Shown here: positions 1-48,775 of the stretch, in pieces
Position numbering within the stretch: the first letter of the stretch is position 1
Layout of the letters: each line of letters begins with the position of its first letter
IMG/VR virus record: IMGVR_UViG_3300042878_001988
Location: 1 to 48,775 of that record
DNA length: 48,775 bases
From: a virus
Strand: one strand, 5' to 3'
Translations under genes and position numbers: made by a program
Notes under the pieces: model-generated
What the model saw: the letters and a program-made list of their open reading frames with translations, nothing else
The model's database searches: none
Told to the model about the DNA's origin: nothing

Positions 1-44
1 TTGATTTTATAATTAAAATTGAATACTTTTATTTTCTGGTTTTA

Positions 45-52
45 TATTTATC
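45..52 (+). promoter_or_regulatory. TATTTATA-like promoter motif before nrdB
   Basis: The octamer TATTTATC lies 22 bases before the nrdB start codon. It differs at one base from a motif found at the same relative place before most other transcription units in this window. A purine stretch ending in AAAGGA sits just before the start codon and may act as a weak ribosome binding site. The promoter role is inferred from recurrence only. Confidence 0.4.
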
Positions 53-74
53 TTAACCAAATAAAAAAAGGAAT

Positions 75-1052
75 ATGAAGAACATTTTTGAAAAGAGGGT
101 AAATATTTTGCCTTATGAATATCCATCTTTATTAGCATATAAGGATGCTATAAGACATGCTTACTGGTTGCACAGTGAATTTAATTTCACAACTGATATT
201 GATGACTATAAAACAAAAATATCAAATGAGGAGAGGGAAGTTATTAAAAGGTCAATGTTGGCTATTGCACAAATTGAGGTGAATGTCAAAACATTCTGGG
301 CTGACTTATACAAGAGAATGCCAATAACTGAAATTGGTGATGTTGGTATGACGTTCTCCGAAAGCGAAGTTCGACACAAGGATGCTTATGCACAATTATT
401 ACGAATTCTTGGATTAGAAGATGAGTTTAAATCAGTTATTGAAATCCCTGCCATAAAGAATAGAATTAGTTATCTATCAAAATATTTGGATGGTACAAGG
501 AGTAAGGAGAATAAAATGTACACAAAGTCTATATTGTTGTTCTCATTATTTATTGAACATGTGAGTTTATTTAGCCAGTTTTTAATTATGATGTCCTTTA
601 ACAAGGAGAAAAATCTATTCAAGGGTATTTCAAATGTGGTTGAGGCAACCTCAAAGGAGGAAGAAATTCATGGTAATTTTGGTTCAGAACTTATCAATAT
701 TATCAAGGAAGAAAACCCAGAATGGTTTGATGCTGAATTTGAGGAATTGATTGTTTCTGCTTGTCATAAAGCATATGCTGCTGAATGTGGAATACTAGAT
801 TGGATATTTGAAAATGGTGAATTAAGTTTCTTATCAAAAGATACAATTAAACATTTCATTCAGAATAGATTTAACAACTCATTAAGTAGAATTGGAATGA
901 AGCCAGTATTTGAGGTTGATTTTACAGAGATTGAGAAGACGTTATGGTTTGATGTGGAGATTTTATCAACAAAGGAGGGGGATTTCTTCTATAAGAAATC
1001 GGTGGATTATAATAAAAAAAGCAAGAGCATAACAGAAGATGATTTATTTTAA
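75..1052 (+). CDS. nrdB: Class I ribonucleotide reductase, small (beta) subunit
   Basis: This protein makes the radical used by the large subunit to reduce ribonucleotides to deoxyribonucleotides for phage DNA synthesis. The 325-residue length fits the R2 family. The dinuclear metal ligands can be read in order: E68, then E98-x-x-H101, E161 and E196-x-x-H199. Y105 lies seven residues after E98, the spacing of the radical tyrosine (E115 and Y122) in the E. coli protein, so a standard tyrosyl-radical enzyme is likely. The C-terminus ends in EDDLF, a tail typical of R2 proteins and used for docking to the large subunit. The gene is followed after 12 bases by nrdA, so the two are probably co-transcribed and made in matched amounts. 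A TATTTATC motif and an AAAGGA stretch precede the start. Metal type (Fe or Mn) cannot be read from sequence. Confidence 0.95.
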   Translation: MKNIFEKRVNILPYEYPSLLAYKDAIRHAYWLHSEFNFTTDIDDYKTKISNEEREVIKRSMLAIAQIEVNVKTFWADLYKRMPITEIGDVGMTFSESEVRHKDAYAQLLRILGLEDEFKSVIEIPAIKNRISYLSKYLDGTRSKENKMYTKSILLFSLFIEHVSLFSQFLIMMSFNKEKNLFKGISNVVEATSKEEEIHGNFGSELINIIKEENPEWFDAEFEELIVSACHKAYAAECGILDWIFENGELSFLSKDTIKHFIQNRFNNSLSRIGMKPVFEVDFTEIEKTLWFDVEILSTKEGDFFYKKSVDYNKKSKSITEDDLF

Positions 1053-1064
1053 AAAACAAATATA

Positions 1065-2690
1065 ATGAATAAAGAAAAATATTATTGGTTAAATGATGAG
1101 AGTAGGCTTTTCTTATCAAGGGGGTATATAAATGAAACCCCCGAGCAAAGGATTAAAGATATTGCTAATAAAGCAGAGGGGTATTTAAAAATTGATGGGT
1201 TTGCTGTTAAATTTGAGGAATATATGGCAAGGGGTTTTTATAGCCTTTCTACACCAGTATGGATTAATTTTGGTAAAGAAAAGGGGTTGCCTATATCCTG
1301 TTATGGATCCAATATTGATGACACATTAGATAGCATTTTAAATGCTGGAAGAGAGATTGGTATGATGTCAAAATATGGTGGTGGAACTAGTGCTTATTTA
1401 GGTAATATTAGAGCAAGGGGAACTAAAATATCAACAGGTGGTACAGCAGATGGACCAGTTCATTATGCAAGGGTGTATGACACAGTAGTTGATGTATGCA
1501 AACAATCAGAGGCAAGAAGGGGTGCATGTGCAGTTTGGTTGCCAGTTGAACATGAGGATATTATGGAGTTTCTTGATATTGGATCAGAGGGCAATCCAAT
1601 CCAGAATTTACAATATGGTGTTACTGTTACAGATAATTGGATTAATGATATGAAGGGGGGAGACCCAAGCAAGAGAAAGATATGGGCAAAAATTATTCAA
1701 AGACGTAATGAGTTTGGTTTTCCATATATTATGTTTAAGGATAACTCAAACAATAATTCCCCCTACAAAGAGTTGGGTATGGAGATAACTGCAAGTAACT
1801 TGTGTTCCGAAATTCAATTGCCGACAGATTCATTAAACTCATTTGTTTGTTGTTTAGGTTCATTGAATTTACTTCATTGGGATGAGATAGTTGAGACTGA
1901 TGCAATTGAGGTTTACACAATGTTCTTAAATGCAGTTATGGATGAATTTATATTGAAGTCAGGTAAAATGGCTGGTATGAAAAGGGCTAATAGATTTGCA
2001 TCACAGCATAGAGCAATTGGTTTGGGTGTTTTAGGATATCATTCATTATTTCAATCCAAGTTAATACCATTTGAATCTTTGATGGCAAAACAATTAAATC
2101 ATCAAATATTTAAAATAATTAAAGAGAAATCAGAATTGGCTTCAAAATATTTATATGAAGAGAAGGGATATAAATGTTTAAGAGAGGGTTATGCCAACAC
2201 AACATTAATGGCTATTGCCCCAACCAAGTCAAGTTCATTTATTTTAGGGCAAGTAAGTATGGGTATTGAGCCAATCAAATCAAATTATTTTATTAAAGAT
2301 TTGGCTAAATCAAAAACAATTTATAAGAATCCATTTTTGGATATTGAATTGGATAAGTATGGTTTAAATACGCCAGAAACCTGGGAGAGTATTTTGAAGA
2401 AAGATGGATCAGTTCAGCATTTGGATTTTCCCACAAAAGAGGTGTTTAAATCATTTATTGAAATATCACCAAAAGAATTGATATTACAAGCAGCACAGAG
2501 GCAAAAATTTATTGACCAATCACAGTCATTAAATTTGATGATACATCCATCAGTTCCAGCAAAGGATATAAATCAATTATATCTATATGCTCATGAAGAG
2601 GGGGTTAAGACGCTTTACTATCAGTTTAGCCAAAGTTCAGCACAATCATTTGCAAGAAATATTAATGAGTGTGTGAGTTGTGAATCGTAG
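1065..2690 (+). CDS. nrdA: Class I ribonucleotide reductase, large (alpha) subunit, compact form
   Basis: This is the catalytic subunit that reduces ribonucleotides using the radical from NrdB. All key residues are present: C79 and C262 form the redox-active pair, N245-L-C247-S-E249 is the active-site motif with the thiyl-radical cysteine, Y518-Y519 is the radical relay pair, and a C-terminal C536-x-x-C539 pair accepts electrons from thioredoxin or glutaredoxin. At 541 residues it is much shorter than E. coli NrdA (about 760). It begins almost directly with the catalytic domain and has no N-terminal ATP-cone, so dATP feedback inhibition through that domain is not expected. The gene lies 12 bases after nrdB and is closed by a strong terminator at 2713-2751. 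The active-site set is complete, so the short length reflects a compact family member, not damage. Confidence 0.95.
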   Translation: MNKEKYYWLNDESRLFLSRGYINETPEQRIKDIANKAEGYLKIDGFAVKFEEYMARGFYSLSTPVWINFGKEKGLPISCYGSNIDDTLDSILNAGREIGMMSKYGGGTSAYLGNIRARGTKISTGGTADGPVHYARVYDTVVDVCKQSEARRGACAVWLPVEHEDIMEFLDIGSEGNPIQNLQYGVTVTDNWINDMKGGDPSKRKIWAKIIQRRNEFGFPYIMFKDNSNNNSPYKELGMEITASNLCSEIQLPTDSLNSFVCCLGSLNLLHWDEIVETDAIEVYTMFLNAVMDEFILKSGKMAGMKRANRFASQHRAIGLGVLGYHSLFQSKLIPFESLMAKQLNHQIFKIIKEKSELASKYLYEEKGYKCLREGYANTTLMAIAPTKSSSFILGQVSMGIEPIKSNYFIKDLAKSKTIYKNPFLDIELDKYGLNTPETWESILKKDGSVQHLDFPTKEVFKSFIEISPKELILQAAQRQKFIDQSQSLNLMIHPSVPAKDINQLYLYAHEEGVKTLYYQFSQSSAQSFARNINECVSCES

Positions 2691-2712
2691 ATTTGATACA
2701 ATTTGTTAAATA

Positions 2713-2751
2713 AAAAACCCCCAGCCTATTAGTTTAGATTTGGGGGTTTTT
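2713..2751. terminator. Bidirectional intrinsic terminator
   Basis: An AAAAACCCCC arm (2713-2722) pairs with GGGGGTTTTT (2742-2751) across a 19-base loop. The A-tract on one side and T-tract on the other give a GC stem followed by U-run on both strands. It lies 22 bases after the nrdA stop codon and 21 bases beyond the end of the convergent minus-strand gene, so it can end both transcripts. Confidence 0.85.
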
Positions 2752-2772
2752 AATATTAGTATTGATTTAAAC

Positions 2773-3033
2773 TTATTTGCCACTCAATGTATCATAAAAA
2801 TCTTCAAGTTTTGATAAATCAGATTTACTAAATGCAAAATTAGTATTCTCAAATTTATCTTTCATTGTTGAAAGTTTATCCATAATTTTGTTAATCATAG
2901 ATATTGCTTTTTTACCAGTTGTTGCTTTACTTTCTTTATGGTAGTCCATAAAAAGGCCTTCACTTCCTTTATCTTCAACAATTCTTTTAACTAGTTTATT
3001 TAAACCAGCTTCTGTTAATCTTATTGTTCTCAT
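2773..3033 (-). CDS. Small phage protein with N-terminal RLTE helix motif, unknown function
   Basis: This is an 86-residue protein, one of only two genes on the minus strand here. A TTG 24 bases further upstream is in frame, but the ATG at 3033 is preferred because it begins MRTIRLTEAGLNKLVKRIV, an N-terminal form I recall from many small proteins of environmental phages; no function is known to me. The rest is Lys- and Ser-rich and predicted helical (residues 20-86), with no membrane segment and no signal peptide. A TATTTATA motif reading on the minus strand lies 11 bases before the ATG, the same motif that precedes the structural genes. It shares the bidirectional terminator with nrdA. It could be a virion protein or an assembly factor; I cannot decide. 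Confidence 0.7.
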   Translation of the reverse strand: MRTIRLTEAGLNKLVKRIVEDKGSEGLFMDYHKESKATTGKKAISMINKIMDKLSTMKDKFENTNFAFSKSDLSKLEDFYDTLSGK

Positions 3034-3044
3034 AATTTTTTTTA

Positions 3045-3052
3045 TATAAATA
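3045..3052 (-). promoter_or_regulatory. TATTTATA motif for the minus-strand small gene
   Basis: On the minus strand this reads TATTTATA, 11 bases before the ATG at 3033. Its orientation follows the gene, not the plus strand, which supports a directional promoter role for the motif. Confidence 0.45.
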
Positions 3053-3093
3053 TACAATAAATTAAAATAGTTTACAAATTTGTGAAAAAGATA

Positions 3094-3101
3094 TATTTAT
3101 A
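3094..3101 (+). promoter_or_regulatory. TATTTATA motif before the baseplate cluster
   Basis: A perfect TATTTATA lies 15 bases before the gp25-like start codon at 3117. It is the likely promoter element of the long structural run that follows, by analogy with phage late promoters, and is inferred from recurrence across this window. Confidence 0.5.
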
Positions 3102-3116
3102 TTTAAATGAGTTATA

Positions 3117-3593
3117 ATGGCTGAAGGTTTTACATATGGTGTTGATTTCCCTTTTGATACATCTTTAAGGGGTGATGCATTAAAGATGACAGAATATATT
3201 GGTGATGAGATAAGGGCGTCATTATTACATTTGTTATTAACAAGAAAGGGTAGTAGATATTATTTACCAGATTTTGGAACAAGGCTATATGAATTTTTAT
3301 TTGAACCTTTGGATATTGTTTCATTTGATGTTATTGAGGCAGATATTAGAGATTCTGTTGCCAAATACATACCAAATTTAACTATAATAAATATTGTTAT
3401 TGAACCTTTGGATGTTAGTGAAGAGGTTAATACATCAAAATTAAATATTGATGATTTTGGTTTAAAACCATCTGACAAGATATATAGATCACCGGGTAAT
3501 GGTACTTATCAAAATACAGCAAAAATAAAAATTGAATTCACATCAAACACAAATGCGTTTGCTGGGAGTGATTTTGTGGTTATAAATATATAA
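3117..3593 (+). CDS. Baseplate wedge protein, gp25/GPW family
   Basis: This 158-residue protein belongs to the gp25/GPW baseplate family found in contractile phage tails and type VI secretion systems. The family signature is clear: a helical region (about 20-45) followed by TRKGSRYYLPDFGTRLYEFLF (about 42-62), then a helix and a beta-rich end. In T4 this protein sits at the inner baseplate where the sheath starts to assemble. The length is somewhat above the T4 protein (132 residues), with a C-terminal extension of unknown role. It is followed after one base by a gp6-like gene, the same neighbour pairing seen in T4-like phages, which supports the call. A start at an upstream out-of-frame ATG (3107) is rejected because it destroys the family frame. 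Confidence 0.9.
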   Translation: MAEGFTYGVDFPFDTSLRGDALKMTEYIGDEIRASLLHLLLTRKGSRYYLPDFGTRLYEFLFEPLDIVSFDVIEADIRDSVAKYIPNLTIINIVIEPLDVSEEVNTSKLNIDDFGLKPSDKIYRSPGNGTYQNTAKIKIEFTSNTNAFAGSDFVVINI

Positions 3594-3594
3594 T

Positions 3595-5427
3595 ATGGCA
3601 GATAGACAAATTTCATATGGCGTTAGAGATTTTCAAGGAATAAGAGCAGAATTATTAAATTATGTTAAAACTTATTATCCTGATTTAATAAATGATTTTA
3701 ATGATGCATCAATATTTTCAGTATTTCTTGATTTAAATGCTGCGGTTGCTGATAATTTACATTATCATATTGATAGAAGTTTACAAGAAACTGTTTTACA
3801 ATATGCACAACAGAAATCATCAATATATAATATAGCAAGAACATATGGATTAAAATTGCCTGGGCAAAGGCCATCTTTAACTTTGTGTGATTTTTCCATA
3901 ACTGTTCCGGTATCAAGTGATAAGCCAGATGGAAAGTTTGCTGGTCTTCTTCAAAGAGGGGCGCAAGTTTTGGGTAATGGAGTTATATTTGAAACAATTA
4001 ATGATATTGATTTTTCATCTGACTATGATGCACAAGGTAATAAGAATAGAACGGTTATACCAAATTCATTAAATAGTAATATAATTAACTATACGTTAAC
4101 AAAAAGAGAACCTGTAATTAATGGTGTGACAAAAGTATTTAAAAGGGTTATTACCTCATCTGATGTTAGACCATTTTTTGAATTGTTTTTACCAGAGAAG
4201 AATGTTTTGGGTATTACTAGTGTGATAACAAGAGATGGGCAAATTGGAACAGTCCCCCCAAATTCAGAATTTATTGGTGATACTAATAAATGGTATGAAG
4301 TAGATTCATTGGCAGAAGATAGGGTATTTATTGTTGATACAACAAAAAACACGGGATCCTCCCCTATTAAAGTTGGTAAATATATTCAAACAGAAAATAG
4401 ATTTGTATCAGAATTTACTCCAGAAGGATATAAAAAAATTACATTTGGTAATGGGGTTAATACAGCATTGGAACAATTGAATCAATTTACAACAACAGGG
4501 CAATTTCCAACATTGCAGAATTATTTAAATAATTTTTCATTAGGAAGAACATTAAAGCCAAATACAACTTTATTTATTCAATATAGAGTTGGGGGTGGGT
4601 TAAATACAAATTTGGGGCCAAACACCATTAATCAAGTTGGTGTTAATACATTTTCTATTACTAATGGTAGTCCATCACAACAATCAGCAGTCATTAATTC
4701 ATTGAGGGTTAACAATGCTTTCCCTGCAATTGGGGGTGCTGGTTTGCCAAGTGTTGAAGAGGTTAGAAATTTTGTTTCATTTAATTTTGCGGCACAAAAA
4801 CGTGCGGTAACAATAAGAGACTATGAATCAATCATAAGAAATATGCCCCCACAATTTGGTGCACCAGCAAAGGTTTCAGTTCAAGAAGTTGATAATAAAA
4901 TCCAAATTCTTGTTTTGTCATATGATAATAATGGGAAATTGATTAGTGATAATTCAAGATTTTTAACAGATAACATTGCCAATTATGTTTCAAATTATAG
5001 GATGATTAATGACTATGTTGTTGTTTCATCAGCAAAGATACTTGATGTTAGTATTGATGCCAATATCATAGTTGTTCAAGGGTTTGACACCAAAAGCATT
5101 GTTGAATCTGTCATATCTACCATTAACACCTATTTCTCACCACAGAATATGCAATTGGGTAAAGATATTAATTTATCTGAATTAAAAGGTAATATTCAAA
5201 AATTGACAGGGGTTGTGACAATTTCAAATCTTACAATTAAAAATGAGATTGGGGGTGATTATTCTGGGGATTTTGCAACAACAAGATTGGTTCCTGGGGC
5301 ATCAAGAGTGATGGTTCCAACTGATGAGATAATTTTTGCTCAACCATCAGAAATATATCACATTAGATATCCAGAGAGAGATATAAGGATTAGTGTTAAA
5401 ACAAACTCAGGAGTTACAATAGGATAA
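3595..5427 (+). CDS. Baseplate wedge protein, gp6/baseplate J-like
   Basis: This 610-residue protein resembles T4 gp6 and the baseplate J family. Visible support is the N-terminal helical section (about 5-80) with a D-A-x-I-F-x-x-F-L-D pattern, and the C-terminal half starting near residue 385, where RNFVSFNFAAQKRAVTIRDY marks the recombinogenic beta-alpha domain shared by J proteins. gp6 dimers form the ring joining the six wedges around the hub. The gene begins one base after the gp25-like stop codon and is probably translated from the same message. The pairing gp25-gp6 places this segment firmly in a contractile-tail phage. The middle third is beta-rich and less recognisable. About 67 bases then separate it from the next gene, where a TATTTACT motif lies. 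Confidence 0.88.
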   Translation: MADRQISYGVRDFQGIRAELLNYVKTYYPDLINDFNDASIFSVFLDLNAAVADNLHYHIDRSLQETVLQYAQQKSSIYNIARTYGLKLPGQRPSLTLCDFSITVPVSSDKPDGKFAGLLQRGAQVLGNGVIFETINDIDFSSDYDAQGNKNRTVIPNSLNSNIINYTLTKREPVINGVTKVFKRVITSSDVRPFFELFLPEKNVLGITSVITRDGQIGTVPPNSEFIGDTNKWYEVDSLAEDRVFIVDTTKNTGSSPIKVGKYIQTENRFVSEFTPEGYKKITFGNGVNTALEQLNQFTTTGQFPTLQNYLNNFSLGRTLKPNTTLFIQYRVGGGLNTNLGPNTINQVGVNTFSITNGSPSQQSAVINSLRVNNAFPAIGGAGLPSVEEVRNFVSFNFAAQKRAVTIRDYESIIRNMPPQFGAPAKVSVQEVDNKIQILVLSYDNNGKLISDNSRFLTDNIANYVSNYRMINDYVVVSSAKILDVSIDANIIVVQGFDTKSIVESVISTINTYFSPQNMQLGKDINLSELKGNIQKLTGVVTISNLTIKNEIGGDYSGDFATTRLVPGASRVMVPTDEIIFAQPSEIYHIRYPERDIRISVKTNSGVTIG

Positions 5428-5472
5428 TTCATTTATTTTACGTGTTTAGTCTTTATATTATATACAATAAAA

Positions 5473-5480
5473 TATTTACT
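5473..5480 (+). promoter_or_regulatory. TATTTATA-like motif before the 1700-residue virion gene
   Basis: TATTTACT lies 14 bases before the ATG at 5495 in a 67-base AT-rich gap. It differs at two bases from the common motif, so it is one of the weaker members. A polypurine AAAAAAAGG stretch follows. Confidence 0.3.
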
Positions 5481-5494
5481 TAAAAAAAGGCTTG

Positions 5495-8400
5495 ATGCAA
5501 AATACATATAGAATAAAAACCAATATTGGACAAGATAATTTTGTTAATTTTCAGTTAGACCAAAATATTGAATTTCTTGAAATTTTATCATTTAAAGTTA
5601 GACAATCTGATATCTATACATTGGATTGTGCCAATTATGGGGTTGTTGCAGGTAGGATTACAGCAAATAATGGTTTTGGATTGGCAAATGCTAGGGTATC
5701 AGTATTTATTCCACTATCAACAGAGGATGAAGATAATGCATTAATCAACTCAATTTACCCATATAAATCTATTGGTGATAAAAATGAGGAGGGATATAGA
5801 TATAATTTATTACCATATGAACCATCTTATGAAGGTCATGTTGCCACAGGTAATTTTCCATCATTGAATGATGTTTTGGCAAAAAACCAATATATTGAAG
5901 TTTATGAGAAATATTATAAATTCACTGTAAAGACAAATGATAGTGGTGATTATATGATATTTGGAGTTCCAATTGGGGGACATACAGTTTTTATGGATTT
6001 GGATTTATCTGACATTGGGGCATTTTCATTAACTCCCCAAGATTTGATAAGGATGGGCAGAGCAGCAGAGGGTCAATTTAAGGGAAATTCATTTCAAGCA
6101 TCAACAGATTTGGAATCATTGCCACAAATTGTTTCATTATCTAAAGGGATAGAAGTTTCGCCATTCTGGGGGGATCCAGAAACTTGTGATTCAACAATTA
6201 ATAGAGTTGATTTTGATTTAAGAACAGATGCTAGTATTGATATTCAACCAACATCAATCTTTATTGGGTCAATATTTGGAACAAATAACATAGATAGCGT
6301 TAAACTTAATTGTGGGGTTAAAGAATCTTTGGGGAATTTATGTTTGCTTGAAACTGGTCCAGGACTAATTCAATCAATTAGACAAACAAAAAGTATTGAT
6401 TCAGATGGTTTGCCCATTCTTGAATTTTATGAATTGGATAATGGGGGTAGAGTTATTGATGGGGATGGTACTTGGGTTGTTGAAATGCCAATGAATTTGG
6501 ATTATATCATAACTGATGAGAATGGAAATTTGCAAATAACAGAAGATGAAACAATAGGTATTCCAACAAGGGGAAAATATAGATTTAACATAAAATGGGA
6601 AGATTCTATTAGTTTAACAAACACAACAAGAAAAGCCAATTTTTTGGTGCCAAATATTAAAGAATATGGGTGGACAGAAGGGGGTGGTAATCCATCAAGT
6701 TCTGGGAGTAATGATGAAGCCAAAAAGGCACAAAGTGGTTCATATTATTTTGGACTTGATTGGAAAAAATATACAAACAAGATTGCTGCAATTAATTGTG
6801 AAGATACATTTTATGAATTTGAATATAATAAAGTATATACTGTTTCTGGATTGGTTGATCAATATCAGGGTGGGACAAATAAAGGCAAATTTATTGGAAT
6901 TAAAGAAATTGGGGATAGAAGTTGTGAGCAAGTAATAAATAAATACCCAGTTAATGATGGTGTGAAAAACTTTGATTTGTTTTATTACTTATTTTCAATA
7001 ATATTGCAAATTATTCAGTTTATTAATATTCCATTAATATTTGGATATCATTTGATTTCTTTTTTGTGGAATTTTATGGCTGTAATATTATTACCAGCAA
7101 TAATTGTACTTTTGGGTTTTTTCATTAAAAATTATATATCTAATGTAATTAAAAATTATGCAATATCTGTTGCTTTATTTTCAGCAGGGATTATACCAAC
7201 ATTACCAACATTTGCATCATTTTTATTATTCCAAATTAGTAAAGATTTATTACTATTAGGCCCAATTTTATTTTTACTTGTTTATTTGACAATTAATTTT
7301 AAAAAAATAGTTAAGAAAAAATTAAAATTAATTCATTTGCCAAATATAACTTACCCAAATTGTGAGTTTTGCATTTGTGATATGGAAGAAGTTGATGTTG
7401 ATTTAGGTAGTGGAATACAAAACAATGGAGTATTATCTCAGGTATCCAATTATACATTATATTATGATAAGTTATCACAAAATTTTGATTGGAAATTAAT
7501 GGGTAATATTATTGAGAATAATACTAGTGATAATATAAATTATAAAGATAGTTTTAATTATGAAGATGATAAGCCATTATTATTATTTACTATTGCTCAA
7601 TCAATTGGGGGTAGGACAGACAACTCATCTGGAATAAATCCTAAAAAAATTGGTGAGACAGATATTAAAATGCCTAGGTCAGATGAATTTCAATTAATAC
7701 AAATTGATAAAAAAATTAGTATATATAGTGAAACATTGCCTATTGGTGAAAGAATTAATTATTTTAATTTAAGGGAGAATTATTTTTATGAAAAAAATAA
7801 GGTTAAAGTTACTTTTGCTAATGATATTATTGAAAATAGAAATAAATTTCATTATGACAATGTAATTGTTTTATTATCTGAAGCCTATTTTGATTCTGGG
7901 GATATATTAAGTTTTGTTAATAATTCATTATCAAAAGATCCTAATTTTTTGGTCACCGGAACAACAATTGAAGGTGAGATTATATATGGAGTTAATGGAA
8001 CAACTAAAATAACAAATACAAATAACATTATAAATGTTAAATATGCAAATACTCAAGATACAGAAGGTAGTCAAACATATAAATTACCATTTATAACAGG
8101 AGCAACAAGCACATCGTATTATGCTTCGGATATTGAGTATTTCCAAGTTATTACTGGTATAACATATTCAGATTATATAAAATTATCAGATACAAATACT
8201 AAAGGTTATTTACCTAGTGTTTTAACTTCACCTGCTGTACTTAGAGTTAAAATTGGTGGTCAAGGTACACCCGGGGATGAGTTGGTGGTAGATAACCCAA
8301 TCCAATATTTCAATGGTATTGAAAATCAATATGTTTTAATATTACAAAGAGGAGTTGATCCATATTCTCCAGAATATGATAATAAGTATGATTTGAGTAA

Positions 8401-10597
8401 AATATTTGGATATGAATTTGGCAATATAATTATAAATAGTGCTACCAAATTAAATATACCAATTCAAAAGTTGAATGAATATGCTGGCAATATTAGGCTT
8501 TTAGGTAAAGGAGGTAACTCATCAGACTTTATAACAACACAAACATTAACAAATCAAGAAGATATTTTCTTTGAATCTTACAGTTTTCAACCAGGAATTG
8601 AATTTAGACCATATGAATCAGATTCTGTTTCATATTATTCTGGTATATTTGGTCGTAATTCACCAATAACTAAACCTTTTATTATTAAATTAGGCCTTAT
8701 TCCTACATTAATTAAGTATATAAAAAATTGGGTAAGTGCTGAACCTATTGATTCTGATAATAATTTTTTTATTGTCAATAGTGAACGTGCGGGGAGGGAA
8801 AAGGATTATCCAAAGAAGACCCCTATCCAATGGATTGATTCAAAATATAGCAATTCAAAATTGGATTTTAATGGTGGTACATATATGGTTGGTAAAGGTG
8901 ATGTTGTGGCAAATAATAAATATGATATTAATCCATTTGAATTTGATAATTTCATGTTATACTATTCATATAGTTCGCATTTAGAATTAAAGAATAGAAA
9001 GTTATCTCATTCTAATAGTAACAAAATTATTTTAAGAACAGATAGGCTACCAACATCAGATGGTTTAGATGGTAAAAATTGGTATAGTAATGGGGTTGGT
9101 ATATTACAACAAAATAACTCTTTTACAATATATAAATATCCTAAAAAATCAACAGGAGAAAATTCACCCTTATATATTAATGCTGGTTTTGATGCTGATA
9201 TTTTGGCAAATGATTTAGAGGGGCTACCAGGGTATGCAAGTGTAAATACATCATTTAATTCTTGTAAAGATTTAGTTCCCCTATCTTGTTATGAAAATAA
9301 AAATGATTCAGAAACATTATCTATAACTGAAAAATGTAAGTCAACTAAAAGACAATCTATATATATTAAGGATGGTTGTTACCAATTAGTTAGACGACCT
9401 ATACTTGATTTATTGCCAGACATTGATGCATTCCGTGAATGGGCTTTTAGGTTTAAATTAAATTATGGTTTATGTAGAGGTATTGTATCAGAAACATTTG
9501 TTAATAACTGGGTTAATGGATCTTTGTTTATGCCATCATTTAAATCAAACACTATTGGTGCATATAGAAATAATCCACAATATTGCAAGGATATTGTTTA
9601 TTATGATAATACAACTTCAAACTTTTATTATAGAAGTTCCCCTTATTATAGTGGAACAACTATGGGGCAATTTGTTGGCAACCAGAATAATTATATTGCA
9701 AACAAGTTAAATTATTATAATTTAATGTATCCAACAACCATAATTAATTTGGGTATTAAAAATAAGTTATTAATTGGGTCAAGGGGATTTGATACTTATG
9801 GATATATGGTAAATCAAATAAATTATACAAGTTATTCAGATAATTCTGATTTAATTAACATGTTTGTTATGAGTAGGGTTTTGGATTCTAGTATATTGAA
9901 AAATCTTAATAAGAATACTAATATAACAATAAATTCATTTTTTAGTAGAAATGGTAAAAAGGTAGATGGTGATTTGGCACAATTAATGTCTATTAATTCA
10001 GAATTTGGCGTTGTGAAGTTTTCATCAGAATTTTATTCTTTCACCAATAATAATTCACCATCTTTAATTTTTAGAGAAAAGGGTAGAAATTATATGGGGG
10101 TATTTTATTCATCATTGCAAGATGATTTAACCTATAAAGATTATATATCACCTGGTAGGATTGGTTTTAGAGATAGTATTACAAATTCATTAATCCCAAG
10201 ATATTTTGATATTAGATCACAAGAGGTTCCATTTTATTCTTGGGAATTGGCAGAAAATTCTAATAGCATTTTTGGAACAGACAAGAATAATTGGGGAACA
10301 CAAAAAGTTGATATTGTTGCAAAAAAGTATCAATCTCTTGAAAGAATTAAACCCAGAAATAATGATACAGCAAAGTTTAGTGAATATGATAGCACAGATT
10401 ATTTTGTTTCAGACAATTCAGATATAGCATATAATTCACATAGGGGTTATATATATTCTGATATAAATGGTAAATATAATAAAACTAAACAAGAAAATAC
10501 AAAATTTGTTGTTGGTGCACCATTTCATTTTTATTTTGGAATAAAGAAAGGATTTTCATCTTTGGATAAATTTAAAACAAAATATTTGAATGAATAA
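5495..10597 (+). CDS. Giant virion protein with carboxypeptidase-regulatory-like domain and membrane-like core
   Basis: The protein has about 1700 residues; the ATG at 5495 is chosen over the adjacent TTG at 5492. Near residues 50-170 there is a carboxypeptidase-regulatory-like beta-sandwich (GRITANNGFGLANARVSVFI, and later a TNDSGDYMIFGVPIGG strand pair). A very hydrophobic stretch (about 490-605) contains four or five possible membrane helices and ends in a Lys-rich block. Directly after it, near 623-628, is a cysteine cluster C-x-x-C-x-C. The remaining 1000 residues are Asn/Tyr-rich and beta-like with no family I recognise. It lies between gp6-like and other virion genes, so a baseplate, tail-tip or delivered protein is likely. 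The membrane-like core is unusual for a baseplate part and may insert into the host envelope. Function is inference. Confidence 0.7.
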   Translation: MQNTYRIKTNIGQDNFVNFQLDQNIEFLEILSFKVRQSDIYTLDCANYGVVAGRITANNGFGLANARVSVFIPLSTEDEDNALINSIYPYKSIGDKNEEGYRYNLLPYEPSYEGHVATGNFPSLNDVLAKNQYIEVYEKYYKFTVKTNDSGDYMIFGVPIGGHTVFMDLDLSDIGAFSLTPQDLIRMGRAAEGQFKGNSFQASTDLESLPQIVSLSKGIEVSPFWGDPETCDSTINRVDFDLRTDASIDIQPTSIFIGSIFGTNNIDSVKLNCGVKESLGNLCLLETGPGLIQSIRQTKSIDSDGLPILEFYELDNGGRVIDGDGTWVVEMPMNLDYIITDENGNLQITEDETIGIPTRGKYRFNIKWEDSISLTNTTRKANFLVPNIKEYGWTEGGGNPSSSGSNDEAKKAQSGSYYFGLDWKKYTNKIAAINCEDTFYEFEYNKVYTVSGLVDQYQGGTNKGKFIGIKEIGDRSCEQVINKYPVNDGVKNFDLFYYLFSIILQIIQFINIPLIFGYHLISFLWNFMAVILLPAIIVLLGFFIKNYISNVIKNYAISVALFSAGIIPTLPTFASFLLFQISKDLLLLGPILFLLVYLTINFKKIVKKKLKLIHLPNITYPNCEFCICDMEEVDVDLGSGIQNNGVLSQVSNYTLYYDKLSQNFDWKLMGNIIENNTSDNINYKDSFNYEDDKPLLLFTIAQSIGGRTDNSSGINPKKIGETDIKMPRSDEFQLIQIDKKISIYSETLPIGERINYFNLRENYFYEKNKVKVTFANDIIENRNKFHYDNVIVLLSEAYFDSGDILSFVNNSLSKDPNFLVTGTTIEGEIIYGVNGTTKITNTNNIINVKYANTQDTEGSQTYKLPFITGATSTSYYASDIEYFQVITGITYSDYIKLSDTNTKGYLPSVLTSPAVLRVKIGGQGTPGDELVVDNPIQYFNGIENQYVLILQRGVDPYSPEYDNKYDLSKIFGYEFGNIIINSATKLNIPIQKLNEYAGNIRLLGKGGNSSDFITTQTLTNQEDIFFESYSFQPGIEFRPYESDSVSYYSGIFGRNSPITKPFIIKLGLIPTLIKYIKNWVSAEPIDSDNNFFIVNSERAGREKDYPKKTPIQWIDSKYSNSKLDFNGGTYMVGKGDVVANNKYDINPFEFDNFMLYYSYSSHLELKNRKLSHSNSNKIILRTDRLPTSDGLDGKNWYSNGVGILQQNNSFTIYKYPKKSTGENSPLYINAGFDADILANDLEGLPGYASVNTSFNSCKDLVPLSCYENKNDSETLSITEKCKSTKRQSIYIKDGCYQLVRRPILDLLPDIDAFREWAFRFKLNYGLCRGIVSETFVNNWVNGSLFMPSFKSNTIGAYRNNPQYCKDIVYYDNTTSNFYYRSSPYYSGTTMGQFVGNQNNYIANKLNYYNLMYPTTIINLGIKNKLLIGSRGFDTYGYMVNQINYTSYSDNSDLINMFVMSRVLDSSILKNLNKNTNITINSFFSRNGKKVDGDLAQLMSINSEFGVVKFSSEFYSFTNNNSPSLIFREKGRNYMGVFYSSLQDDLTYKDYISPGRIGFRDSITNSLIPRYFDIRSQEVPFYSWELAENSNSIFGTDKNNWGTQKVDIVAKKYQSLERIKPRNNDTAKFSEYDSTDYFVSDNSDIAYNSHRGYIYSDINGKYNKTKQENTKFVVGAPFHFYFGIKKGFSSLDKFKTKYLNE

Positions 10598-12251
10598 CTA
10601 TATTATAGTACCAAGCATTTATAGAAATAAGATTGGGGATGAAATTGATTCACAAATATCAGTTGACCTTGTTAATTCATCCAAAGAATTAATTGAATTT
10701 GATAGAAGTGTTAACATAGATTTAAAGGAATTGTATGAGAAGGAGAAGAGTGCATCATTTAAGATACGACCAGTTTATAACATAAGTTATTTATATAATA
10801 ATATATATTCTGGAACAACAACAACCAAATATGAAGATGAATTAATTTATCCATTAAAATCTTCATTAATCATTCAATCTAAAAATGTTAGAAAGGGGTT
10901 ATTACAATCTTATGAGTTTGATTTTTTTAGACCAAAAACAACAACTGCTTTTGGTTTTGAAAGCATTAGTGCATTTACATATAATTGGAATTATTATTTA
11001 ACTTATCCATCTTCTGAAGATAATAAAAAGATATTAAATATTGGTTTTAAGGGAAAAGATTTTGAATGGGTTGCTGGTGATGGCATTCCATTTGTTTCTG
11101 AAAATATAACAATTAATGGTTTTAATGTGACAAAAATTATTTGTGGATTAAATCATAATTTGAATTTAGGGGAGAGTGTGATGATTAAAATTGGTAATAA
11201 TGAATCTTTGCATAATATATTATCATTTGGTGATGGTTCTTTTAATTCTGAAAAGACTATAATTAACATCATTAACATTAATGATAAAATAAAAGGAAAT
11301 GTATATGGAACATTAAGGCGTGTTACAAATAGTGCCAATAGCGGTGAAACCATTTCAAAATATTATATTAGAAAACACAAAGTTATAAAAGGGGGTGATA
11401 GAGTTGTTGCCACAAAAGCAGGATTTCAATCTGGTATTTATGATGGGATAGAAACATTAAGTTATGATGATAATAATAATAAATTCCCAACAAAAAGAAT
11501 AGGTTCAAATAAATCATATAATTTTACCATACAGGATGAAATTGATATTGAAGGAATTGTTGATAATAGAAACAGACCTTTAACTGAATTATATTTAACA
11601 ATTTTATTTAAAGGGTATTCTGGGTTTTTTGCATCAAAAAATAAACCAATGAAACAAGGCTGGGATTTTAATAGAAGTGAGTCAGTTAGTGATTGGTGGG
11701 ATGATAGCAACACATTATCCAATAGCAATATTATGGCAATATCATATTCAGATGACGCAAAATCAAATTTTTATTATTACAATCCCCCCAATGAATTTGA
11801 TGGTGATTTTTGTGAATATAATGAATATAATCAAGAGGAGATTGTTATTTCAGATTTTTATTATAAAATAAAACATAATGAAAGTGTTTTTAGGGTTGCT
11901 GGTTATGATAATAATAAGTCAGGATATTATTATAAGCCACATAATAGAATGACATTAAAGGTATTTTCAAATTATGTTGAATCAGTTGGTTTAACATCAA
12001 AAGATAACATCCCAAGCTATGCATTCTATTCAAAATTTGATGCCCAATTTAGGTGGAGAGATATTTATAGTGTTGGTTTTTTTGATGAGAATTCAAATGG
12101 GGTTAATTACCCATATGTTAATGATACATTTTATCCATTTTCAGATGTAATATTCAAATTAATACCAGATACTTCTGGGTATGATTTTAATTCATTATTA
12201 AATGATGGGAGCGGTGTTGTTGTAAAACCTATTATTGATGAGTGTGAATAA
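10590..12251 (+). CDS. Putative virion protein, unknown function
   Basis: This 553-residue protein starts inside the last codons of the giant virion gene (8-base overlap), which points to translational coupling and a linked role. I do not recognise a family. It has no signal peptide, membrane segment or cysteine motif. It is rich in Tyr, Asn, Ser and Ile and looks beta-rich, with many short turns, like the C-terminal part of its upstream neighbour. Its own 3' end overlaps the next gene by 14 bases. By position it is a structural protein of the baseplate periphery or of a fiber attachment, but nothing in the sequence is diagnostic. Confidence 0.6.
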
Positions 12252-12798
12252 ATATAAATTAAGATTACCAAATGTTAATGATTTAACCATAAGCATTCCT
12301 GTTAGTATTAATGTGGAAAATTTAGGTCAAGATGATGTTATTGAACAATATGAAGATACAATAATTAGCAATGCAATAAATGATAAGATAGATTACGAGA
12401 TAGTTAGATTTCAACATAAGGGATATTTTCCTCCAATTCCAGTGTCAGCATCGCCAACACCAACACCAACCCCAACACCAACCCCAACTATGACCTCTAC
12501 TGTAACACCAACCAATACGACAACACCAACATATACACCAACACCATCAGTTACACCAACTATACAACCATCAGCATCTGCTACACCAACATTTACACCA
12601 ACCCCATCAATAACACCAACTATAACACCAACAACTTCAATAACACCATCAATAACACCAACCATAACACCAACAACTTCAATAACACCAACAAATACAA
12701 CAACTCCAACAATGACGCCAACACCATCAGCAACGGAATTAAGATATTATTCATCAAATAATCTAATAGTATTCAATCAAAATTGTAATTCAAATTAA
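12238..12798 (+). CDS. Virion-associated protein with long Thr-Pro linker
   Basis: The 186-residue protein has three parts: an N-terminal section of about 70 residues, a low-complexity Thr-Pro tract (about 71-166) built of units such as TPTPT, TPTITPT and TPSIT, and a short C-terminal end of about 20 residues. The ATG at 12238 is chosen; the in-frame TTG one codon earlier is less likely. It overlaps the previous gene by 14 bases. Thr-Pro tracts are extended, stiff linkers and are common O-glycosylation substrates in other systems. The same kind of tract occurs in three other genes here (21409, 21961, 40271). The short tail after the linker could bind the next gene product. Function unknown. 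Confidence 0.65.
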
Positions 12799-12799
12799 T

Positions 12800-13705
12800 A
12801 TGAGTGAATTTAACGTATATGCGCCAACACCTGGTAGTGGATGTTCAAGTTGGTTTAATCATGCAACTAGTGGTGATGCTTGTAATTCAATATTTTGCAC
12901 AACAATACCAACAACTTGTGTGGGGGATTGTGATAAGTTATATGTGACAAACCAAAGAACTCCACAGAGAATAGAGATTAATGATATTATTTACATTGGG
13001 ACAGATACTGGTTATGAGATATTACCTGAAGGTTGGTATGTTAGCAGTACAAAGGGTACGGTATTCAATATTAATTCAAGTGGTGTTTTGATAAGTGTCA
13101 ATACTTGTTCTGGTACAACTTATGTTACAGATTTGGATGGGAATTATTATGGTACAGCTACCATTGGAACACAAACTTGGTTTACAGAAAATTTAAGAAC
13201 AACAAGGTATAATAATGGTGCTGATATTCCAAATGTAACTAATAGTACAACTTGGAGTAATTTAACAATTGGTGCTTATTGTGCATATAATAATAATAAT
13301 ATTGATAATTGTTTTGGGTATTTGTATAATTTTTATGCAACAACTAATCTATGTCCAACCGAGTATAGAGTTCCCACATTGGCTGACTATGCAACTTTAT
13401 CCACATATCTGGGGGGTAATAGTATTTCAGGTGGGAAGATGAAAACAGAAGGAGTTGTATGGTGGGATAGCCCAAATGATGGGGCAACAAATACTAGTGG
13501 ATTTAGTGGTTATCCAGCAGGTAGAAGAGTGTATAATGGTAATTTTAATTTCTTTGGGGAAACGGGTACTTTTTGGACTAATACAACAACTGGATGTATT
13601 GTTAATTTTGCCAAAATAATTCAATTAAAATATAATAATAATAATTTGGATTTCCAATGTGATGATAAAAACAATGGGTATTCGGTTAGATGTATAAAAA
13701 ATTAA
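12800..13705 (+). CDS. FISUMP-domain adhesin-like virion protein
   Basis: Residues about 108-301 match the Fibrobacter succinogenes major paralogous (FISUMP) domain: a TDLDGNYYGTATIGTQTW start, TENLRTTRYNNGADIP, an FGYLYNFYA segment, YRVPTLADYATL, and an NNGYSVRCIKN end. This fold is related to C-type lectin-like and formylglycine-enzyme-like domains, which are used as ligand-binding heads. Cysteines in the N-terminal 100 residues are numerous. The gene starts one base after the Thr-Pro protein stop, so it could be the head carried by that linker. A second FISUMP protein lies at 41929-43059. Role as a host-surface binding protein is inferred from domain and context. C-type-lectin-fold phage proteins are sometimes targets of diversity-generating retroelements, but no reverse transcriptase or template repeat was seen here. 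Confidence 0.75.
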   Translation: MSEFNVYAPTPGSGCSSWFNHATSGDACNSIFCTTIPTTCVGDCDKLYVTNQRTPQRIEINDIIYIGTDTGYEILPEGWYVSSTKGTVFNINSSGVLISVNTCSGTTYVTDLDGNYYGTATIGTQTWFTENLRTTRYNNGADIPNVTNSTTWSNLTIGAYCAYNNNNIDNCFGYLYNFYATTNLCPTEYRVPTLADYATLSTYLGGNSISGGKMKTEGVVWWDSPNDGATNTSGFSGYPAGRRVYNGNFNFFGETGTFWTNTTTGCIVNFAKIIQLKYNNNNLDFQCDDKNNGYSVRCIKN

Positions 13706-13709
13706 TATA

Positions 13710-14300
13710 ATGGCAACAGATTATAGTTTAAATATAAAATTTAATTTTTTACAAGGAATTGATATTACCAATAATATAAATTGGAAGACAACGTATTTGA
13801 CCCCAAATAATGGATATATTGAAAATGATGTAAGATTTAATACAAATAGTTTTAATAATTCATTTTTCAAATTAGATTATTATGACACCCCTTTTAGTAA
13901 ATCGCAAAAATTATATTTTACAACTATATTACAAGCCAGCAATGGAATTCAATCAAATAATTTAATAATTCCAGAGTATTATTTGGATCACGACATTAAT
14001 ACAGAGGGTTTTTATATTTATTGGTTAAGGGATAAGACAATATTTAATCTTGATACTTTTTATGTTAGTGCAACATTTTTCAATGGTAAAACTGGAATGG
14101 TTAAAAGAATGTCAAATATTTGCCAAGGGGATTCAAATTTGAGTGATAGATATAATTTAAATGAAGTTTTTGATTTTCATTATAAATTAAAATTGGATTA
14201 TGATAATAAGACATATGAATATTTTGATATTAAAAAAGATAATAGGATTGGTATTTCTGGATCACCAATTTTATGGTATGAATATATAAGCAGAAAATGA
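13710..14300 (+). CDS. Putative virion protein, unknown function
   Basis: This 196-residue protein has no family I recognise. It is rich in Asn, Tyr, Phe and Asp, has no membrane segment or signal peptide, and appears beta-rich. It begins four bases after the FISUMP gene and its stop overlaps the start of the next gene (ATGA), so it belongs to the same translated unit. By context it is a tail or baseplate accessory protein. Confidence 0.6.
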   Translation: MATDYSLNIKFNFLQGIDITNNINWKTTYLTPNNGYIENDVRFNTNSFNNSFFKLDYYDTPFSKSQKLYFTTILQASNGIQSNNLIIPEYYLDHDINTEGFYIYWLRDKTIFNLDTFYVSATFFNGKTGMVKRMSNICQGDSNLSDRYNLNEVFDFHYKLKLDYDNKTYEYFDIKKDNRIGISGSPILWYEYISRK

Positions 14301-15328
14301 TATATAAAATTAAAATATCCCCTGAGTCGGTATCATCATTAATTAAATACTTTGATTATAGTGGTAAGACAATTGGCGTTTATACTGGTATGACAAATAT
14401 TTTATCAGGTGGGACAAATGGGGCATCAACATTAACAGGATTAACAATTCCTATTTTGTTAACGCAAGATATTGTTGATATGGGGTATTATTCAGAATTT
14501 GATGGTGCAATAACACAAAAAGATGTTGCAACAAACTTTGTATTTTCTGGGGAAAATGATAGTAGAATTTGTGTTTCAAATACCTCAATAGTTAAGACAT
14601 CAACATTGGATTCTACTTATTTGATAGATTGGGGTGATGGGCAAATTGAACAAATGATATCTCCTAAATTGTGCCATACTTATACCAAATCAGATGGGGA
14701 ATTTACTTTAACATTAACACAAAGAAATAATTTTGGTTCAAACATTGTCAGTAAGACAATAAAAAAACCATTTAAATTAGCTACCATATCAAATCCATTT
14801 GGCACAACATCATATATACCAAATGCTGGTCCTTGGAAGAATACTAATATAAATTATGATTATATCTTCACAGGGGATACTGGATTAAAAAAATATTCAT
14901 ACAATGATGTTAGTTCAGTTGATGTGTCTGGTTATACAAAATCAAGATTAAATGATTTGGCTATTTATGGTAAAGATGAATTTAAAGTTGGTAAGTTGGT
15001 AAATAAAAATGGTTTTGAGGGAAAATTAACAGAAATTAAAGAAACCATTTTCACAGCATATACCATTAGCAATATTGATTATATTGATTATCAAAATGGA
15101 ATAACAATATTTAAAACAAATATTAAAAAAGAGCCAATATACCCAAGTCCAATTGTTAAAAATGATTTATTAATGAAGAGCGTTTCTGATGTTCAAATTT
15201 TTTCAAATGTTTTTATTGAGAGGGGGAAAAATTCTGGATATGAAAGAGTTCAAAGACTTGGTGAGGTGAGAACTTTGTTAGATATGGAAAAATATGGATA
15301 TGGATATTTTAATTTAACAAATAAATAA
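14297..15328 (+). CDS. Putative virion protein with PKD-like domain
   Basis: This 343-residue protein overlaps its upstream neighbour by ATGA. Near residues 90-160 there is a PKD-like beta-sandwich: LIDWGDGQIE (about 109-118) followed by an HTYTKSDGEFTLTLT strand pair (about 127-141). The WGDG and HTY pattern is the usual PKD signature. PKD domains are common in surface adhesins of Bacteroidota and in phage receptor-binding or spacer regions. The flanking regions are beta-rich with no family I recognise. The role is probably structural or adhesive in the tail. Confidence 0.65.
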   Translation: MIYKIKISPESVSSLIKYFDYSGKTIGVYTGMTNILSGGTNGASTLTGLTIPILLTQDIVDMGYYSEFDGAITQKDVATNFVFSGENDSRICVSNTSIVKTSTLDSTYLIDWGDGQIEQMISPKLCHTYTKSDGEFTLTLTQRNNFGSNIVSKTIKKPFKLATISNPFGTTSYIPNAGPWKNTNINYDYIFTGDTGLKKYSYNDVSSVDVSGYTKSRLNDLAIYGKDEFKVGKLVNKNGFEGKLTEIKETIFTAYTISNIDYIDYQNGITIFKTNIKKEPIYPSPIVKNDLLMKSVSDVQIFSNVFIERGKNSGYERVQRLGEVRTLLDMEKYGYGYFNLTNK

Positions 15329-15337
15329 AGAATAAAC

Positions 15338-15345
15338 TATTTATA
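15338..15345 (+). promoter_or_regulatory. TATTTATA motif
   Basis: A perfect TATTTATA lies 18 bases before the ATG at 15364, in a 35-base gap that interrupts an otherwise overlapping run of genes. This suggests a new transcript begins here. Confidence 0.5.
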
Positions 15346-15363
15346 TTAATATAAAAAAAAATT

Positions 15364-16257
15364 ATGGCAATTGGTACATATGGCACGGTTAGACCTAGTG
15401 ATGTAAATCCTGAAGATGTTGAGATTATAATGGTTTACTCCCCAACCAGGGATCAGAGTGAAACAATTGTGCAAAAAAAATTATCAGCAACTGATATTTT
15501 GACCCCTTATTTTGAGGATGCAAATAATGTTGAATTATTGGGGGGTTTATATAAGTTAACATTACCAGCAACAGAATTTAATGCATTGGGTTATTATACT
15601 GTTTATTTAAGACCAGCACAAATTAGAACAAAAATTACTGATTGTGGGGTGTTAAGTGCTCTTCCTAATGTTAAGGGGATTGTTATCAATTTGGATAATG
15701 TTCCAGCAGACTTTAGAAATAAATTTGCATCACCCCAAGAGTTGGTTGGGTATCGTGTTGAATATTTAAATAATAAACAAAAAGTTCCAAATTTCTTTAG
15801 AATAGTTACATCATCTTTTTTTTGTGAACCCATAGTGACAAATGAAGTAAATACTAGTGTAAAATCAATTAGATATAGATATGTTGATAATGACACTAAT
15901 TTGGTGTTTTTAACATTATCACCAAGTAGTTCACCTTCAAACAAAACCAATGCAGTTCCATTTATTGGGCAGCCAAATCAAGAAATTATTATAACAAATA
16001 GTTATTTCAACCCCACAACGCTTGAAATTGAAATGGTTGAACATGATATATCCACATTGGCAATTGGTTTATTTGGCAACCAAACTAAATCAGTTGAAGA
16101 TGGTATCTATACTTTATATGATACAGCAAATAATATTTACAAACAATATAATTTATTTGAAGTTAGAAACCAATTTACTAATTTATTATATGAAGTTAGA
16201 CAAGATAGGGGGGATGATGTTGACATAAGTAAAAATTTAGATAATATACTAGAATAA
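15364..16257 (+). CDS. Putative baseplate/tail structural protein, unknown family
   Basis: This 297-residue protein begins a new transcription unit (TATTTATA motif 18 bases upstream). It contains mixed alpha/beta sequence without membrane segments. The opening GTYGTVRPSDVNPEDVEIIM and the central YYTVYLRPAQIRTKI stretch are ordered and globular, unlike the low-complexity neighbours. The stop codon overlaps the start of the next gene (TAATG), a tail-protein-I-like gene, so the two products probably act together in the baseplate. No family recognised. Confidence 0.6.
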   Translation: MAIGTYGTVRPSDVNPEDVEIIMVYSPTRDQSETIVQKKLSATDILTPYFEDANNVELLGGLYKLTLPATEFNALGYYTVYLRPAQIRTKITDCGVLSALPNVKGIVINLDNVPADFRNKFASPQELVGYRVEYLNNKQKVPNFFRIVTSSFFCEPIVTNEVNTSVKSIRYRYVDNDTNLVFLTLSPSSSPSNKTNAVPFIGQPNQEIIITNSYFNPTTLEIEMVEHDISTLAIGLFGNQTKSVEDGIYTLYDTANNIYKQYNLFEVRNQFTNLLYEVRQDRGDDVDISKNLDNILE

Positions 16258-19223
16258 TGCCAAAAATAATTATAACAGATTCACCTGGTAGTGGGGTTGG
16301 AGTTTTTGATAATATTGTTGGACTTCAAGTTACTGAAGGAGGGGGGTTAACGCTTGGAACTTTTGAGTTTAGGTCATCCATAACAGATGATGCCCCTATT
16401 ACTTTATATGTTAATTCATTTAGTAATCCAATAACTCTTGAATCTTTAAGTATTGATAATAATAGTAGTTTTAGGGAATTAGTTTCAAAGGAATTAAATG
16501 TTTACCCCAACTATGATTTGACCCAAGTTATGGGGTTTACCTTATATGGATCATTGGCAAAAAGATTTTCAGTATCTATAACAAAAATAATAAATTATTA
16601 TCCAGCATCAATTGATATAAATTTATATGATATTAATTTTAGTACAGGATATACAGCAACAAATATTTTATATGACCAAGTTTTAAATGAAACTGAATTT
16701 GATATAAATATTGAAAAAATATATAACCCATTTGGAATTGATTTTTCTAAAAATGCTGAAACTAATATAAAATCTAGGGAAATTGCTATTTCAGAATATA
16801 GAAATTTATCAAAATTTTATTTGGATTATGATTTGCAATTAAATGGGGTAAATTATCCCTTGTTAAATTTGGATAAATCAAATAATCTTAATACTGGGGT
16901 GTTAAAGATTATTGTTGAAGGTAATCCATTTTCTGGGGGTTCTCAATCAGTTGATTCTTATATCATCAAGCCAAATGATTATTTGTATAATTTGGTATTA
17001 AAAACTGATTTTGATGAGATTGAGCAATATATGCTAAATACCATATCCATACCAAAATATACTATGACTTTACAAGTCCCAGAAGAAAATATCAATGGGG
17101 AATTTTTGGTATATAATAGGGATATTACATTTCCATTAGATGGTATTTGGAATATTGACATTTCAAGTTCAAGTTTCACCAATTATATAAATGAATTACA
17201 AGAAATTGCAGAATACTTTGATAGTGTTAGGACAAATTTAATTTCAAGATTTTTGGTTTCAGACTCTTTGAAAGAATTTGATACATTTGACAGAAGGGTT
17301 GAAAGTGTTTTACAGATATATGGTAGAAGTTTTGATGAAGTTAAGAAGTTTATTGATTCTCTTGCTTTTATGAATTCTGTTAATTATACCCCAAAAAATG
17401 ATATACCATCACAATTATTATCAAATTTGGCAAATACATTAGGTTGGGCAGAGAATTTCCAATTTATAACGGATCAGACTTTAGTTGAATCTTTATTTGG
17501 AAATAATAGTGATTTTAAATTTCCAGCATATAATCGTTCACAAACTCCATTAGAATTAAACTATTCTTTTTATAGAAATTTGGTTATAAATTCATTTTAC
17601 CTTTTCAAATCCAAGGGGACAAGAAAATCCATTGAGTTTATTCTTAAATTATTTGGCATACCAGATGCATTAATAGAATTTAATGAACATATTTATTTGG
17701 CTGACCAAAAAATAAATTTAGATAAATTTAATTCTGAATTAGTTAAAATTAATACTGGGTCATATATTGATAATGATCCAATTGTATTAAGTACAACATA
17801 TCCACTTTCAGGTAGAACATATAGTGCATTTACAGCAAATACCAGAATTGTAAATACCACTAAAGTTAATTACCCCCTTGATGTGACAACAGGTTATCCA
17901 CAGATAAAAGAAACAGATGATTTTTTCTTTCAGATGGGGGCAGGTTGGTATCAATTAACTCCTGAACATAGAAGTTTACAAGTTAATACCAGAAGGCAAG
18001 TTGGGACTGAAATAACTTATGGGGTTGAATTTGAGAAATTAACGTATGGTGAAAAATATTTGGATAGGTTAAGGAAATTTCCATACATTGATGAGGGGTT
18101 TAGTTTGGAGAAAGTTATTGATAATAAAAAATCTTGGAATAGTTCTAATTTATTATTAAGAAATTCATCTGATGGGGATTATAATGCTTATTATACTTTA
18201 CCAGATGAGAGATTATTGTTAAATGTAAAAAATGTTAGTTTATTTTTAAATCCAGCACAAGGATTGCTTTATGATATATGGGTTCAATCAAGAGAAAAGG
18301 ATTACCCAATTCCGCAATCTGGATTAACATATCCTTATCCTACAACTGGGGGAACAGATTCAACCATAATTAATCCACAACCAAAATCAAAATCATTTTT
18401 TGAATTTGCTCAAACTTTTGCAAATGATATGATTAATGTTAGGAATAGGTTATACATCACAGATGGTAAAACCGGGGGATATCCAGTATTACAATCCATA
18501 TTTTGGAAATATATTGAAGCAAAGATAACTAATAATATTGATACCAATCAATATACTTATGATAAATTAATTGAATATGTGAATGGGATTAACCCAAATT
18601 GGATTAATCTTGTTGAACAAATGATTCCAGCAACAACATTATGGATGGGGGGTGTTAAATATGAGAATTCACCATTTCATAGACAAAAATATGCATATAA
18701 AAGATTTAGTATAACTGGAGGAACATCACCACAAGTGATAACAACAGGCAATGGTGTTGTGGTATTTGGTTTAACATCAATTGCAGATGGAGACGAGTAT
18801 ATCACTTCACCAATATTTAAAGATATATGCGATAAAAATAATATTAATCTTCTAGTTTATCCATCAAAATCATTTAATGATATTTTGGGTGATAGTATTT
18901 CAGAGGCAAAACTTGATTTTAGTGATACATGTTCTAGTGATAATGTATTGACAACTTGGTATGTTGAAATAATATTAAATAATACAATAGTATCCAAAGT
19001 TGAGTTTTATAATGGTTTGGGTAGTGATGATGTTCCTACTAGTTCTGCTTGGAATTCAGCAGTTTTAACAGGATTAGAAGGGGTGACCAAATATGATATA
19101 AATTATTCTTTACCAAACAATAACAATGTTACTTTTGTTGATTTTGCTTGCAACAATGAAAATACATATGATAGTACATTGGTGATAAACGTTGGTATTG
19201 ATATAACTTTAATTTGCGAATAA
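16257..19223 (+). CDS. Large baseplate protein with tail-protein-I-like region
   Basis: This 988-residue protein is a probable baseplate component. Residues about 310-480 resemble tail protein I (P2 gpI-like) regions: a helical section with LKEFDTFDRRVESVLQIYG, PSQLLSNLANTLGW, then NLVINSFYLFKSKGTRKSIE and FILKLFGIPDALIEF. The K-G-T-x-x-x-I-x-x-x-L-x-x-x-G pattern is the best-conserved part of that family, which joins the wedge to the fibers. The N-terminal third is beta-rich. The C-terminal third is beta-rich as well and may be an added binding domain. Its start overlaps the previous stop and its stop overlaps the next start, so it sits inside a coupled unit. The tail-protein-I assignment is from pattern only. 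Confidence 0.65.
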   Translation: MPKIIITDSPGSGVGVFDNIVGLQVTEGGGLTLGTFEFRSSITDDAPITLYVNSFSNPITLESLSIDNNSSFRELVSKELNVYPNYDLTQVMGFTLYGSLAKRFSVSITKIINYYPASIDINLYDINFSTGYTATNILYDQVLNETEFDINIEKIYNPFGIDFSKNAETNIKSREIAISEYRNLSKFYLDYDLQLNGVNYPLLNLDKSNNLNTGVLKIIVEGNPFSGGSQSVDSYIIKPNDYLYNLVLKTDFDEIEQYMLNTISIPKYTMTLQVPEENINGEFLVYNRDITFPLDGIWNIDISSSSFTNYINELQEIAEYFDSVRTNLISRFLVSDSLKEFDTFDRRVESVLQIYGRSFDEVKKFIDSLAFMNSVNYTPKNDIPSQLLSNLANTLGWAENFQFITDQTLVESLFGNNSDFKFPAYNRSQTPLELNYSFYRNLVINSFYLFKSKGTRKSIEFILKLFGIPDALIEFNEHIYLADQKINLDKFNSELVKINTGSYIDNDPIVLSTTYPLSGRTYSAFTANTRIVNTTKVNYPLDVTTGYPQIKETDDFFFQMGAGWYQLTPEHRSLQVNTRRQVGTEITYGVEFEKLTYGEKYLDRLRKFPYIDEGFSLEKVIDNKKSWNSSNLLLRNSSDGDYNAYYTLPDERLLLNVKNVSLFLNPAQGLLYDIWVQSREKDYPIPQSGLTYPYPTTGGTDSTIINPQPKSKSFFEFAQTFANDMINVRNRLYITDGKTGGYPVLQSIFWKYIEAKITNNIDTNQYTYDKLIEYVNGINPNWINLVEQMIPATTLWMGGVKYENSPFHRQKYAYKRFSITGGTSPQVITTGNGVVVFGLTSIADGDEYITSPIFKDICDKNNINLLVYPSKSFNDILGDSISEAKLDFSDTCSSDNVLTTWYVEIILNNTIVSKVEFYNGLGSDDVPTSSAWNSAVLTGLEGVTKYDINYSLPNNNNVTFVDFACNNENTYDSTLVINVGIDITLICE

Positions 19224-21412
19224 TGGCAGCATTTGATTATTTTTTGAGTTTAACAGGCGACTGCACTAATACAAATTCTGGTGCAATACTTCTTGAATTA
19301 AGTGGAGGAACGCCACCTTATAGTATTGAATTTATTAATCCATATATTGATAGTACCCCTTATATAACAATAACTGAACCAGTATTAATTACAAGTTTAT
19401 CAGCAACAACTTATGGGGTTAGAGTGAATGATTCAACTGCTCCAGATAATTTAGAATTTTATTTAAATATTCCAATATCTAGTGGAGTTTGTACCTCAAT
19501 ATTGTCAACAATCAATTCAACATGTGGGGATTCAAATGGTTCAGTAACTGGAACAACAACATCTCTATTTTCAACAACAGATTGTTATTTATATACTAGT
19601 GGAAATACCTTAATATCAAACAATATTTTTAATTCGGAGGAAATTATTTTTGAAAATTTAAGTGCAGACACTTATTATATTTATGTTGAAGATATTGGGG
19701 GTTGTACAGCAAAAACAGAAAATTTTATAATAAAAAATTCCACATCATTTGATTATGGTTATTTTATTGTTAAAAATTCACCTTGCTTTACTGGATCAAC
19801 AGGTGCAATATACATAACAGGTCAAACAAATCCTGGGCCTTATAGTTATTTTTGGAACAATGGAGCAACTGGGAATACAATCACAAATTTACCCACAGAT
19901 TCTTATTCTGTTAGTGTTACAGATGGTCAAGGCTGTGTTAACACCAAAATAATTATAGTTGAAGAGGCAGAATCTATGGGATTATTACAGATAATTCCCA
20001 CACAACCATCATGCTTTACTGCAACAGGTTCTTTAGACGTTACCATTAGTGGAGGTACTGCGCCATATTATTTTTCAGCAAGTACAGGATTTTATGATAT
20101 AACATATAGTAATAACATTGTGATTACTGGATTAACATCTGGTACTTATGACATAAGGGTTATAGATGGTGCATTATGTTCACTTGATATTACAACAAGT
20201 TTAGTTAGTGAAAATTCTGTTTCAAGCGTTGAATTTATTGGAACAAATTCATTATGTGGCTCATCTAATGGGATTATATCAATTAATATATTGGGGGGAA
20301 CTGGACCATATACTTATGGGTTAATTCAACCAAGTGGGGATACAATAACAAATACCACAACTTCAACAAATTATTTATTTACCAATTTAGGAACTGGTAC
20401 ATATACAGTTTATATGCAAGATTCTTCAGGTTGTTACTATGATGAAGAAGTGACAATTATTGCTGAAGATAAATTTGAATTAAATTATTCATTAACTGGG
20501 ACAACTTGTAATTCAAACAATGGTACTCTTTTTGCATATATTACAACAGGGGGCACACCCCCATACGATTTTTATTTGGATGATGTAAATAGCATTTTAG
20601 ATACAAATTTAACAGGATATACTTTTACAAATTTAAGAGATGGGAATAAGACTTTAAGAGTTATTGATTCAACTGGTTGTGAGCAGATAAAAGTATTAAC
20701 AATACCCACAAGTAATTATTTGGATTTTTCATTATATCCAACATCATGTGTGAATGGTAATGATGGTACAATAACAGCTTTGATAACTGATGGGTTGCCA
20801 CCTTTTACATACACTTGGTCAAGTAATGTATCTGGTAATCCACAATCAATATCAGCAACTGGGTTAACTAGTGGTGATTATTCATTAACAATTGTGGATA
20901 ATAATGGTTGTTCATTAACCAGAGATGTAAGTATAAGTTGTTTTAGTACAGTAAAGTCGTATCAAACATACATTGTTGATTCAAAAGTATTTGGGATAAA
21001 TTCAATAAATAAATTTGGATTATTAGATTTCTTGAATGAGGGCTTTAGTGATTTGGTGAATATGGAGTTTAGTGGATCAACCACTATAATCGATCCAAAA
21101 TGTAATTTAAACTCAGCAATCTTCACAACAGAATATACGTTAGAACCAAGTGGTATCACAAGTGGAAATACATTCTACACAGGATATACAAGAACAGATG
21201 TTCCAACAGATTCGGTTTATGCAGAATCCATAGTTGATTTGTTGGCTGGTAATACCCTAAAAGGATTACTTGGAATCCCAGGAATACAGAGTGTGTCTTA
21301 TGACTTAATAACAAATACAATAAACATCATAGCAGAACCAGGAGATAGTATAACCTCACAAGTATTAACCATAAAATTGAAAATAGATTATGATATATCT
21401 TGTAAATTATGA
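19223..21412 (+). CDS. Virion adhesin with seven SprB-like repeats
   Basis: The ATG at 19223, overlapping the previous stop (TAATG), is chosen over the TTG at 19214, giving 729 residues. I count seven repeats of about 75-85 residues across residues 1-560. Each has a conserved Cys followed by x-x-x-N/T-G, then a GGTPPY or GGTAPY strand, an L-T/S-x-G-x-Y strand, and a D-x-x-G-C end. This is the SprB-repeat pattern, named after the large gliding adhesin of Flavobacterium, in which repeats form a long surface filament. The C-terminal 150 residues are different and may anchor the filament to the baseplate or form the tip. No signal peptide is present, as expected for a cytoplasmically assembled virion part. 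The domain call is by pattern; the tail-filament role is inference. Confidence 0.7.
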   Translation: MAAFDYFLSLTGDCTNTNSGAILLELSGGTPPYSIEFINPYIDSTPYITITEPVLITSLSATTYGVRVNDSTAPDNLEFYLNIPISSGVCTSILSTINSTCGDSNGSVTGTTTSLFSTTDCYLYTSGNTLISNNIFNSEEIIFENLSADTYYIYVEDIGGCTAKTENFIIKNSTSFDYGYFIVKNSPCFTGSTGAIYITGQTNPGPYSYFWNNGATGNTITNLPTDSYSVSVTDGQGCVNTKIIIVEEAESMGLLQIIPTQPSCFTATGSLDVTISGGTAPYYFSASTGFYDITYSNNIVITGLTSGTYDIRVIDGALCSLDITTSLVSENSVSSVEFIGTNSLCGSSNGIISINILGGTGPYTYGLIQPSGDTITNTTTSTNYLFTNLGTGTYTVYMQDSSGCYYDEEVTIIAEDKFELNYSLTGTTCNSNNGTLFAYITTGGTPPYDFYLDDVNSILDTNLTGYTFTNLRDGNKTLRVIDSTGCEQIKVLTIPTSNYLDFSLYPTSCVNGNDGTITALITDGLPPFTYTWSSNVSGNPQSISATGLTSGDYSLTIVDNNGCSLTRDVSISCFSTVKSYQTYIVDSKVFGINSINKFGLLDFLNEGFSDLVNMEFSGSTTIIDPKCNLNSAIFTTEYTLEPSGITSGNTFYTGYTRTDVPTDSVYAESIVDLLAGNTLKGLLGIPGIQSVSYDLITNTINIIAEPGDSITSQVLTIKLKIDYDISCKL

Positions 21413-21960
21413 CAAACATTATTATTTCAAGTATAAGTGGGGCAACTCCTTTAAATATATATGTATCTGATGCATTTGGGGGGAATGAAAACTATCTGGG
21501 TCAAGTAACAACATTACCTTTGGTGGTTGATATAACATATGAATTACCTATTATATTTAATTCAGCTCCCCAAGTTACCATTATTATTGAGGATAGTGAA
21601 GGATGCAGAACAACAAAGAAATTAAATTGTTATATTAATTGTGATATTGTTTATAGTATAACTGATATTACATCAATTACTCCAACTCCAACTCCAACCC
21701 CATCTTCAACTCCAGGGTATATTCCAATTGCCTCATCAAATAATAAAATAACATTAACATCTATAATAGGAACTCCACCATTTGGTATTTATATATCAGA
21801 CATAAATAGGAATTATGAAACTTATATTACAACAATAACAAATACTGGAATATTACCACTTACCATTGATGTCCCCAATAGATTTTCTGGGTCAAATCAA
21901 GTTATTGTTACCATAAAAGATATAAATTCTTGTAGTTATTTTAAAATAATAGATTGTTAA
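21409..21960 (+). CDS. Two-module protein with short Thr-Pro linker
   Basis: This 183-residue protein has two related modules (about 1-75 and 108-183) joined by a [12 protein letters not shown] linker. Each module runs ITxTSIxGTPPxxIYISD, then a run of polar residues, a hydrophobic PLxxDxP strand, and ends V-x-I-x-D-x-x-x-C. A single free-standing copy of the same module is the 75-residue protein at 40037. The start overlaps the SprB-repeat gene stop (ATGA) and the stop abuts the next start, so the three are coupled. The fold may be a degenerate SprB-like or Ig-like sandwich. Role unknown, presumably part of a surface filament. Confidence 0.65.
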   Translation: MTNIIISSISGATPLNIYVSDAFGGNENYLGQVTTLPLVVDITYELPIIFNSAPQVTIIIEDSEGCRTTKKLNCYINCDIVYSITDITSITPTPTPTPSSTPGYIPIASSNNKITLTSIIGTPPFGIYISDINRNYETYITTITNTGILPLTIDVPNRFSGSNQVIVTIKDINSCSYFKIIDC

Positions 21961-23406
21961 ATGGCAACATATAAATTAATTGTAGTAAATATTGATCCAA
22001 TATGTGAGAATAGCATAGAGAATGAGATAACAGGGGTTACTGCTTGTTCAAGGTATTTCTTACAATTAAATCCCTCATCTCACTCAAAAGGTCCATTTAA
22101 TTTTTATATTGATACAATTGATAGTGAGCCAATATATAGCAATATAACAAGAGAGCAATTTTTGGCTGGAATAACTCTTGAGATTTTATGCACAACCCCA
22201 ACTCCAACACCATCTATAACACCAACCCCAAGTATAACACCATCTATAACACAGACGCCAACAAAGACGCCAACACAGACGCCAACACCATCTGTAACAT
22301 CAACAAACACTCCAACACCAACAAATACCCCAACAAAGACAAATACTCCAACACCAACCATAACTCCAACAGTTACCCCAACAACACCGGAAGAGTATGA
22401 GGCTTATTTATTTATTGAGCCAGTTAGTATGAATGTGGAGTTCAATTCTTGGATGTCATCTGGTGGTAGTTTATTTAGGGGATTTTCAAATGGTATTGCT
22501 CCATCAATAAGTGCAGCAACATTTAATGACCAGATTAATAGGTATATATCCTTTTCAGGTTGGGGAGCAAATGCACCACAAGTAAGAACAACAAAGATAC
22601 GCCAAAATAGTGGTGGATTTGATGAATATGGTAATTTAATTCAAGCTTATTTATTCAAGACGCATGAAGTTCCAGCATATTTGACAACAGGTTATTCTTG
22701 GTATACTTGGGTTATACCAAATATGGACACAAATAGAAATCTTGTTAGCAACATTGGGGTTAATGAATATGGGGATTCAACATCATTAGTCCCGGTTAAT
22801 ACAAATTTATTATATGCAGAATTAACGGTAATATATAGTGGCTTCACAATTCCACAAAATTATTATCATATATATACAACATTTAGCAATACAAATTTCA
22901 GATTAAATAATGATAACAAAATATATTTTAAGGGAAATTCCTTAATACCAGATTTAAATGGTTGCAATTGTTTTGATGTTTATTTGGATCCGTCAACCCC
23001 ATCAGTATTATCTTGTTATGATGTTTGTAGGGAGGTTGCAAATACCAGAATATGTGGAAAAACAACAACATTTAATGGTGCAAATGGTCAGAAATATTAT
23101 ATTGATTTTCAATCATGTATAAACAATGACGATAGCAGTTGGAATGGGGCAAAGAATTTTAGCATAAACGGATATTGCTATTCAACTGATTCAGTTGGGG
23201 TTATTACTGGTTCAACAATATGCCCATCACCAACTCCAACACCAACAAATACATTAACACCAACACCAACTATAACTATGACTCAAACTAAAACCCCTAC
23301 CCCAACAAGGACAATTACTCCTACTAACACAAAGACGCCAACAAATACAGCAACTCCTACACCAACAAACACATTAACTCCAACACCAACTCCTACACCA
23401 ATTTAA
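21961..23406 (+). CDS. Virion protein with two Thr-Pro tracts around a globular domain
   Basis: This 481-residue protein begins immediately after the previous stop codon. It has an N-terminal domain (1-75), a Thr-Pro tract (about 76-142), a central Cys-containing globular domain (about 143-420), and a second Thr-Pro tract (about 421-481) that runs to the very last residue. The central domain ends in a YCYSTDSVGVITGSTIC element that recurs in altered form in the protein at 41929 (FCHSISDLGVVTGRTKC). A protein that ends in a bare linker is unusual and suggests that its C-terminal tract is itself a functional or modified part. No family recognised. A hairpin follows at 23430. Confidence 0.65.
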   Translation: MATYKLIVVNIDPICENSIENEITGVTACSRYFLQLNPSSHSKGPFNFYIDTIDSEPIYSNITREQFLAGITLEILCTTPTPTPSITPTPSITPSITQTPTKTPTQTPTPSVTSTNTPTPTNTPTKTNTPTPTITPTVTPTTPEEYEAYLFIEPVSMNVEFNSWMSSGGSLFRGFSNGIAPSISAATFNDQINRYISFSGWGANAPQVRTTKIRQNSGGFDEYGNLIQAYLFKTHEVPAYLTTGYSWYTWVIPNMDTNRNLVSNIGVNEYGDSTSLVPVNTNLLYAELTVIYSGFTIPQNYYHIYTTFSNTNFRLNNDNKIYFKGNSLIPDLNGCNCFDVYLDPSTPSVLSCYDVCREVANTRICGKTTTFNGANGQKYYIDFQSCINNDDSSWNGAKNFSINGYCYSTDSVGVITGSTICPSPTPTPTNTLTPTPTITMTQTKTPTPTRTITPTNTKTPTNTATPTPTNTLTPTPTPTPI

Positions 23407-23429
23407 TTTCAACACCAACAAATAGAATA

Positions 23430-23469
23430 ACATTTACAACCATTTAAGTTATGGTTAAAATGTAATTTT
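23430..23469 (+). terminator. Probable terminator hairpin
   Basis: ACATTT (23430-23435) pairs with AAATGT (23458-23463) and AACCAT (23438-23443) with ATGGTT (23451-23456) around a 7-base loop, with a small internal bulge. A short T-run follows at 23466-23469. The stem is AT-rich, so termination may be partial. It lies at the end of the 15.3-23.4 kb gene run. Confidence 0.5.
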
Positions 23470-23472
23470 ATA

Positions 23473-23480
23473 TATTTATA
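23473..23480 (+). promoter_or_regulatory. TATTTATA motif before the first collagen-like fiber
   Basis: A perfect TATTTATA lies 19 bases before the ATG at 23500, directly after a terminator-like hairpin. The terminator-promoter pair implies that the fiber gene is a separate transcript. Confidence 0.5.
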
Positions 23481-23499
23481 AAAAATAATAAATTAGTTA

Positions 23500-26007
23500 A
23501 TGAGTTTTAATTATAAAAATCCTAAATCATCAGTTGTACTATCTGGGCCAAATTCAGTTAGGACAGATTCAAATACCGGAAGCAATTTTAGTTCATTCCA
23601 AGTTGGTGGTTTTTACGAGGTTTTTAAATTAAGTGATTTAAATTTTAACATACCAAGTGGTGCAACAGGGACAATATTATATTCAGGAAATACCATTCCC
23701 ATTGATTTTAGTTATAATGCACCAAACAATTTTCCAAATGTAGTCAATTTATATTCAGATGGGATTTCTTCTGGAAGGAGAAAACTTGGTATGATTGCTT
23801 ATGTTTATGAGAATAATAAGACATATCAATACCAAATACCAAACTATGAAACATTATTTAATAATGCTATAAATGTTGGTTCTGTTGTAAATATTGATTT
23901 TGGTTATCAGATATATGATAATACAGATGAAGGTAAATTATTGTTAAATGCTTGGACAGGGTCAACCATTGAAGGCATAAGTGGAGTAACAAGAGGGGAT
24001 GCAAGATGGGTTGAGTTCAATCCAGAGATTTATATCACAGGTGGAACATATAGTTCAGGAGATACCACATTATATTTATATGATAGTTCAGGGAATACAA
24101 TACCAATATCAGGGTTTAGCATTAGTATTAGTGGGGGAACAACGGGGACATCTGGAACAAGTGGTACATCTGGTGGTTTAGCAGGAACATCTGGAACAAG
24201 TGGCTCATCTGGTGATCCATTAACTGAATTAGAAATAACAGGAGTTCAGAATAATTCTAATAGAACATTTACAATATCTGAATCTGTTGATATAAGTAAT
24301 CATTTATTTTTTTATAATGGGCAATTGCAACAATATGGTGTAGATTATACCATATTATCAGGCACAACTTTAGTAATTGATAATGCTAATCCGCCACCAA
24401 CACCAAATTGTATATTAAAGATATATGGTAGTGTTGTTATTGGTTTTAATGGAACATCTGGAACATCTGGAACAAGTGGTTCAAGTGGTTCATCTGGAAC
24501 AAGTGGTTCATCTGGTAATCCATTAACTGAATTAGAAATAACAGGAGTTCAGAATAATTCTAATAGAACATTTACAATATCTGAATCTGTTGATATAGGT
24601 AATCATTTATTTTTTTATAATGGGCAATTGCAACAATATGATGTAGATTATACCATATTGTCAGGTACAACTTTAGTAATCAATAATGCTAATCCACCAC
24701 CAACACCAAATTGTATATTAAAGATATATGGTGGTGTTGTTATTGGTGTTAATGGTACATCAGGTACAAGTGGGAGTAATGGAACATCTGGAACAAGTGG
24801 TTCATCTGGCAGTTCAGGAACATCAGGCACAGAGGGAACAAGTGGTTCATCTGGAAGCAGCGGAACATCAGGTATAGATGGGACAAGTGGTTCATCTGGA
24901 AGCAGCGGAACATCAGGTATAGATGGAACATCAGGCACGTCAGGAACAAGTGGTACGTCAGGTAGTAGTGGGTTACAAGGTATAAGTGCAGGTCAAGTTT
25001 ATTATTTCAATGAAAGCCAAAATTCAGATGTTAATGGGTATAAAGCCCTATCAATTACTCCACTTGACACACCACAACAAAGTGTTGTTATATTAGTTCC
25101 AGGTAATTCAACAGGGACATTAGTTTCAGATTATATAACGCCTGAATTAGGTTTTTCTGTAATACCAGGTGGGACACAAAAATTTCATTTACATTTCTTA
25201 AAAACAAATCAAAATGATTTGATGGATGTTTATGTTGAGATACAATTGGCTAATTTTAGTGGACAAACAATTGGACCAATAATAACATCAAATGTTAGTC
25301 TTATAAATTGGTTAGATGGGTCAACACCAGTTGAGGCAAATGTTGATATAACTTTACCAACAACAACAATCAATCCAACTAATAGGATGATTGTTAGAAT
25401 ATATCTTAATAATCAACAAGGTTCATCAAAAAATGTTACATATTATACAGAAGGGAATAGTAATTATTCATTTGTTTTAACATCTACTGGTGCAATAGGA
25501 GGAACAAGTGGTATTTCAGGTTCTAGTGGCTCATCAGGGACAAGTGGTTCATCTGGGAGTAGCGGTACATCTGGAACAAGTGGTTCATCTGGAACAAGTG
25601 TAGCACTTTATTTACTTGAAGCATATGCAGACGTTGTTTATACTTTACCAGGTAGTTTTACTAATGATACTTGTAGATATAGTATTGTGAATAATAGTGT
25701 AAATGTATCAAGTGCATGGTTTAATACTTCAACTTATACCTTTACACCACTAAAAGCAGGTTATTGGGAAATTGCGGCTAGTTATGATGTCTATAGAAAT
25801 GGAGAAGCTAATATGGGAATACAAAAAAATGGCAGTACTATAGGAATAGCGGGTTCAATATCTTCAATAATACAACAAGTAAGAAAAATTTTATATCTAA
25901 ATGGCTCAACTGACTATGTAAATATTATTAATAATGGTTCTAATGCAAATGCAAGAACACAAGAAGTAACTAGGTCTTGGTTTCAAGCAATATGGTTAGG
26001 AGAATAA
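23500..26007 (+). CDS. Collagen-like tail fiber with C1q-like C-terminal head
   Basis: This 835-residue protein is a probable trimeric fiber. An N-terminal globular domain (1-205) may attach it to the tail. Several Gly-X-Y tracts made of GTS and GSS triplets follow. Between them sit two near-identical 79-residue domains (240-318 and 341-419) containing NHLFFYNGQLQQYGVDYTIL, a module common in phage fibers. Another beta domain (about 490-670) separates two more Gly-X-Y tracts. The last 130 residues resemble a C1q/TNF-like jelly roll: FTPLKAGYWEIAASYDV, then NGSTDYVNIINNG and an SWFQAIWLGE end. Collagen-like shaft plus C1q-like head is the layout of trimeric binding proteins. The Gly-X-Y tracts contain no proline. 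The gene has its own promoter motif and is followed by a 141-base gap. Confidence 0.82.
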   Translation: MSFNYKNPKSSVVLSGPNSVRTDSNTGSNFSSFQVGGFYEVFKLSDLNFNIPSGATGTILYSGNTIPIDFSYNAPNNFPNVVNLYSDGISSGRRKLGMIAYVYENNKTYQYQIPNYETLFNNAINVGSVVNIDFGYQIYDNTDEGKLLLNAWTGSTIEGISGVTRGDARWVEFNPEIYITGGTYSSGDTTLYLYDSSGNTIPISGFSISISGGTTGTSGTSGTSGGLAGTSGTSGSSGDPLTELEITGVQNNSNRTFTISESVDISNHLFFYNGQLQQYGVDYTILSGTTLVIDNANPPPTPNCILKIYGSVVIGFNGTSGTSGTSGSSGSSGTSGSSGNPLTELEITGVQNNSNRTFTISESVDIGNHLFFYNGQLQQYDVDYTILSGTTLVINNANPPPTPNCILKIYGGVVIGVNGTSGTSGSNGTSGTSGSSGSSGTSGTEGTSGSSGSSGTSGIDGTSGSSGSSGTSGIDGTSGTSGTSGTSGSSGLQGISAGQVYYFNESQNSDVNGYKALSITPLDTPQQSVVILVPGNSTGTLVSDYITPELGFSVIPGGTQKFHLHFLKTNQNDLMDVYVEIQLANFSGQTIGPIITSNVSLINWLDGSTPVEANVDITLPTTTINPTNRMIVRIYLNNQQGSSKNVTYYTEGNSNYSFVLTSTGAIGGTSGISGSSGSSGTSGSSGSSGTSGTSGSSGTSVALYLLEAYADVVYTLPGSFTNDTCRYSIVNNSVNVSSAWFNTSTYTFTPLKAGYWEIAASYDVYRNGEANMGIQKNGSTIGIAGSISSIIQQVRKILYLNGSTDYVNIINNGSNANARTQEVTRSWFQAIWLGE
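24217..24453 (+). repeat. First copy of a 237-base domain duplication
   Basis: This segment is nearly identical to 24520-24756 (offset 303 bases), with only a few base differences. It encodes a 79-residue domain with FFYNGQLQQY. The near identity at silent sites shows a recent tandem duplication together with part of the flanking Gly-X-Y tract. Confidence 0.9.
24520..24756 (+). repeat. Second copy of the 237-base domain duplication
   Basis: This is the partner of 24217-24453. A third, more divergent copy of the same protein domain is encoded at about 28051-28290 in the long fiber gene. Confidence 0.9.
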
Positions 26008-26148
26008 TATTTAAAGATATAGAATACTATTTTTTATAAAGTAAGTGTTTTAGTATATATGTTTTTTTTATAAAGTATATAATAATTTTATATTTTAGGT
26101 TTTTTTTAAAACCTTAAAGTATTTATGTATAAGTAAAAAAATAATAAT
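26008..26148 (+). other. AT-rich intergenic region with direct repeat and hairpin
   Basis: This 141-base gap between the two fiber genes holds a 14-base direct repeat, TTTTTTATAAAGTA, at 26030-26043 and 26064-26077. An AGGTTTT-TTTT-AAAACCT hairpin lies at 26097-26114, and the TATTTATG promoter-like motif at 26120-26127. The hairpin lacks a following T-run, so it is a weak terminator at best; it could be a regulatory or RNA-stability element. Confidence 0.5.
26120..26127 (+). promoter_or_regulatory. TATTTATA-like motif before the long fiber gene
   Basis: TATTTATG, one base from the common motif, lies 21 bases before the ATG at 26149. Confidence 0.4.
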
Positions 26149-29100
26149 ATGCCAACTAGATTAAATATTTATGGTCAGGCCATTTCAACAACGAAGAAAA
26201 GGCCGTGTATTGTTGCAACAACAGGTCATATAGTACTATCTGGAGCAACAACACCAACATCAATTGATGGGATTAATATTGATGTTAATGATAGAATACT
26301 GGTGTGGCAACAAAATTCGCCACAAAATAATGGAATATACAAATTAGAAACATCAGAATTATTAAGCCGTGATTATGATTTTAATATCAGTGACGATGTT
26401 TATACTGGTGTTGAGGTTTTGGTATTATCAGGATTAACATATTCTGGTAAAACATTTTATTTAACAACAACAGATGAGATAACAATTGGAAGTAGTTTAT
26501 TAACATTTGATATTCTTGCTGGTCAAAATGGAACAAGCGGAAGTTCAGGAACAAGTGGTTCATCAGGAACAAGTGGCTCATCTGGAACAAGCGGAAGTTC
26601 AGGAACAAGTGGCTCATCTGGAACAAGTGGAAGTTCAGGAACAAGTGGCTCATCAGGAACAAGTGGAAGTTCAGGAACAAGTGGAAGTTCAGGAACAAGT
26701 GGTTCATCTGGAACAAGTGGCTCATCAGGAACAAGTGGAAGTTCAGGAACAAGTGGAAGTTCAGGTACAAGTGGTTCATCAGGTACAAGCGGAAGTTCAG
26801 GAACAAGTGGCTCATCAGGAACAAGTGGAAGTTCAGGAACAAGTGGAAGTTCAGGAACAAGTGGAAGTTCAGGTACAAGCGGAAGTTCAGGAACAAGTGG
26901 TTCATCAGGAACAAGTGGAAGTTCAGGAACAAGTGGAAGTTCAGGAACAAGTGGAAGTTCAGGAACAAGTGGTTCATCTGGAACAAGTGGAAGTTCAGGA
27001 ACAAGTGGTTCATCAGGTACAAGCGGAAGTTCAGGAACAAGTGGTTCATCTGGAACAAGCGGTTCATCTGGAACAAGCGGAAGTTCAGGTACAAGTGGAA
27101 GTTCTGGAACAAGTGGAAGTTCAGGTACAAGCGGAAGTTCAGGAACAAGTGGTTCATCTGGAACAAGCGGTTCATCTGGAACAAGCGGAAGTTCAGGTAC
27201 AAGTGGAAGTTCTGGAACAAGTGGAAGTTCAGGAACAAGTGGTTCATCAGGTACAAGTGGCTCATCTGGAACAAGCGGTTCATCAGGTACAAGTGGTTCA
27301 TCTGGAACAAGCGGAAGTTCAGGAACAAGTGGAAGTTCAGGAACAAGTGGAAGTTCAGGAACAAGTGGAAGTTCAGGAACAAGTGGAAGTTCAGGAACAA
27401 GTGGCTCATCAGGTACAAGTGGCTCATCAGGTACAAGTGGCTCATCTGGAACAAGCGGAAGTTCAGGAACAAGTGGAAGTTCAGGAACAAGTGGAAGTTC
27501 AGGAACAAGTGGAAGTTCAGGAACAAGTGGCTCATCAGGTACAAGTGGCTCATCTGGAACAAGCGGAAGTTCAGGTACAAGTGGAAGTTCAGGAACAAGT
27601 GGAAGTTCAGGAACAAGTGGCTCATCAGGTACAAGCGGTTCATCAGGTACAAGCGGAAGTTCAGGAACAAGTGGCTCATCAGGAACAAGTGGCTCATCTG
27701 GAACAAGCGGAAGTTCAGGAACAAGCGGAAGTTCAGGTACAAGTGGAAGTTCAGGAACAAGTGGCTCATCTGGAACAAGTGGCTCATCTGGAACAAGCGG
27801 TTCATCAGGTACAAGTGGTTCATCTGGAACAAGCGGAAGTTCAGGAACAAGTGGTTCATCTGGAACAAGTGGTACTGATGGAACAAGTGGCTCATCTGGA
27901 ACAAGTGGAAGTTCAGGAACAAGTGGCTCATCTGGAACAAGCGGAAGTTCAGGAACAAGTGGAAGTTCAGGAACAAGTGGTTCATCTGGAACAAGCGGAA
28001 GTTCAGGTACAAGTGGAACAGCAGGAACAAGTGGAACAAGTCCATCAATAGTAGAATTATCTATTTCAGGTGCAACAAATGGGTCAAATAGAACATTTAC
28101 CATTTCTCAAGAAATTGACCAAGAGGCTAGTTTATTCTTTGTTAATGGTCAATTACAACAATATGGTGATGATTATACCATTGCTGGAAATCAATTAACA
28201 ATTGACTCAGAAAACCCAGCACCAACATCAACATACATATTAAAATTATTTGGCGGTGGTATTCTTTTTGGTATCAATGGAACAAGTGGAACATCAGCCT
28301 TTATTACCTCATCAGCATCAACACCATCACCAATAGATGCAAATTCAATGTGTTTTTGGTTTGACACAGTAAATTTAGAGCCAATGGTTTCTTATTGTGG
28401 GTATAGTGGAGCAGCTTCATGGTCAGCAGGGGGTGCATTGATAACAGGAAACCAGCAATTTGCAGGAGCAGGAACACAGAATGAAGGACTTGTATTTGGA
28501 GGTACTGGTCCTGTATCTTGCACTGAAGAATATAATGGCACATCTTGGTCAACAGGTGGTGCATTAGCAACAGCAAGATGTGGTTTAGCAGGAGCAGGAA
28601 CACAAAATGTAGGACTTGCTTTTGGTGGACATAGTTCATATGGTTCTTGCACAGAAGAATATAATGGTACATCTTGGTCAGCAGGAGGTGCATTAGCAAC
28701 AGCAAGACGATTTTTAGCAGGAGCAGGAACACAGAATGCAGCGCTTGCAGCAGGAGGTACTTATCCAATAACGTCTTGCACAGAAGAATACAATGGTACA
28801 TCTTGGTCAGAAGGAGGTGCATTAGCAACAGCAAGATGTGGTTTAGCAGGAGCAGGATCACAGAATGCAGGACTTGCATTTGGAGGTAATGGTCCTTTAT
28901 CTTGCACAGAAGAATATAATGGTACATCTTGGTCAGCAGGTGGTGTATTAATAGTTGCAAGAAGATTATTAGCAGGAGCAGGAACACAAAACGCAGGACT
29001 TGCATTTGGAGGAACTCCATCAGGATCTTGCACAGAAGAATACAATGGCACATTATGGTCAGCAGGAGGTGCACTGATAACAGGAAGACAAAATTTGGCT

Positions 29101-29739
29101 GGAGCAGGAATACAGAATGCAGCGCTTGCAGCAGGAGGTGGTTATGGATCATTAACTTGCACCGAAGAATACTCAGCACCAATAGTTTTGATTGATAGTT
29201 CAGGTACAGGAACACCAGGTGCAAGTGGAAGTTCAGGAACAAGTGGTGCAGCAGGAAGTAGTGGCACATCAGGTGCATCTGGAACAAGTGGTTCGTCTGG
29301 AACAAGTGGTTCTAATGCTGGAATAACATCATATACAAACCCAGTTGATAATAGGGTATTAACCTCAGTATCATCAACGTCAATAAATGCTGAAGCCAAC
29401 TTAACTTTTGATGGTAGTGTTTTAACTGTTACAGGAACTATAACAGAAACATCAACAGAAAAAGTAAAAGAAAATATAGAAGAAATTAGTAATCCTTTAG
29501 AGATTGTGAAAAAATTAAGAGGAGTAGAATATAACAAAATAGGTAATTCTATAAAAGAAATTGGTTTAATTGCAGAGGAAGTAGATAAAGTGCTACCACA
29601 AGTGGTAATAAAAGATTATGAAGGTAAACCAGCATCTGTCTCATATTCAAGAATAACAGCAATATTAATTGAAGCAATAAAAATACAGAATAAACAAATT
29701 GAAAATTTAACAAAAAGGATTGAAGTATTAGAAAAATAA
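26149..29739 (+). CDS. Long collagen-like tail fiber with kelch-like propeller and S74 chaperone
   Basis: This 1196-residue protein is the main fiber candidate. Residues 1-127 form a fiber N-terminal domain (DRILVWQQN, NNGIYKLE, SRDYDF pattern) that probably binds the baseplate. Residues 128-631 are 168 uninterrupted Gly-X-Y triplets, almost all alternating GTS and GSS. Next is an LFFVNGQLQQYGDDYT domain (about 635-710). Six kelch-like blades follow (about 757-1009), each with W-S-x-GGAL, LAGAGTQNAGLAFGG and CTEEYNGT. A second short Gly-X-Y tract follows, then an intramolecular chaperone domain from S1102 (STEKVKENIEEIS, EIGLIAEEVDKVLP, a terminal coiled coil). In this family, cleavage before the conserved Ser releases the chaperone after trimer folding. 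The usual Ser-Asp is Ser-Thr here, so activity is likely but unproven. Propeller relatives lie at 33381-36226. Confidence 0.88.
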   Translation: MPTRLNIYGQAISTTKKRPCIVATTGHIVLSGATTPTSIDGINIDVNDRILVWQQNSPQNNGIYKLETSELLSRDYDFNISDDVYTGVEVLVLSGLTYSGKTFYLTTTDEITIGSSLLTFDILAGQNGTSGSSGTSGSSGTSGSSGTSGSSGTSGSSGTSGSSGTSGSSGTSGSSGTSGSSGTSGSSGTSGSSGTSGSSGTSGSSGTSGSSGTSGSSGTSGSSGTSGSSGTSGSSGTSGSSGTSGSSGTSGSSGTSGSSGTSGSSGTSGSSGTSGSSGTSGSSGTSGSSGTSGSSGTSGSSGTSGSSGTSGSSGTSGSSGTSGSSGTSGSSGTSGSSGTSGSSGTSGSSGTSGSSGTSGSSGTSGSSGTSGSSGTSGSSGTSGSSGTSGSSGTSGSSGTSGSSGTSGSSGTSGSSGTSGSSGTSGSSGTSGSSGTSGSSGTSGSSGTSGSSGTSGSSGTSGSSGTSGSSGTSGSSGTSGSSGTSGSSGTSGSSGTSGSSGTSGSSGTSGSSGTSGSSGTSGSSGTSGSSGTSGSSGTSGSSGTSGSSGTSGSSGTSGSSGTSGSSGTSGSSGTSGTDGTSGSSGTSGSSGTSGSSGTSGSSGTSGSSGTSGSSGTSGSSGTSGTAGTSGTSPSIVELSISGATNGSNRTFTISQEIDQEASLFFVNGQLQQYGDDYTIAGNQLTIDSENPAPTSTYILKLFGGGILFGINGTSGTSAFITSSASTPSPIDANSMCFWFDTVNLEPMVSYCGYSGAASWSAGGALITGNQQFAGAGTQNEGLVFGGTGPVSCTEEYNGTSWSTGGALATARCGLAGAGTQNVGLAFGGHSSYGSCTEEYNGTSWSAGGALATARRFLAGAGTQNAALAAGGTYPITSCTEEYNGTSWSEGGALATARCGLAGAGSQNAGLAFGGNGPLSCTEEYNGTSWSAGGVLIVARRLLAGAGTQNAGLAFGGTPSGSCTEEYNGTLWSAGGALITGRQNLAGAGIQNAALAAGGGYGSLTCTEEYSAPIVLIDSSGTGTPGASGSSGTSGAAGSSGTSGASGTSGSSGTSGSNAGITSYTNPVDNRVLTSVSSTSINAEANLTFDGSVLTVTGTITETSTEKVKENIEEISNPLEIVKKLRGVEYNKIGNSIKEIGLIAEEVDKVLPQVVIKDYEGKPASVSYSRITAILIEAIKIQNKQIENLTKRIEVLEK
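26530..28041 (+). repeat. 1512-base minisatellite encoding Gly-X-Y repeats
   Basis: The tract is 84 tandem copies of an 18-base unit of the type GGAACAAGTGGTTCATCA, with variation almost only at silent positions and between TCA and AGT serine codons. It encodes 504 residues with Gly at every third position. It stays in frame throughout; one unit has a GTDGTS change near 27871. Higher-order repeats (blocks of several units repeated, for example around 27040-27100 and 27150-27220) indicate repeated internal duplication. Long open frames on both strands in other phases are a by-product of this periodicity. Confidence 0.95.
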
Positions 29740-29744
29740 TACTA

Positions 29745-29752
29745 TATTTATA
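29745..29752 (+). promoter_or_regulatory. TATTTATA motif
   Basis: A perfect TATTTATA lies 15 bases before the ATG at 29768, in a 28-base gap after the long fiber gene. Confidence 0.5.
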
Positions 29753-29767
29753 TTAAATCAAAAAAAC

Positions 29768-30010
29768 ATGAAAAAGTATTATCAAGTAGAAAATTATGGA
29801 CATGGGTTTATTACCCACCAAGAAAATGAAACTGCACATATTGCTGGTTATCCTGGCAACATTTGGGTTACAGAAAACACAACATGGGCACAAAGAGTGA
29901 GTGCTGTTGAAAAGACAAAAGAGCAGGCTCAAGTAATTGTTGATGCTGCTGTTGCATCTTCATATACACCACCTAATAGCACAACTCCACCACCAATAAT
30001 TTTACCTTAA
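29768..30010 (+). CDS. Small protein downstream of long fiber, unknown function
   Basis: This 80-residue protein has an ordered N-terminal part (MKKYYQVENYGHGFITHQEN, then GNIWVTENTTWAQRV) and a Thr/Pro-rich C-terminal tail. It has its own TATTTATA motif and is followed after 11 bases by the next gene. Small genes just after fiber genes often encode fiber assembly factors or capsid/tail decoration parts, but nothing here is diagnostic. No family recognised. Confidence 0.6.
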   Translation: MKKYYQVENYGHGFITHQENETAHIAGYPGNIWVTENTTWAQRVSAVEKTKEQAQVIVDAAVASSYTPPNSTTPPPIILP

Positions 30011-30021
30011 AAAAAAAGTAC

Positions 30022-30702
30022 ATGAATAAAGAATTGCAAATCACAGAAGATTTAAGAGAAATTATTAGTGTTTTAAATGATGAGGACGCACAAACCATTT
30101 TATCATTAAAAGATGAATTAATGGATAATTGGCAAAAAAAACAAATATTTAGAACTGAAACCGAAATGAGAGTTTCGGTTCTAAATGATGCCAAACATCC
30201 AACAAATGCTTCAAAGTATTGGCAATCAGTTAGGGAAATGTCAGCACATTTTGATGCCTTAATGAATTTAAGTTTTGATTTAAGAAAAAACACAGTTGAT
30301 AAATTAAGACTTGATAAGAAGGTTCAAGATTTGTTAGAGGATGAAGAACTTAATAGATTTGATATTATGGAAGCAAACATTGATTTGGACCGCAACATCT
30401 ATGATAGAAATTGTATGTTGCAAGTTTCCAAGGATAGAGTTAGAGAGTTAAGTACGTGGAGTAAGATTAAATCTGAATTAGACAACGAAACTTTTGACAC
30501 TAAAAATGTTAATACTCATCAAGCAGAATCGCTTCACAGGTATTTTGAGAATAGGGTTAAATCATTAAATGATGCATCAGCTCCAGGAGAAATAATGAAT
30601 GCTATGGGTCCATATTTATCATTCAATAGAATGAAGAATGAGGAAGGTACATTATTAAATTTTTTAGGAGAAGTTCCAGAAGACAAGAAGAAATTAAATT
30701 AA
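30022..30702 (+). CDS. Helical cytoplasmic-type protein, unknown function
   Basis: This 226-residue protein is charged and almost entirely helical by composition, with no cysteine motif, membrane segment or signal peptide. Heptad-like patterns (for example LRKNTVDKLRLDKKVQDLLE, about 92-111) suggest coiled-coil or helical-bundle structure. It differs clearly from the Asn/Ser-rich virion proteins around it. It is the first of five genes spaced by 3 bases or overlapping, followed by three oxygenase-like genes and a sulfotransferase-like gene. It may be an adaptor or scaffold for those enzymes or a fiber chaperone, but this is context only. Confidence 0.65.
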   Translation: MNKELQITEDLREIISVLNDEDAQTILSLKDELMDNWQKKQIFRTETEMRVSVLNDAKHPTNASKYWQSVREMSAHFDALMNLSFDLRKNTVDKLRLDKKVQDLLEDEELNRFDIMEANIDLDRNIYDRNCMLQVSKDRVRELSTWSKIKSELDNETFDTKNVNTHQAESLHRYFENRVKSLNDASAPGEIMNAMGPYLSFNRMKNEEGTLLNFLGEVPEDKKKLN

Positions 30703-30705
30703 TTT

Positions 30706-31290
30706 ATGACTAATTTTATTTACACAAAAAACAATGCACTATCAGGAAATGTTTGCCTTAATTTAATAAAGGCTTTTGAAGAATCTGATTTAAAACAACC
30801 AGGTGTTCTTTATGGCCCAGAGGGTATTTCATCTGATAGTGATAAGAAATCAACCGACATCACATTTGATCCCTCTTTTATGAATAAAGAACCTTGGTCT
30901 TTATTATTGGAGGATGTTATTGTTTCAGTTAAAACTGGTGTGTTAGATTATTTAAATAGGCATTCAACTGCAATGTCAAAAATGGATCCTATTGATTTAT
31001 ATACATATTTTAATATGCAAAAATATGAACCAAATGAAGGGTTTTTTGGTTGGCATTGTGAGAGAGCTGGTATAAAGCATTCTGACAGATTATTGGTTTG
31101 GATGGTTTATTTAAATACTTTGACAGATAGAGGTGAAACTGAATTTTTTTATCAGCAACACTTTGAAAGACCAGAGAGAGGGAAACTTGTCATTTGGCCA
31201 TCAGATTGGTCTCATTTGCATAGAGGTGTTCCATCACCTACTGAAACTAAATACATCCTAACTGGGTGGTTCACACATATAAAGAATTAA
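30706..31290 (+). CDS. 2-oxoglutarate/Fe(II) oxygenase, prolyl-4-hydroxylase-like
   Basis: This 194-residue enzyme candidate has the double-stranded beta-helix signature of 2OG/Fe(II) dioxygenases. H117-C-E119 supplies the first two iron ligands (an HxE form), VWMVYLNTLTDRGETEFF forms the core strands, and GKLVIWPSDWSHLHRGV gives the distal histidine (H170 or H172), followed by K182 near the 2-oxoglutarate site. Prolyl hydroxylase-type relatives hydroxylate protein side chains. The gene starts three bases after its upstream neighbour's stop codon and three bases before the next oxygenase gene. Its substrate is unknown; nearby fiber proteins contain Thr-Pro tracts, and their Gly-X-Y repeats contain no proline. 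Confidence 0.85.
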   Translation: MTNFIYTKNNALSGNVCLNLIKAFEESDLKQPGVLYGPEGISSDSDKKSTDITFDPSFMNKEPWSLLLEDVIVSVKTGVLDYLNRHSTAMSKMDPIDLYTYFNMQKYEPNEGFFGWHCERAGIKHSDRLLVWMVYLNTLTDRGETEFFYQQHFERPERGKLVIWPSDWSHLHRGVPSPTETKYILTGWFTHIKN

Positions 31291-31293
31291 TTT

Positions 31294-31896
31294 ATGGATT
31301 TTTCTATACATGAGGAGACATGGTTTTCCACACCTATATGGGAGGCAGAAGTTAAGAACATTGATAATAATGAAATAAAGGATTATTGTTTGTGGTTAAG
31401 GGATAACACAAAAGGTGCATTCATCTCAAATAGAGGTGGTTGGCATAGTAGTGAGATTGTTTTACCATTACCAAATGAATTAATGTCATTATTTAATAAT
31501 CTTGAATTATTTGCTAATGAACAATGCTACAAACATCTAGGTGTGGGAAACTTAAAATTGGGTAATTTTTGGGTTAACATAAACACCAATGGGTCATACA
31601 ATCTTTTGCATGACCATCAAAATAGTATATTATCTGGTGTATATTATGTTTCTGTTCCATATGATAATATGGGAGACTTGGTATTACATAGAGGTGATAC
31701 AGCAGAATATTTTTTGAAGTCAGATGTTGAGAGGGTTAGCACAAAGACAAATTCTTTTGTTGCAGTAAAGAAGCCCATTGAATCTTTATTTTACATTTTT
31801 CCTAGTTGGGTTAGACATCATGTTGAATCAAACTATTCAGATGGTGAGAGAATATCAATTGCATTTAATTTTATACAAGACAAGAAGAAAATATGA
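31294..31896 (+). CDS. Putative 2OG/Fe(II) oxygenase, second of three
   Basis: This 200-residue protein fits the family of putative 2OG/Fe(II) oxygenases sometimes annotated as conserved hypothetical TIGR02466-like. It has the opening FSTPIWEAEV, the metal-binding YNLLHDHQNSILSGVYYVS (H106, D107, H108), a YIFPSWVRHHVESN segment (H175 or H176) and GERISIAFNF with R186 for 2-oxoglutarate. It is the second member of a three-gene oxygenase run and overlaps the third by ATGA. Close relatives occur in large marine phages, where substrates are unknown. It may modify a virion protein, a glycan or a nucleotide. Confidence 0.8.
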   Translation: MDFSIHEETWFSTPIWEAEVKNIDNNEIKDYCLWLRDNTKGAFISNRGGWHSSEIVLPLPNELMSLFNNLELFANEQCYKHLGVGNLKLGNFWVNINTNGSYNLLHDHQNSILSGVYYVSVPYDNMGDLVLHRGDTAEYFLKSDVERVSTKTNSFVAVKKPIESLFYIFPSWVRHHVESNYSDGERISIAFNFIQDKKKI

Positions 31897-32531
31897 AAGC
31901 ACAAGTATTTGCAATATTCCCAACACCTTTATATGTGGCAAATTATGAGGGTGATTTAAAAGAGGTTATTGAATATTTTGATAGGAATGAAATGCAAGAC
32001 ACCAAAGCAGGGTATGGTATGATTTCAAACAATAGTTATATATTGGATAATCCAATATGTGATGAGGTGAATAAGTTTTTTATGGAATCCTTTAAAGATT
32101 TTGCAACAAATGTAATGAGATATAGATATGAGGATTTGCAATTTGCACAATCCTGGTTGACATATAAAGCACCAAAACAATTCCATAAAGCACATACCCA
32201 TCCAAACACCTTATTGGCTGGTGTTTTTTATTATGATGCACAAGAGGATGATGCTGCCATTTGTTTTTCAAAAGATGTTAAATCATTTAATAGATCATAC
32301 TTTGAGCCATCATTACTAGATGATTATCAAAATCATTCATTCTCACAAGAGGAGATATATTATAAACCAAAGAAAAATGATTTTTTAATATTCCCCTCTT
32401 GGTTAACACATGGTGTTCCACCAAACAATACAAATAGGGTGAGAAAAGCATTAGGTGTCAATGCTTTAACAAAAGGCACATTAGGTGATAAAGAAACCAT
32501 TTCAGAAATTATATTTGGAAGATACAAATGA
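31893..32531 (+). CDS. Putative 2OG/Fe(II) oxygenase, third of three
   Basis: This 212-residue protein has the same overall pattern as the preceding gene: an N-terminal FAIFPTPLYVANY, a metal site in QFHKAHTHPNTLLAGVFYYD (H98, H101, H103), FLIFPSWLTHGVPPNN (H173) and an Arg (R182 or R184) that would bind 2-oxoglutarate. The sequence similarity between the second and third copies is low outside these motifs, so this is an old duplication or separate acquisition. The gene overlaps both neighbours by ATGA, showing a tightly coupled unit with the sulfotransferase-like gene that follows. Confidence 0.8.
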   Translation: MKAQVFAIFPTPLYVANYEGDLKEVIEYFDRNEMQDTKAGYGMISNNSYILDNPICDEVNKFFMESFKDFATNVMRYRYEDLQFAQSWLTYKAPKQFHKAHTHPNTLLAGVFYYDAQEDDAAICFSKDVKSFNRSYFEPSLLDDYQNHSFSQEEIYYKPKKNDFLIFPSWLTHGVPPNNTNRVRKALGVNALTKGTLGDKETISEIIFGRYK

Positions 32532-33346
32532 AACAAAAGATATTTTTTAATTCAACGTTACCAAGGAGTGGTAGCACTTTATTACAAAACATAATGGGAC
32601 AAAATCCTGAATTTCATGTAACACCAACATCAGGTCTAATTGATTTGATGTTAGGAGCAAGAATAGGATACAATCAAAACCATGAATCAAAGGCTGGTGA
32701 TACAGAAATGTGGAAAGAGGGTTTCTATAATTTCTGTAAAGAAGGTATAAAAGCATATGTTTCATCACAAACATCAAAACCATATTATTTGGATAAGAAT
32801 AGGGTATGGGCGTTTTATTATAACCTATTATCAAATGTGGTAGAAAATCCAAAAGTAATATATATGGTTAGGGATTTACCATCCATATTTGCATCAATGG
32901 AGAAGAAGTTTAGAATGAATCCTGATAAAGATGATGGCACAATGGATAATATCAAAATGAAAGGGACAACAACACATAAGAGAGTTGAACTATGGGCGCA
33001 AACAGTTCCTGTAGGTTATTCATTGGAAAAATTACAACAAACATTATTGGATGGTACAGCAAAGAACTTTCTATTCATTAAATATGAAGACCTATGCAGT
33101 AATCCAGAAATGGTGATGAGAAACATTTATAAATATTTAGAAGTAGATGATTTCAAACATAATTTTCAACATATAAGTCAAGTCACAGTAGAAAATGATG
33201 CAATACATGGGATATATGGTGATCATATTATAAGGAATAGTTTGAATATGTTACCAAATGATTCAAAAAATGTGCTAGGTCAATATACAGTTGATTCCAT
33301 AAAGACATCCTATAAGTGGTACAATGATTTCTTTGGGTATAAATAA
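32528..33346 (+). CDS. Sulfotransferase-like protein (PAPS-dependent)
   Basis: This 272-residue protein carries the two nucleotide-binding motifs of PAPS sulfotransferases. Near the N-terminus STLPRSGSTLLQNIMGQNP (9-27) is the 5'-phosphosulfate loop, and VIYMVRDLPSIFASM (110-124) is the 3'-phosphate motif with the conserved Arg and Ser. Such enzymes transfer sulfate to hydroxyl groups of sugars, tyrosines or lipids. The gene overlaps the last oxygenase gene by ATGA. The combination of hydroxyl-making and sulfate-adding enzymes between fiber and glycosyltransferase genes suggests modification of fiber or glycan, which is inference. Sulfotransferases are rare in phages. PAPS would have to come from the host. 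Confidence 0.82.
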   Translation: MKQKIFFNSTLPRSGSTLLQNIMGQNPEFHVTPTSGLIDLMLGARIGYNQNHESKAGDTEMWKEGFYNFCKEGIKAYVSSQTSKPYYLDKNRVWAFYYNLLSNVVENPKVIYMVRDLPSIFASMEKKFRMNPDKDDGTMDNIKMKGTTTHKRVELWAQTVPVGYSLEKLQQTLLDGTAKNFLFIKYEDLCSNPEMVMRNIYKYLEVDDFKHNFQHISQVTVENDAIHGIYGDHIIRNSLNMLPNDSKNVLGQYTVDSIKTSYKWYNDFFGYK

Positions 33347-33359
33347 AGTTAGGAGATGA

Positions 33360-33367
33360 TATTTATA
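33360..33367 (+). promoter_or_regulatory. TATTTATA motif before the propeller array
   Basis: A perfect TATTTATA lies 13 bases before the ATG at 33381 and would drive all three propeller genes, which have no promoter-sized gaps between them. Confidence 0.5.
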
Positions 33368-33379
33368 ATAAAAAAAGAA

Positions 33380-33428
33380 TATGGCAAAATTACAAAGTAC
33401 AGAAATAATAGGAGTTGCAAATAGACCT
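33380..33428 (+). repeat. Shared 5' leader of the propeller genes, copy 1
   Basis: About 49 bases covering the start codon and first 16 codons (MAKLQSTEIIGVANRP) are the same at 34332-34380 and 35281-35329, apart from the last base or two. The conservation of the DNA, not just protein, fits recent tandem duplication and gives a ready site for homologous recombination. Confidence 0.85.
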
Positions 33429-34331
33429 GCAACAATATGTTCAAATACGATGTGCATTTGGTTTGATACAGTTAATTTAAAACCAGTCATTTCATATTGT
33501 GGATATAGTCCTCCTTGGTCAGTAGGTGGCGCAATGATAACAGCAAGATGTGGTTTAGCAGGAGCAGGAACGCAAGATGCAGGTCTTGTGTTTGGAGGCT
33601 TTGCTAGTTTTTCTCCAAAATCTTGTACAGAAGAATACGATGGTGCATCTTGGTCAGCAGGTGGTGCATTATCAATAGCAAGACTTGGTTTAGCAGGAGC
33701 AGGAACACAGAATGAAGGACTTGCTTTTGGGGGAGGCGCTAGTTATTCTCCAATATCTTGTACAGAAGAATATAATGGCACATCGTGGTCATCAGGCGGT
33801 GCATTGATAGAAGCAAGGAGTTCTTTAGCAGGAGTAGGAACACAAAATGCAGGACTTGCATTAGGAGGTTATGCTAGTTATTCTCCATCATCTTGCACAG
33901 AAGAATATGATGGTACAACTTGGGCAACAGGAGGTGCATTGATAGAAGCAAGGAGTTCTTTAGCAGGAGCAGGAACACAGAATGCAGGACTTGCTTTTGG
34001 AGGAACTCCATCAGGATCTTGCACAGAAGAATACAATGGTACATCTTGGTCAGCAGGAGGTGCGTTGATAACAGCAAAATGTGGCTTAGCAGGAGCAGGA
34101 ACACAGAATGCAGGACTTGCTTTTGGTGGTAACTCTTTTGCTGTGCCTGATACACAAGAATATAACGGCAGTTCTTGGGTGGCAGGCGGCAAATTATTAT
34201 CAGTGAGATGTTCTTTAGCAGGAGCAGGGACGCAAAGTGCAGGACTTGCTATGGGTGGGTATAATGGTTCATGTGTTTCTTGTACAGAAGAATACATTAA
34301 AACAATCGCAATAATAGATTCAATACGATAA
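33381..34331 (+). CDS. Kelch-like propeller protein, copy 1
   Basis: This 316-residue protein has a short leader (MAKLQSTEIIGVANRP) followed by a CIWFDTVNLKPVISYCGY element and six kelch-like blades of 42-46 residues, each with a Trp, GGAL or GGAM, LAGAGTQ, GLxxGG and CTEEY. The same leader element and blades form residues about 740-1009 of the long fiber. It lacks the Gly-X-Y shaft and the chaperone. Blade 4 carries the variable GTPSGSCTEEYNG loop also seen in blade 5 of the long fiber. Blade 3 shares an identical 88-base tract with copy 3. It may be a free receptor-binding head or a donor cassette for the fiber gene. Confidence 0.85.
   Translation: MAKLQSTEIIGVANRPATICSNTMCIWFDTVNLKPVISYCGYSPPWSVGGAMITARCGLAGAGTQDAGLVFGGFASFSPKSCTEEYDGASWSAGGALSIARLGLAGAGTQNEGLAFGGGASYSPISCTEEYNGTSWSSGGALIEARSSLAGVGTQNAGLALGGYASYSPSSCTEEYDGTTWATGGALIEARSSLAGAGTQNAGLAFGGTPSGSCTEEYNGTSWSAGGALITAKCGLAGAGTQNAGLAFGGNSFAVPDTQEYNGSSWVAGGKLLSVRCSLAGAGTQSAGLAMGGYNGSCVSCTEEYIKTIAIIDSIR
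33782..33869 (+). repeat. 88-base tract identical to 35803-35890
   Basis: This segment of blade 3 in propeller copy 1 is base-for-base identical by eye to a segment of blade 4 in copy 3, including silent positions. It points to gene conversion or a recent duplication between cassettes. Confidence 0.85.
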
Positions 34332-34332
34332 T

Positions 34333-35280
34333 ATGGCAAAATTACAAAGTACAGAAATAATAGGAGTTGCAAATAGACCAGCAGTAATATGCGCTGATAC
34401 TGTATGTTTATGGTTTAATACAACAATTAAACAGTTAGTTTTCTCATATTCCGGTTTTTCAGGATCCTGGTCGGCAGGGAATGCATTGATAACAGCAAGA
34501 GGTTATTTAGCAGGAGCAGGGACGCAGAATGCAGGACTTGCTATAGGCGGGTATAATGGTAGTATTCTTTCTTGCACGGAAGAATACGATGGTACATCAT
34601 GGTCAGCAGGCGGAGCATTATCAATAGCAAGATATCGGTTAGGAGGAGCAGGGACACAGAGTGTAGGACTTGTGTTTGGAGGCCGTAATCCGGGCGCTCT
34701 TTCTTGTACAGAAGAATACGATGGGACATCTTGGTTAGCAGGCGGAGCATTGATAATAGCGAGGTTTGGACCAGCAAGTGCAGGTACACAGGACGCAGGA
34801 CTTGCATTTGGAGGTTTTGTAAATAATAGTAGTACCTGCACTGAAGAGTACAATGGTACATCTTGGTCAACAGGTGGCGCATTGATTAGTTCAAGACATA
34901 ATTTAGCAGGAGCAGGAACACAGAATGCAGGACTTGCTTTTGGGGGAACATTTCCAAATGGTGATTGCACTGAAGAATACAACGGCACAACTTGGTTAAC
35001 AGGTGGTGCATTGATAATAGGAAGAGAAGGTACAGGGACAGGAACACAGAATGAAGGACTTTTTATAGGAGGCATAGTAACAAATACTGGTGTTTCTTGT
35101 ACAGAAGAATATGATGGCGCATCTTGGTCAGTAGGTGGGGCAATGATAGTAGCAAGGCACACACTAGCAGGTGCAGGAACACAAAGCGCAGGACTTGCTA
35201 TAGGTGGGTATATGAATAATGGAGTTTCTTGTACAGAAGAGTACACTAAAACAATAACAATAGTAGATTCAATACGATAA
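34333..35280 (+). CDS. Kelch-like propeller protein, copy 2
   Basis: This 315-residue paralogue has the same leader and six blades as its neighbours, but the most divergent loops (for example FGGRNPGALSC, IGGIVTNTGVSC, IGGYMNNGVSC). The loops between the GG and CTEEY elements vary in length and sequence while the framework stays constant, as expected if they form the ligand-contacting face. The gene starts one base after the stop codon of copy 1. It ends with TKTITIVDSIR, close to the end of copy 1 (IKTIAIIDSIR), so the unit duplicated from end to end. Confidence 0.85.
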   Translation: MAKLQSTEIIGVANRPAVICADTVCLWFNTTIKQLVFSYSGFSGSWSAGNALITARGYLAGAGTQNAGLAIGGYNGSILSCTEEYDGTSWSAGGALSIARYRLGGAGTQSVGLVFGGRNPGALSCTEEYDGTSWLAGGALIIARFGPASAGTQDAGLAFGGFVNNSSTCTEEYNGTSWSTGGALISSRHNLAGAGTQNAGLAFGGTFPNGDCTEEYNGTTWLTGGALIIGREGTGTGTQNEGLFIGGIVTNTGVSCTEEYDGASWSVGGAMIVARHTLAGAGTQSAGLAIGGYMNNGVSCTEEYTKTITIVDSIR

Positions 35281-35281
35281 T

Positions 35282-36226
35282 ATGGCAAAATTACAAAGTA
35301 CAGAAATAATAGGAGTTGCAAATAGACCAGCAGTAATATGCACTGATACTGTATGTTTATGGTTTGATACAACAAATTTGAAATCAATGGCATCATATTG
35401 CACTTTTTTAGGATCCTGGTCTGCAGGAGGTGCATTGATAACAGCAAGACTTGGTTTAGCAGGAGCAGGAACACAGAATGAAGGACTTGCTTTTGGAGGA
35501 TATTGTAATGAAGGTTTATCATGTACAGAAGAATATAATGGCACAAGTTGGTCAGCAGGGGGTGCATTAATAACAGCAAGACATTTTTTAGCAGGAGCAG
35601 GAACAGAAAACGCAGGACTTGCTTTTGGTGGTAGTTATTCAGGTTCATGTACCGAAGAATATAATGGTACGGCTTGGTCAGCAGGGGGTGCATTGATAGA
35701 AGCAAGGAGTTCTTTAGCAGGAGTAGGAACACAGAATGCAGGACTTGCTATGGGGGGCGGTGGTTATTCTCCAATATCTTGTACAGAAGAATATGATGGT
35801 ATATCGTGGTCATCAGGCGGTGCATTGATAGAAGCAAGGAGTTCTTTAGCAGGAGTAGGAACACAAAATGCAGGACTTGCATTAGGAGGTGGTGGTTATG
35901 GACCAACATCTTATACAGAAGAATACAATGGCACAACTTGGACAACAGGAGGTGCATTGATAGAAGGAAGGGGTTCTTTAGCAGGAGCAGGCTCACAGAA
36001 TGCAGGACTTGCTTTTGGTGGTGCTGCTAGTTATTCTCCAAAATCTTGTACAGAAGAATATAATGGCACATCTTGGTCATCACGCGGAGCATTATTAATA
36101 GCAAGGTGTTCTTTAGCAGGAGCAGGAACACAAAGCGTAGGGCTTGCTTTTGGAGGAACTCCATCAGGATCTTGTACAGAAGAATATGATGGAGATATTT
36201 TAATAATAAGAGACATTATTTTATAA
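35282..36226 (+). CDS. Kelch-like propeller protein, copy 3
   Basis: This 314-residue paralogue starts one base after copy 2 stops. It has six blades. Blades 3 and 4 are close duplicates of each other (GGALIEARSSLAGVGTQNAG), and blade 4 begins within an 88-base tract identical to copy 1. Blade 6 carries the GTPSGSC loop seen also in copy 1 and in the long fiber. The C-terminus differs from copies 1 and 2, ending DGDILIIRDIIL, so the last strand has been replaced. One blade has S-R-GAL in place of GGAL and another has SYTEEY in place of SCTEEY, showing that framework changes are tolerated or that this copy is decaying. Confidence 0.85.
   Translation: MAKLQSTEIIGVANRPAVICTDTVCLWFDTTNLKSMASYCTFLGSWSAGGALITARLGLAGAGTQNEGLAFGGYCNEGLSCTEEYNGTSWSAGGALITARHFLAGAGTENAGLAFGGSYSGSCTEEYNGTAWSAGGALIEARSSLAGVGTQNAGLAMGGGGYSPISCTEEYDGISWSSGGALIEARSSLAGVGTQNAGLALGGGGYGPTSYTEEYNGTTWTTGGALIEGRGSLAGAGSQNAGLAFGGAASYSPKSCTEEYNGTSWSSRGALLIARCSLAGAGTQSVGLAFGGTPSGSCTEEYDGDILIIRDIIL
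35803..35890 (+). repeat. 88-base tract identical to 33782-33869
   Basis: This is the partner tract in propeller copy 3. The flanking loops differ, so only the blade framework and its silent sites are shared exactly. Confidence 0.85.
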
Positions 36227-36297
36227 ATGTTTTAAAAATCATCATACACAATAGTAGATTGCGTCTTATAATTATAAAACCTATAAATAAAAAATTA

Positions 36298-37185
36298 ATG
36301 GATTTAACAACAGAAAAAATTTTAGTATGGCACATTCAAGGTGGATTAGGAAAGAATGTTGCAGCTACATCATTACCAAAGACAATAAAAGAAATTTATC
36401 CAGATAGACAACTTATAATGGTTGTATCATATCCTGAAGTTTTTCTAAATAATCCTTATGTTGATAGGGTGTATCCATTAGGTAATTGCCCCTACTTTTA
36501 CCAGGATTTTGTAGAGAACAAGGATACTCTTGTTTTTAGACATGAGCCGTATCATCAAACGGGTCATATACATAAGGAGAAGCATCTGGTAAGTAACTGG
36601 TGTGATTTGCTTAATATAGAGTATAGCAATCAGATACCCCAACTTTTCCCAAATTACGCAGAGAAGGTTAATGCAAAGAAATGGTTTAGGGATAAACCAG
36701 TGGTGGTATTACAAACATCTGGTGGTGATTTAGAATCAAAGAATATATATTCTTGGTGTAGGGATATGCCACAAGATATTGCACAATTGATTGTTGACAA
36801 GTACAAGGACAGCCACCATATATTCCATATAACAAGGAAAGGTGGTTATGTTTTGAATGATACAGAGAGGCTTGATGTTAAGTTATCTAATATGGAGTTG
36901 TTTAGTATATTGACAGTTTCGTCCAAGAGATTTTTAATAGATTCTTCTTTGCAACATGCGGCAGTTGCTATTAATTTGCGGTCAACTGTGTTTTGGATTG
37001 GAACATCACCCAAGGTTTTTGGGTATGACTTGCACAATAATATTGTTGCAAATCAGCCCAAAAACAAGAACCAATTAATTGGTTCATACTTGTTTGACTA
37101 TCAGTTTGATTTTAATGTACATGAGTGTCCGTATAGCACATTGGATGAAATGTTTGATATGGATTTTGTTATATCAAATATTTAA
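36298..37185 (+). CDS. Glycosyltransferase, GT9/heptosyltransferase-like
   Basis: This 295-residue protein has the layout of family 9 glycosyltransferases: an opening WHIQGGLGKNVAATSLPKTI with the Gly-rich loop, then YPDRQLIMVVSYPEVFLNNP and VDRVYPLG, and a C-terminal donor-binding half with FLIDSSLQHAAVAINLRSTVFWIGTSP in place of the usual D-S-G-x-x-H-x-A motif. ATG at 36298 is preferred; an in-frame TTG at 36259 adds 13 doubtful residues. The gene follows the propeller array and converges on a larger glycosyltransferase, overlapping its end by 12 bases. No cysteine finger is present. It may build or extend a sugar on the fibers, or alter host surface sugars. Confidence 0.75.
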   Translation: MDLTTEKILVWHIQGGLGKNVAATSLPKTIKEIYPDRQLIMVVSYPEVFLNNPYVDRVYPLGNCPYFYQDFVENKDTLVFRHEPYHQTGHIHKEKHLVSNWCDLLNIEYSNQIPQLFPNYAEKVNAKKWFRDKPVVVLQTSGGDLESKNIYSWCRDMPQDIAQLIVDKYKDSHHIFHITRKGGYVLNDTERLDVKLSNMELFSILTVSSKRFLIDSSLQHAAVAINLRSTVFWIGTSPKVFGYDLHNNIVANQPKNKNQLIGSYLFDYQFDFNVHECPYSTLDEMFDMDFVISNI

Positions 37186-39897
37186 ATTTGTATGCTGTTT
37201 CAAATTAAGTATAACATCTTCGGGTGTTATACTTTTTTGGCATTCGTGTTGTCTGGATGTTCCTTTATGTATTGGGCACCAGTTCCAATCTCCTTTATCA
37301 AATTTGAAGTTTGGGTTTGTCCAACAAGAGTTGCATACATTATGATTATATATTCTTGTTGTATTTGTTGTGAATTCATGATTTAAATCAGTGAAATTGT
37401 TAATCATAACCACATGTTTATTAATTGCCCAACTTAACCAACTCAAGCCACTTCCCAGACCAATGAATATTTCAGAATGGTGAATATAATTCATAATGTT
37501 ATTTATGTCATAATTGTTTGGAGTTATGGCATTTTTGATATTATTTCCTTCTTTTGAAATGTTTATAACGGTATATCCTTTGCTATTTAAAAATTCTGTT
37601 AGTTCATCCCATCCATTTGGGTATAGCCAGAATTTTAAGGCTGATGTGGAGTGGGTTGCAATTGTTATGTATTTTTCTTTTATGGGTCTTTTCTTTGGTA
37701 TGAAATCAATGGTTGGTTTTATTTCGGTATAATCTAGGCCAAGGATATTTGTTGCTGTCATTTGTAATGGTATTATATTTGGTAATATTGGTTCCATTTG
37801 ATTATTATAGAACCAACCAAGGGTATATTTTGCATGTATATTTTGGGCAACTTGACCAGGTATAATGAACTCAATGTTTGGATATGTTTTTTCAAAGAAG
37901 TTATTCCAGAAGGTTGATGCAACAACCTTGCAATTATGTTTTTTTGAGAATTCATCAATGTAAGGCATCCATGCAACGGAATCACCAAGAGATTTTGAAT
38001 CAATGGCAATATAAACCCTTTTATTGGTTAAATCCATATTAAAGACATGTTTCCCTTTTTGGTTGCTAACAGTGATTTCCCAATCAACAAAATATTTTAT
38101 GGATGATTTTGTCCAATTGTTTCTCCCAATATTTGATTTGTATTCAATTTTGTTTGTTTTTTTATTTTTGAATGTAATATCATATCTTATGTTTGGACCA
38201 CCAGTTATTTCAACAAATGGACCATCAATAAAATTAATATTAATATTTGGTTCAATATCAGTTGTTTTTAATTCATATATGTCAAAACTTGAAAATTGGT
38301 TATGAACACCTTCCAAGTCTGTTGTTACTTTATCAGTTAAGCATTTTTCAACAACATTAAACTTATAATCTTTGATTAAATCATACATTTTTTCCTCAAA
38401 CTTCTTGAAGTTGATATAAAATATTAATTTTGTTTTGTAATAGTTAAATAACTCCAATAATGGGGTTATGTTGCCAGAAAAGAAATTGGTTTTATATCCA
38501 TCATTTTTATCTATGTTATTATTGTAATATAAAATTAAATCCTTTGAATTAAGCTGTTTATAATTATCATTTAATGTGTCAGAATATATTAATGTATCAT
38601 AATTTACAATATGTATTTTCTTTTTGTTTAATTTATCTGCAAAGTTGACACCCTGCTTTATTAAGTTATAAACTCCAAAACTATGTTCAAAAGGCATTGA
38701 AGTACTTGTTTTTTCCCCTTTTGCATTTATCTTCCAATATTCAAATATAACATTATGTTCTTCATATTCATCTTTATCCAATAATTGATTATCTTTTGAA
38801 TATAATACATAATCACATAATGATTGGGTTTCTTCATCAACTGGTTTATTGCATGATAATATGATTTCTGTATTGATGGTTGACAAACATCTTTTTAGCA
38901 TATTTTTTCTAAATAAGTTATTTGTGTGAGCCAATACAATGGTTACTTCATCTTCATTTCTTTTTTTATCTTCATTCAATAGATTGATTAATAATTTCTT
39001 ATTCTCTTCTGGGTTATCTGTGGAATATACTGCCTTATTATCATAATAATTTTCATATGTATGTAAGTTTTTTGTTATAATTTTAAGACCAAAGGATGAT
39101 GCTTCTTTTAATGATAAGGGATTCAATTCATATATTGATGGGAAATAGAATAAATCAGACGCTTCATAATAATTCAATGGGTTTTCTTGTTCCCCGTGTA
39201 TAACGCAATTCTTTGGTAAATCATCCAATATTGGTTTCCAATATTCATAGAAGTTTCCAGCCATATTTCCAACAAAATGAAATATTATTTTCTCATCTTG
39301 GCACAATCTAGCGACTTCAATTATTTCCTTTTGGTTTTTACCTTGTGTAAATAATCCAACATGTAGGACATGTTTATAAGAGGGGTCAAATCCAAGGAGT
39401 TCTTGTTTTTGCTTTTTCTTTGGTATTTTCTTTGGAATGTGGTATTCCCATATGGTTAATGGAACTCCTGTTTTTACAAATTGCTTCTTGCTCCATTCTG
39501 ATACTAAGATATATTTATCTGGATGAAATTTTATATCATTTGGATTTGTCCATGATCCATGTGTGGTGACAAATATCTTATAACCTTGGTCACGTTGAAA
39601 TATCTTGAAAAGGATATCATCTGACAAATTGAATTCAGGTACTTCTTGAAAATGAATAATGTCAGGACTAATGTTATTTATGTGTGTTAATATTTCAGAT
39701 TTATCATCCCCAAGTGTAATAACATTTACAAGTTCTTTAATCTTATTCTTTTGTACAACATAATCACCGCTTACATTTGCTATTTCAATGACATAAATAT
39801 TATATACAGGAAGAAATTCTTCAATTTGTTTGAGAAGATATTGCGGTAAACCCCCAGTTGATAAATGCGGTGTTACAAATAATAATTTTTCTTTCAT
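37174..39897 (-). CDS. Multidomain glycosyltransferase with TibC/Aah-like O-heptosyltransferase end
   Basis: This 907-residue protein has at least three parts. Residues 1-330 are a GT4-type GT-B glycosyltransferase (FVTPHLSTGGLPQYL, LHVGLFTQGKNQKEII, SIYELNPLSLKEASSFG). Residues 335-550 are less clear and may be a reduced GT-A-like domain. Residues 560-907 resemble autotransporter O-heptosyltransferases (TibC/Aah family): ITGGPNIRYDITF in a beta domain, SKSLGDSVAWMPY (D639), THSTSALKFW (K755), FIGLGSGLSWLSWA, and a finger C855-x2-C858-x15-C874-x11-C886 with GDWNWCP and HECQKSITPE. In that family the finger binds iron and the enzyme adds heptose to many Ser residues of surface repeats. The neighbouring Ser/Thr-rich fibers are plausible acceptors. 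It has no TATTTATA motif and may be expressed at another time. Confidence 0.82.
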   Translation of the reverse strand: MKEKLLFVTPHLSTGGLPQYLLKQIEEFLPVYNIYVIEIANVSGDYVVQKNKIKELVNVITLGDDKSEILTHINNISPDIIHFQEVPEFNLSDDILFKIFQRDQGYKIFVTTHGSWTNPNDIKFHPDKYILVSEWSKKQFVKTGVPLTIWEYHIPKKIPKKKQKQELLGFDPSYKHVLHVGLFTQGKNQKEIIEVARLCQDEKIIFHFVGNMAGNFYEYWKPILDDLPKNCVIHGEQENPLNYYEASDLFYFPSIYELNPLSLKEASSFGLKIITKNLHTYENYYDNKAVYSTDNPEENKKLLINLLNEDKKRNEDEVTIVLAHTNNLFRKNMLKRCLSTINTEIILSCNKPVDEETQSLCDYVLYSKDNQLLDKDEYEEHNVIFEYWKINAKGEKTSTSMPFEHSFGVYNLIKQGVNFADKLNKKKIHIVNYDTLIYSDTLNDNYKQLNSKDLILYYNNNIDKNDGYKTNFFSGNITPLLELFNYYKTKLIFYINFKKFEEKMYDLIKDYKFNVVEKCLTDKVTTDLEGVHNQFSSFDIYELKTTDIEPNININFIDGPFVEITGGPNIRYDITFKNKKTNKIEYKSNIGRNNWTKSSIKYFVDWEITVSNQKGKHVFNMDLTNKRVYIAIDSKSLGDSVAWMPYIDEFSKKHNCKVVASTFWNNFFEKTYPNIEFIIPGQVAQNIHAKYTLGWFYNNQMEPILPNIIPLQMTATNILGLDYTEIKPTIDFIPKKRPIKEKYITIATHSTSALKFWLYPNGWDELTEFLNSKGYTVINISKEGNNIKNAITPNNYDINNIMNYIHHSEIFIGLGSGLSWLSWAINKHVVMINNFTDLNHEFTTNTTRIYNHNVCNSCWTNPNFKFDKGDWNWCPIHKGTSRQHECQKSITPEDVILNLKQHTNLNI
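37207..37238 (+). terminator. Strong intrinsic terminator with UUCG tetraloop
   Basis: A 12-pair stem (37207-37218 with 37223-37234, one G-U pair) closes a C-UUCG-G tetraloop and runs into a T-tract (37233-37238). It lies 21 bases after the GT9-like stop codon on the plus strand, inside the last codons of the convergent minus-strand gene. Confidence 0.85.
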
Positions 39898-40036
39898 TTT
39901 TTTATTTTTTTATTTTTAAAATAATATAATTTTCATACAAATCAATATTTTAATATGTAAAATTATTAATTTTAATTTATATTTTTATATGGATATTATA
40001 CATTACTTAATATTTATATCTTAAATACTATTTTAC
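39898..40036. other. AT-rich divergent intergenic region
   Basis: This 139-base gap separates the minus-strand glycosyltransferase from the plus-strand adhesin genes. It is almost pure A/T. It contains a TATTTATA motif for the plus strand (40011-40018). On the minus-strand side I see only T/A-tracts and no clear promoter. Confidence 0.5.
40011..40018 (+). promoter_or_regulatory. TATTTATA motif
   Basis: A perfect TATTTATA lies 18 bases before the ATG at 40037 and would drive the 40.0-46.3 kb adhesin and baseplate genes. Confidence 0.5.
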
Positions 40037-40264
40037 ATGACAAATATAAGTGTTAACATTTTTGGTATAACTGGGCAAAGCCCTTATGATATTTATATTT
40101 GTCAACCATCTATAAATGATTGTATTTATATAAATACCATTTCTGGAACCACATATTCTTTTGATTTACCAAAACCAATAGATAATAATATCCAATACCT
40201 TGTTAAGATTATTGATAATAATAATAGATTAATAACAAGTGTGGTAAATGTTTCAAACAACTAA
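40037..40264 (+). CDS. Single-module small protein related to the 21409 gene
   Basis: This 75-residue protein consists of one copy of the module that occurs twice in the protein at 21409-21960: an INIFGITGQSPYDIYICQPS-type opening (residues 6-24 here), a polar middle, SFDLPKPIDNN, and VKIIDNNNR. Cysteine at the module end is missing here. It lies six bases before the Thr-Pro protein at 40271, just as the larger version lies next to a Thr-Pro protein at 21961, so module and linker protein appear to travel as a pair. Function unknown. Confidence 0.6.
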   Translation: MTNISVNIFGITGQSPYDIYICQPSINDCIYINTISGTTYSFDLPKPIDNNIQYLVKIIDNNNRLITSVVNVSNN

Positions 40265-40270
40265 TTTAAT

Positions 40271-41917
40271 ATGGGGGTAACTTTATTCAAAGATTGTGCG
40301 GGGGATTATAAGTTTAGATTTAATTTGAAGGCTGTAAATCCAAATGTAGGGGATGTTTTTAGTATAGATGGCATTTATTTTAGTGGATTTGCAAGTGTTA
40401 TTGAATATGCTGAAATTGGTGATTTGTTTGATTCAGATGGTACATTATTTGTTCAACAGAGGCAGTGTCCAGAAGTGATTGAGGAAATTCAAGAGGTTTT
40501 TGTGCATAAAATAATTGAGGAGGTTGAAGAGATTATTGAACCAGAAGTGGTTGAGGAAGTTCAAGAGGTTGTTGAGCCAGAAGTGATTGAGGAAGTTCAA
40601 GAGATTTTTGTGTATAAAATAATTGAGGAAGTTGAAGAGATTGTTGAACCTGAAGTAATTGAGGAAATTCAAGAGGTTTTTGTGCATGAAATAATTGAGG
40701 AAGTTGAAGAGGTTGTTGAGCCAGAAGTGGTTGAGGTATTCCAAGTGCCTTTTAACCCCGGTGTATCCCCAGGTGATGCCATACAAGATTTTTGTGTATC
40801 GCCAACTTATTCTATTTTGGGTACAAATGTTGGTAATTTTTCTGTTGCTGATGTTTTATATGATGATTATGTTTATTATACTGGTGAAACAAGTGGTGTC
40901 ATTTATTTTAATACAGATTTGGAACAATGGTGTTTAAGTGGTTCTTTGGGTGGTTCTTGTTTATTAACTGGTAAATCACCTTGTTATGGGGAACTTAATC
41001 CTGATTTATATGAGGGTATTGTGTTTAGTGGAAATTGTCCAACACCAACCCCAAGCCCAGCATCTTGTGATATTGTTGATTTTTCTGCATATTTTAATTG
41101 TGAGTTATCTGCTTCAACAACTCCAACCCCAACTATTACCCCAACTCCAACTATAACCCCAACAATGACAATAACACCATCTTCAACTGGGGGATTGGCA
41201 GTTAATGTGGGGATGTCAGCATATACTTATGCATATCCAAGTTCTACCCCATCAATGACCCCTTCTGTAACAGCAACAAATGATAGATTGATTGGTGGAA
41301 GTTTGAATTATGAGATGATGAGTAGAGTGTTTAGTTTTAAAGGTGTTAGGGTATTGGTTGATTGTAATACAAATGAGGAAGTGTATACAACACAAGATTT
41401 GATTTTAAGTGGGGTTCCAATTAAAGTGGGGGACATTATCAGAACATCAAACAATGGTGTCCAGAGGTGCTTCACATATGATAGGAATGAATCTACTGGT
41501 AGTTCAAATATTAGCATTCAAACAATATTGAATGTTTATACTGGAACAACGTGTTCAAGTTGTGCAATAACACCAACACCAACACCAACTATGACAATGA
41601 CCCCAAGCGTAACAATTACACCAAGTATTACATTAACACCATCTCCAACATCAAATCTTTTACATGTATTTGAGAGTTGCATTCCTTTGGATGGAAATAC
41701 AATTAATTCACAATTAATTCAGAATATTGGAATTGGTATTCCTATTGGTTTTGTTATTAAGGATTCTGATAATAATTGTTGGACATATTTGGGTGCATTT
41801 GATAAATCATATACTCCAGTTGGTAATATAAATTATTTCACATATACGGGAAATTATTTTGATACAAATGGGGGAACATTCATTGATTGTGTGAATTGTT
41901 TAAATAATTTGAGTTAA
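40271..41917 (+). CDS. Modular virion protein with Glu-Val repeats and Thr-Pro linkers
   Basis: This 548-residue protein starts with a domain (1-66) containing DVFSIDGIYFSGFASVIEY. An acidic repeat tract (67-160) follows, made of 12- and 24-residue units such as PEVIEEIQEVFV and PEVVEEVQEVVE. Several Cys-rich globular domains (about 165-260, 335-435, 460-548) are then separated by short Thr-Pro tracts (TPTPTITPTPTITPT and similar). The Glu-Val tract may be a stiff acidic rod. The layout of many small domains on linkers matches a flexible adhesin. Domain homology is not recognised. It follows the module protein at 40037 and precedes a FISUMP protein, mirroring the 12-13 kb region. Confidence 0.65.
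   Translation: MGVTLFKDCAGDYKFRFNLKAVNPNVGDVFSIDGIYFSGFASVIEYAEIGDLFDSDGTLFVQQRQCPEVIEEIQEVFVHKIIEEVEEIIEPEVVEEVQEVVEPEVIEEVQEIFVYKIIEEVEEIVEPEVIEEIQEVFVHEIIEEVEEVVEPEVVEVFQVPFNPGVSPGDAIQDFCVSPTYSILGTNVGNFSVADVLYDDYVYYTGETSGVIYFNTDLEQWCLSGSLGGSCLLTGKSPCYGELNPDLYEGIVFSGNCPTPTPSPASCDIVDFSAYFNCELSASTTPTPTITPTPTITPTMTITPSSTGGLAVNVGMSAYTYAYPSSTPSMTPSVTATNDRLIGGSLNYEMMSRVFSFKGVRVLVDCNTNEEVYTTQDLILSGVPIKVGDIIRTSNNGVQRCFTYDRNESTGSSNISIQTILNVYTGTTCSSCAITPTPTPTMTMTPSVTITPSITLTPSPTSNLLHVFESCIPLDGNTINSQLIQNIGIGIPIGFVIKDSDNNCWTYLGAFDKSYTPVGNINYFTYTGNYFDTNGGTFIDCVNCLNNLS
40469..40750 (+). repeat. Glu-Val-rich coding repeat
   Basis: Three 72-base units and partial 36-base units encode PEVIEEIQEVFVHKIIEEVE-type sequence. 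Copies differ at a handful of positions, so the array grew by internal duplication. Confidence 0.85.
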
Positions 41918-41928
41918 ATATATTATAT

Positions 41929-43059
41929 ATGGCAGAAGATATTATTACAATATACCCATTAAGCGTTGATGTGAATGTTAAAAAAACATCTGGTATTGGT
42001 AGAAAGGATGGGTCGCTTGAAATATTAGTATCAGGTGGGTTAGGTGGGTATATTATAAATGTTAATGGTAAATTAAATACAGGAAATATATTAACAGGTC
42101 TGGCATCTGGAGATTATATTATATTGGTTAATAATCCAGATTCTGGTCAGAGCATTAGTTTAACAAAAATTATTGAGGATCCAGTTGAACCAACTTATTG
42201 TACAAGATTTTTCCCGTTTCGTAATTTTTTAAATGATACTGGTAACACAACTTGTGATTATATATGTTCATCAAGCACATTAAGTCTTACCTTTTTTGTA
42301 TATGCAAGAGGTAATACATTTGGTGAATTAAATAGTACATTATATAGGGGGTCAAGTAGTGCAGATTCAAAATCAAAATGTGAGGCTGGAATTAATATTT
42401 GGCCATCAGGGGATACAAGTTATAGGAAATTAAAATATAATAATTTTTGCCATTCAATTAGTGATTTAGGTGTTGTTACAGGGAGAACAAAATGTTTAGA
42501 TATTGTTACAGCATCTGGTGGTACTTGGGCAATAGAAAATTTGAAAGTAACAACATTTAGAGATGGGACAGATATACCATTTGTTGCATCAACAACAGAC
42601 TTAAATAATATTTCAGGACCAGCATATACCTATTATAATTTCAATTCAGGGCTTGGGGATATTTATGGTTATCTATATAATTATGCTGCTATTACAGATG
42701 CAAGAAATTTGGCACCAAATGGATACCATATACCAACAAAAACTGAGTGGGATAATATATTTTTGGCATCAGAAATTAATGGTGTGAGTGGTGGTGGTAA
42801 ATTAAAAGAACGCAATTTATGGTTTGAACCAAATTTGGGTGCAGAAGACTTATATAATTTCTCATTGGTTGGTGGTGGTGGTTTGATAAATAATAATTTC
42901 ATAAATAATAAAATTAATGGATATTATTGGACAACTACCAATACTGGTTTTGCAAATAAAAATTATATTGGATTGTTTTCATATAATGAATTATCAATGA
43001 GTTATATTGAAAATGTTGGGTTGAATTCATTTTATTCTGTTAGATTAAAAAAAGATTAA
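41929..43059 (+). CDS. FISUMP-domain adhesin-like protein with SprB-like start
   Basis: This 376-residue protein begins with an SprB-like repeat (about 1-85: RKDGSLEILVSGGLGGYIINV, LTGLASGDYIILV). A middle segment (about 100-185) ends in FCHSISDLGVVTGRTKC, related to an element in the protein at 21961. A FISUMP domain (about 195-376) follows: GTWAIENLKVTTFRDGTDIP, DIYGYLYNYAAITD, GYHIPTKTEWDNIF, and YYWTTTNTG to a SVRLKKD end. This is the second FISUMP protein in the window; the two differ strongly in loops. A role as receptor-binding head is inferred. It begins 11 bases after the previous stop codon. Confidence 0.75.
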   Translation: MAEDIITIYPLSVDVNVKKTSGIGRKDGSLEILVSGGLGGYIINVNGKLNTGNILTGLASGDYIILVNNPDSGQSISLTKIIEDPVEPTYCTRFFPFRNFLNDTGNTTCDYICSSSTLSLTFFVYARGNTFGELNSTLYRGSSSADSKSKCEAGINIWPSGDTSYRKLKYNNFCHSISDLGVVTGRTKCLDIVTASGGTWAIENLKVTTFRDGTDIPFVASTTDLNNISGPAYTYYNFNSGLGDIYGYLYNYAAITDARNLAPNGYHIPTKTEWDNIFLASEINGVSGGGKLKERNLWFEPNLGAEDLYNFSLVGGGGLINNNFINNKINGYYWTTTNTGFANKNYIGLFSYNELSMSYIENVGLNSFYSVRLKKD

Positions 43060-43062
43060 TAT

Positions 43063-44118
43063 ATGGCAATTAATGATTTGTGTTTGAATGTTTATTTTGA
43101 GAATGATATTATAGGTCCATATAATTTTCAATATAGTGGAATAACAAATGGCAAAAATTATTGGCATTCAACAGGAAGTTCAATGACAATAATTTGGAAT
43201 TTAAGTAATAAATATTGGGAAGTTTTAAATTGGACAGGAGTTACAAATACAGCATTAAGAAGTGTAAATTCAAGTGATATACCAACAAGTGATTGGAAAA
43301 TAAGGGGTGTTGCACCAAAGAATGATGTTTTGGTTACATATGGTGAATGTGATGGATATTCACCCATTTTATTAAGGTCAAAAATAACAAACAATAGTTG
43401 TGTTGGAAATTGTGATGGTGTTATTGTGGCATCATCTTTAGGGGGCATTAAGCCTTATGTATATTCAATAAATAATGGTCAAACATATTCAAGTTCACCA
43501 ATTTTTAAGGGTATTTGTGAAGGCCAATATAATTTATATGTTTCAGGTCAAACAGGTGGTGTAGCTTCAATTGTTTCAAATGTTTCTTCAGAAAATGAAT
43601 TATCAAGATATGAAATTAATTTATCAAATATTTCAGAGCAATTTATATCAGATGATACAATTCAAACAACATGGAAATTAAATATTAATCCAGAGTTAAA
43701 GGCTGGACATGTATTAACATTAACAATGAATGCAAATCTTGAAACTTCATTATACCAACCAGGTTCAGCAAGTACAAACAATATTATTTCAGTTTATAAA
43801 AATAATTCTTTGTTAACTCCAAACATAATATCAAATTCATTGGCAACAAACAGACCATATTGTTCGCCAAATTTGATTAATACCACATATTCAGCATTAA
43901 CTTATTCAACAACAATAATTAGTGGAGATACATTAACAGGGACAACAACATCCATTATAAATAATAATGGTTATCAAGTGGATTCAAATGGTTGCTCAAC
44001 AAAGGTGGAACAAAAAAATACAATAAGAATTGATTCAGCCAAGATAAATACTTGCAGATGTTGTGAGATAATATTTAATTCTCAAAATTATGTTGGAATA
44101 AATTCACATATTAAATAA
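43063..44118 (+). CDS. Virion protein with one SprB-like repeat
   Basis: This 351-residue protein starts three bases after the FISUMP gene. Residues about 105-175 form an SprB-like repeat: NNSCVGNCDGVIVASSLGGI then KPYVYSINNGQTYSSSP and ICEGQYNLYV. The N-terminal part (1-100) contains an element with NYWHSTGSSMTIIWNLSNKYW. The C-terminal half is beta-rich and ends with a cysteine cluster, C-R-C-C. It is probably a component of the same surface assembly as its neighbours. No enzyme signature is seen. Confidence 0.6.
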   Translation: MAINDLCLNVYFENDIIGPYNFQYSGITNGKNYWHSTGSSMTIIWNLSNKYWEVLNWTGVTNTALRSVNSSDIPTSDWKIRGVAPKNDVLVTYGECDGYSPILLRSKITNNSCVGNCDGVIVASSLGGIKPYVYSINNGQTYSSSPIFKGICEGQYNLYVSGQTGGVASIVSNVSSENELSRYEINLSNISEQFISDDTIQTTWKLNINPELKAGHVLTLTMNANLETSLYQPGSASTNNIISVYKNNSLLTPNIISNSLATNRPYCSPNLINTTYSALTYSTTIISGDTLTGTTTSIINNNGYQVDSNGCSTKVEQKNTIRIDSAKINTCRCCEIIFNSQNYVGINSHIK

Positions 44119-44134
44119 TTATATATAAAAGATA

Positions 44135-46324
44135 ATGAGTTATATTTTAAAAAATACATCTGGAAAAATAATTACAAGAATAACTGATGTTGGTAGGAAG
44201 GCAATATCAAAGGGGTTGTTCAATATTTCTTATTTCCAAGTTGGAGATAGTGAGATTGATTATATTGGAGATAATATTACAAATAATAATGTATTAATGC
44301 CAGCTTTTTGCGAGCATAATGATAATGCTGGTGGGTATAATGTTAACAAACAAAATGTAAAATATCCCTACTTTCTAAATGGTGCAATTGGTACAACATA
44401 TGGAATTCCATTTAATGAGTCAACAATAAAGGAATTTTATAATTTGGCAACAGATAAGGGATTTTTTGTTAGTGGAGTTACAACATATTCAGCCCAGACA
44501 ACATCAGCATATACGGTTTCATCAAATTATATTGCAAGTATGCCAACAATAACTGGTCAAACAAGTTTATTGTTATCAGCAAATACATGTTCAGCAACAA
44601 CTGGTGTTCCAAAAGTTGGTGATTTTCTTACCATTATTTTAGATGGTGTTGGGGATTGTGGTAGCATAAGAAATTCTTTTCCAATATTGACTTATAAGAT
44701 TAGTGCATCAACAATAAGTGGTAGTAATTATATTGTTGGATTGGATAGAAACCTACCAATATATTCAGCAAAGACAAGTGGAGGTGAGATAGCAAGATGT
44801 TTAATTTATCCATCAGGGATGACTGCGTTATATGATAGTGTTACACCAATGCCAAATTGGTCAAATGATGTTTTTAATTATGAAACGATTTGTGATACAT
44901 CAGCAACAGTAGATACAAGAGTTTGGAATATGAATATTCCTTGGTCGCAAACTGTGGCAGGAATAACAGGGGATACTTATGAGGATTATACAAAATATGG
45001 ATCACAATCATATTTGGGAACAAAAGAATATTTGTATTCAAATTCTGGGCAAACATTATCAAGTGATAATGGTGCAGTTTATTATTATGATTCAAGATTG
45101 AATAAAATTATTGTTGAATCAAAAAATCAAAAAGCAGTTGCAGTAATTCATTATACAAATCAATCTATTGATAATGTTTATGGGGAAAAATTTGCAACAA
45201 TGCCATTTGATGTTGCTGACCCAAAGGATACTAATGATTTGGCAAGAAAATTTAAATTAACAATTCCAACATTGATGTGGCATAAGTCTGATGGTTCAAG
45301 TATTGGGCAAAGTTTTTATATTGATCCCCCAAATGAACCAGGTAAATCTATTCCATATTATATCAAATCAACAAAGAATTCTGATATGAATCAGCCGGGC
45401 ATTCGTTTCTTTAATTTATGGGATACAAATGAAAATTCAAAAAATGAGTTAAATAGAGTAGGAAGGGTTTTTCCTGATAGTAAAATTGTGGTTATTGATG
45501 ATGATGAATTGGTTGCGGCATTGTCATATAAATCAAATAGGAATTGGACATTACCTGCACCAGAAGTTAGTTTAATAACACCAAATTTATTTGATACAGA
45601 TACATCAAATGATATTGGTGTTTTGACTGGGGATGGAAAAACTTTATGGGTTACATATCGTTTGGATTCAACAGGGTTTACAAATTCATTACATTGCAAT
45701 TATTATCAAAATATTGTTGGTCCTGATACTGGTTGTACAATAACAGCTCAGAATGTTGCGGTTAAATTTGGGGAAGAATTTCCATTTTTATATACAAATA
45801 ATAGTTTGTCAGGTTTTTCAGCAAATGAAATTAAAATTTTGGCACAAAGAACAAATACAAATAGTTTGCCAGAACCAAACCAATGGAGAATAATTGATTT
45901 TACAAGCCAGATTGCTTCAACAAAAATAAATGGATATATCCCAGAATCAGGTTTAACTAAAACAACATTTGTTATTACAGAATCAAATTACACAGCTGCA
46001 ACAATATATGATTTGGCAAAATTCATTGATGTTCCTTTAAATAGTCAACCAACAAAGTTAAATTTTGGGGATGAATATTATTTTTATGGAAACATTCAAA
46101 CTGGAATTGTGGCAACAATATATGAAATGAAATATGCTGTTAATCTTGTTATAACACAATTTTCAACAACAACAAATCCAACTTATGTAACTGGTAAGAA
46201 TAAGTATATTACTGAAATTGGACTTTACAATTCCAACAAAGAACTTATGGTTATATCAAAATTAAGTTCACCTATTGAGAGAGTTTTGGGGGATCAACAA
46301 TTTAACATAAGTTTAGATTTTTAA
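44135..46324 (+). CDS. Tail-collar-fiber-like virion protein
   Basis: This 729-residue protein has an N-terminal signature (IITRITDVGRKAISKGLFNI, then SYFQVGDSEIDY) and a C-terminal signature (YITEIGLYNSNKELMVISKL then SSPIER) that resemble tail-collar fiber proteins, which open with a T-x-x-G-x-x-x-I-x-x-A and favour G-D-x segments and close with an E-I-G-L-Y-D-x-x-G-x-L strand. The large middle contains several beta-rich inserts. Such proteins connect baseplate and side fibers. The stop overlaps the next start, a DNA-metabolism gene, so transcription probably continues. Confidence in the family is moderate. Confidence 0.65.
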   Translation: MSYILKNTSGKIITRITDVGRKAISKGLFNISYFQVGDSEIDYIGDNITNNNVLMPAFCEHNDNAGGYNVNKQNVKYPYFLNGAIGTTYGIPFNESTIKEFYNLATDKGFFVSGVTTYSAQTTSAYTVSSNYIASMPTITGQTSLLLSANTCSATTGVPKVGDFLTIILDGVGDCGSIRNSFPILTYKISASTISGSNYIVGLDRNLPIYSAKTSGGEIARCLIYPSGMTALYDSVTPMPNWSNDVFNYETICDTSATVDTRVWNMNIPWSQTVAGITGDTYEDYTKYGSQSYLGTKEYLYSNSGQTLSSDNGAVYYYDSRLNKIIVESKNQKAVAVIHYTNQSIDNVYGEKFATMPFDVADPKDTNDLARKFKLTIPTLMWHKSDGSSIGQSFYIDPPNEPGKSIPYYIKSTKNSDMNQPGIRFFNLWDTNENSKNELNRVGRVFPDSKIVVIDDDELVAALSYKSNRNWTLPAPEVSLITPNLFDTDTSNDIGVLTGDGKTLWVTYRLDSTGFTNSLHCNYYQNIVGPDTGCTITAQNVAVKFGEEFPFLYTNNSLSGFSANEIKILAQRTNTNSLPEPNQWRIIDFTSQIASTKINGYIPESGLTKTTFVITESNYTAATIYDLAKFIDVPLNSQPTKLNFGDEYYFYGNIQTGIVATIYEMKYAVNLVITQFSTTTNPTYVTGKNKYITEIGLYNSNKELMVISKLSSPIERVLGDQQFNISLDF

Positions 46325-46926
46325 TGGTAAATAAAATAGATATTAATTCGCCCAAAGTATTGGGACTTGATGTGTCAACAAAGACAATTGGAATTGCTTT
46401 GTTTGATACTAATTCTGAAAAATTATTGGAATTAACACATTTGTCGCCAATTCCAAAATCAGAAATGAATTCAAAGATAGAAGAACTTATTGTTAAGTCA
46501 ACTTTATTCAAATTAAAATTGGAAGATTATAAAAATCTTGGAATAACAAAAGTAATTATAGAAGAACCATTATTAACTTCAAACAATGTAAATACTGTTG
46601 GTATATTAATGAGGTTTAATACATTAGTTTGTAAAGAAGTTTTTGATGTATTGAATATTATGCCAGAATTTATTTCAACATACAATGCAAGAAAGTTTGC
46701 TTATCCAGAATTAACTCAAAAGAATAAAAACGGTAAAGAAGTTTTGTTTGGGGGGTTGGACAAATCAATGGATAAGAAAAAATTAATATTGGATTTGGTT
46801 GCAGTGAAAGAACCCCAAATCACTTGGCATTACGACAAGAAGGGAAATTTGAAAAAAGAAAATTTTGACCAAACTGATGCTTATACAGCAGTCCTTGGAT
46901 ATATGAAGATGAAAAACATTTGGTAA
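46324..46926 (+). CDS. RuvC-like Holliday junction resolvase
   Basis: This 200-residue protein has the RNase H-fold pattern of RuvC-type resolvases: VLGLDVSTKTIGIALFD with D16, ITKVIIEEPLLTSNN with E80 or E81, and FDQTDAYTAVLGYMK with D182 and D185. These acidic residues would bind two metal ions. Resolvases of this type cut branched DNA before packaging or during recombination. The size fits RuvC (about 170-200). It starts on the last base of the preceding virion gene's stop codon and is followed by the primase gene. It is the first DNA-metabolism gene after the structural block. Confidence 0.85.
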   Translation: MVNKIDINSPKVLGLDVSTKTIGIALFDTNSEKLLELTHLSPIPKSEMNSKIEELIVKSTLFKLKLEDYKNLGITKVIIEEPLLTSNNVNTVGILMRFNTLVCKEVFDVLNIMPEFISTYNARKFAYPELTQKNKNGKEVLFGGLDKSMDKKKLILDLVAVKEPQITWHYDKKGNLKKENFDQTDAYTAVLGYMKMKNIW

Positions 46927-46950
46927 TTCGCAAATTCTTACATATATTTG
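46919..46950 (+). promoter_or_regulatory. Host-type (Bacteroidota) promoter before primase
   Basis: TTTG (46919-46922) and TATATTTG (46943-46950, matching TAnnTTTG) are separated by 20 bases. This fits the Bacteroidota housekeeping promoter, -33 TTTG and -7 TAnnTTTG. A start of transcription would fall at or just after the ATG at 46955, implying a leaderless or nearly leaderless message. The -7 box is inside the 3' arm of the hairpin listed separately. Confidence 0.6.
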
Positions 46951-46954
46951 CGAA
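46927..46954 (+). promoter_or_regulatory. Perfect inverted repeat touching the primase start codon
   Basis: TTCGCAAAT (46927-46935) and ATTTGCGAA (46946-46954) form a perfect 9-base inverted repeat with a 10-base spacer, ending directly before the ATG. It overlaps the -7 promoter element. It could be an operator for a dimeric repressor or an RNA hairpin. There is no T-run after it, so it is not a terminator. Confidence 0.65.
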
Positions 46955-47863
46955 ATGGAGAATCAAGATAAAGAAATAGAAGTTATATTGGGTTTGATAA
47001 GTGATGTGATTGGTGAACCAGTCAAATCATTTACCACAAAACACCAATACACATATAATTGCCCCCTTTGCGATGAAGGGGAGAATAAAGGCAATCTTGA
47101 AGTATCACTATTAAAACATTTATATCATTGTTGGAGCTGTGGTGATGATTCTGAAAAGACACATGGTCCACTTGGCAAGTTATTTGATGTATTTGGCACA
47201 AAGAAGCAAAAGAGATTATATGATTTGGTTAAACCTGAGAACTTAAAGGTTAATGATATTTTTTATCCAAAATTAAGATTACCAGAGGGGTTTGTTACCT
47301 TTGAAGATTCTCATCCATTGCATATCCCTAGGAAAGAAGCATACAATTATTTGCTTGATAGGGGAATAACAGATGATATGATAAAAAAATATAACATTGG
47401 TTACACAGTCAAGGGGGATTTTGCTTATAGAATAATAATTCCATCATATGATAAGGATGGGGTTTTAAATTATTTCTTGGGGAGATCTTGGGTTAAGAGA
47501 AAGATTAAGTACAAGAATGCCAATGCCCCAAAAGATGAGATTATCTTTAACGAACATTTAATTAACTGGTCTGAAGATATATATTTGACCGAAGGGGTTT
47601 TTGATAGTATATTTCTACCCAATCCAATTCCATTATTGGGCAAGCATCTTAGTAATAAGTTATTTACTTTATTGTATGAAAAGGCAGAGAAGGATATTAT
47701 TCTTTGTCTGGATGGGGATGCTTATAAGGATTCATTAAGATTATATAATGAGTTAAATGGGGGGAATTTATATGATAGAATAAAGATGGTTAAATTACCT
47801 TATGACAAAGATGTTTGTGAGTTAAGGGGGGATATTGATAAATATTATATTAAAATTAATTAG
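46955..47863 (+). CDS. DNA primase, CHC2 zinc finger plus TOPRIM
   Basis: This 302-residue protein has a zinc finger with C36-x-x-C39 and C59-x-x-C62, and a TOPRIM domain in which LTEGVFDS (Glu near 213) and CLDGDAY (Asp near 252-254) supply the metal-binding residues. Between them RIIIPSYDKDGVLNYFLGRS is typical of DnaG-type catalytic cores. It makes RNA primers for phage lagging-strand synthesis. The length is short compared with bacterial DnaG (about 580) because the helicase-binding domain is absent. This fits stand-alone phage primases such as T4 gp61. The gene has a promoter and an inverted repeat right at its start codon and is followed by a nuclease gene after one base. Confidence 0.88.
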   Translation: MENQDKEIEVILGLISDVIGEPVKSFTTKHQYTYNCPLCDEGENKGNLEVSLLKHLYHCWSCGDDSEKTHGPLGKLFDVFGTKKQKRLYDLVKPENLKVNDIFYPKLRLPEGFVTFEDSHPLHIPRKEAYNYLLDRGITDDMIKKYNIGYTVKGDFAYRIIIPSYDKDGVLNYFLGRSWVKRKIKYKNANAPKDEIIFNEHLINWSEDIYLTEGVFDSIFLPNPIPLLGKHLSNKLFTLLYEKAEKDIILCLDGDAYKDSLRLYNELNGGNLYDRIKMVKLPYDKDVCELRGDIDKYYIKIN

Positions 47864-47864
47864 A

Positions 47865-48689
47865 ATGAATTTACATGAGGTTGCAAAGGATATTAGAGAT
47901 ATTGTTGCTAAAAGACAAGAAGAATTAAATTTGACATTTATTGAGGAGGATCACATATATCATATGAATGGTAAAAGTGATTATCCTTCTGTATCAAAAA
48001 TAATTAAGAGATATTACAAGGAATTTCCAGGAGAAGAGATTGCTCATAGAAAAGCAAAGGGGGATGAGGTTAAAGCACAAAAGTATTTGACTGAATGGGC
48101 AGAAAGTGCAAACTATGCAGCAAACCTTGGTTCTAGTGTCCATTTCTTTTTGGAGCAAAGACTAATTCATATGTATGGTAATTATAAGAAAATTAGGCAA
48201 CCCGTTTTTGAGTGTGATTTAACACAAGAGATTATGTCTGATAGAATGATATCAGCTGGTTTTGTTTATCTTAATCTTATGCATGATAGAGGTGCTGTTC
48301 TTATTGACACAGAAATGGTATTGGGGGATCCAGAACTTGGTTATGTTGGCCAACCAGATAAGGTATGGTTAATTCCAAATAAGGAAAAGACAGATTATGG
48401 AATTGTTATTACAGACTGGAAGACAAACAAGGAGAAAAGTTTCCAGGTTTCCACCTTCACAGAGAATATGTTTAAACCCTTTGAGAAGTATCCCAGCACA
48501 GCCCTATCGCATTATTATATACAATTACCACTCTATGGTAGGCTGCTACTTAAAATGCTCTCACAATCAAAATATGAGGGAATTAACTTTTATGGTTCAG
48601 TTATTTGTCATCTAAAATCAGAGGGGGGTTATGTAGAATATAAAGTTCCAAAAGAGGTGAATGAGATTGTTTTTAATCTAAAAATATAG
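47865..48689 (+). CDS. PD-(D/E)XK nuclease, RecB/Cas4-like
   Basis: This 274-residue protein starts at the ATG at 47865, one base after the primase stop; the TTG at 47835 is inside the primase and unlikely. The nuclease core is visible: NLGSSVHFFLEQ (helix with His), LGYVGQPDKVWLI with the first Asp, VITDWKTNKEKS with the D-x-K, and HYYIQLPLYGRLLL with the Q-x-x-x-Y motif of RecB-type nucleases. There is no cysteine cluster, so it is not an iron-sulfur Cas4. Such enzymes act as exonucleases in phage recombination or host DNA breakdown. The order resolvase, primase, nuclease suggests a recombination-replication group. Confidence 0.85.
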   Translation: MNLHEVAKDIRDIVAKRQEELNLTFIEEDHIYHMNGKSDYPSVSKIIKRYYKEFPGEEIAHRKAKGDEVKAQKYLTEWAESANYAANLGSSVHFFLEQRLIHMYGNYKKIRQPVFECDLTQEIMSDRMISAGFVYLNLMHDRGAVLIDTEMVLGDPELGYVGQPDKVWLIPNKEKTDYGIVITDWKTNKEKSFQVSTFTENMFKPFEKYPSTALSHYYIQLPLYGRLLLKMLSQSKYEGINFYGSVICHLKSEGGYVEYKVPKEVNEIVFNLKI

Positions 48690-48710
48690 TTAGAAATATT
48701 TTCACAGAAG

Positions 48711-48742
48711 TTTGGTTTGTTTGAATATTGTTCTTATCTTTG
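48711..48742 (+). promoter_or_regulatory. Host-type (Bacteroidota) promoter at the window end
   Basis: TTTG (48711-48714) and TATCTTTG (48735-48742, matching TAnnTTTG) are 20 bases apart, exactly the spacing of the primase promoter. It lies 23 bases before the ATG at 48766, giving a short leader. Confidence 0.7.
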
Positions 48743-48765
48743 CAACCTAATCAAAACAAAACAAC

Positions 48766-48775
48766 ATGACAACCA
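48766..48775 (+). CDS. Start of a gene cut by the window edge
   Basis: An ATG lies in an A-rich context 23 bases after a strong host-type promoter. Only M-T-T can be read before the window ends, so no function can be given. The start is inferred from the promoter and the position. Confidence 0.4.

Follow-up and report, generated by a model that had tools for sequence, protein, structure and literature searches.

The window, that is, the whole stretch of 48,775 nucleotides analysed here (positions 1 to 48,775 of virus record IMGVR_UViG_3300042878_001988, a phage sampled as environmental DNA), encodes a tail fiber with a long collagen-like shaft of GTS and GSS triplets and, 3' of it on the opposite strand, a glycosyltransferase ending in a TibC-family domain; across viral records, relatives of this domain accompany Ser/Thr shafts far more often than Gly-X-Gln shafts. 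The reading we prefer, to which we give a probability of about two in three, is a TibC-type O-glycosylation of the proline-free shaft, probably a heptosylation, with the glycan sometimes extended and sulfated. Each gene listed in Table 1 is an open reading frame at the position given.

Table 1. Features of the window bearing on the fiber and its putative modification
Feature	Position (nt)	Strand	Evidence
Second fiber (835 aa); its G[ST][ST] runs are shorter, and it may also act as an acceptor	23500–26007	+	
Tail fiber (1196 aa) with, from N to C terminus, a head, a collagen-like GTS/GSS shaft, Kelch-type blades and an S74 chaperone	26149–29739	+	
Shaft, 168 Gly-X-Y triplets; likely acceptor of the TibC domain	26530–28041	+	composition; comparative association
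Kelch-type blades of the fiber, repeat common to the three free-standing genes	28303–29235	+	alignment; PDB Kelch profile match
Conserved 226-aa protein heading the cassette	30022–30702	+	
2OG-Fe(II) oxygenase	30706–31290	+	PF13640, 41.5 bits (cut-off 27)
2OG-Fe(II) oxygenase	31294–31896	+	PF13759, 83.9 bits (cut-off 27)
2OG-Fe(II) oxygenase, second PF13759 copy	31893–32531	+	PF13759, 68.6 bits (cut-off 27)
PAPS-type sulfotransferase, found paired with the GT9-like gene	32528–33346	+	Sulfotransfer_3 (PF13469), 70 bits (cut-off 27)
Three tandem free-standing Kelch-type repeat genes	33381–34331, 34333–35280, 35282–36226	+	
GT9-like glycosyltransferase, fold evidence only	36259–37185	+	Foldseek
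Glycosyltransferase, 907 aa: GT4-like domain, middle region (residues 340–545), TibC-family domain	37174–39897	-	
TibC-family domain, residues 545–907	37177–38265	-	family, PDB and model matches

The fiber shaft and the TibC-type glycosyltransferase

A 504-residue shaft of GTS/GSS triplets had been described in a sequence-only reading of the window, and the description held: residues 128–631 of the fiber comprise 85 GTS, 81 GSS, one GTD and one GTA triplet, 149 pure triplets running uninterrupted from residue 128 to 574. The protein combines this long Gly-X-Y repeat (Pfam Collagen, 243 bits) with an S74-type C-terminal chaperone (Peptidase_S74, 41 bits); judged by its sequence it is a collagen-like tail fiber, and its shaft, where both Pro and Lys are absent, is a putative triple helix. 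The unbroken run is made of 74 hexapeptide units which, in 16 DNA variants, encode one peptide. Adjacent units show 166 codon differences, all synonymous and none non-synonymous, whereas a single change to the unit seen most often would be silent in about 26% of cases, and one Ser position is written 41 times as AGY and 33 times as TCN. The absence of non-synonymous differences indicates that the peptide repeat is maintained, rather than a mere DNA repeat.

Fibers of this kind are common in phage metagenomes, with at least 133 loci confirmed among the 599 pattern matches listed, and Pro at X was absent from the shaft runs of 69 of 77 Ser/Thr loci versus 15 of 71 Gly-X-Gln loci. In one window-like locus (L333) the second-fiber gene carries 51 G[ST][ST] triplets. 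To our knowledge, the GTS/GSS composition of phage fibers has had no explanation.

The TibC/Aah-like end attributed to the 907-aa glycosyltransferase was borne out, since residues 547–900 scored above the NCBI equivalog cut-off of TIGR04414 (hepto_Aah_TibC; 283 bits, cut-off 200), while the N-terminus matched the GT4-like family PF00534 (50 bits, cut-off 26.4). The PDB match to TibC had an E value of 2e-45, or 6e-73 by profile, and the comparison with TibC by structure prediction, which had been proposed for the C-terminal ≈350 residues, aligned the predicted model with 4rb4 over 351 residues (Z 27.4, rmsd 3.4). By alignment, Asp639 (alignment position D95) is the equivalent of the catalytic Asp110 of TibC, Thr751, Lys755 and Trp820 correspond to Thr226, Lys230 and Trp305, and Cys855, 858, 874 and 886 to the iron-finger residues Cys339, 342, 358 and 370; none of these eight residues varies across the 31 aligned viral sequences, of which the window's is one. 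Among the four TibC sugar-binding residues, three are thus kept and Arg286 is replaced, by Ile in the window and by Thr in 26 of the 31 viral sequences, Arg being found in one. Arg286 is described in an excerpt of the TibC paper as contacting the adenine and required for activity (PMC4358343), and its replacement implies that the sugar donor may differ.

On these sequence grounds the 907-aa protein is a relative of TibC that would share its general reaction, identical donor binding not being claimed; likewise, heptosyl transfer from ADP-heptose and an iron-bearing dodecamer, both features of TibC, are putative for the window's enzyme. We keep the description "works like TibC" and do not claim an "autotransporter heptosyltransferase": the neighbours examined code for phage structural proteins and for a fiber that resembles collagen, and no autotransporter partner is among them. 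Similar TIGR04414 scores were obtained for Microcystis phage Mel-JY01 (317 bits) and for loci L009 (285), L052 (282) and L075 (263). No ADP-heptose synthesis gene was found within the window; one TibC locus, L075, has adjoining genes resembling an ADP-heptose epimerase, the HldE kinase and the HldE adenylyltransferase, with scores below the NCBI equivalog cut-offs. Searches of the open-licence literature turned up no account of a phage enzyme of the TibC type.

TibC relatives and shaft type in viral records

The co-occurrence of a TibC-type enzyme with Ser/Thr fibers, for which a genome comparison had been suggested, was evident: relatives of TibC were present in 24 of 50 records with a Ser/Thr shaft and in 1 of 45 with a Gly-X-Gln shaft (p 1.9e-7), the former being the best tblastn matches, the latter taken among the pattern-scan matches listed, and the two unmatched for lineage. 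After removal of near-duplicates from the Ser/Thr set the figures were 23/47 and 1/45 (p 1.2e-7), and the median record length was 40.7 kb for Ser/Thr and 50.9 kb for Gly-X-Gln records. The Ser/Thr records derive from 80 loci listed, leaving out four window-like loci (L253, L255, L261 and L262), records shorter than 20 kb, L323 (which shares its record with L309) and L270 (20.2 kb, TibC-positive); 50 of the 58 remaining were searched, and five of the other eight (L325, L327, L329, L331 and L332) have TibC in the locus DNA. The Gly-X-Gln set is made of the 45 records of at least 20 kb among 80 loci shown (at least 120 stretches matched), clear in-frame Gly-X-Gln runs being present in 71 of the 80; the Ser/Thr pattern was checked in one of the 45 (G097).

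In the DNA around TibC, a shaft array was found at 26 loci, the window's included, out of 49 that are non-redundant, and seven of 14 further TibC records, searched whole, had one elsewhere in the record. With S74 fibers as anchors, TibC was found in 3 of 8 loci with the array versus 1 of 59 without (2/7 versus 1/59 when the window is removed, p 0.028). The gene order recurs as well: with TibC as anchor, 25 of the 26 shafts are found on its 3' side and are encoded by the other strand, and with Ser/Thr shafts as anchors, TibC lies on their 3' side at 18 loci and on their 5' side at two. Both the TibC-type domain and the Ser/Thr shaft are present in Mel-JY01, a named isolate with a recorded host, which makes the question of fiber glycosylation testable; the name occurs in no paper of the open-licence literature.

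Several records do not follow the association. TibC was missing from 26 of the 50 Ser/Thr-shaft records, many of which break at the repeat; in G030 and G043 the DNA 3' of the Ser/Thr shaft is long and TibC is absent, and G030 (101 kb, searched over the whole record and read over 40 kb) is a true negative. Conversely, eight TibC records (L056, L047, L054, L046, L019, L077, G045 and G097) lack a Ser/Thr shaft. Among 16 long baseplate-anchored records the Ser/Thr pattern was found in eight and TibC in none, a set that looks at first like strong counter-evidence and is weakened by five of the eight (G020, G022, G023, G024 and G025) ending inside the shaft ORF or within 2.4 kb 3' of it; G017 has a pattern match and no shaft ORF, and G016 has flanks of 1.4 to 8.6 kb and no TibC. 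The count of 0/57 for TibC within 10 kb of baseplate anchors is no real control, because those stretches contain no shaft either. In an RNR-anchored sample of 17 records, chosen regardless of the shaft, the latter was found in 2 of 4 TibC-positive and 1 of 13 TibC-negative records (p 0.12), so that here the association is only a trend. Three copies of the window had been left out of this sample in advance, as had L404, the record of L008, in which both parts are present; with L404 added p becomes 0.044.

Within the close relatives of the window, TibC was present in all three with a Ser/Thr shaft and in none of the four with a Gly-X-Gln shaft (one-sided p 0.029). In one of the three positives (L346) the match to TibC is partial and divergent, and stretches of Gly-Pro-Gln are mixed into the shaft. 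The relatives with a Gly-X-Gln shaft and without TibC keep the oxygenases, the sulfotransferase and GT9, which are thus not tied to the shaft in this lineage. Such retention of enzymes where the Ser/Thr fiber is absent is what the sequence-only reading had named as speaking against it, and it was found for the sulfotransferase and GT9. A single module, with all the enzymes acting on the shaft, was therefore rejected.

Neighbouring enzymes and Kelch-type genes

Pfam profiles confirmed the sulfotransferase-like and the three 2OG/Fe(II) oxygenase-like genes that had been called from motifs, whereas the GT9-like call was upheld by predicted fold and not by sequence family. Indeed, the protein encoded at nt 36259–37185 scored above cut-off with none of the families in Pfam, NCBIfam or PHROG and its best PDB profile match had an E value of 0.5, and its model (pLDDT 71) matched the ADP-heptose LPS heptosyltransferase II 1psw (Foldseek E 2.4e-9) and the GT9 enzyme 3tov (E 8e-9), with TM of about 0.5–0.6, as for a GT9-type GT-B fold.

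The sulfation step that had been postulated finds support at other loci and not in the window's own lineage. GT9 is also present in all seven sulfotransferase-bearing TibC loci (among 48 loci) and, in the Ser/Thr set of 71 loci, in three of the four that bear a sulfotransferase; an APS kinase-like gene is present in 9 of 10 TibC loci with a sulfotransferase. Against this, the sulfotransferase–GT9 pair is kept in the window's relatives with a Gly-X-Gln shaft and no TibC. The window's sulfotransferase may add to the probable sugar coat of the fiber. Hydroxylation of the shaft by the three oxygenases, which had also been put forward, found no support and was set aside: these genes persist with either type of shaft, the window's shaft offers neither Pro nor Lys, and few of the other TibC loci hold relatives of them (oxA 2/48, oxB 1/48, oxC 1/48). 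The oxygenases probably serve another purpose.

The repeat of the three free-standing Kelch-type genes, which the sequence-only reading had not brought up, is that of the distal part of the fiber, and its profile matched the Kelch protein 9tsn (E 1.2e-14); the two single genes scanned against Pfam gave no match. The longest identical stretch measures 44 bases between the fiber blades and a gene, and 88 bases between free-standing genes; an exchange between the blades and these genes is suggested.

Proposed mechanism, rival explanations and known systems

In the mechanism we propose, the C-terminal TibC domain would draw on an activated donor, probably the ADP-heptose of the host's lipopolysaccharide pool, and, by analogy with TibC on autotransporters, would add its sugar to many Ser/Thr hydroxyls of the repetitive shaft. 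Extension and sulfation of the glycan could follow, through the GT4-like domain of the same protein, the GT9-like protein and the sulfotransferase, unless these modify another virion protein; the oxygenases would have no part in it. The likely benefit, we infer, is a stiffened and shielded shaft, in which no proline would be available to hold a triple helix; glycosylation of Thr is named as a collagen stabiliser in an excerpt of PMC3368898. A linked glycosyltransferase would give a concrete and testable reason for the GTS/GSS composition and would explain how a proline-free collagen-like rod could hold, and a sugar coat on fibers is suggested to matter for stability, binding or shielding. More tentatively, and with more doubt than belief, aquatic phages may make proteoglycan-like fibers, with proline-free, collagen-like Ser/Thr shafts heptosylated at numerous sites by a TibC-type enzyme of their own, extended by GT9/GT4 and sulfated, some phages supplying their own ADP-heptose and PAPS, the sugar replacing proline/hydroxyproline, and shaft composition and glycosylation co-evolving.

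The TibC-type enzyme might instead act on some other Ser/Thr-rich phage protein, with a Pro-Thr or Kelch-type repeat, the shaft being a bystander. G045 (locus L092) would fit: it has TibC and lacks the Ser/Thr collagen pattern, and two of its proteins, 1106 and 1202 residues long, each contain about 300 Thr and 112–117 Pro; the window has Pro-Thr repeat proteins of its own (nt 12235–12798, 21961–23406 and 40271–41917). However, it is shaft composition that TibC tracks (24/50 versus 1/45), and the Kelch-type genes are still present in close relatives without TibC, so that we regard a different acceptor as unlikely. A comparably low probability attaches to the enzymes altering host surface glycans or proteins, for receptor change or exclusion of other phages, the accessory genes simply gathering near fibers. 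Phage glycosyltransferases that change the host serotype are a precedent (mentioned in an excerpt of PMC12619734), and eight loci (L042, L043, L046, L047, L050, L054, L056 and L057) have TibC, no shaft in the locus DNA and neighbours that look non-structural by eye; four of them (L042, L043, L050 and L057), however, have the shaft pattern elsewhere in the record. Action on the host surface predicts neither the difference between Ser/Thr and Gly-X-Gln records nor a position 3' of the shaft gene, and the substrate of TibC itself is a protein (excerpt of PMC4358343).

Shared ancestry, with TibC and Ser/Thr shafts both common in one aquatic phage group and no functional link, would account for the RNR-anchored result and for an association drawn from two main samples unmatched for lineage. 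It is harder to reconcile with TibC and shaft type changing together in the close lineage and with an arrangement that recurs across TibC sequences mostly 48–55% identical to the window's, and we hold it less likely still than either of the foregoing. 2OG oxygenases acting on DNA are known, and lower-ranking PHROG matches of two of the window's oxygenases are labelled DNA endonuclease. Together with the DNA-acting phage glycosyltransferases mentioned in an excerpt of PMC12619734, this could speak for a modification of phage DNA bases, which we nevertheless deem very improbable: the score of the TibC domain exceeds the equivalog cut-off for a family of protein O-heptosyltransferases, the cassette genes lie among structural genes, and Pfam, NCBIfam and PHROG scans of ten cassette proteins named no base-modification enzyme.

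Known systems share parts of this arrangement. Bacterial BclA and worm collagen carry sugars on Thr or Ser of Gly-X-Y triplets, as proposed here for the shaft, the worm collagen being Thr-galactosylated; unlike the window's fiber, they are not viral and are glycosylated by other enzymes. EPclA of E. coli prophages is likewise a trimeric phage fiber protein with a Gly-X-Y shaft; an excerpt of PMC3368898 describes it as rich in Pro at X and, in recombinant form, as unglycosylated. The window's shaft differs in having no Pro and in lying near a glycosyltransferase gene. Mycobacteriophage virion glycans are reportedly added by phage enzymes, and the likeness is in virion proteins that carry glycans. 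There it is the subunits of capsid and tail tube that are modified, at their C-termini (Freeman et al. 2023, in an excerpt of PMC12619734); here the candidate site is the shaft of a fiber, the enzyme is of the TibC type, and sulfate may be added.

The closest parallel is TibC/AAH (BAHT, TIGR04414). In a tree that did not include TibC and AAH of E. coli, most viral sequences are separate from a clade formed by 19 bacterial ones, and no GTS/GSS array was found near the TibC of those 19 in the DNA examined. The window's enzyme differs from TibC/AAH in being phage-encoded and fused to a GT4-like domain, in its Ile at the Arg286 site and in having a collagen-like tail fiber, not an autotransporter, as partner; it resembles them in fold, catalytic Asp, Thr/Lys/Trp sugar site and four-Cys iron finger, and in having the gene of a repetitive surface adhesin as its partner.

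Fiber shaft and candidate decoration enzymes in the window

Every gene listed in the sequence-only reading exists in the window, a 48,775-base record that may be a fragment. Residues 128–631 of the main fiber are made of 168 Gly-X-Y triplets (GTS 85, GSS 81, GTD 1 and GTA 1), 149 of them unbroken. Along the unbroken run, 74 six-residue units are written in 16 DNA sequences coding for one peptide, and the 166 codon differences between adjacent units are all silent, thus indicating that the repeat is maintained at the protein level. Several Pro-Thr repeat proteins are possible further acceptors.

Repeat-bearing features of the window
Feature	Position	Remarks
Fiber with collagen-like shaft and C-terminal S74 chaperone	26149–29739	Pfam Collagen, 243 bits
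Second fiber	23500–26007	shorter runs of GTS/GSS kind
Pro-Thr repeat protein	12235–12798	
Pro-Thr repeat protein	21961–23406	
Pro-Thr repeat protein	40271–41917	
36-base repeat	40469–40736	encodes acidic EVIEEVQEV-type stretch of protein 40271–41917
Distal blades of the fiber	28303–29235	
Three tandem free-standing Kelch-type genes	33381–36226	echo the fiber's distal blades

The 907-residue protein, encoded on the strand opposite to the fiber, begins with a GT4-like region and ends in a TibC-type domain (TIGR04414 score 283 bits, cut-off 200). TibC is the best PDB relative of this C-terminal domain, whose predicted model aligns with TibC at Z 27.4 over 351 residues. Three 2OG-Fe(II) oxygenase genes and one sulfotransferase gene exceed the Pfam cut-offs; no sequence family matched the GT9-like gene in family and profile scans, and its predicted model resembles heptosyltransferase II and other GT9 enzymes by structure comparison.

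Linkage of the TibC-type gene to the Ser/Thr shaft

The TibC-type enzyme and the Ser/Thr collagen-like fiber are a real, well linked gene pair; the decoration module as proposed in the sequence-only reading is partly supported. TibC was found in 24/50 records with a Ser/Thr shaft versus 1/45 with a Gly-X-Gln shaft (p 1.9e-7; p 1.2e-7 without near-duplicates in the Ser/Thr set), the samples not being lineage-matched. Shaft type also differs among the closest relatives of the window: TibC accompanies the Ser/Thr shaft in 3/3 (the window, L345 and L346 with its near-copy L350) and the Gly-X-Gln shaft in 0/4 (L344, L342 with its near-copy L343, L339 and L340), in records of 24–93 kb that are perhaps incomplete. 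The TibC match of L346/L350 is partial and divergent, and their shaft combines GTS/GSS with GPQ triplets. Excluded from this count were L341 and L349 (loci without a fiber shaft), L348, having neither TibC nor a collagen shaft, and L092, a record with TibC and two long Pro-Thr repeat proteins in which no Ser/Thr collagen pattern was found.

Starting from TibC itself, the best 80 of 164 relatives gave 80 loci in 49 clusters, and a (G[ST][ST])6 array was present in the locus DNA of 26. Fourteen records of the other 23 clusters were searched whole and seven had an array elsewhere, bringing the total to 33/49; a further TibC locus, L068, had a shorter array only. Of the 26 clusters with an array in the locus DNA, 25 have the shaft gene on the 3' side of TibC and in opposite orientation. 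Among shaft-anchored loci the orientation of TibC was mixed; where the flank reached at least 8 kb, TibC was found less than 8 kb away on the 3' side in 11/23 and on the 5' side in 1/27. Large proteins near TibC at loci L043, L047 and L050 have a C-terminal stretch that may be intein-like.

With S74 fibers as anchors, TibC was present in 3/8 loci with an array versus 1/59 without (2/7 versus 1/59 when the window is removed, p 0.028). Near baseplate genes TibC was found in 0/57 stretches, which says little because all 57 are shaft-free. Among the 17 records of the RNR-anchored sample, a shaft was present in 2/4 with TibC versus 1/13 without (p 0.12), a trend only; p became 0.044 on adding L404, an already known record with both parts that was initially left out. 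In both double-positive records the two genes are convergent and about 4 kb apart at most. About half of the Ser/Thr-shaft records have no TibC, including G030 and G043, where none was found despite long flanks, and some TibC records have no Ser/Thr shaft.

Both parts also occur in a named isolate and in an uncultured phage. Microcystis phage Mel-JY01 (L591, PP395634.1; host listed as Microcystis elabens), which judging from its record is probably in culture, encodes a protein labelled methyltransferase FkbM that contains a TibC-type domain (317 bits); the same strand carries a GTS/GSS-type frame of at least 1016 residues (2–3052). In the deposited annotation, reverse-strand genes WWT39286.1 and WWT39287.1 cover most of this frame and a short forward gene is annotated at its end; a literature search on Mel-JY01 retrieved no paper. 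LR756501, a 735-kb uncultured phage, likewise carries both domain and shaft.

Cassette enzymes and sugar or sulfate supply

The sequence-only reading had joined the sulfotransferase, the GT9-like gene and the three oxygenases to the same module. Most of the closest relatives share one gene order, in which the fiber is followed by the 226-aa gene, the three oxygenases, the sulfotransferase, between one and five Kelch genes and GT9 (reduced and reordered in the more distant L348 and L349), and these enzymes are retained across shaft types, including where TibC is absent, which argues against tying them to the shaft. In the window's lineage the oxygenases go with the Kelch cassette, and a role in fiber decoration is unsupported for them. 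The free-standing Kelch genes, whose longest stretch identical to the fiber is 44 bases, may be a reservoir of receptor-binding variants.

In other phages the sulfotransferase and GT9 are plausible partners in the module; in the window's lineage they show no tie to the shaft. Every TibC locus with either of the two genes has both (7/7). On the viral contig L075 (11531–17041), heptose-type genes, then APS kinase-like, sulfotransferase and GT9 genes adjoin TibC. Its three sugar genes (ADP-heptose epimerase-like, 168 bits; HldE kinase-like, 138; HldE adenylyltransferase-like, 92) have a heptose family as best match, with scores under the equivalog cut-off, and are alone of their kind among the locus sets searched. 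APS kinase-like genes occurred in six TibC clusters and four Ser/Thr-shaft loci, and in none of the baseplate, S74 or Gly-X-Gln loci; TibC lies within three of those four shaft loci, and for the fourth, L300, it was found in another part of the record. A small nucleotidyltransferase accompanies the APS kinase-like gene in 9/10 loci (L031, L032, L042, L065, L075, L077, L270, L276 and L300, not L274); the L031 copy shows weak ATP sulfurylase likeness, below cut-off, and the gene may complete PAPS supply. The supply genes of L075 and L031, used as queries, had no match in the window.

Ancestry, proposed mechanism and comparison with TibC

In a tree of 104 sequences, with E. coli TibC and AAH not among them, 19 bacterial TibC-type sequences (Acetobacteraceae, Trinickia, Selenomonadaceae and one Lentisphaeria) form one clade apart from the viral ones (support 100/99), and no GTS/GSS array was found in the locus DNA of these 19. 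Viral sequences do not group cleanly into a single clade (five label changes), and details are unsure because some branches are long. Arrays occur in 6/31 loci labelled bacteria or archaea (L351, L353, L356, L357, L366 and L378), all outside the 19-sequence clade; perhaps these contigs stem from phages and were sorted into metagenome bins.

The acceptor of the TibC-type enzyme would be the GTS/GSS shaft. Excerpts of PMC4358343 describe TibC as a ring-shaped dodecamer, for which its authors proposed processive action on the adhesin TibA. No proline stands at X in 69/77 Ser/Thr-shaft loci versus 15/71 Gly-X-Gln-shaft loci. Hydroxyproline is described as absent from bacterial and viral collagens in excerpts of PMC3368898, which name proline at X and Thr glycosylation among the stabilisers of such rods. 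Taken together, these points lead us to propose that sugar on the shaft might take the place of proline as stabiliser.

Residue numbers of TibC (PMC4358343) were transferred to the window domain by alignment. All 31 viral sequences, window included, keep the catalytic Asp, the phosphate-holding Thr and Lys, the Trp and the four Cys of the iron finger. At the Pro300 site, which sets heptose stereochemistry, 29/31 have Ser, as in AAH, and the window has Gly. Unlike TibC, whose Arg286 contacts adenine according to excerpts of the same paper, the window has Ile at the equivalent site, and the 31 viral sequences divide into 26 with Thr, two with Ile and one each with Val, Ala and Arg.
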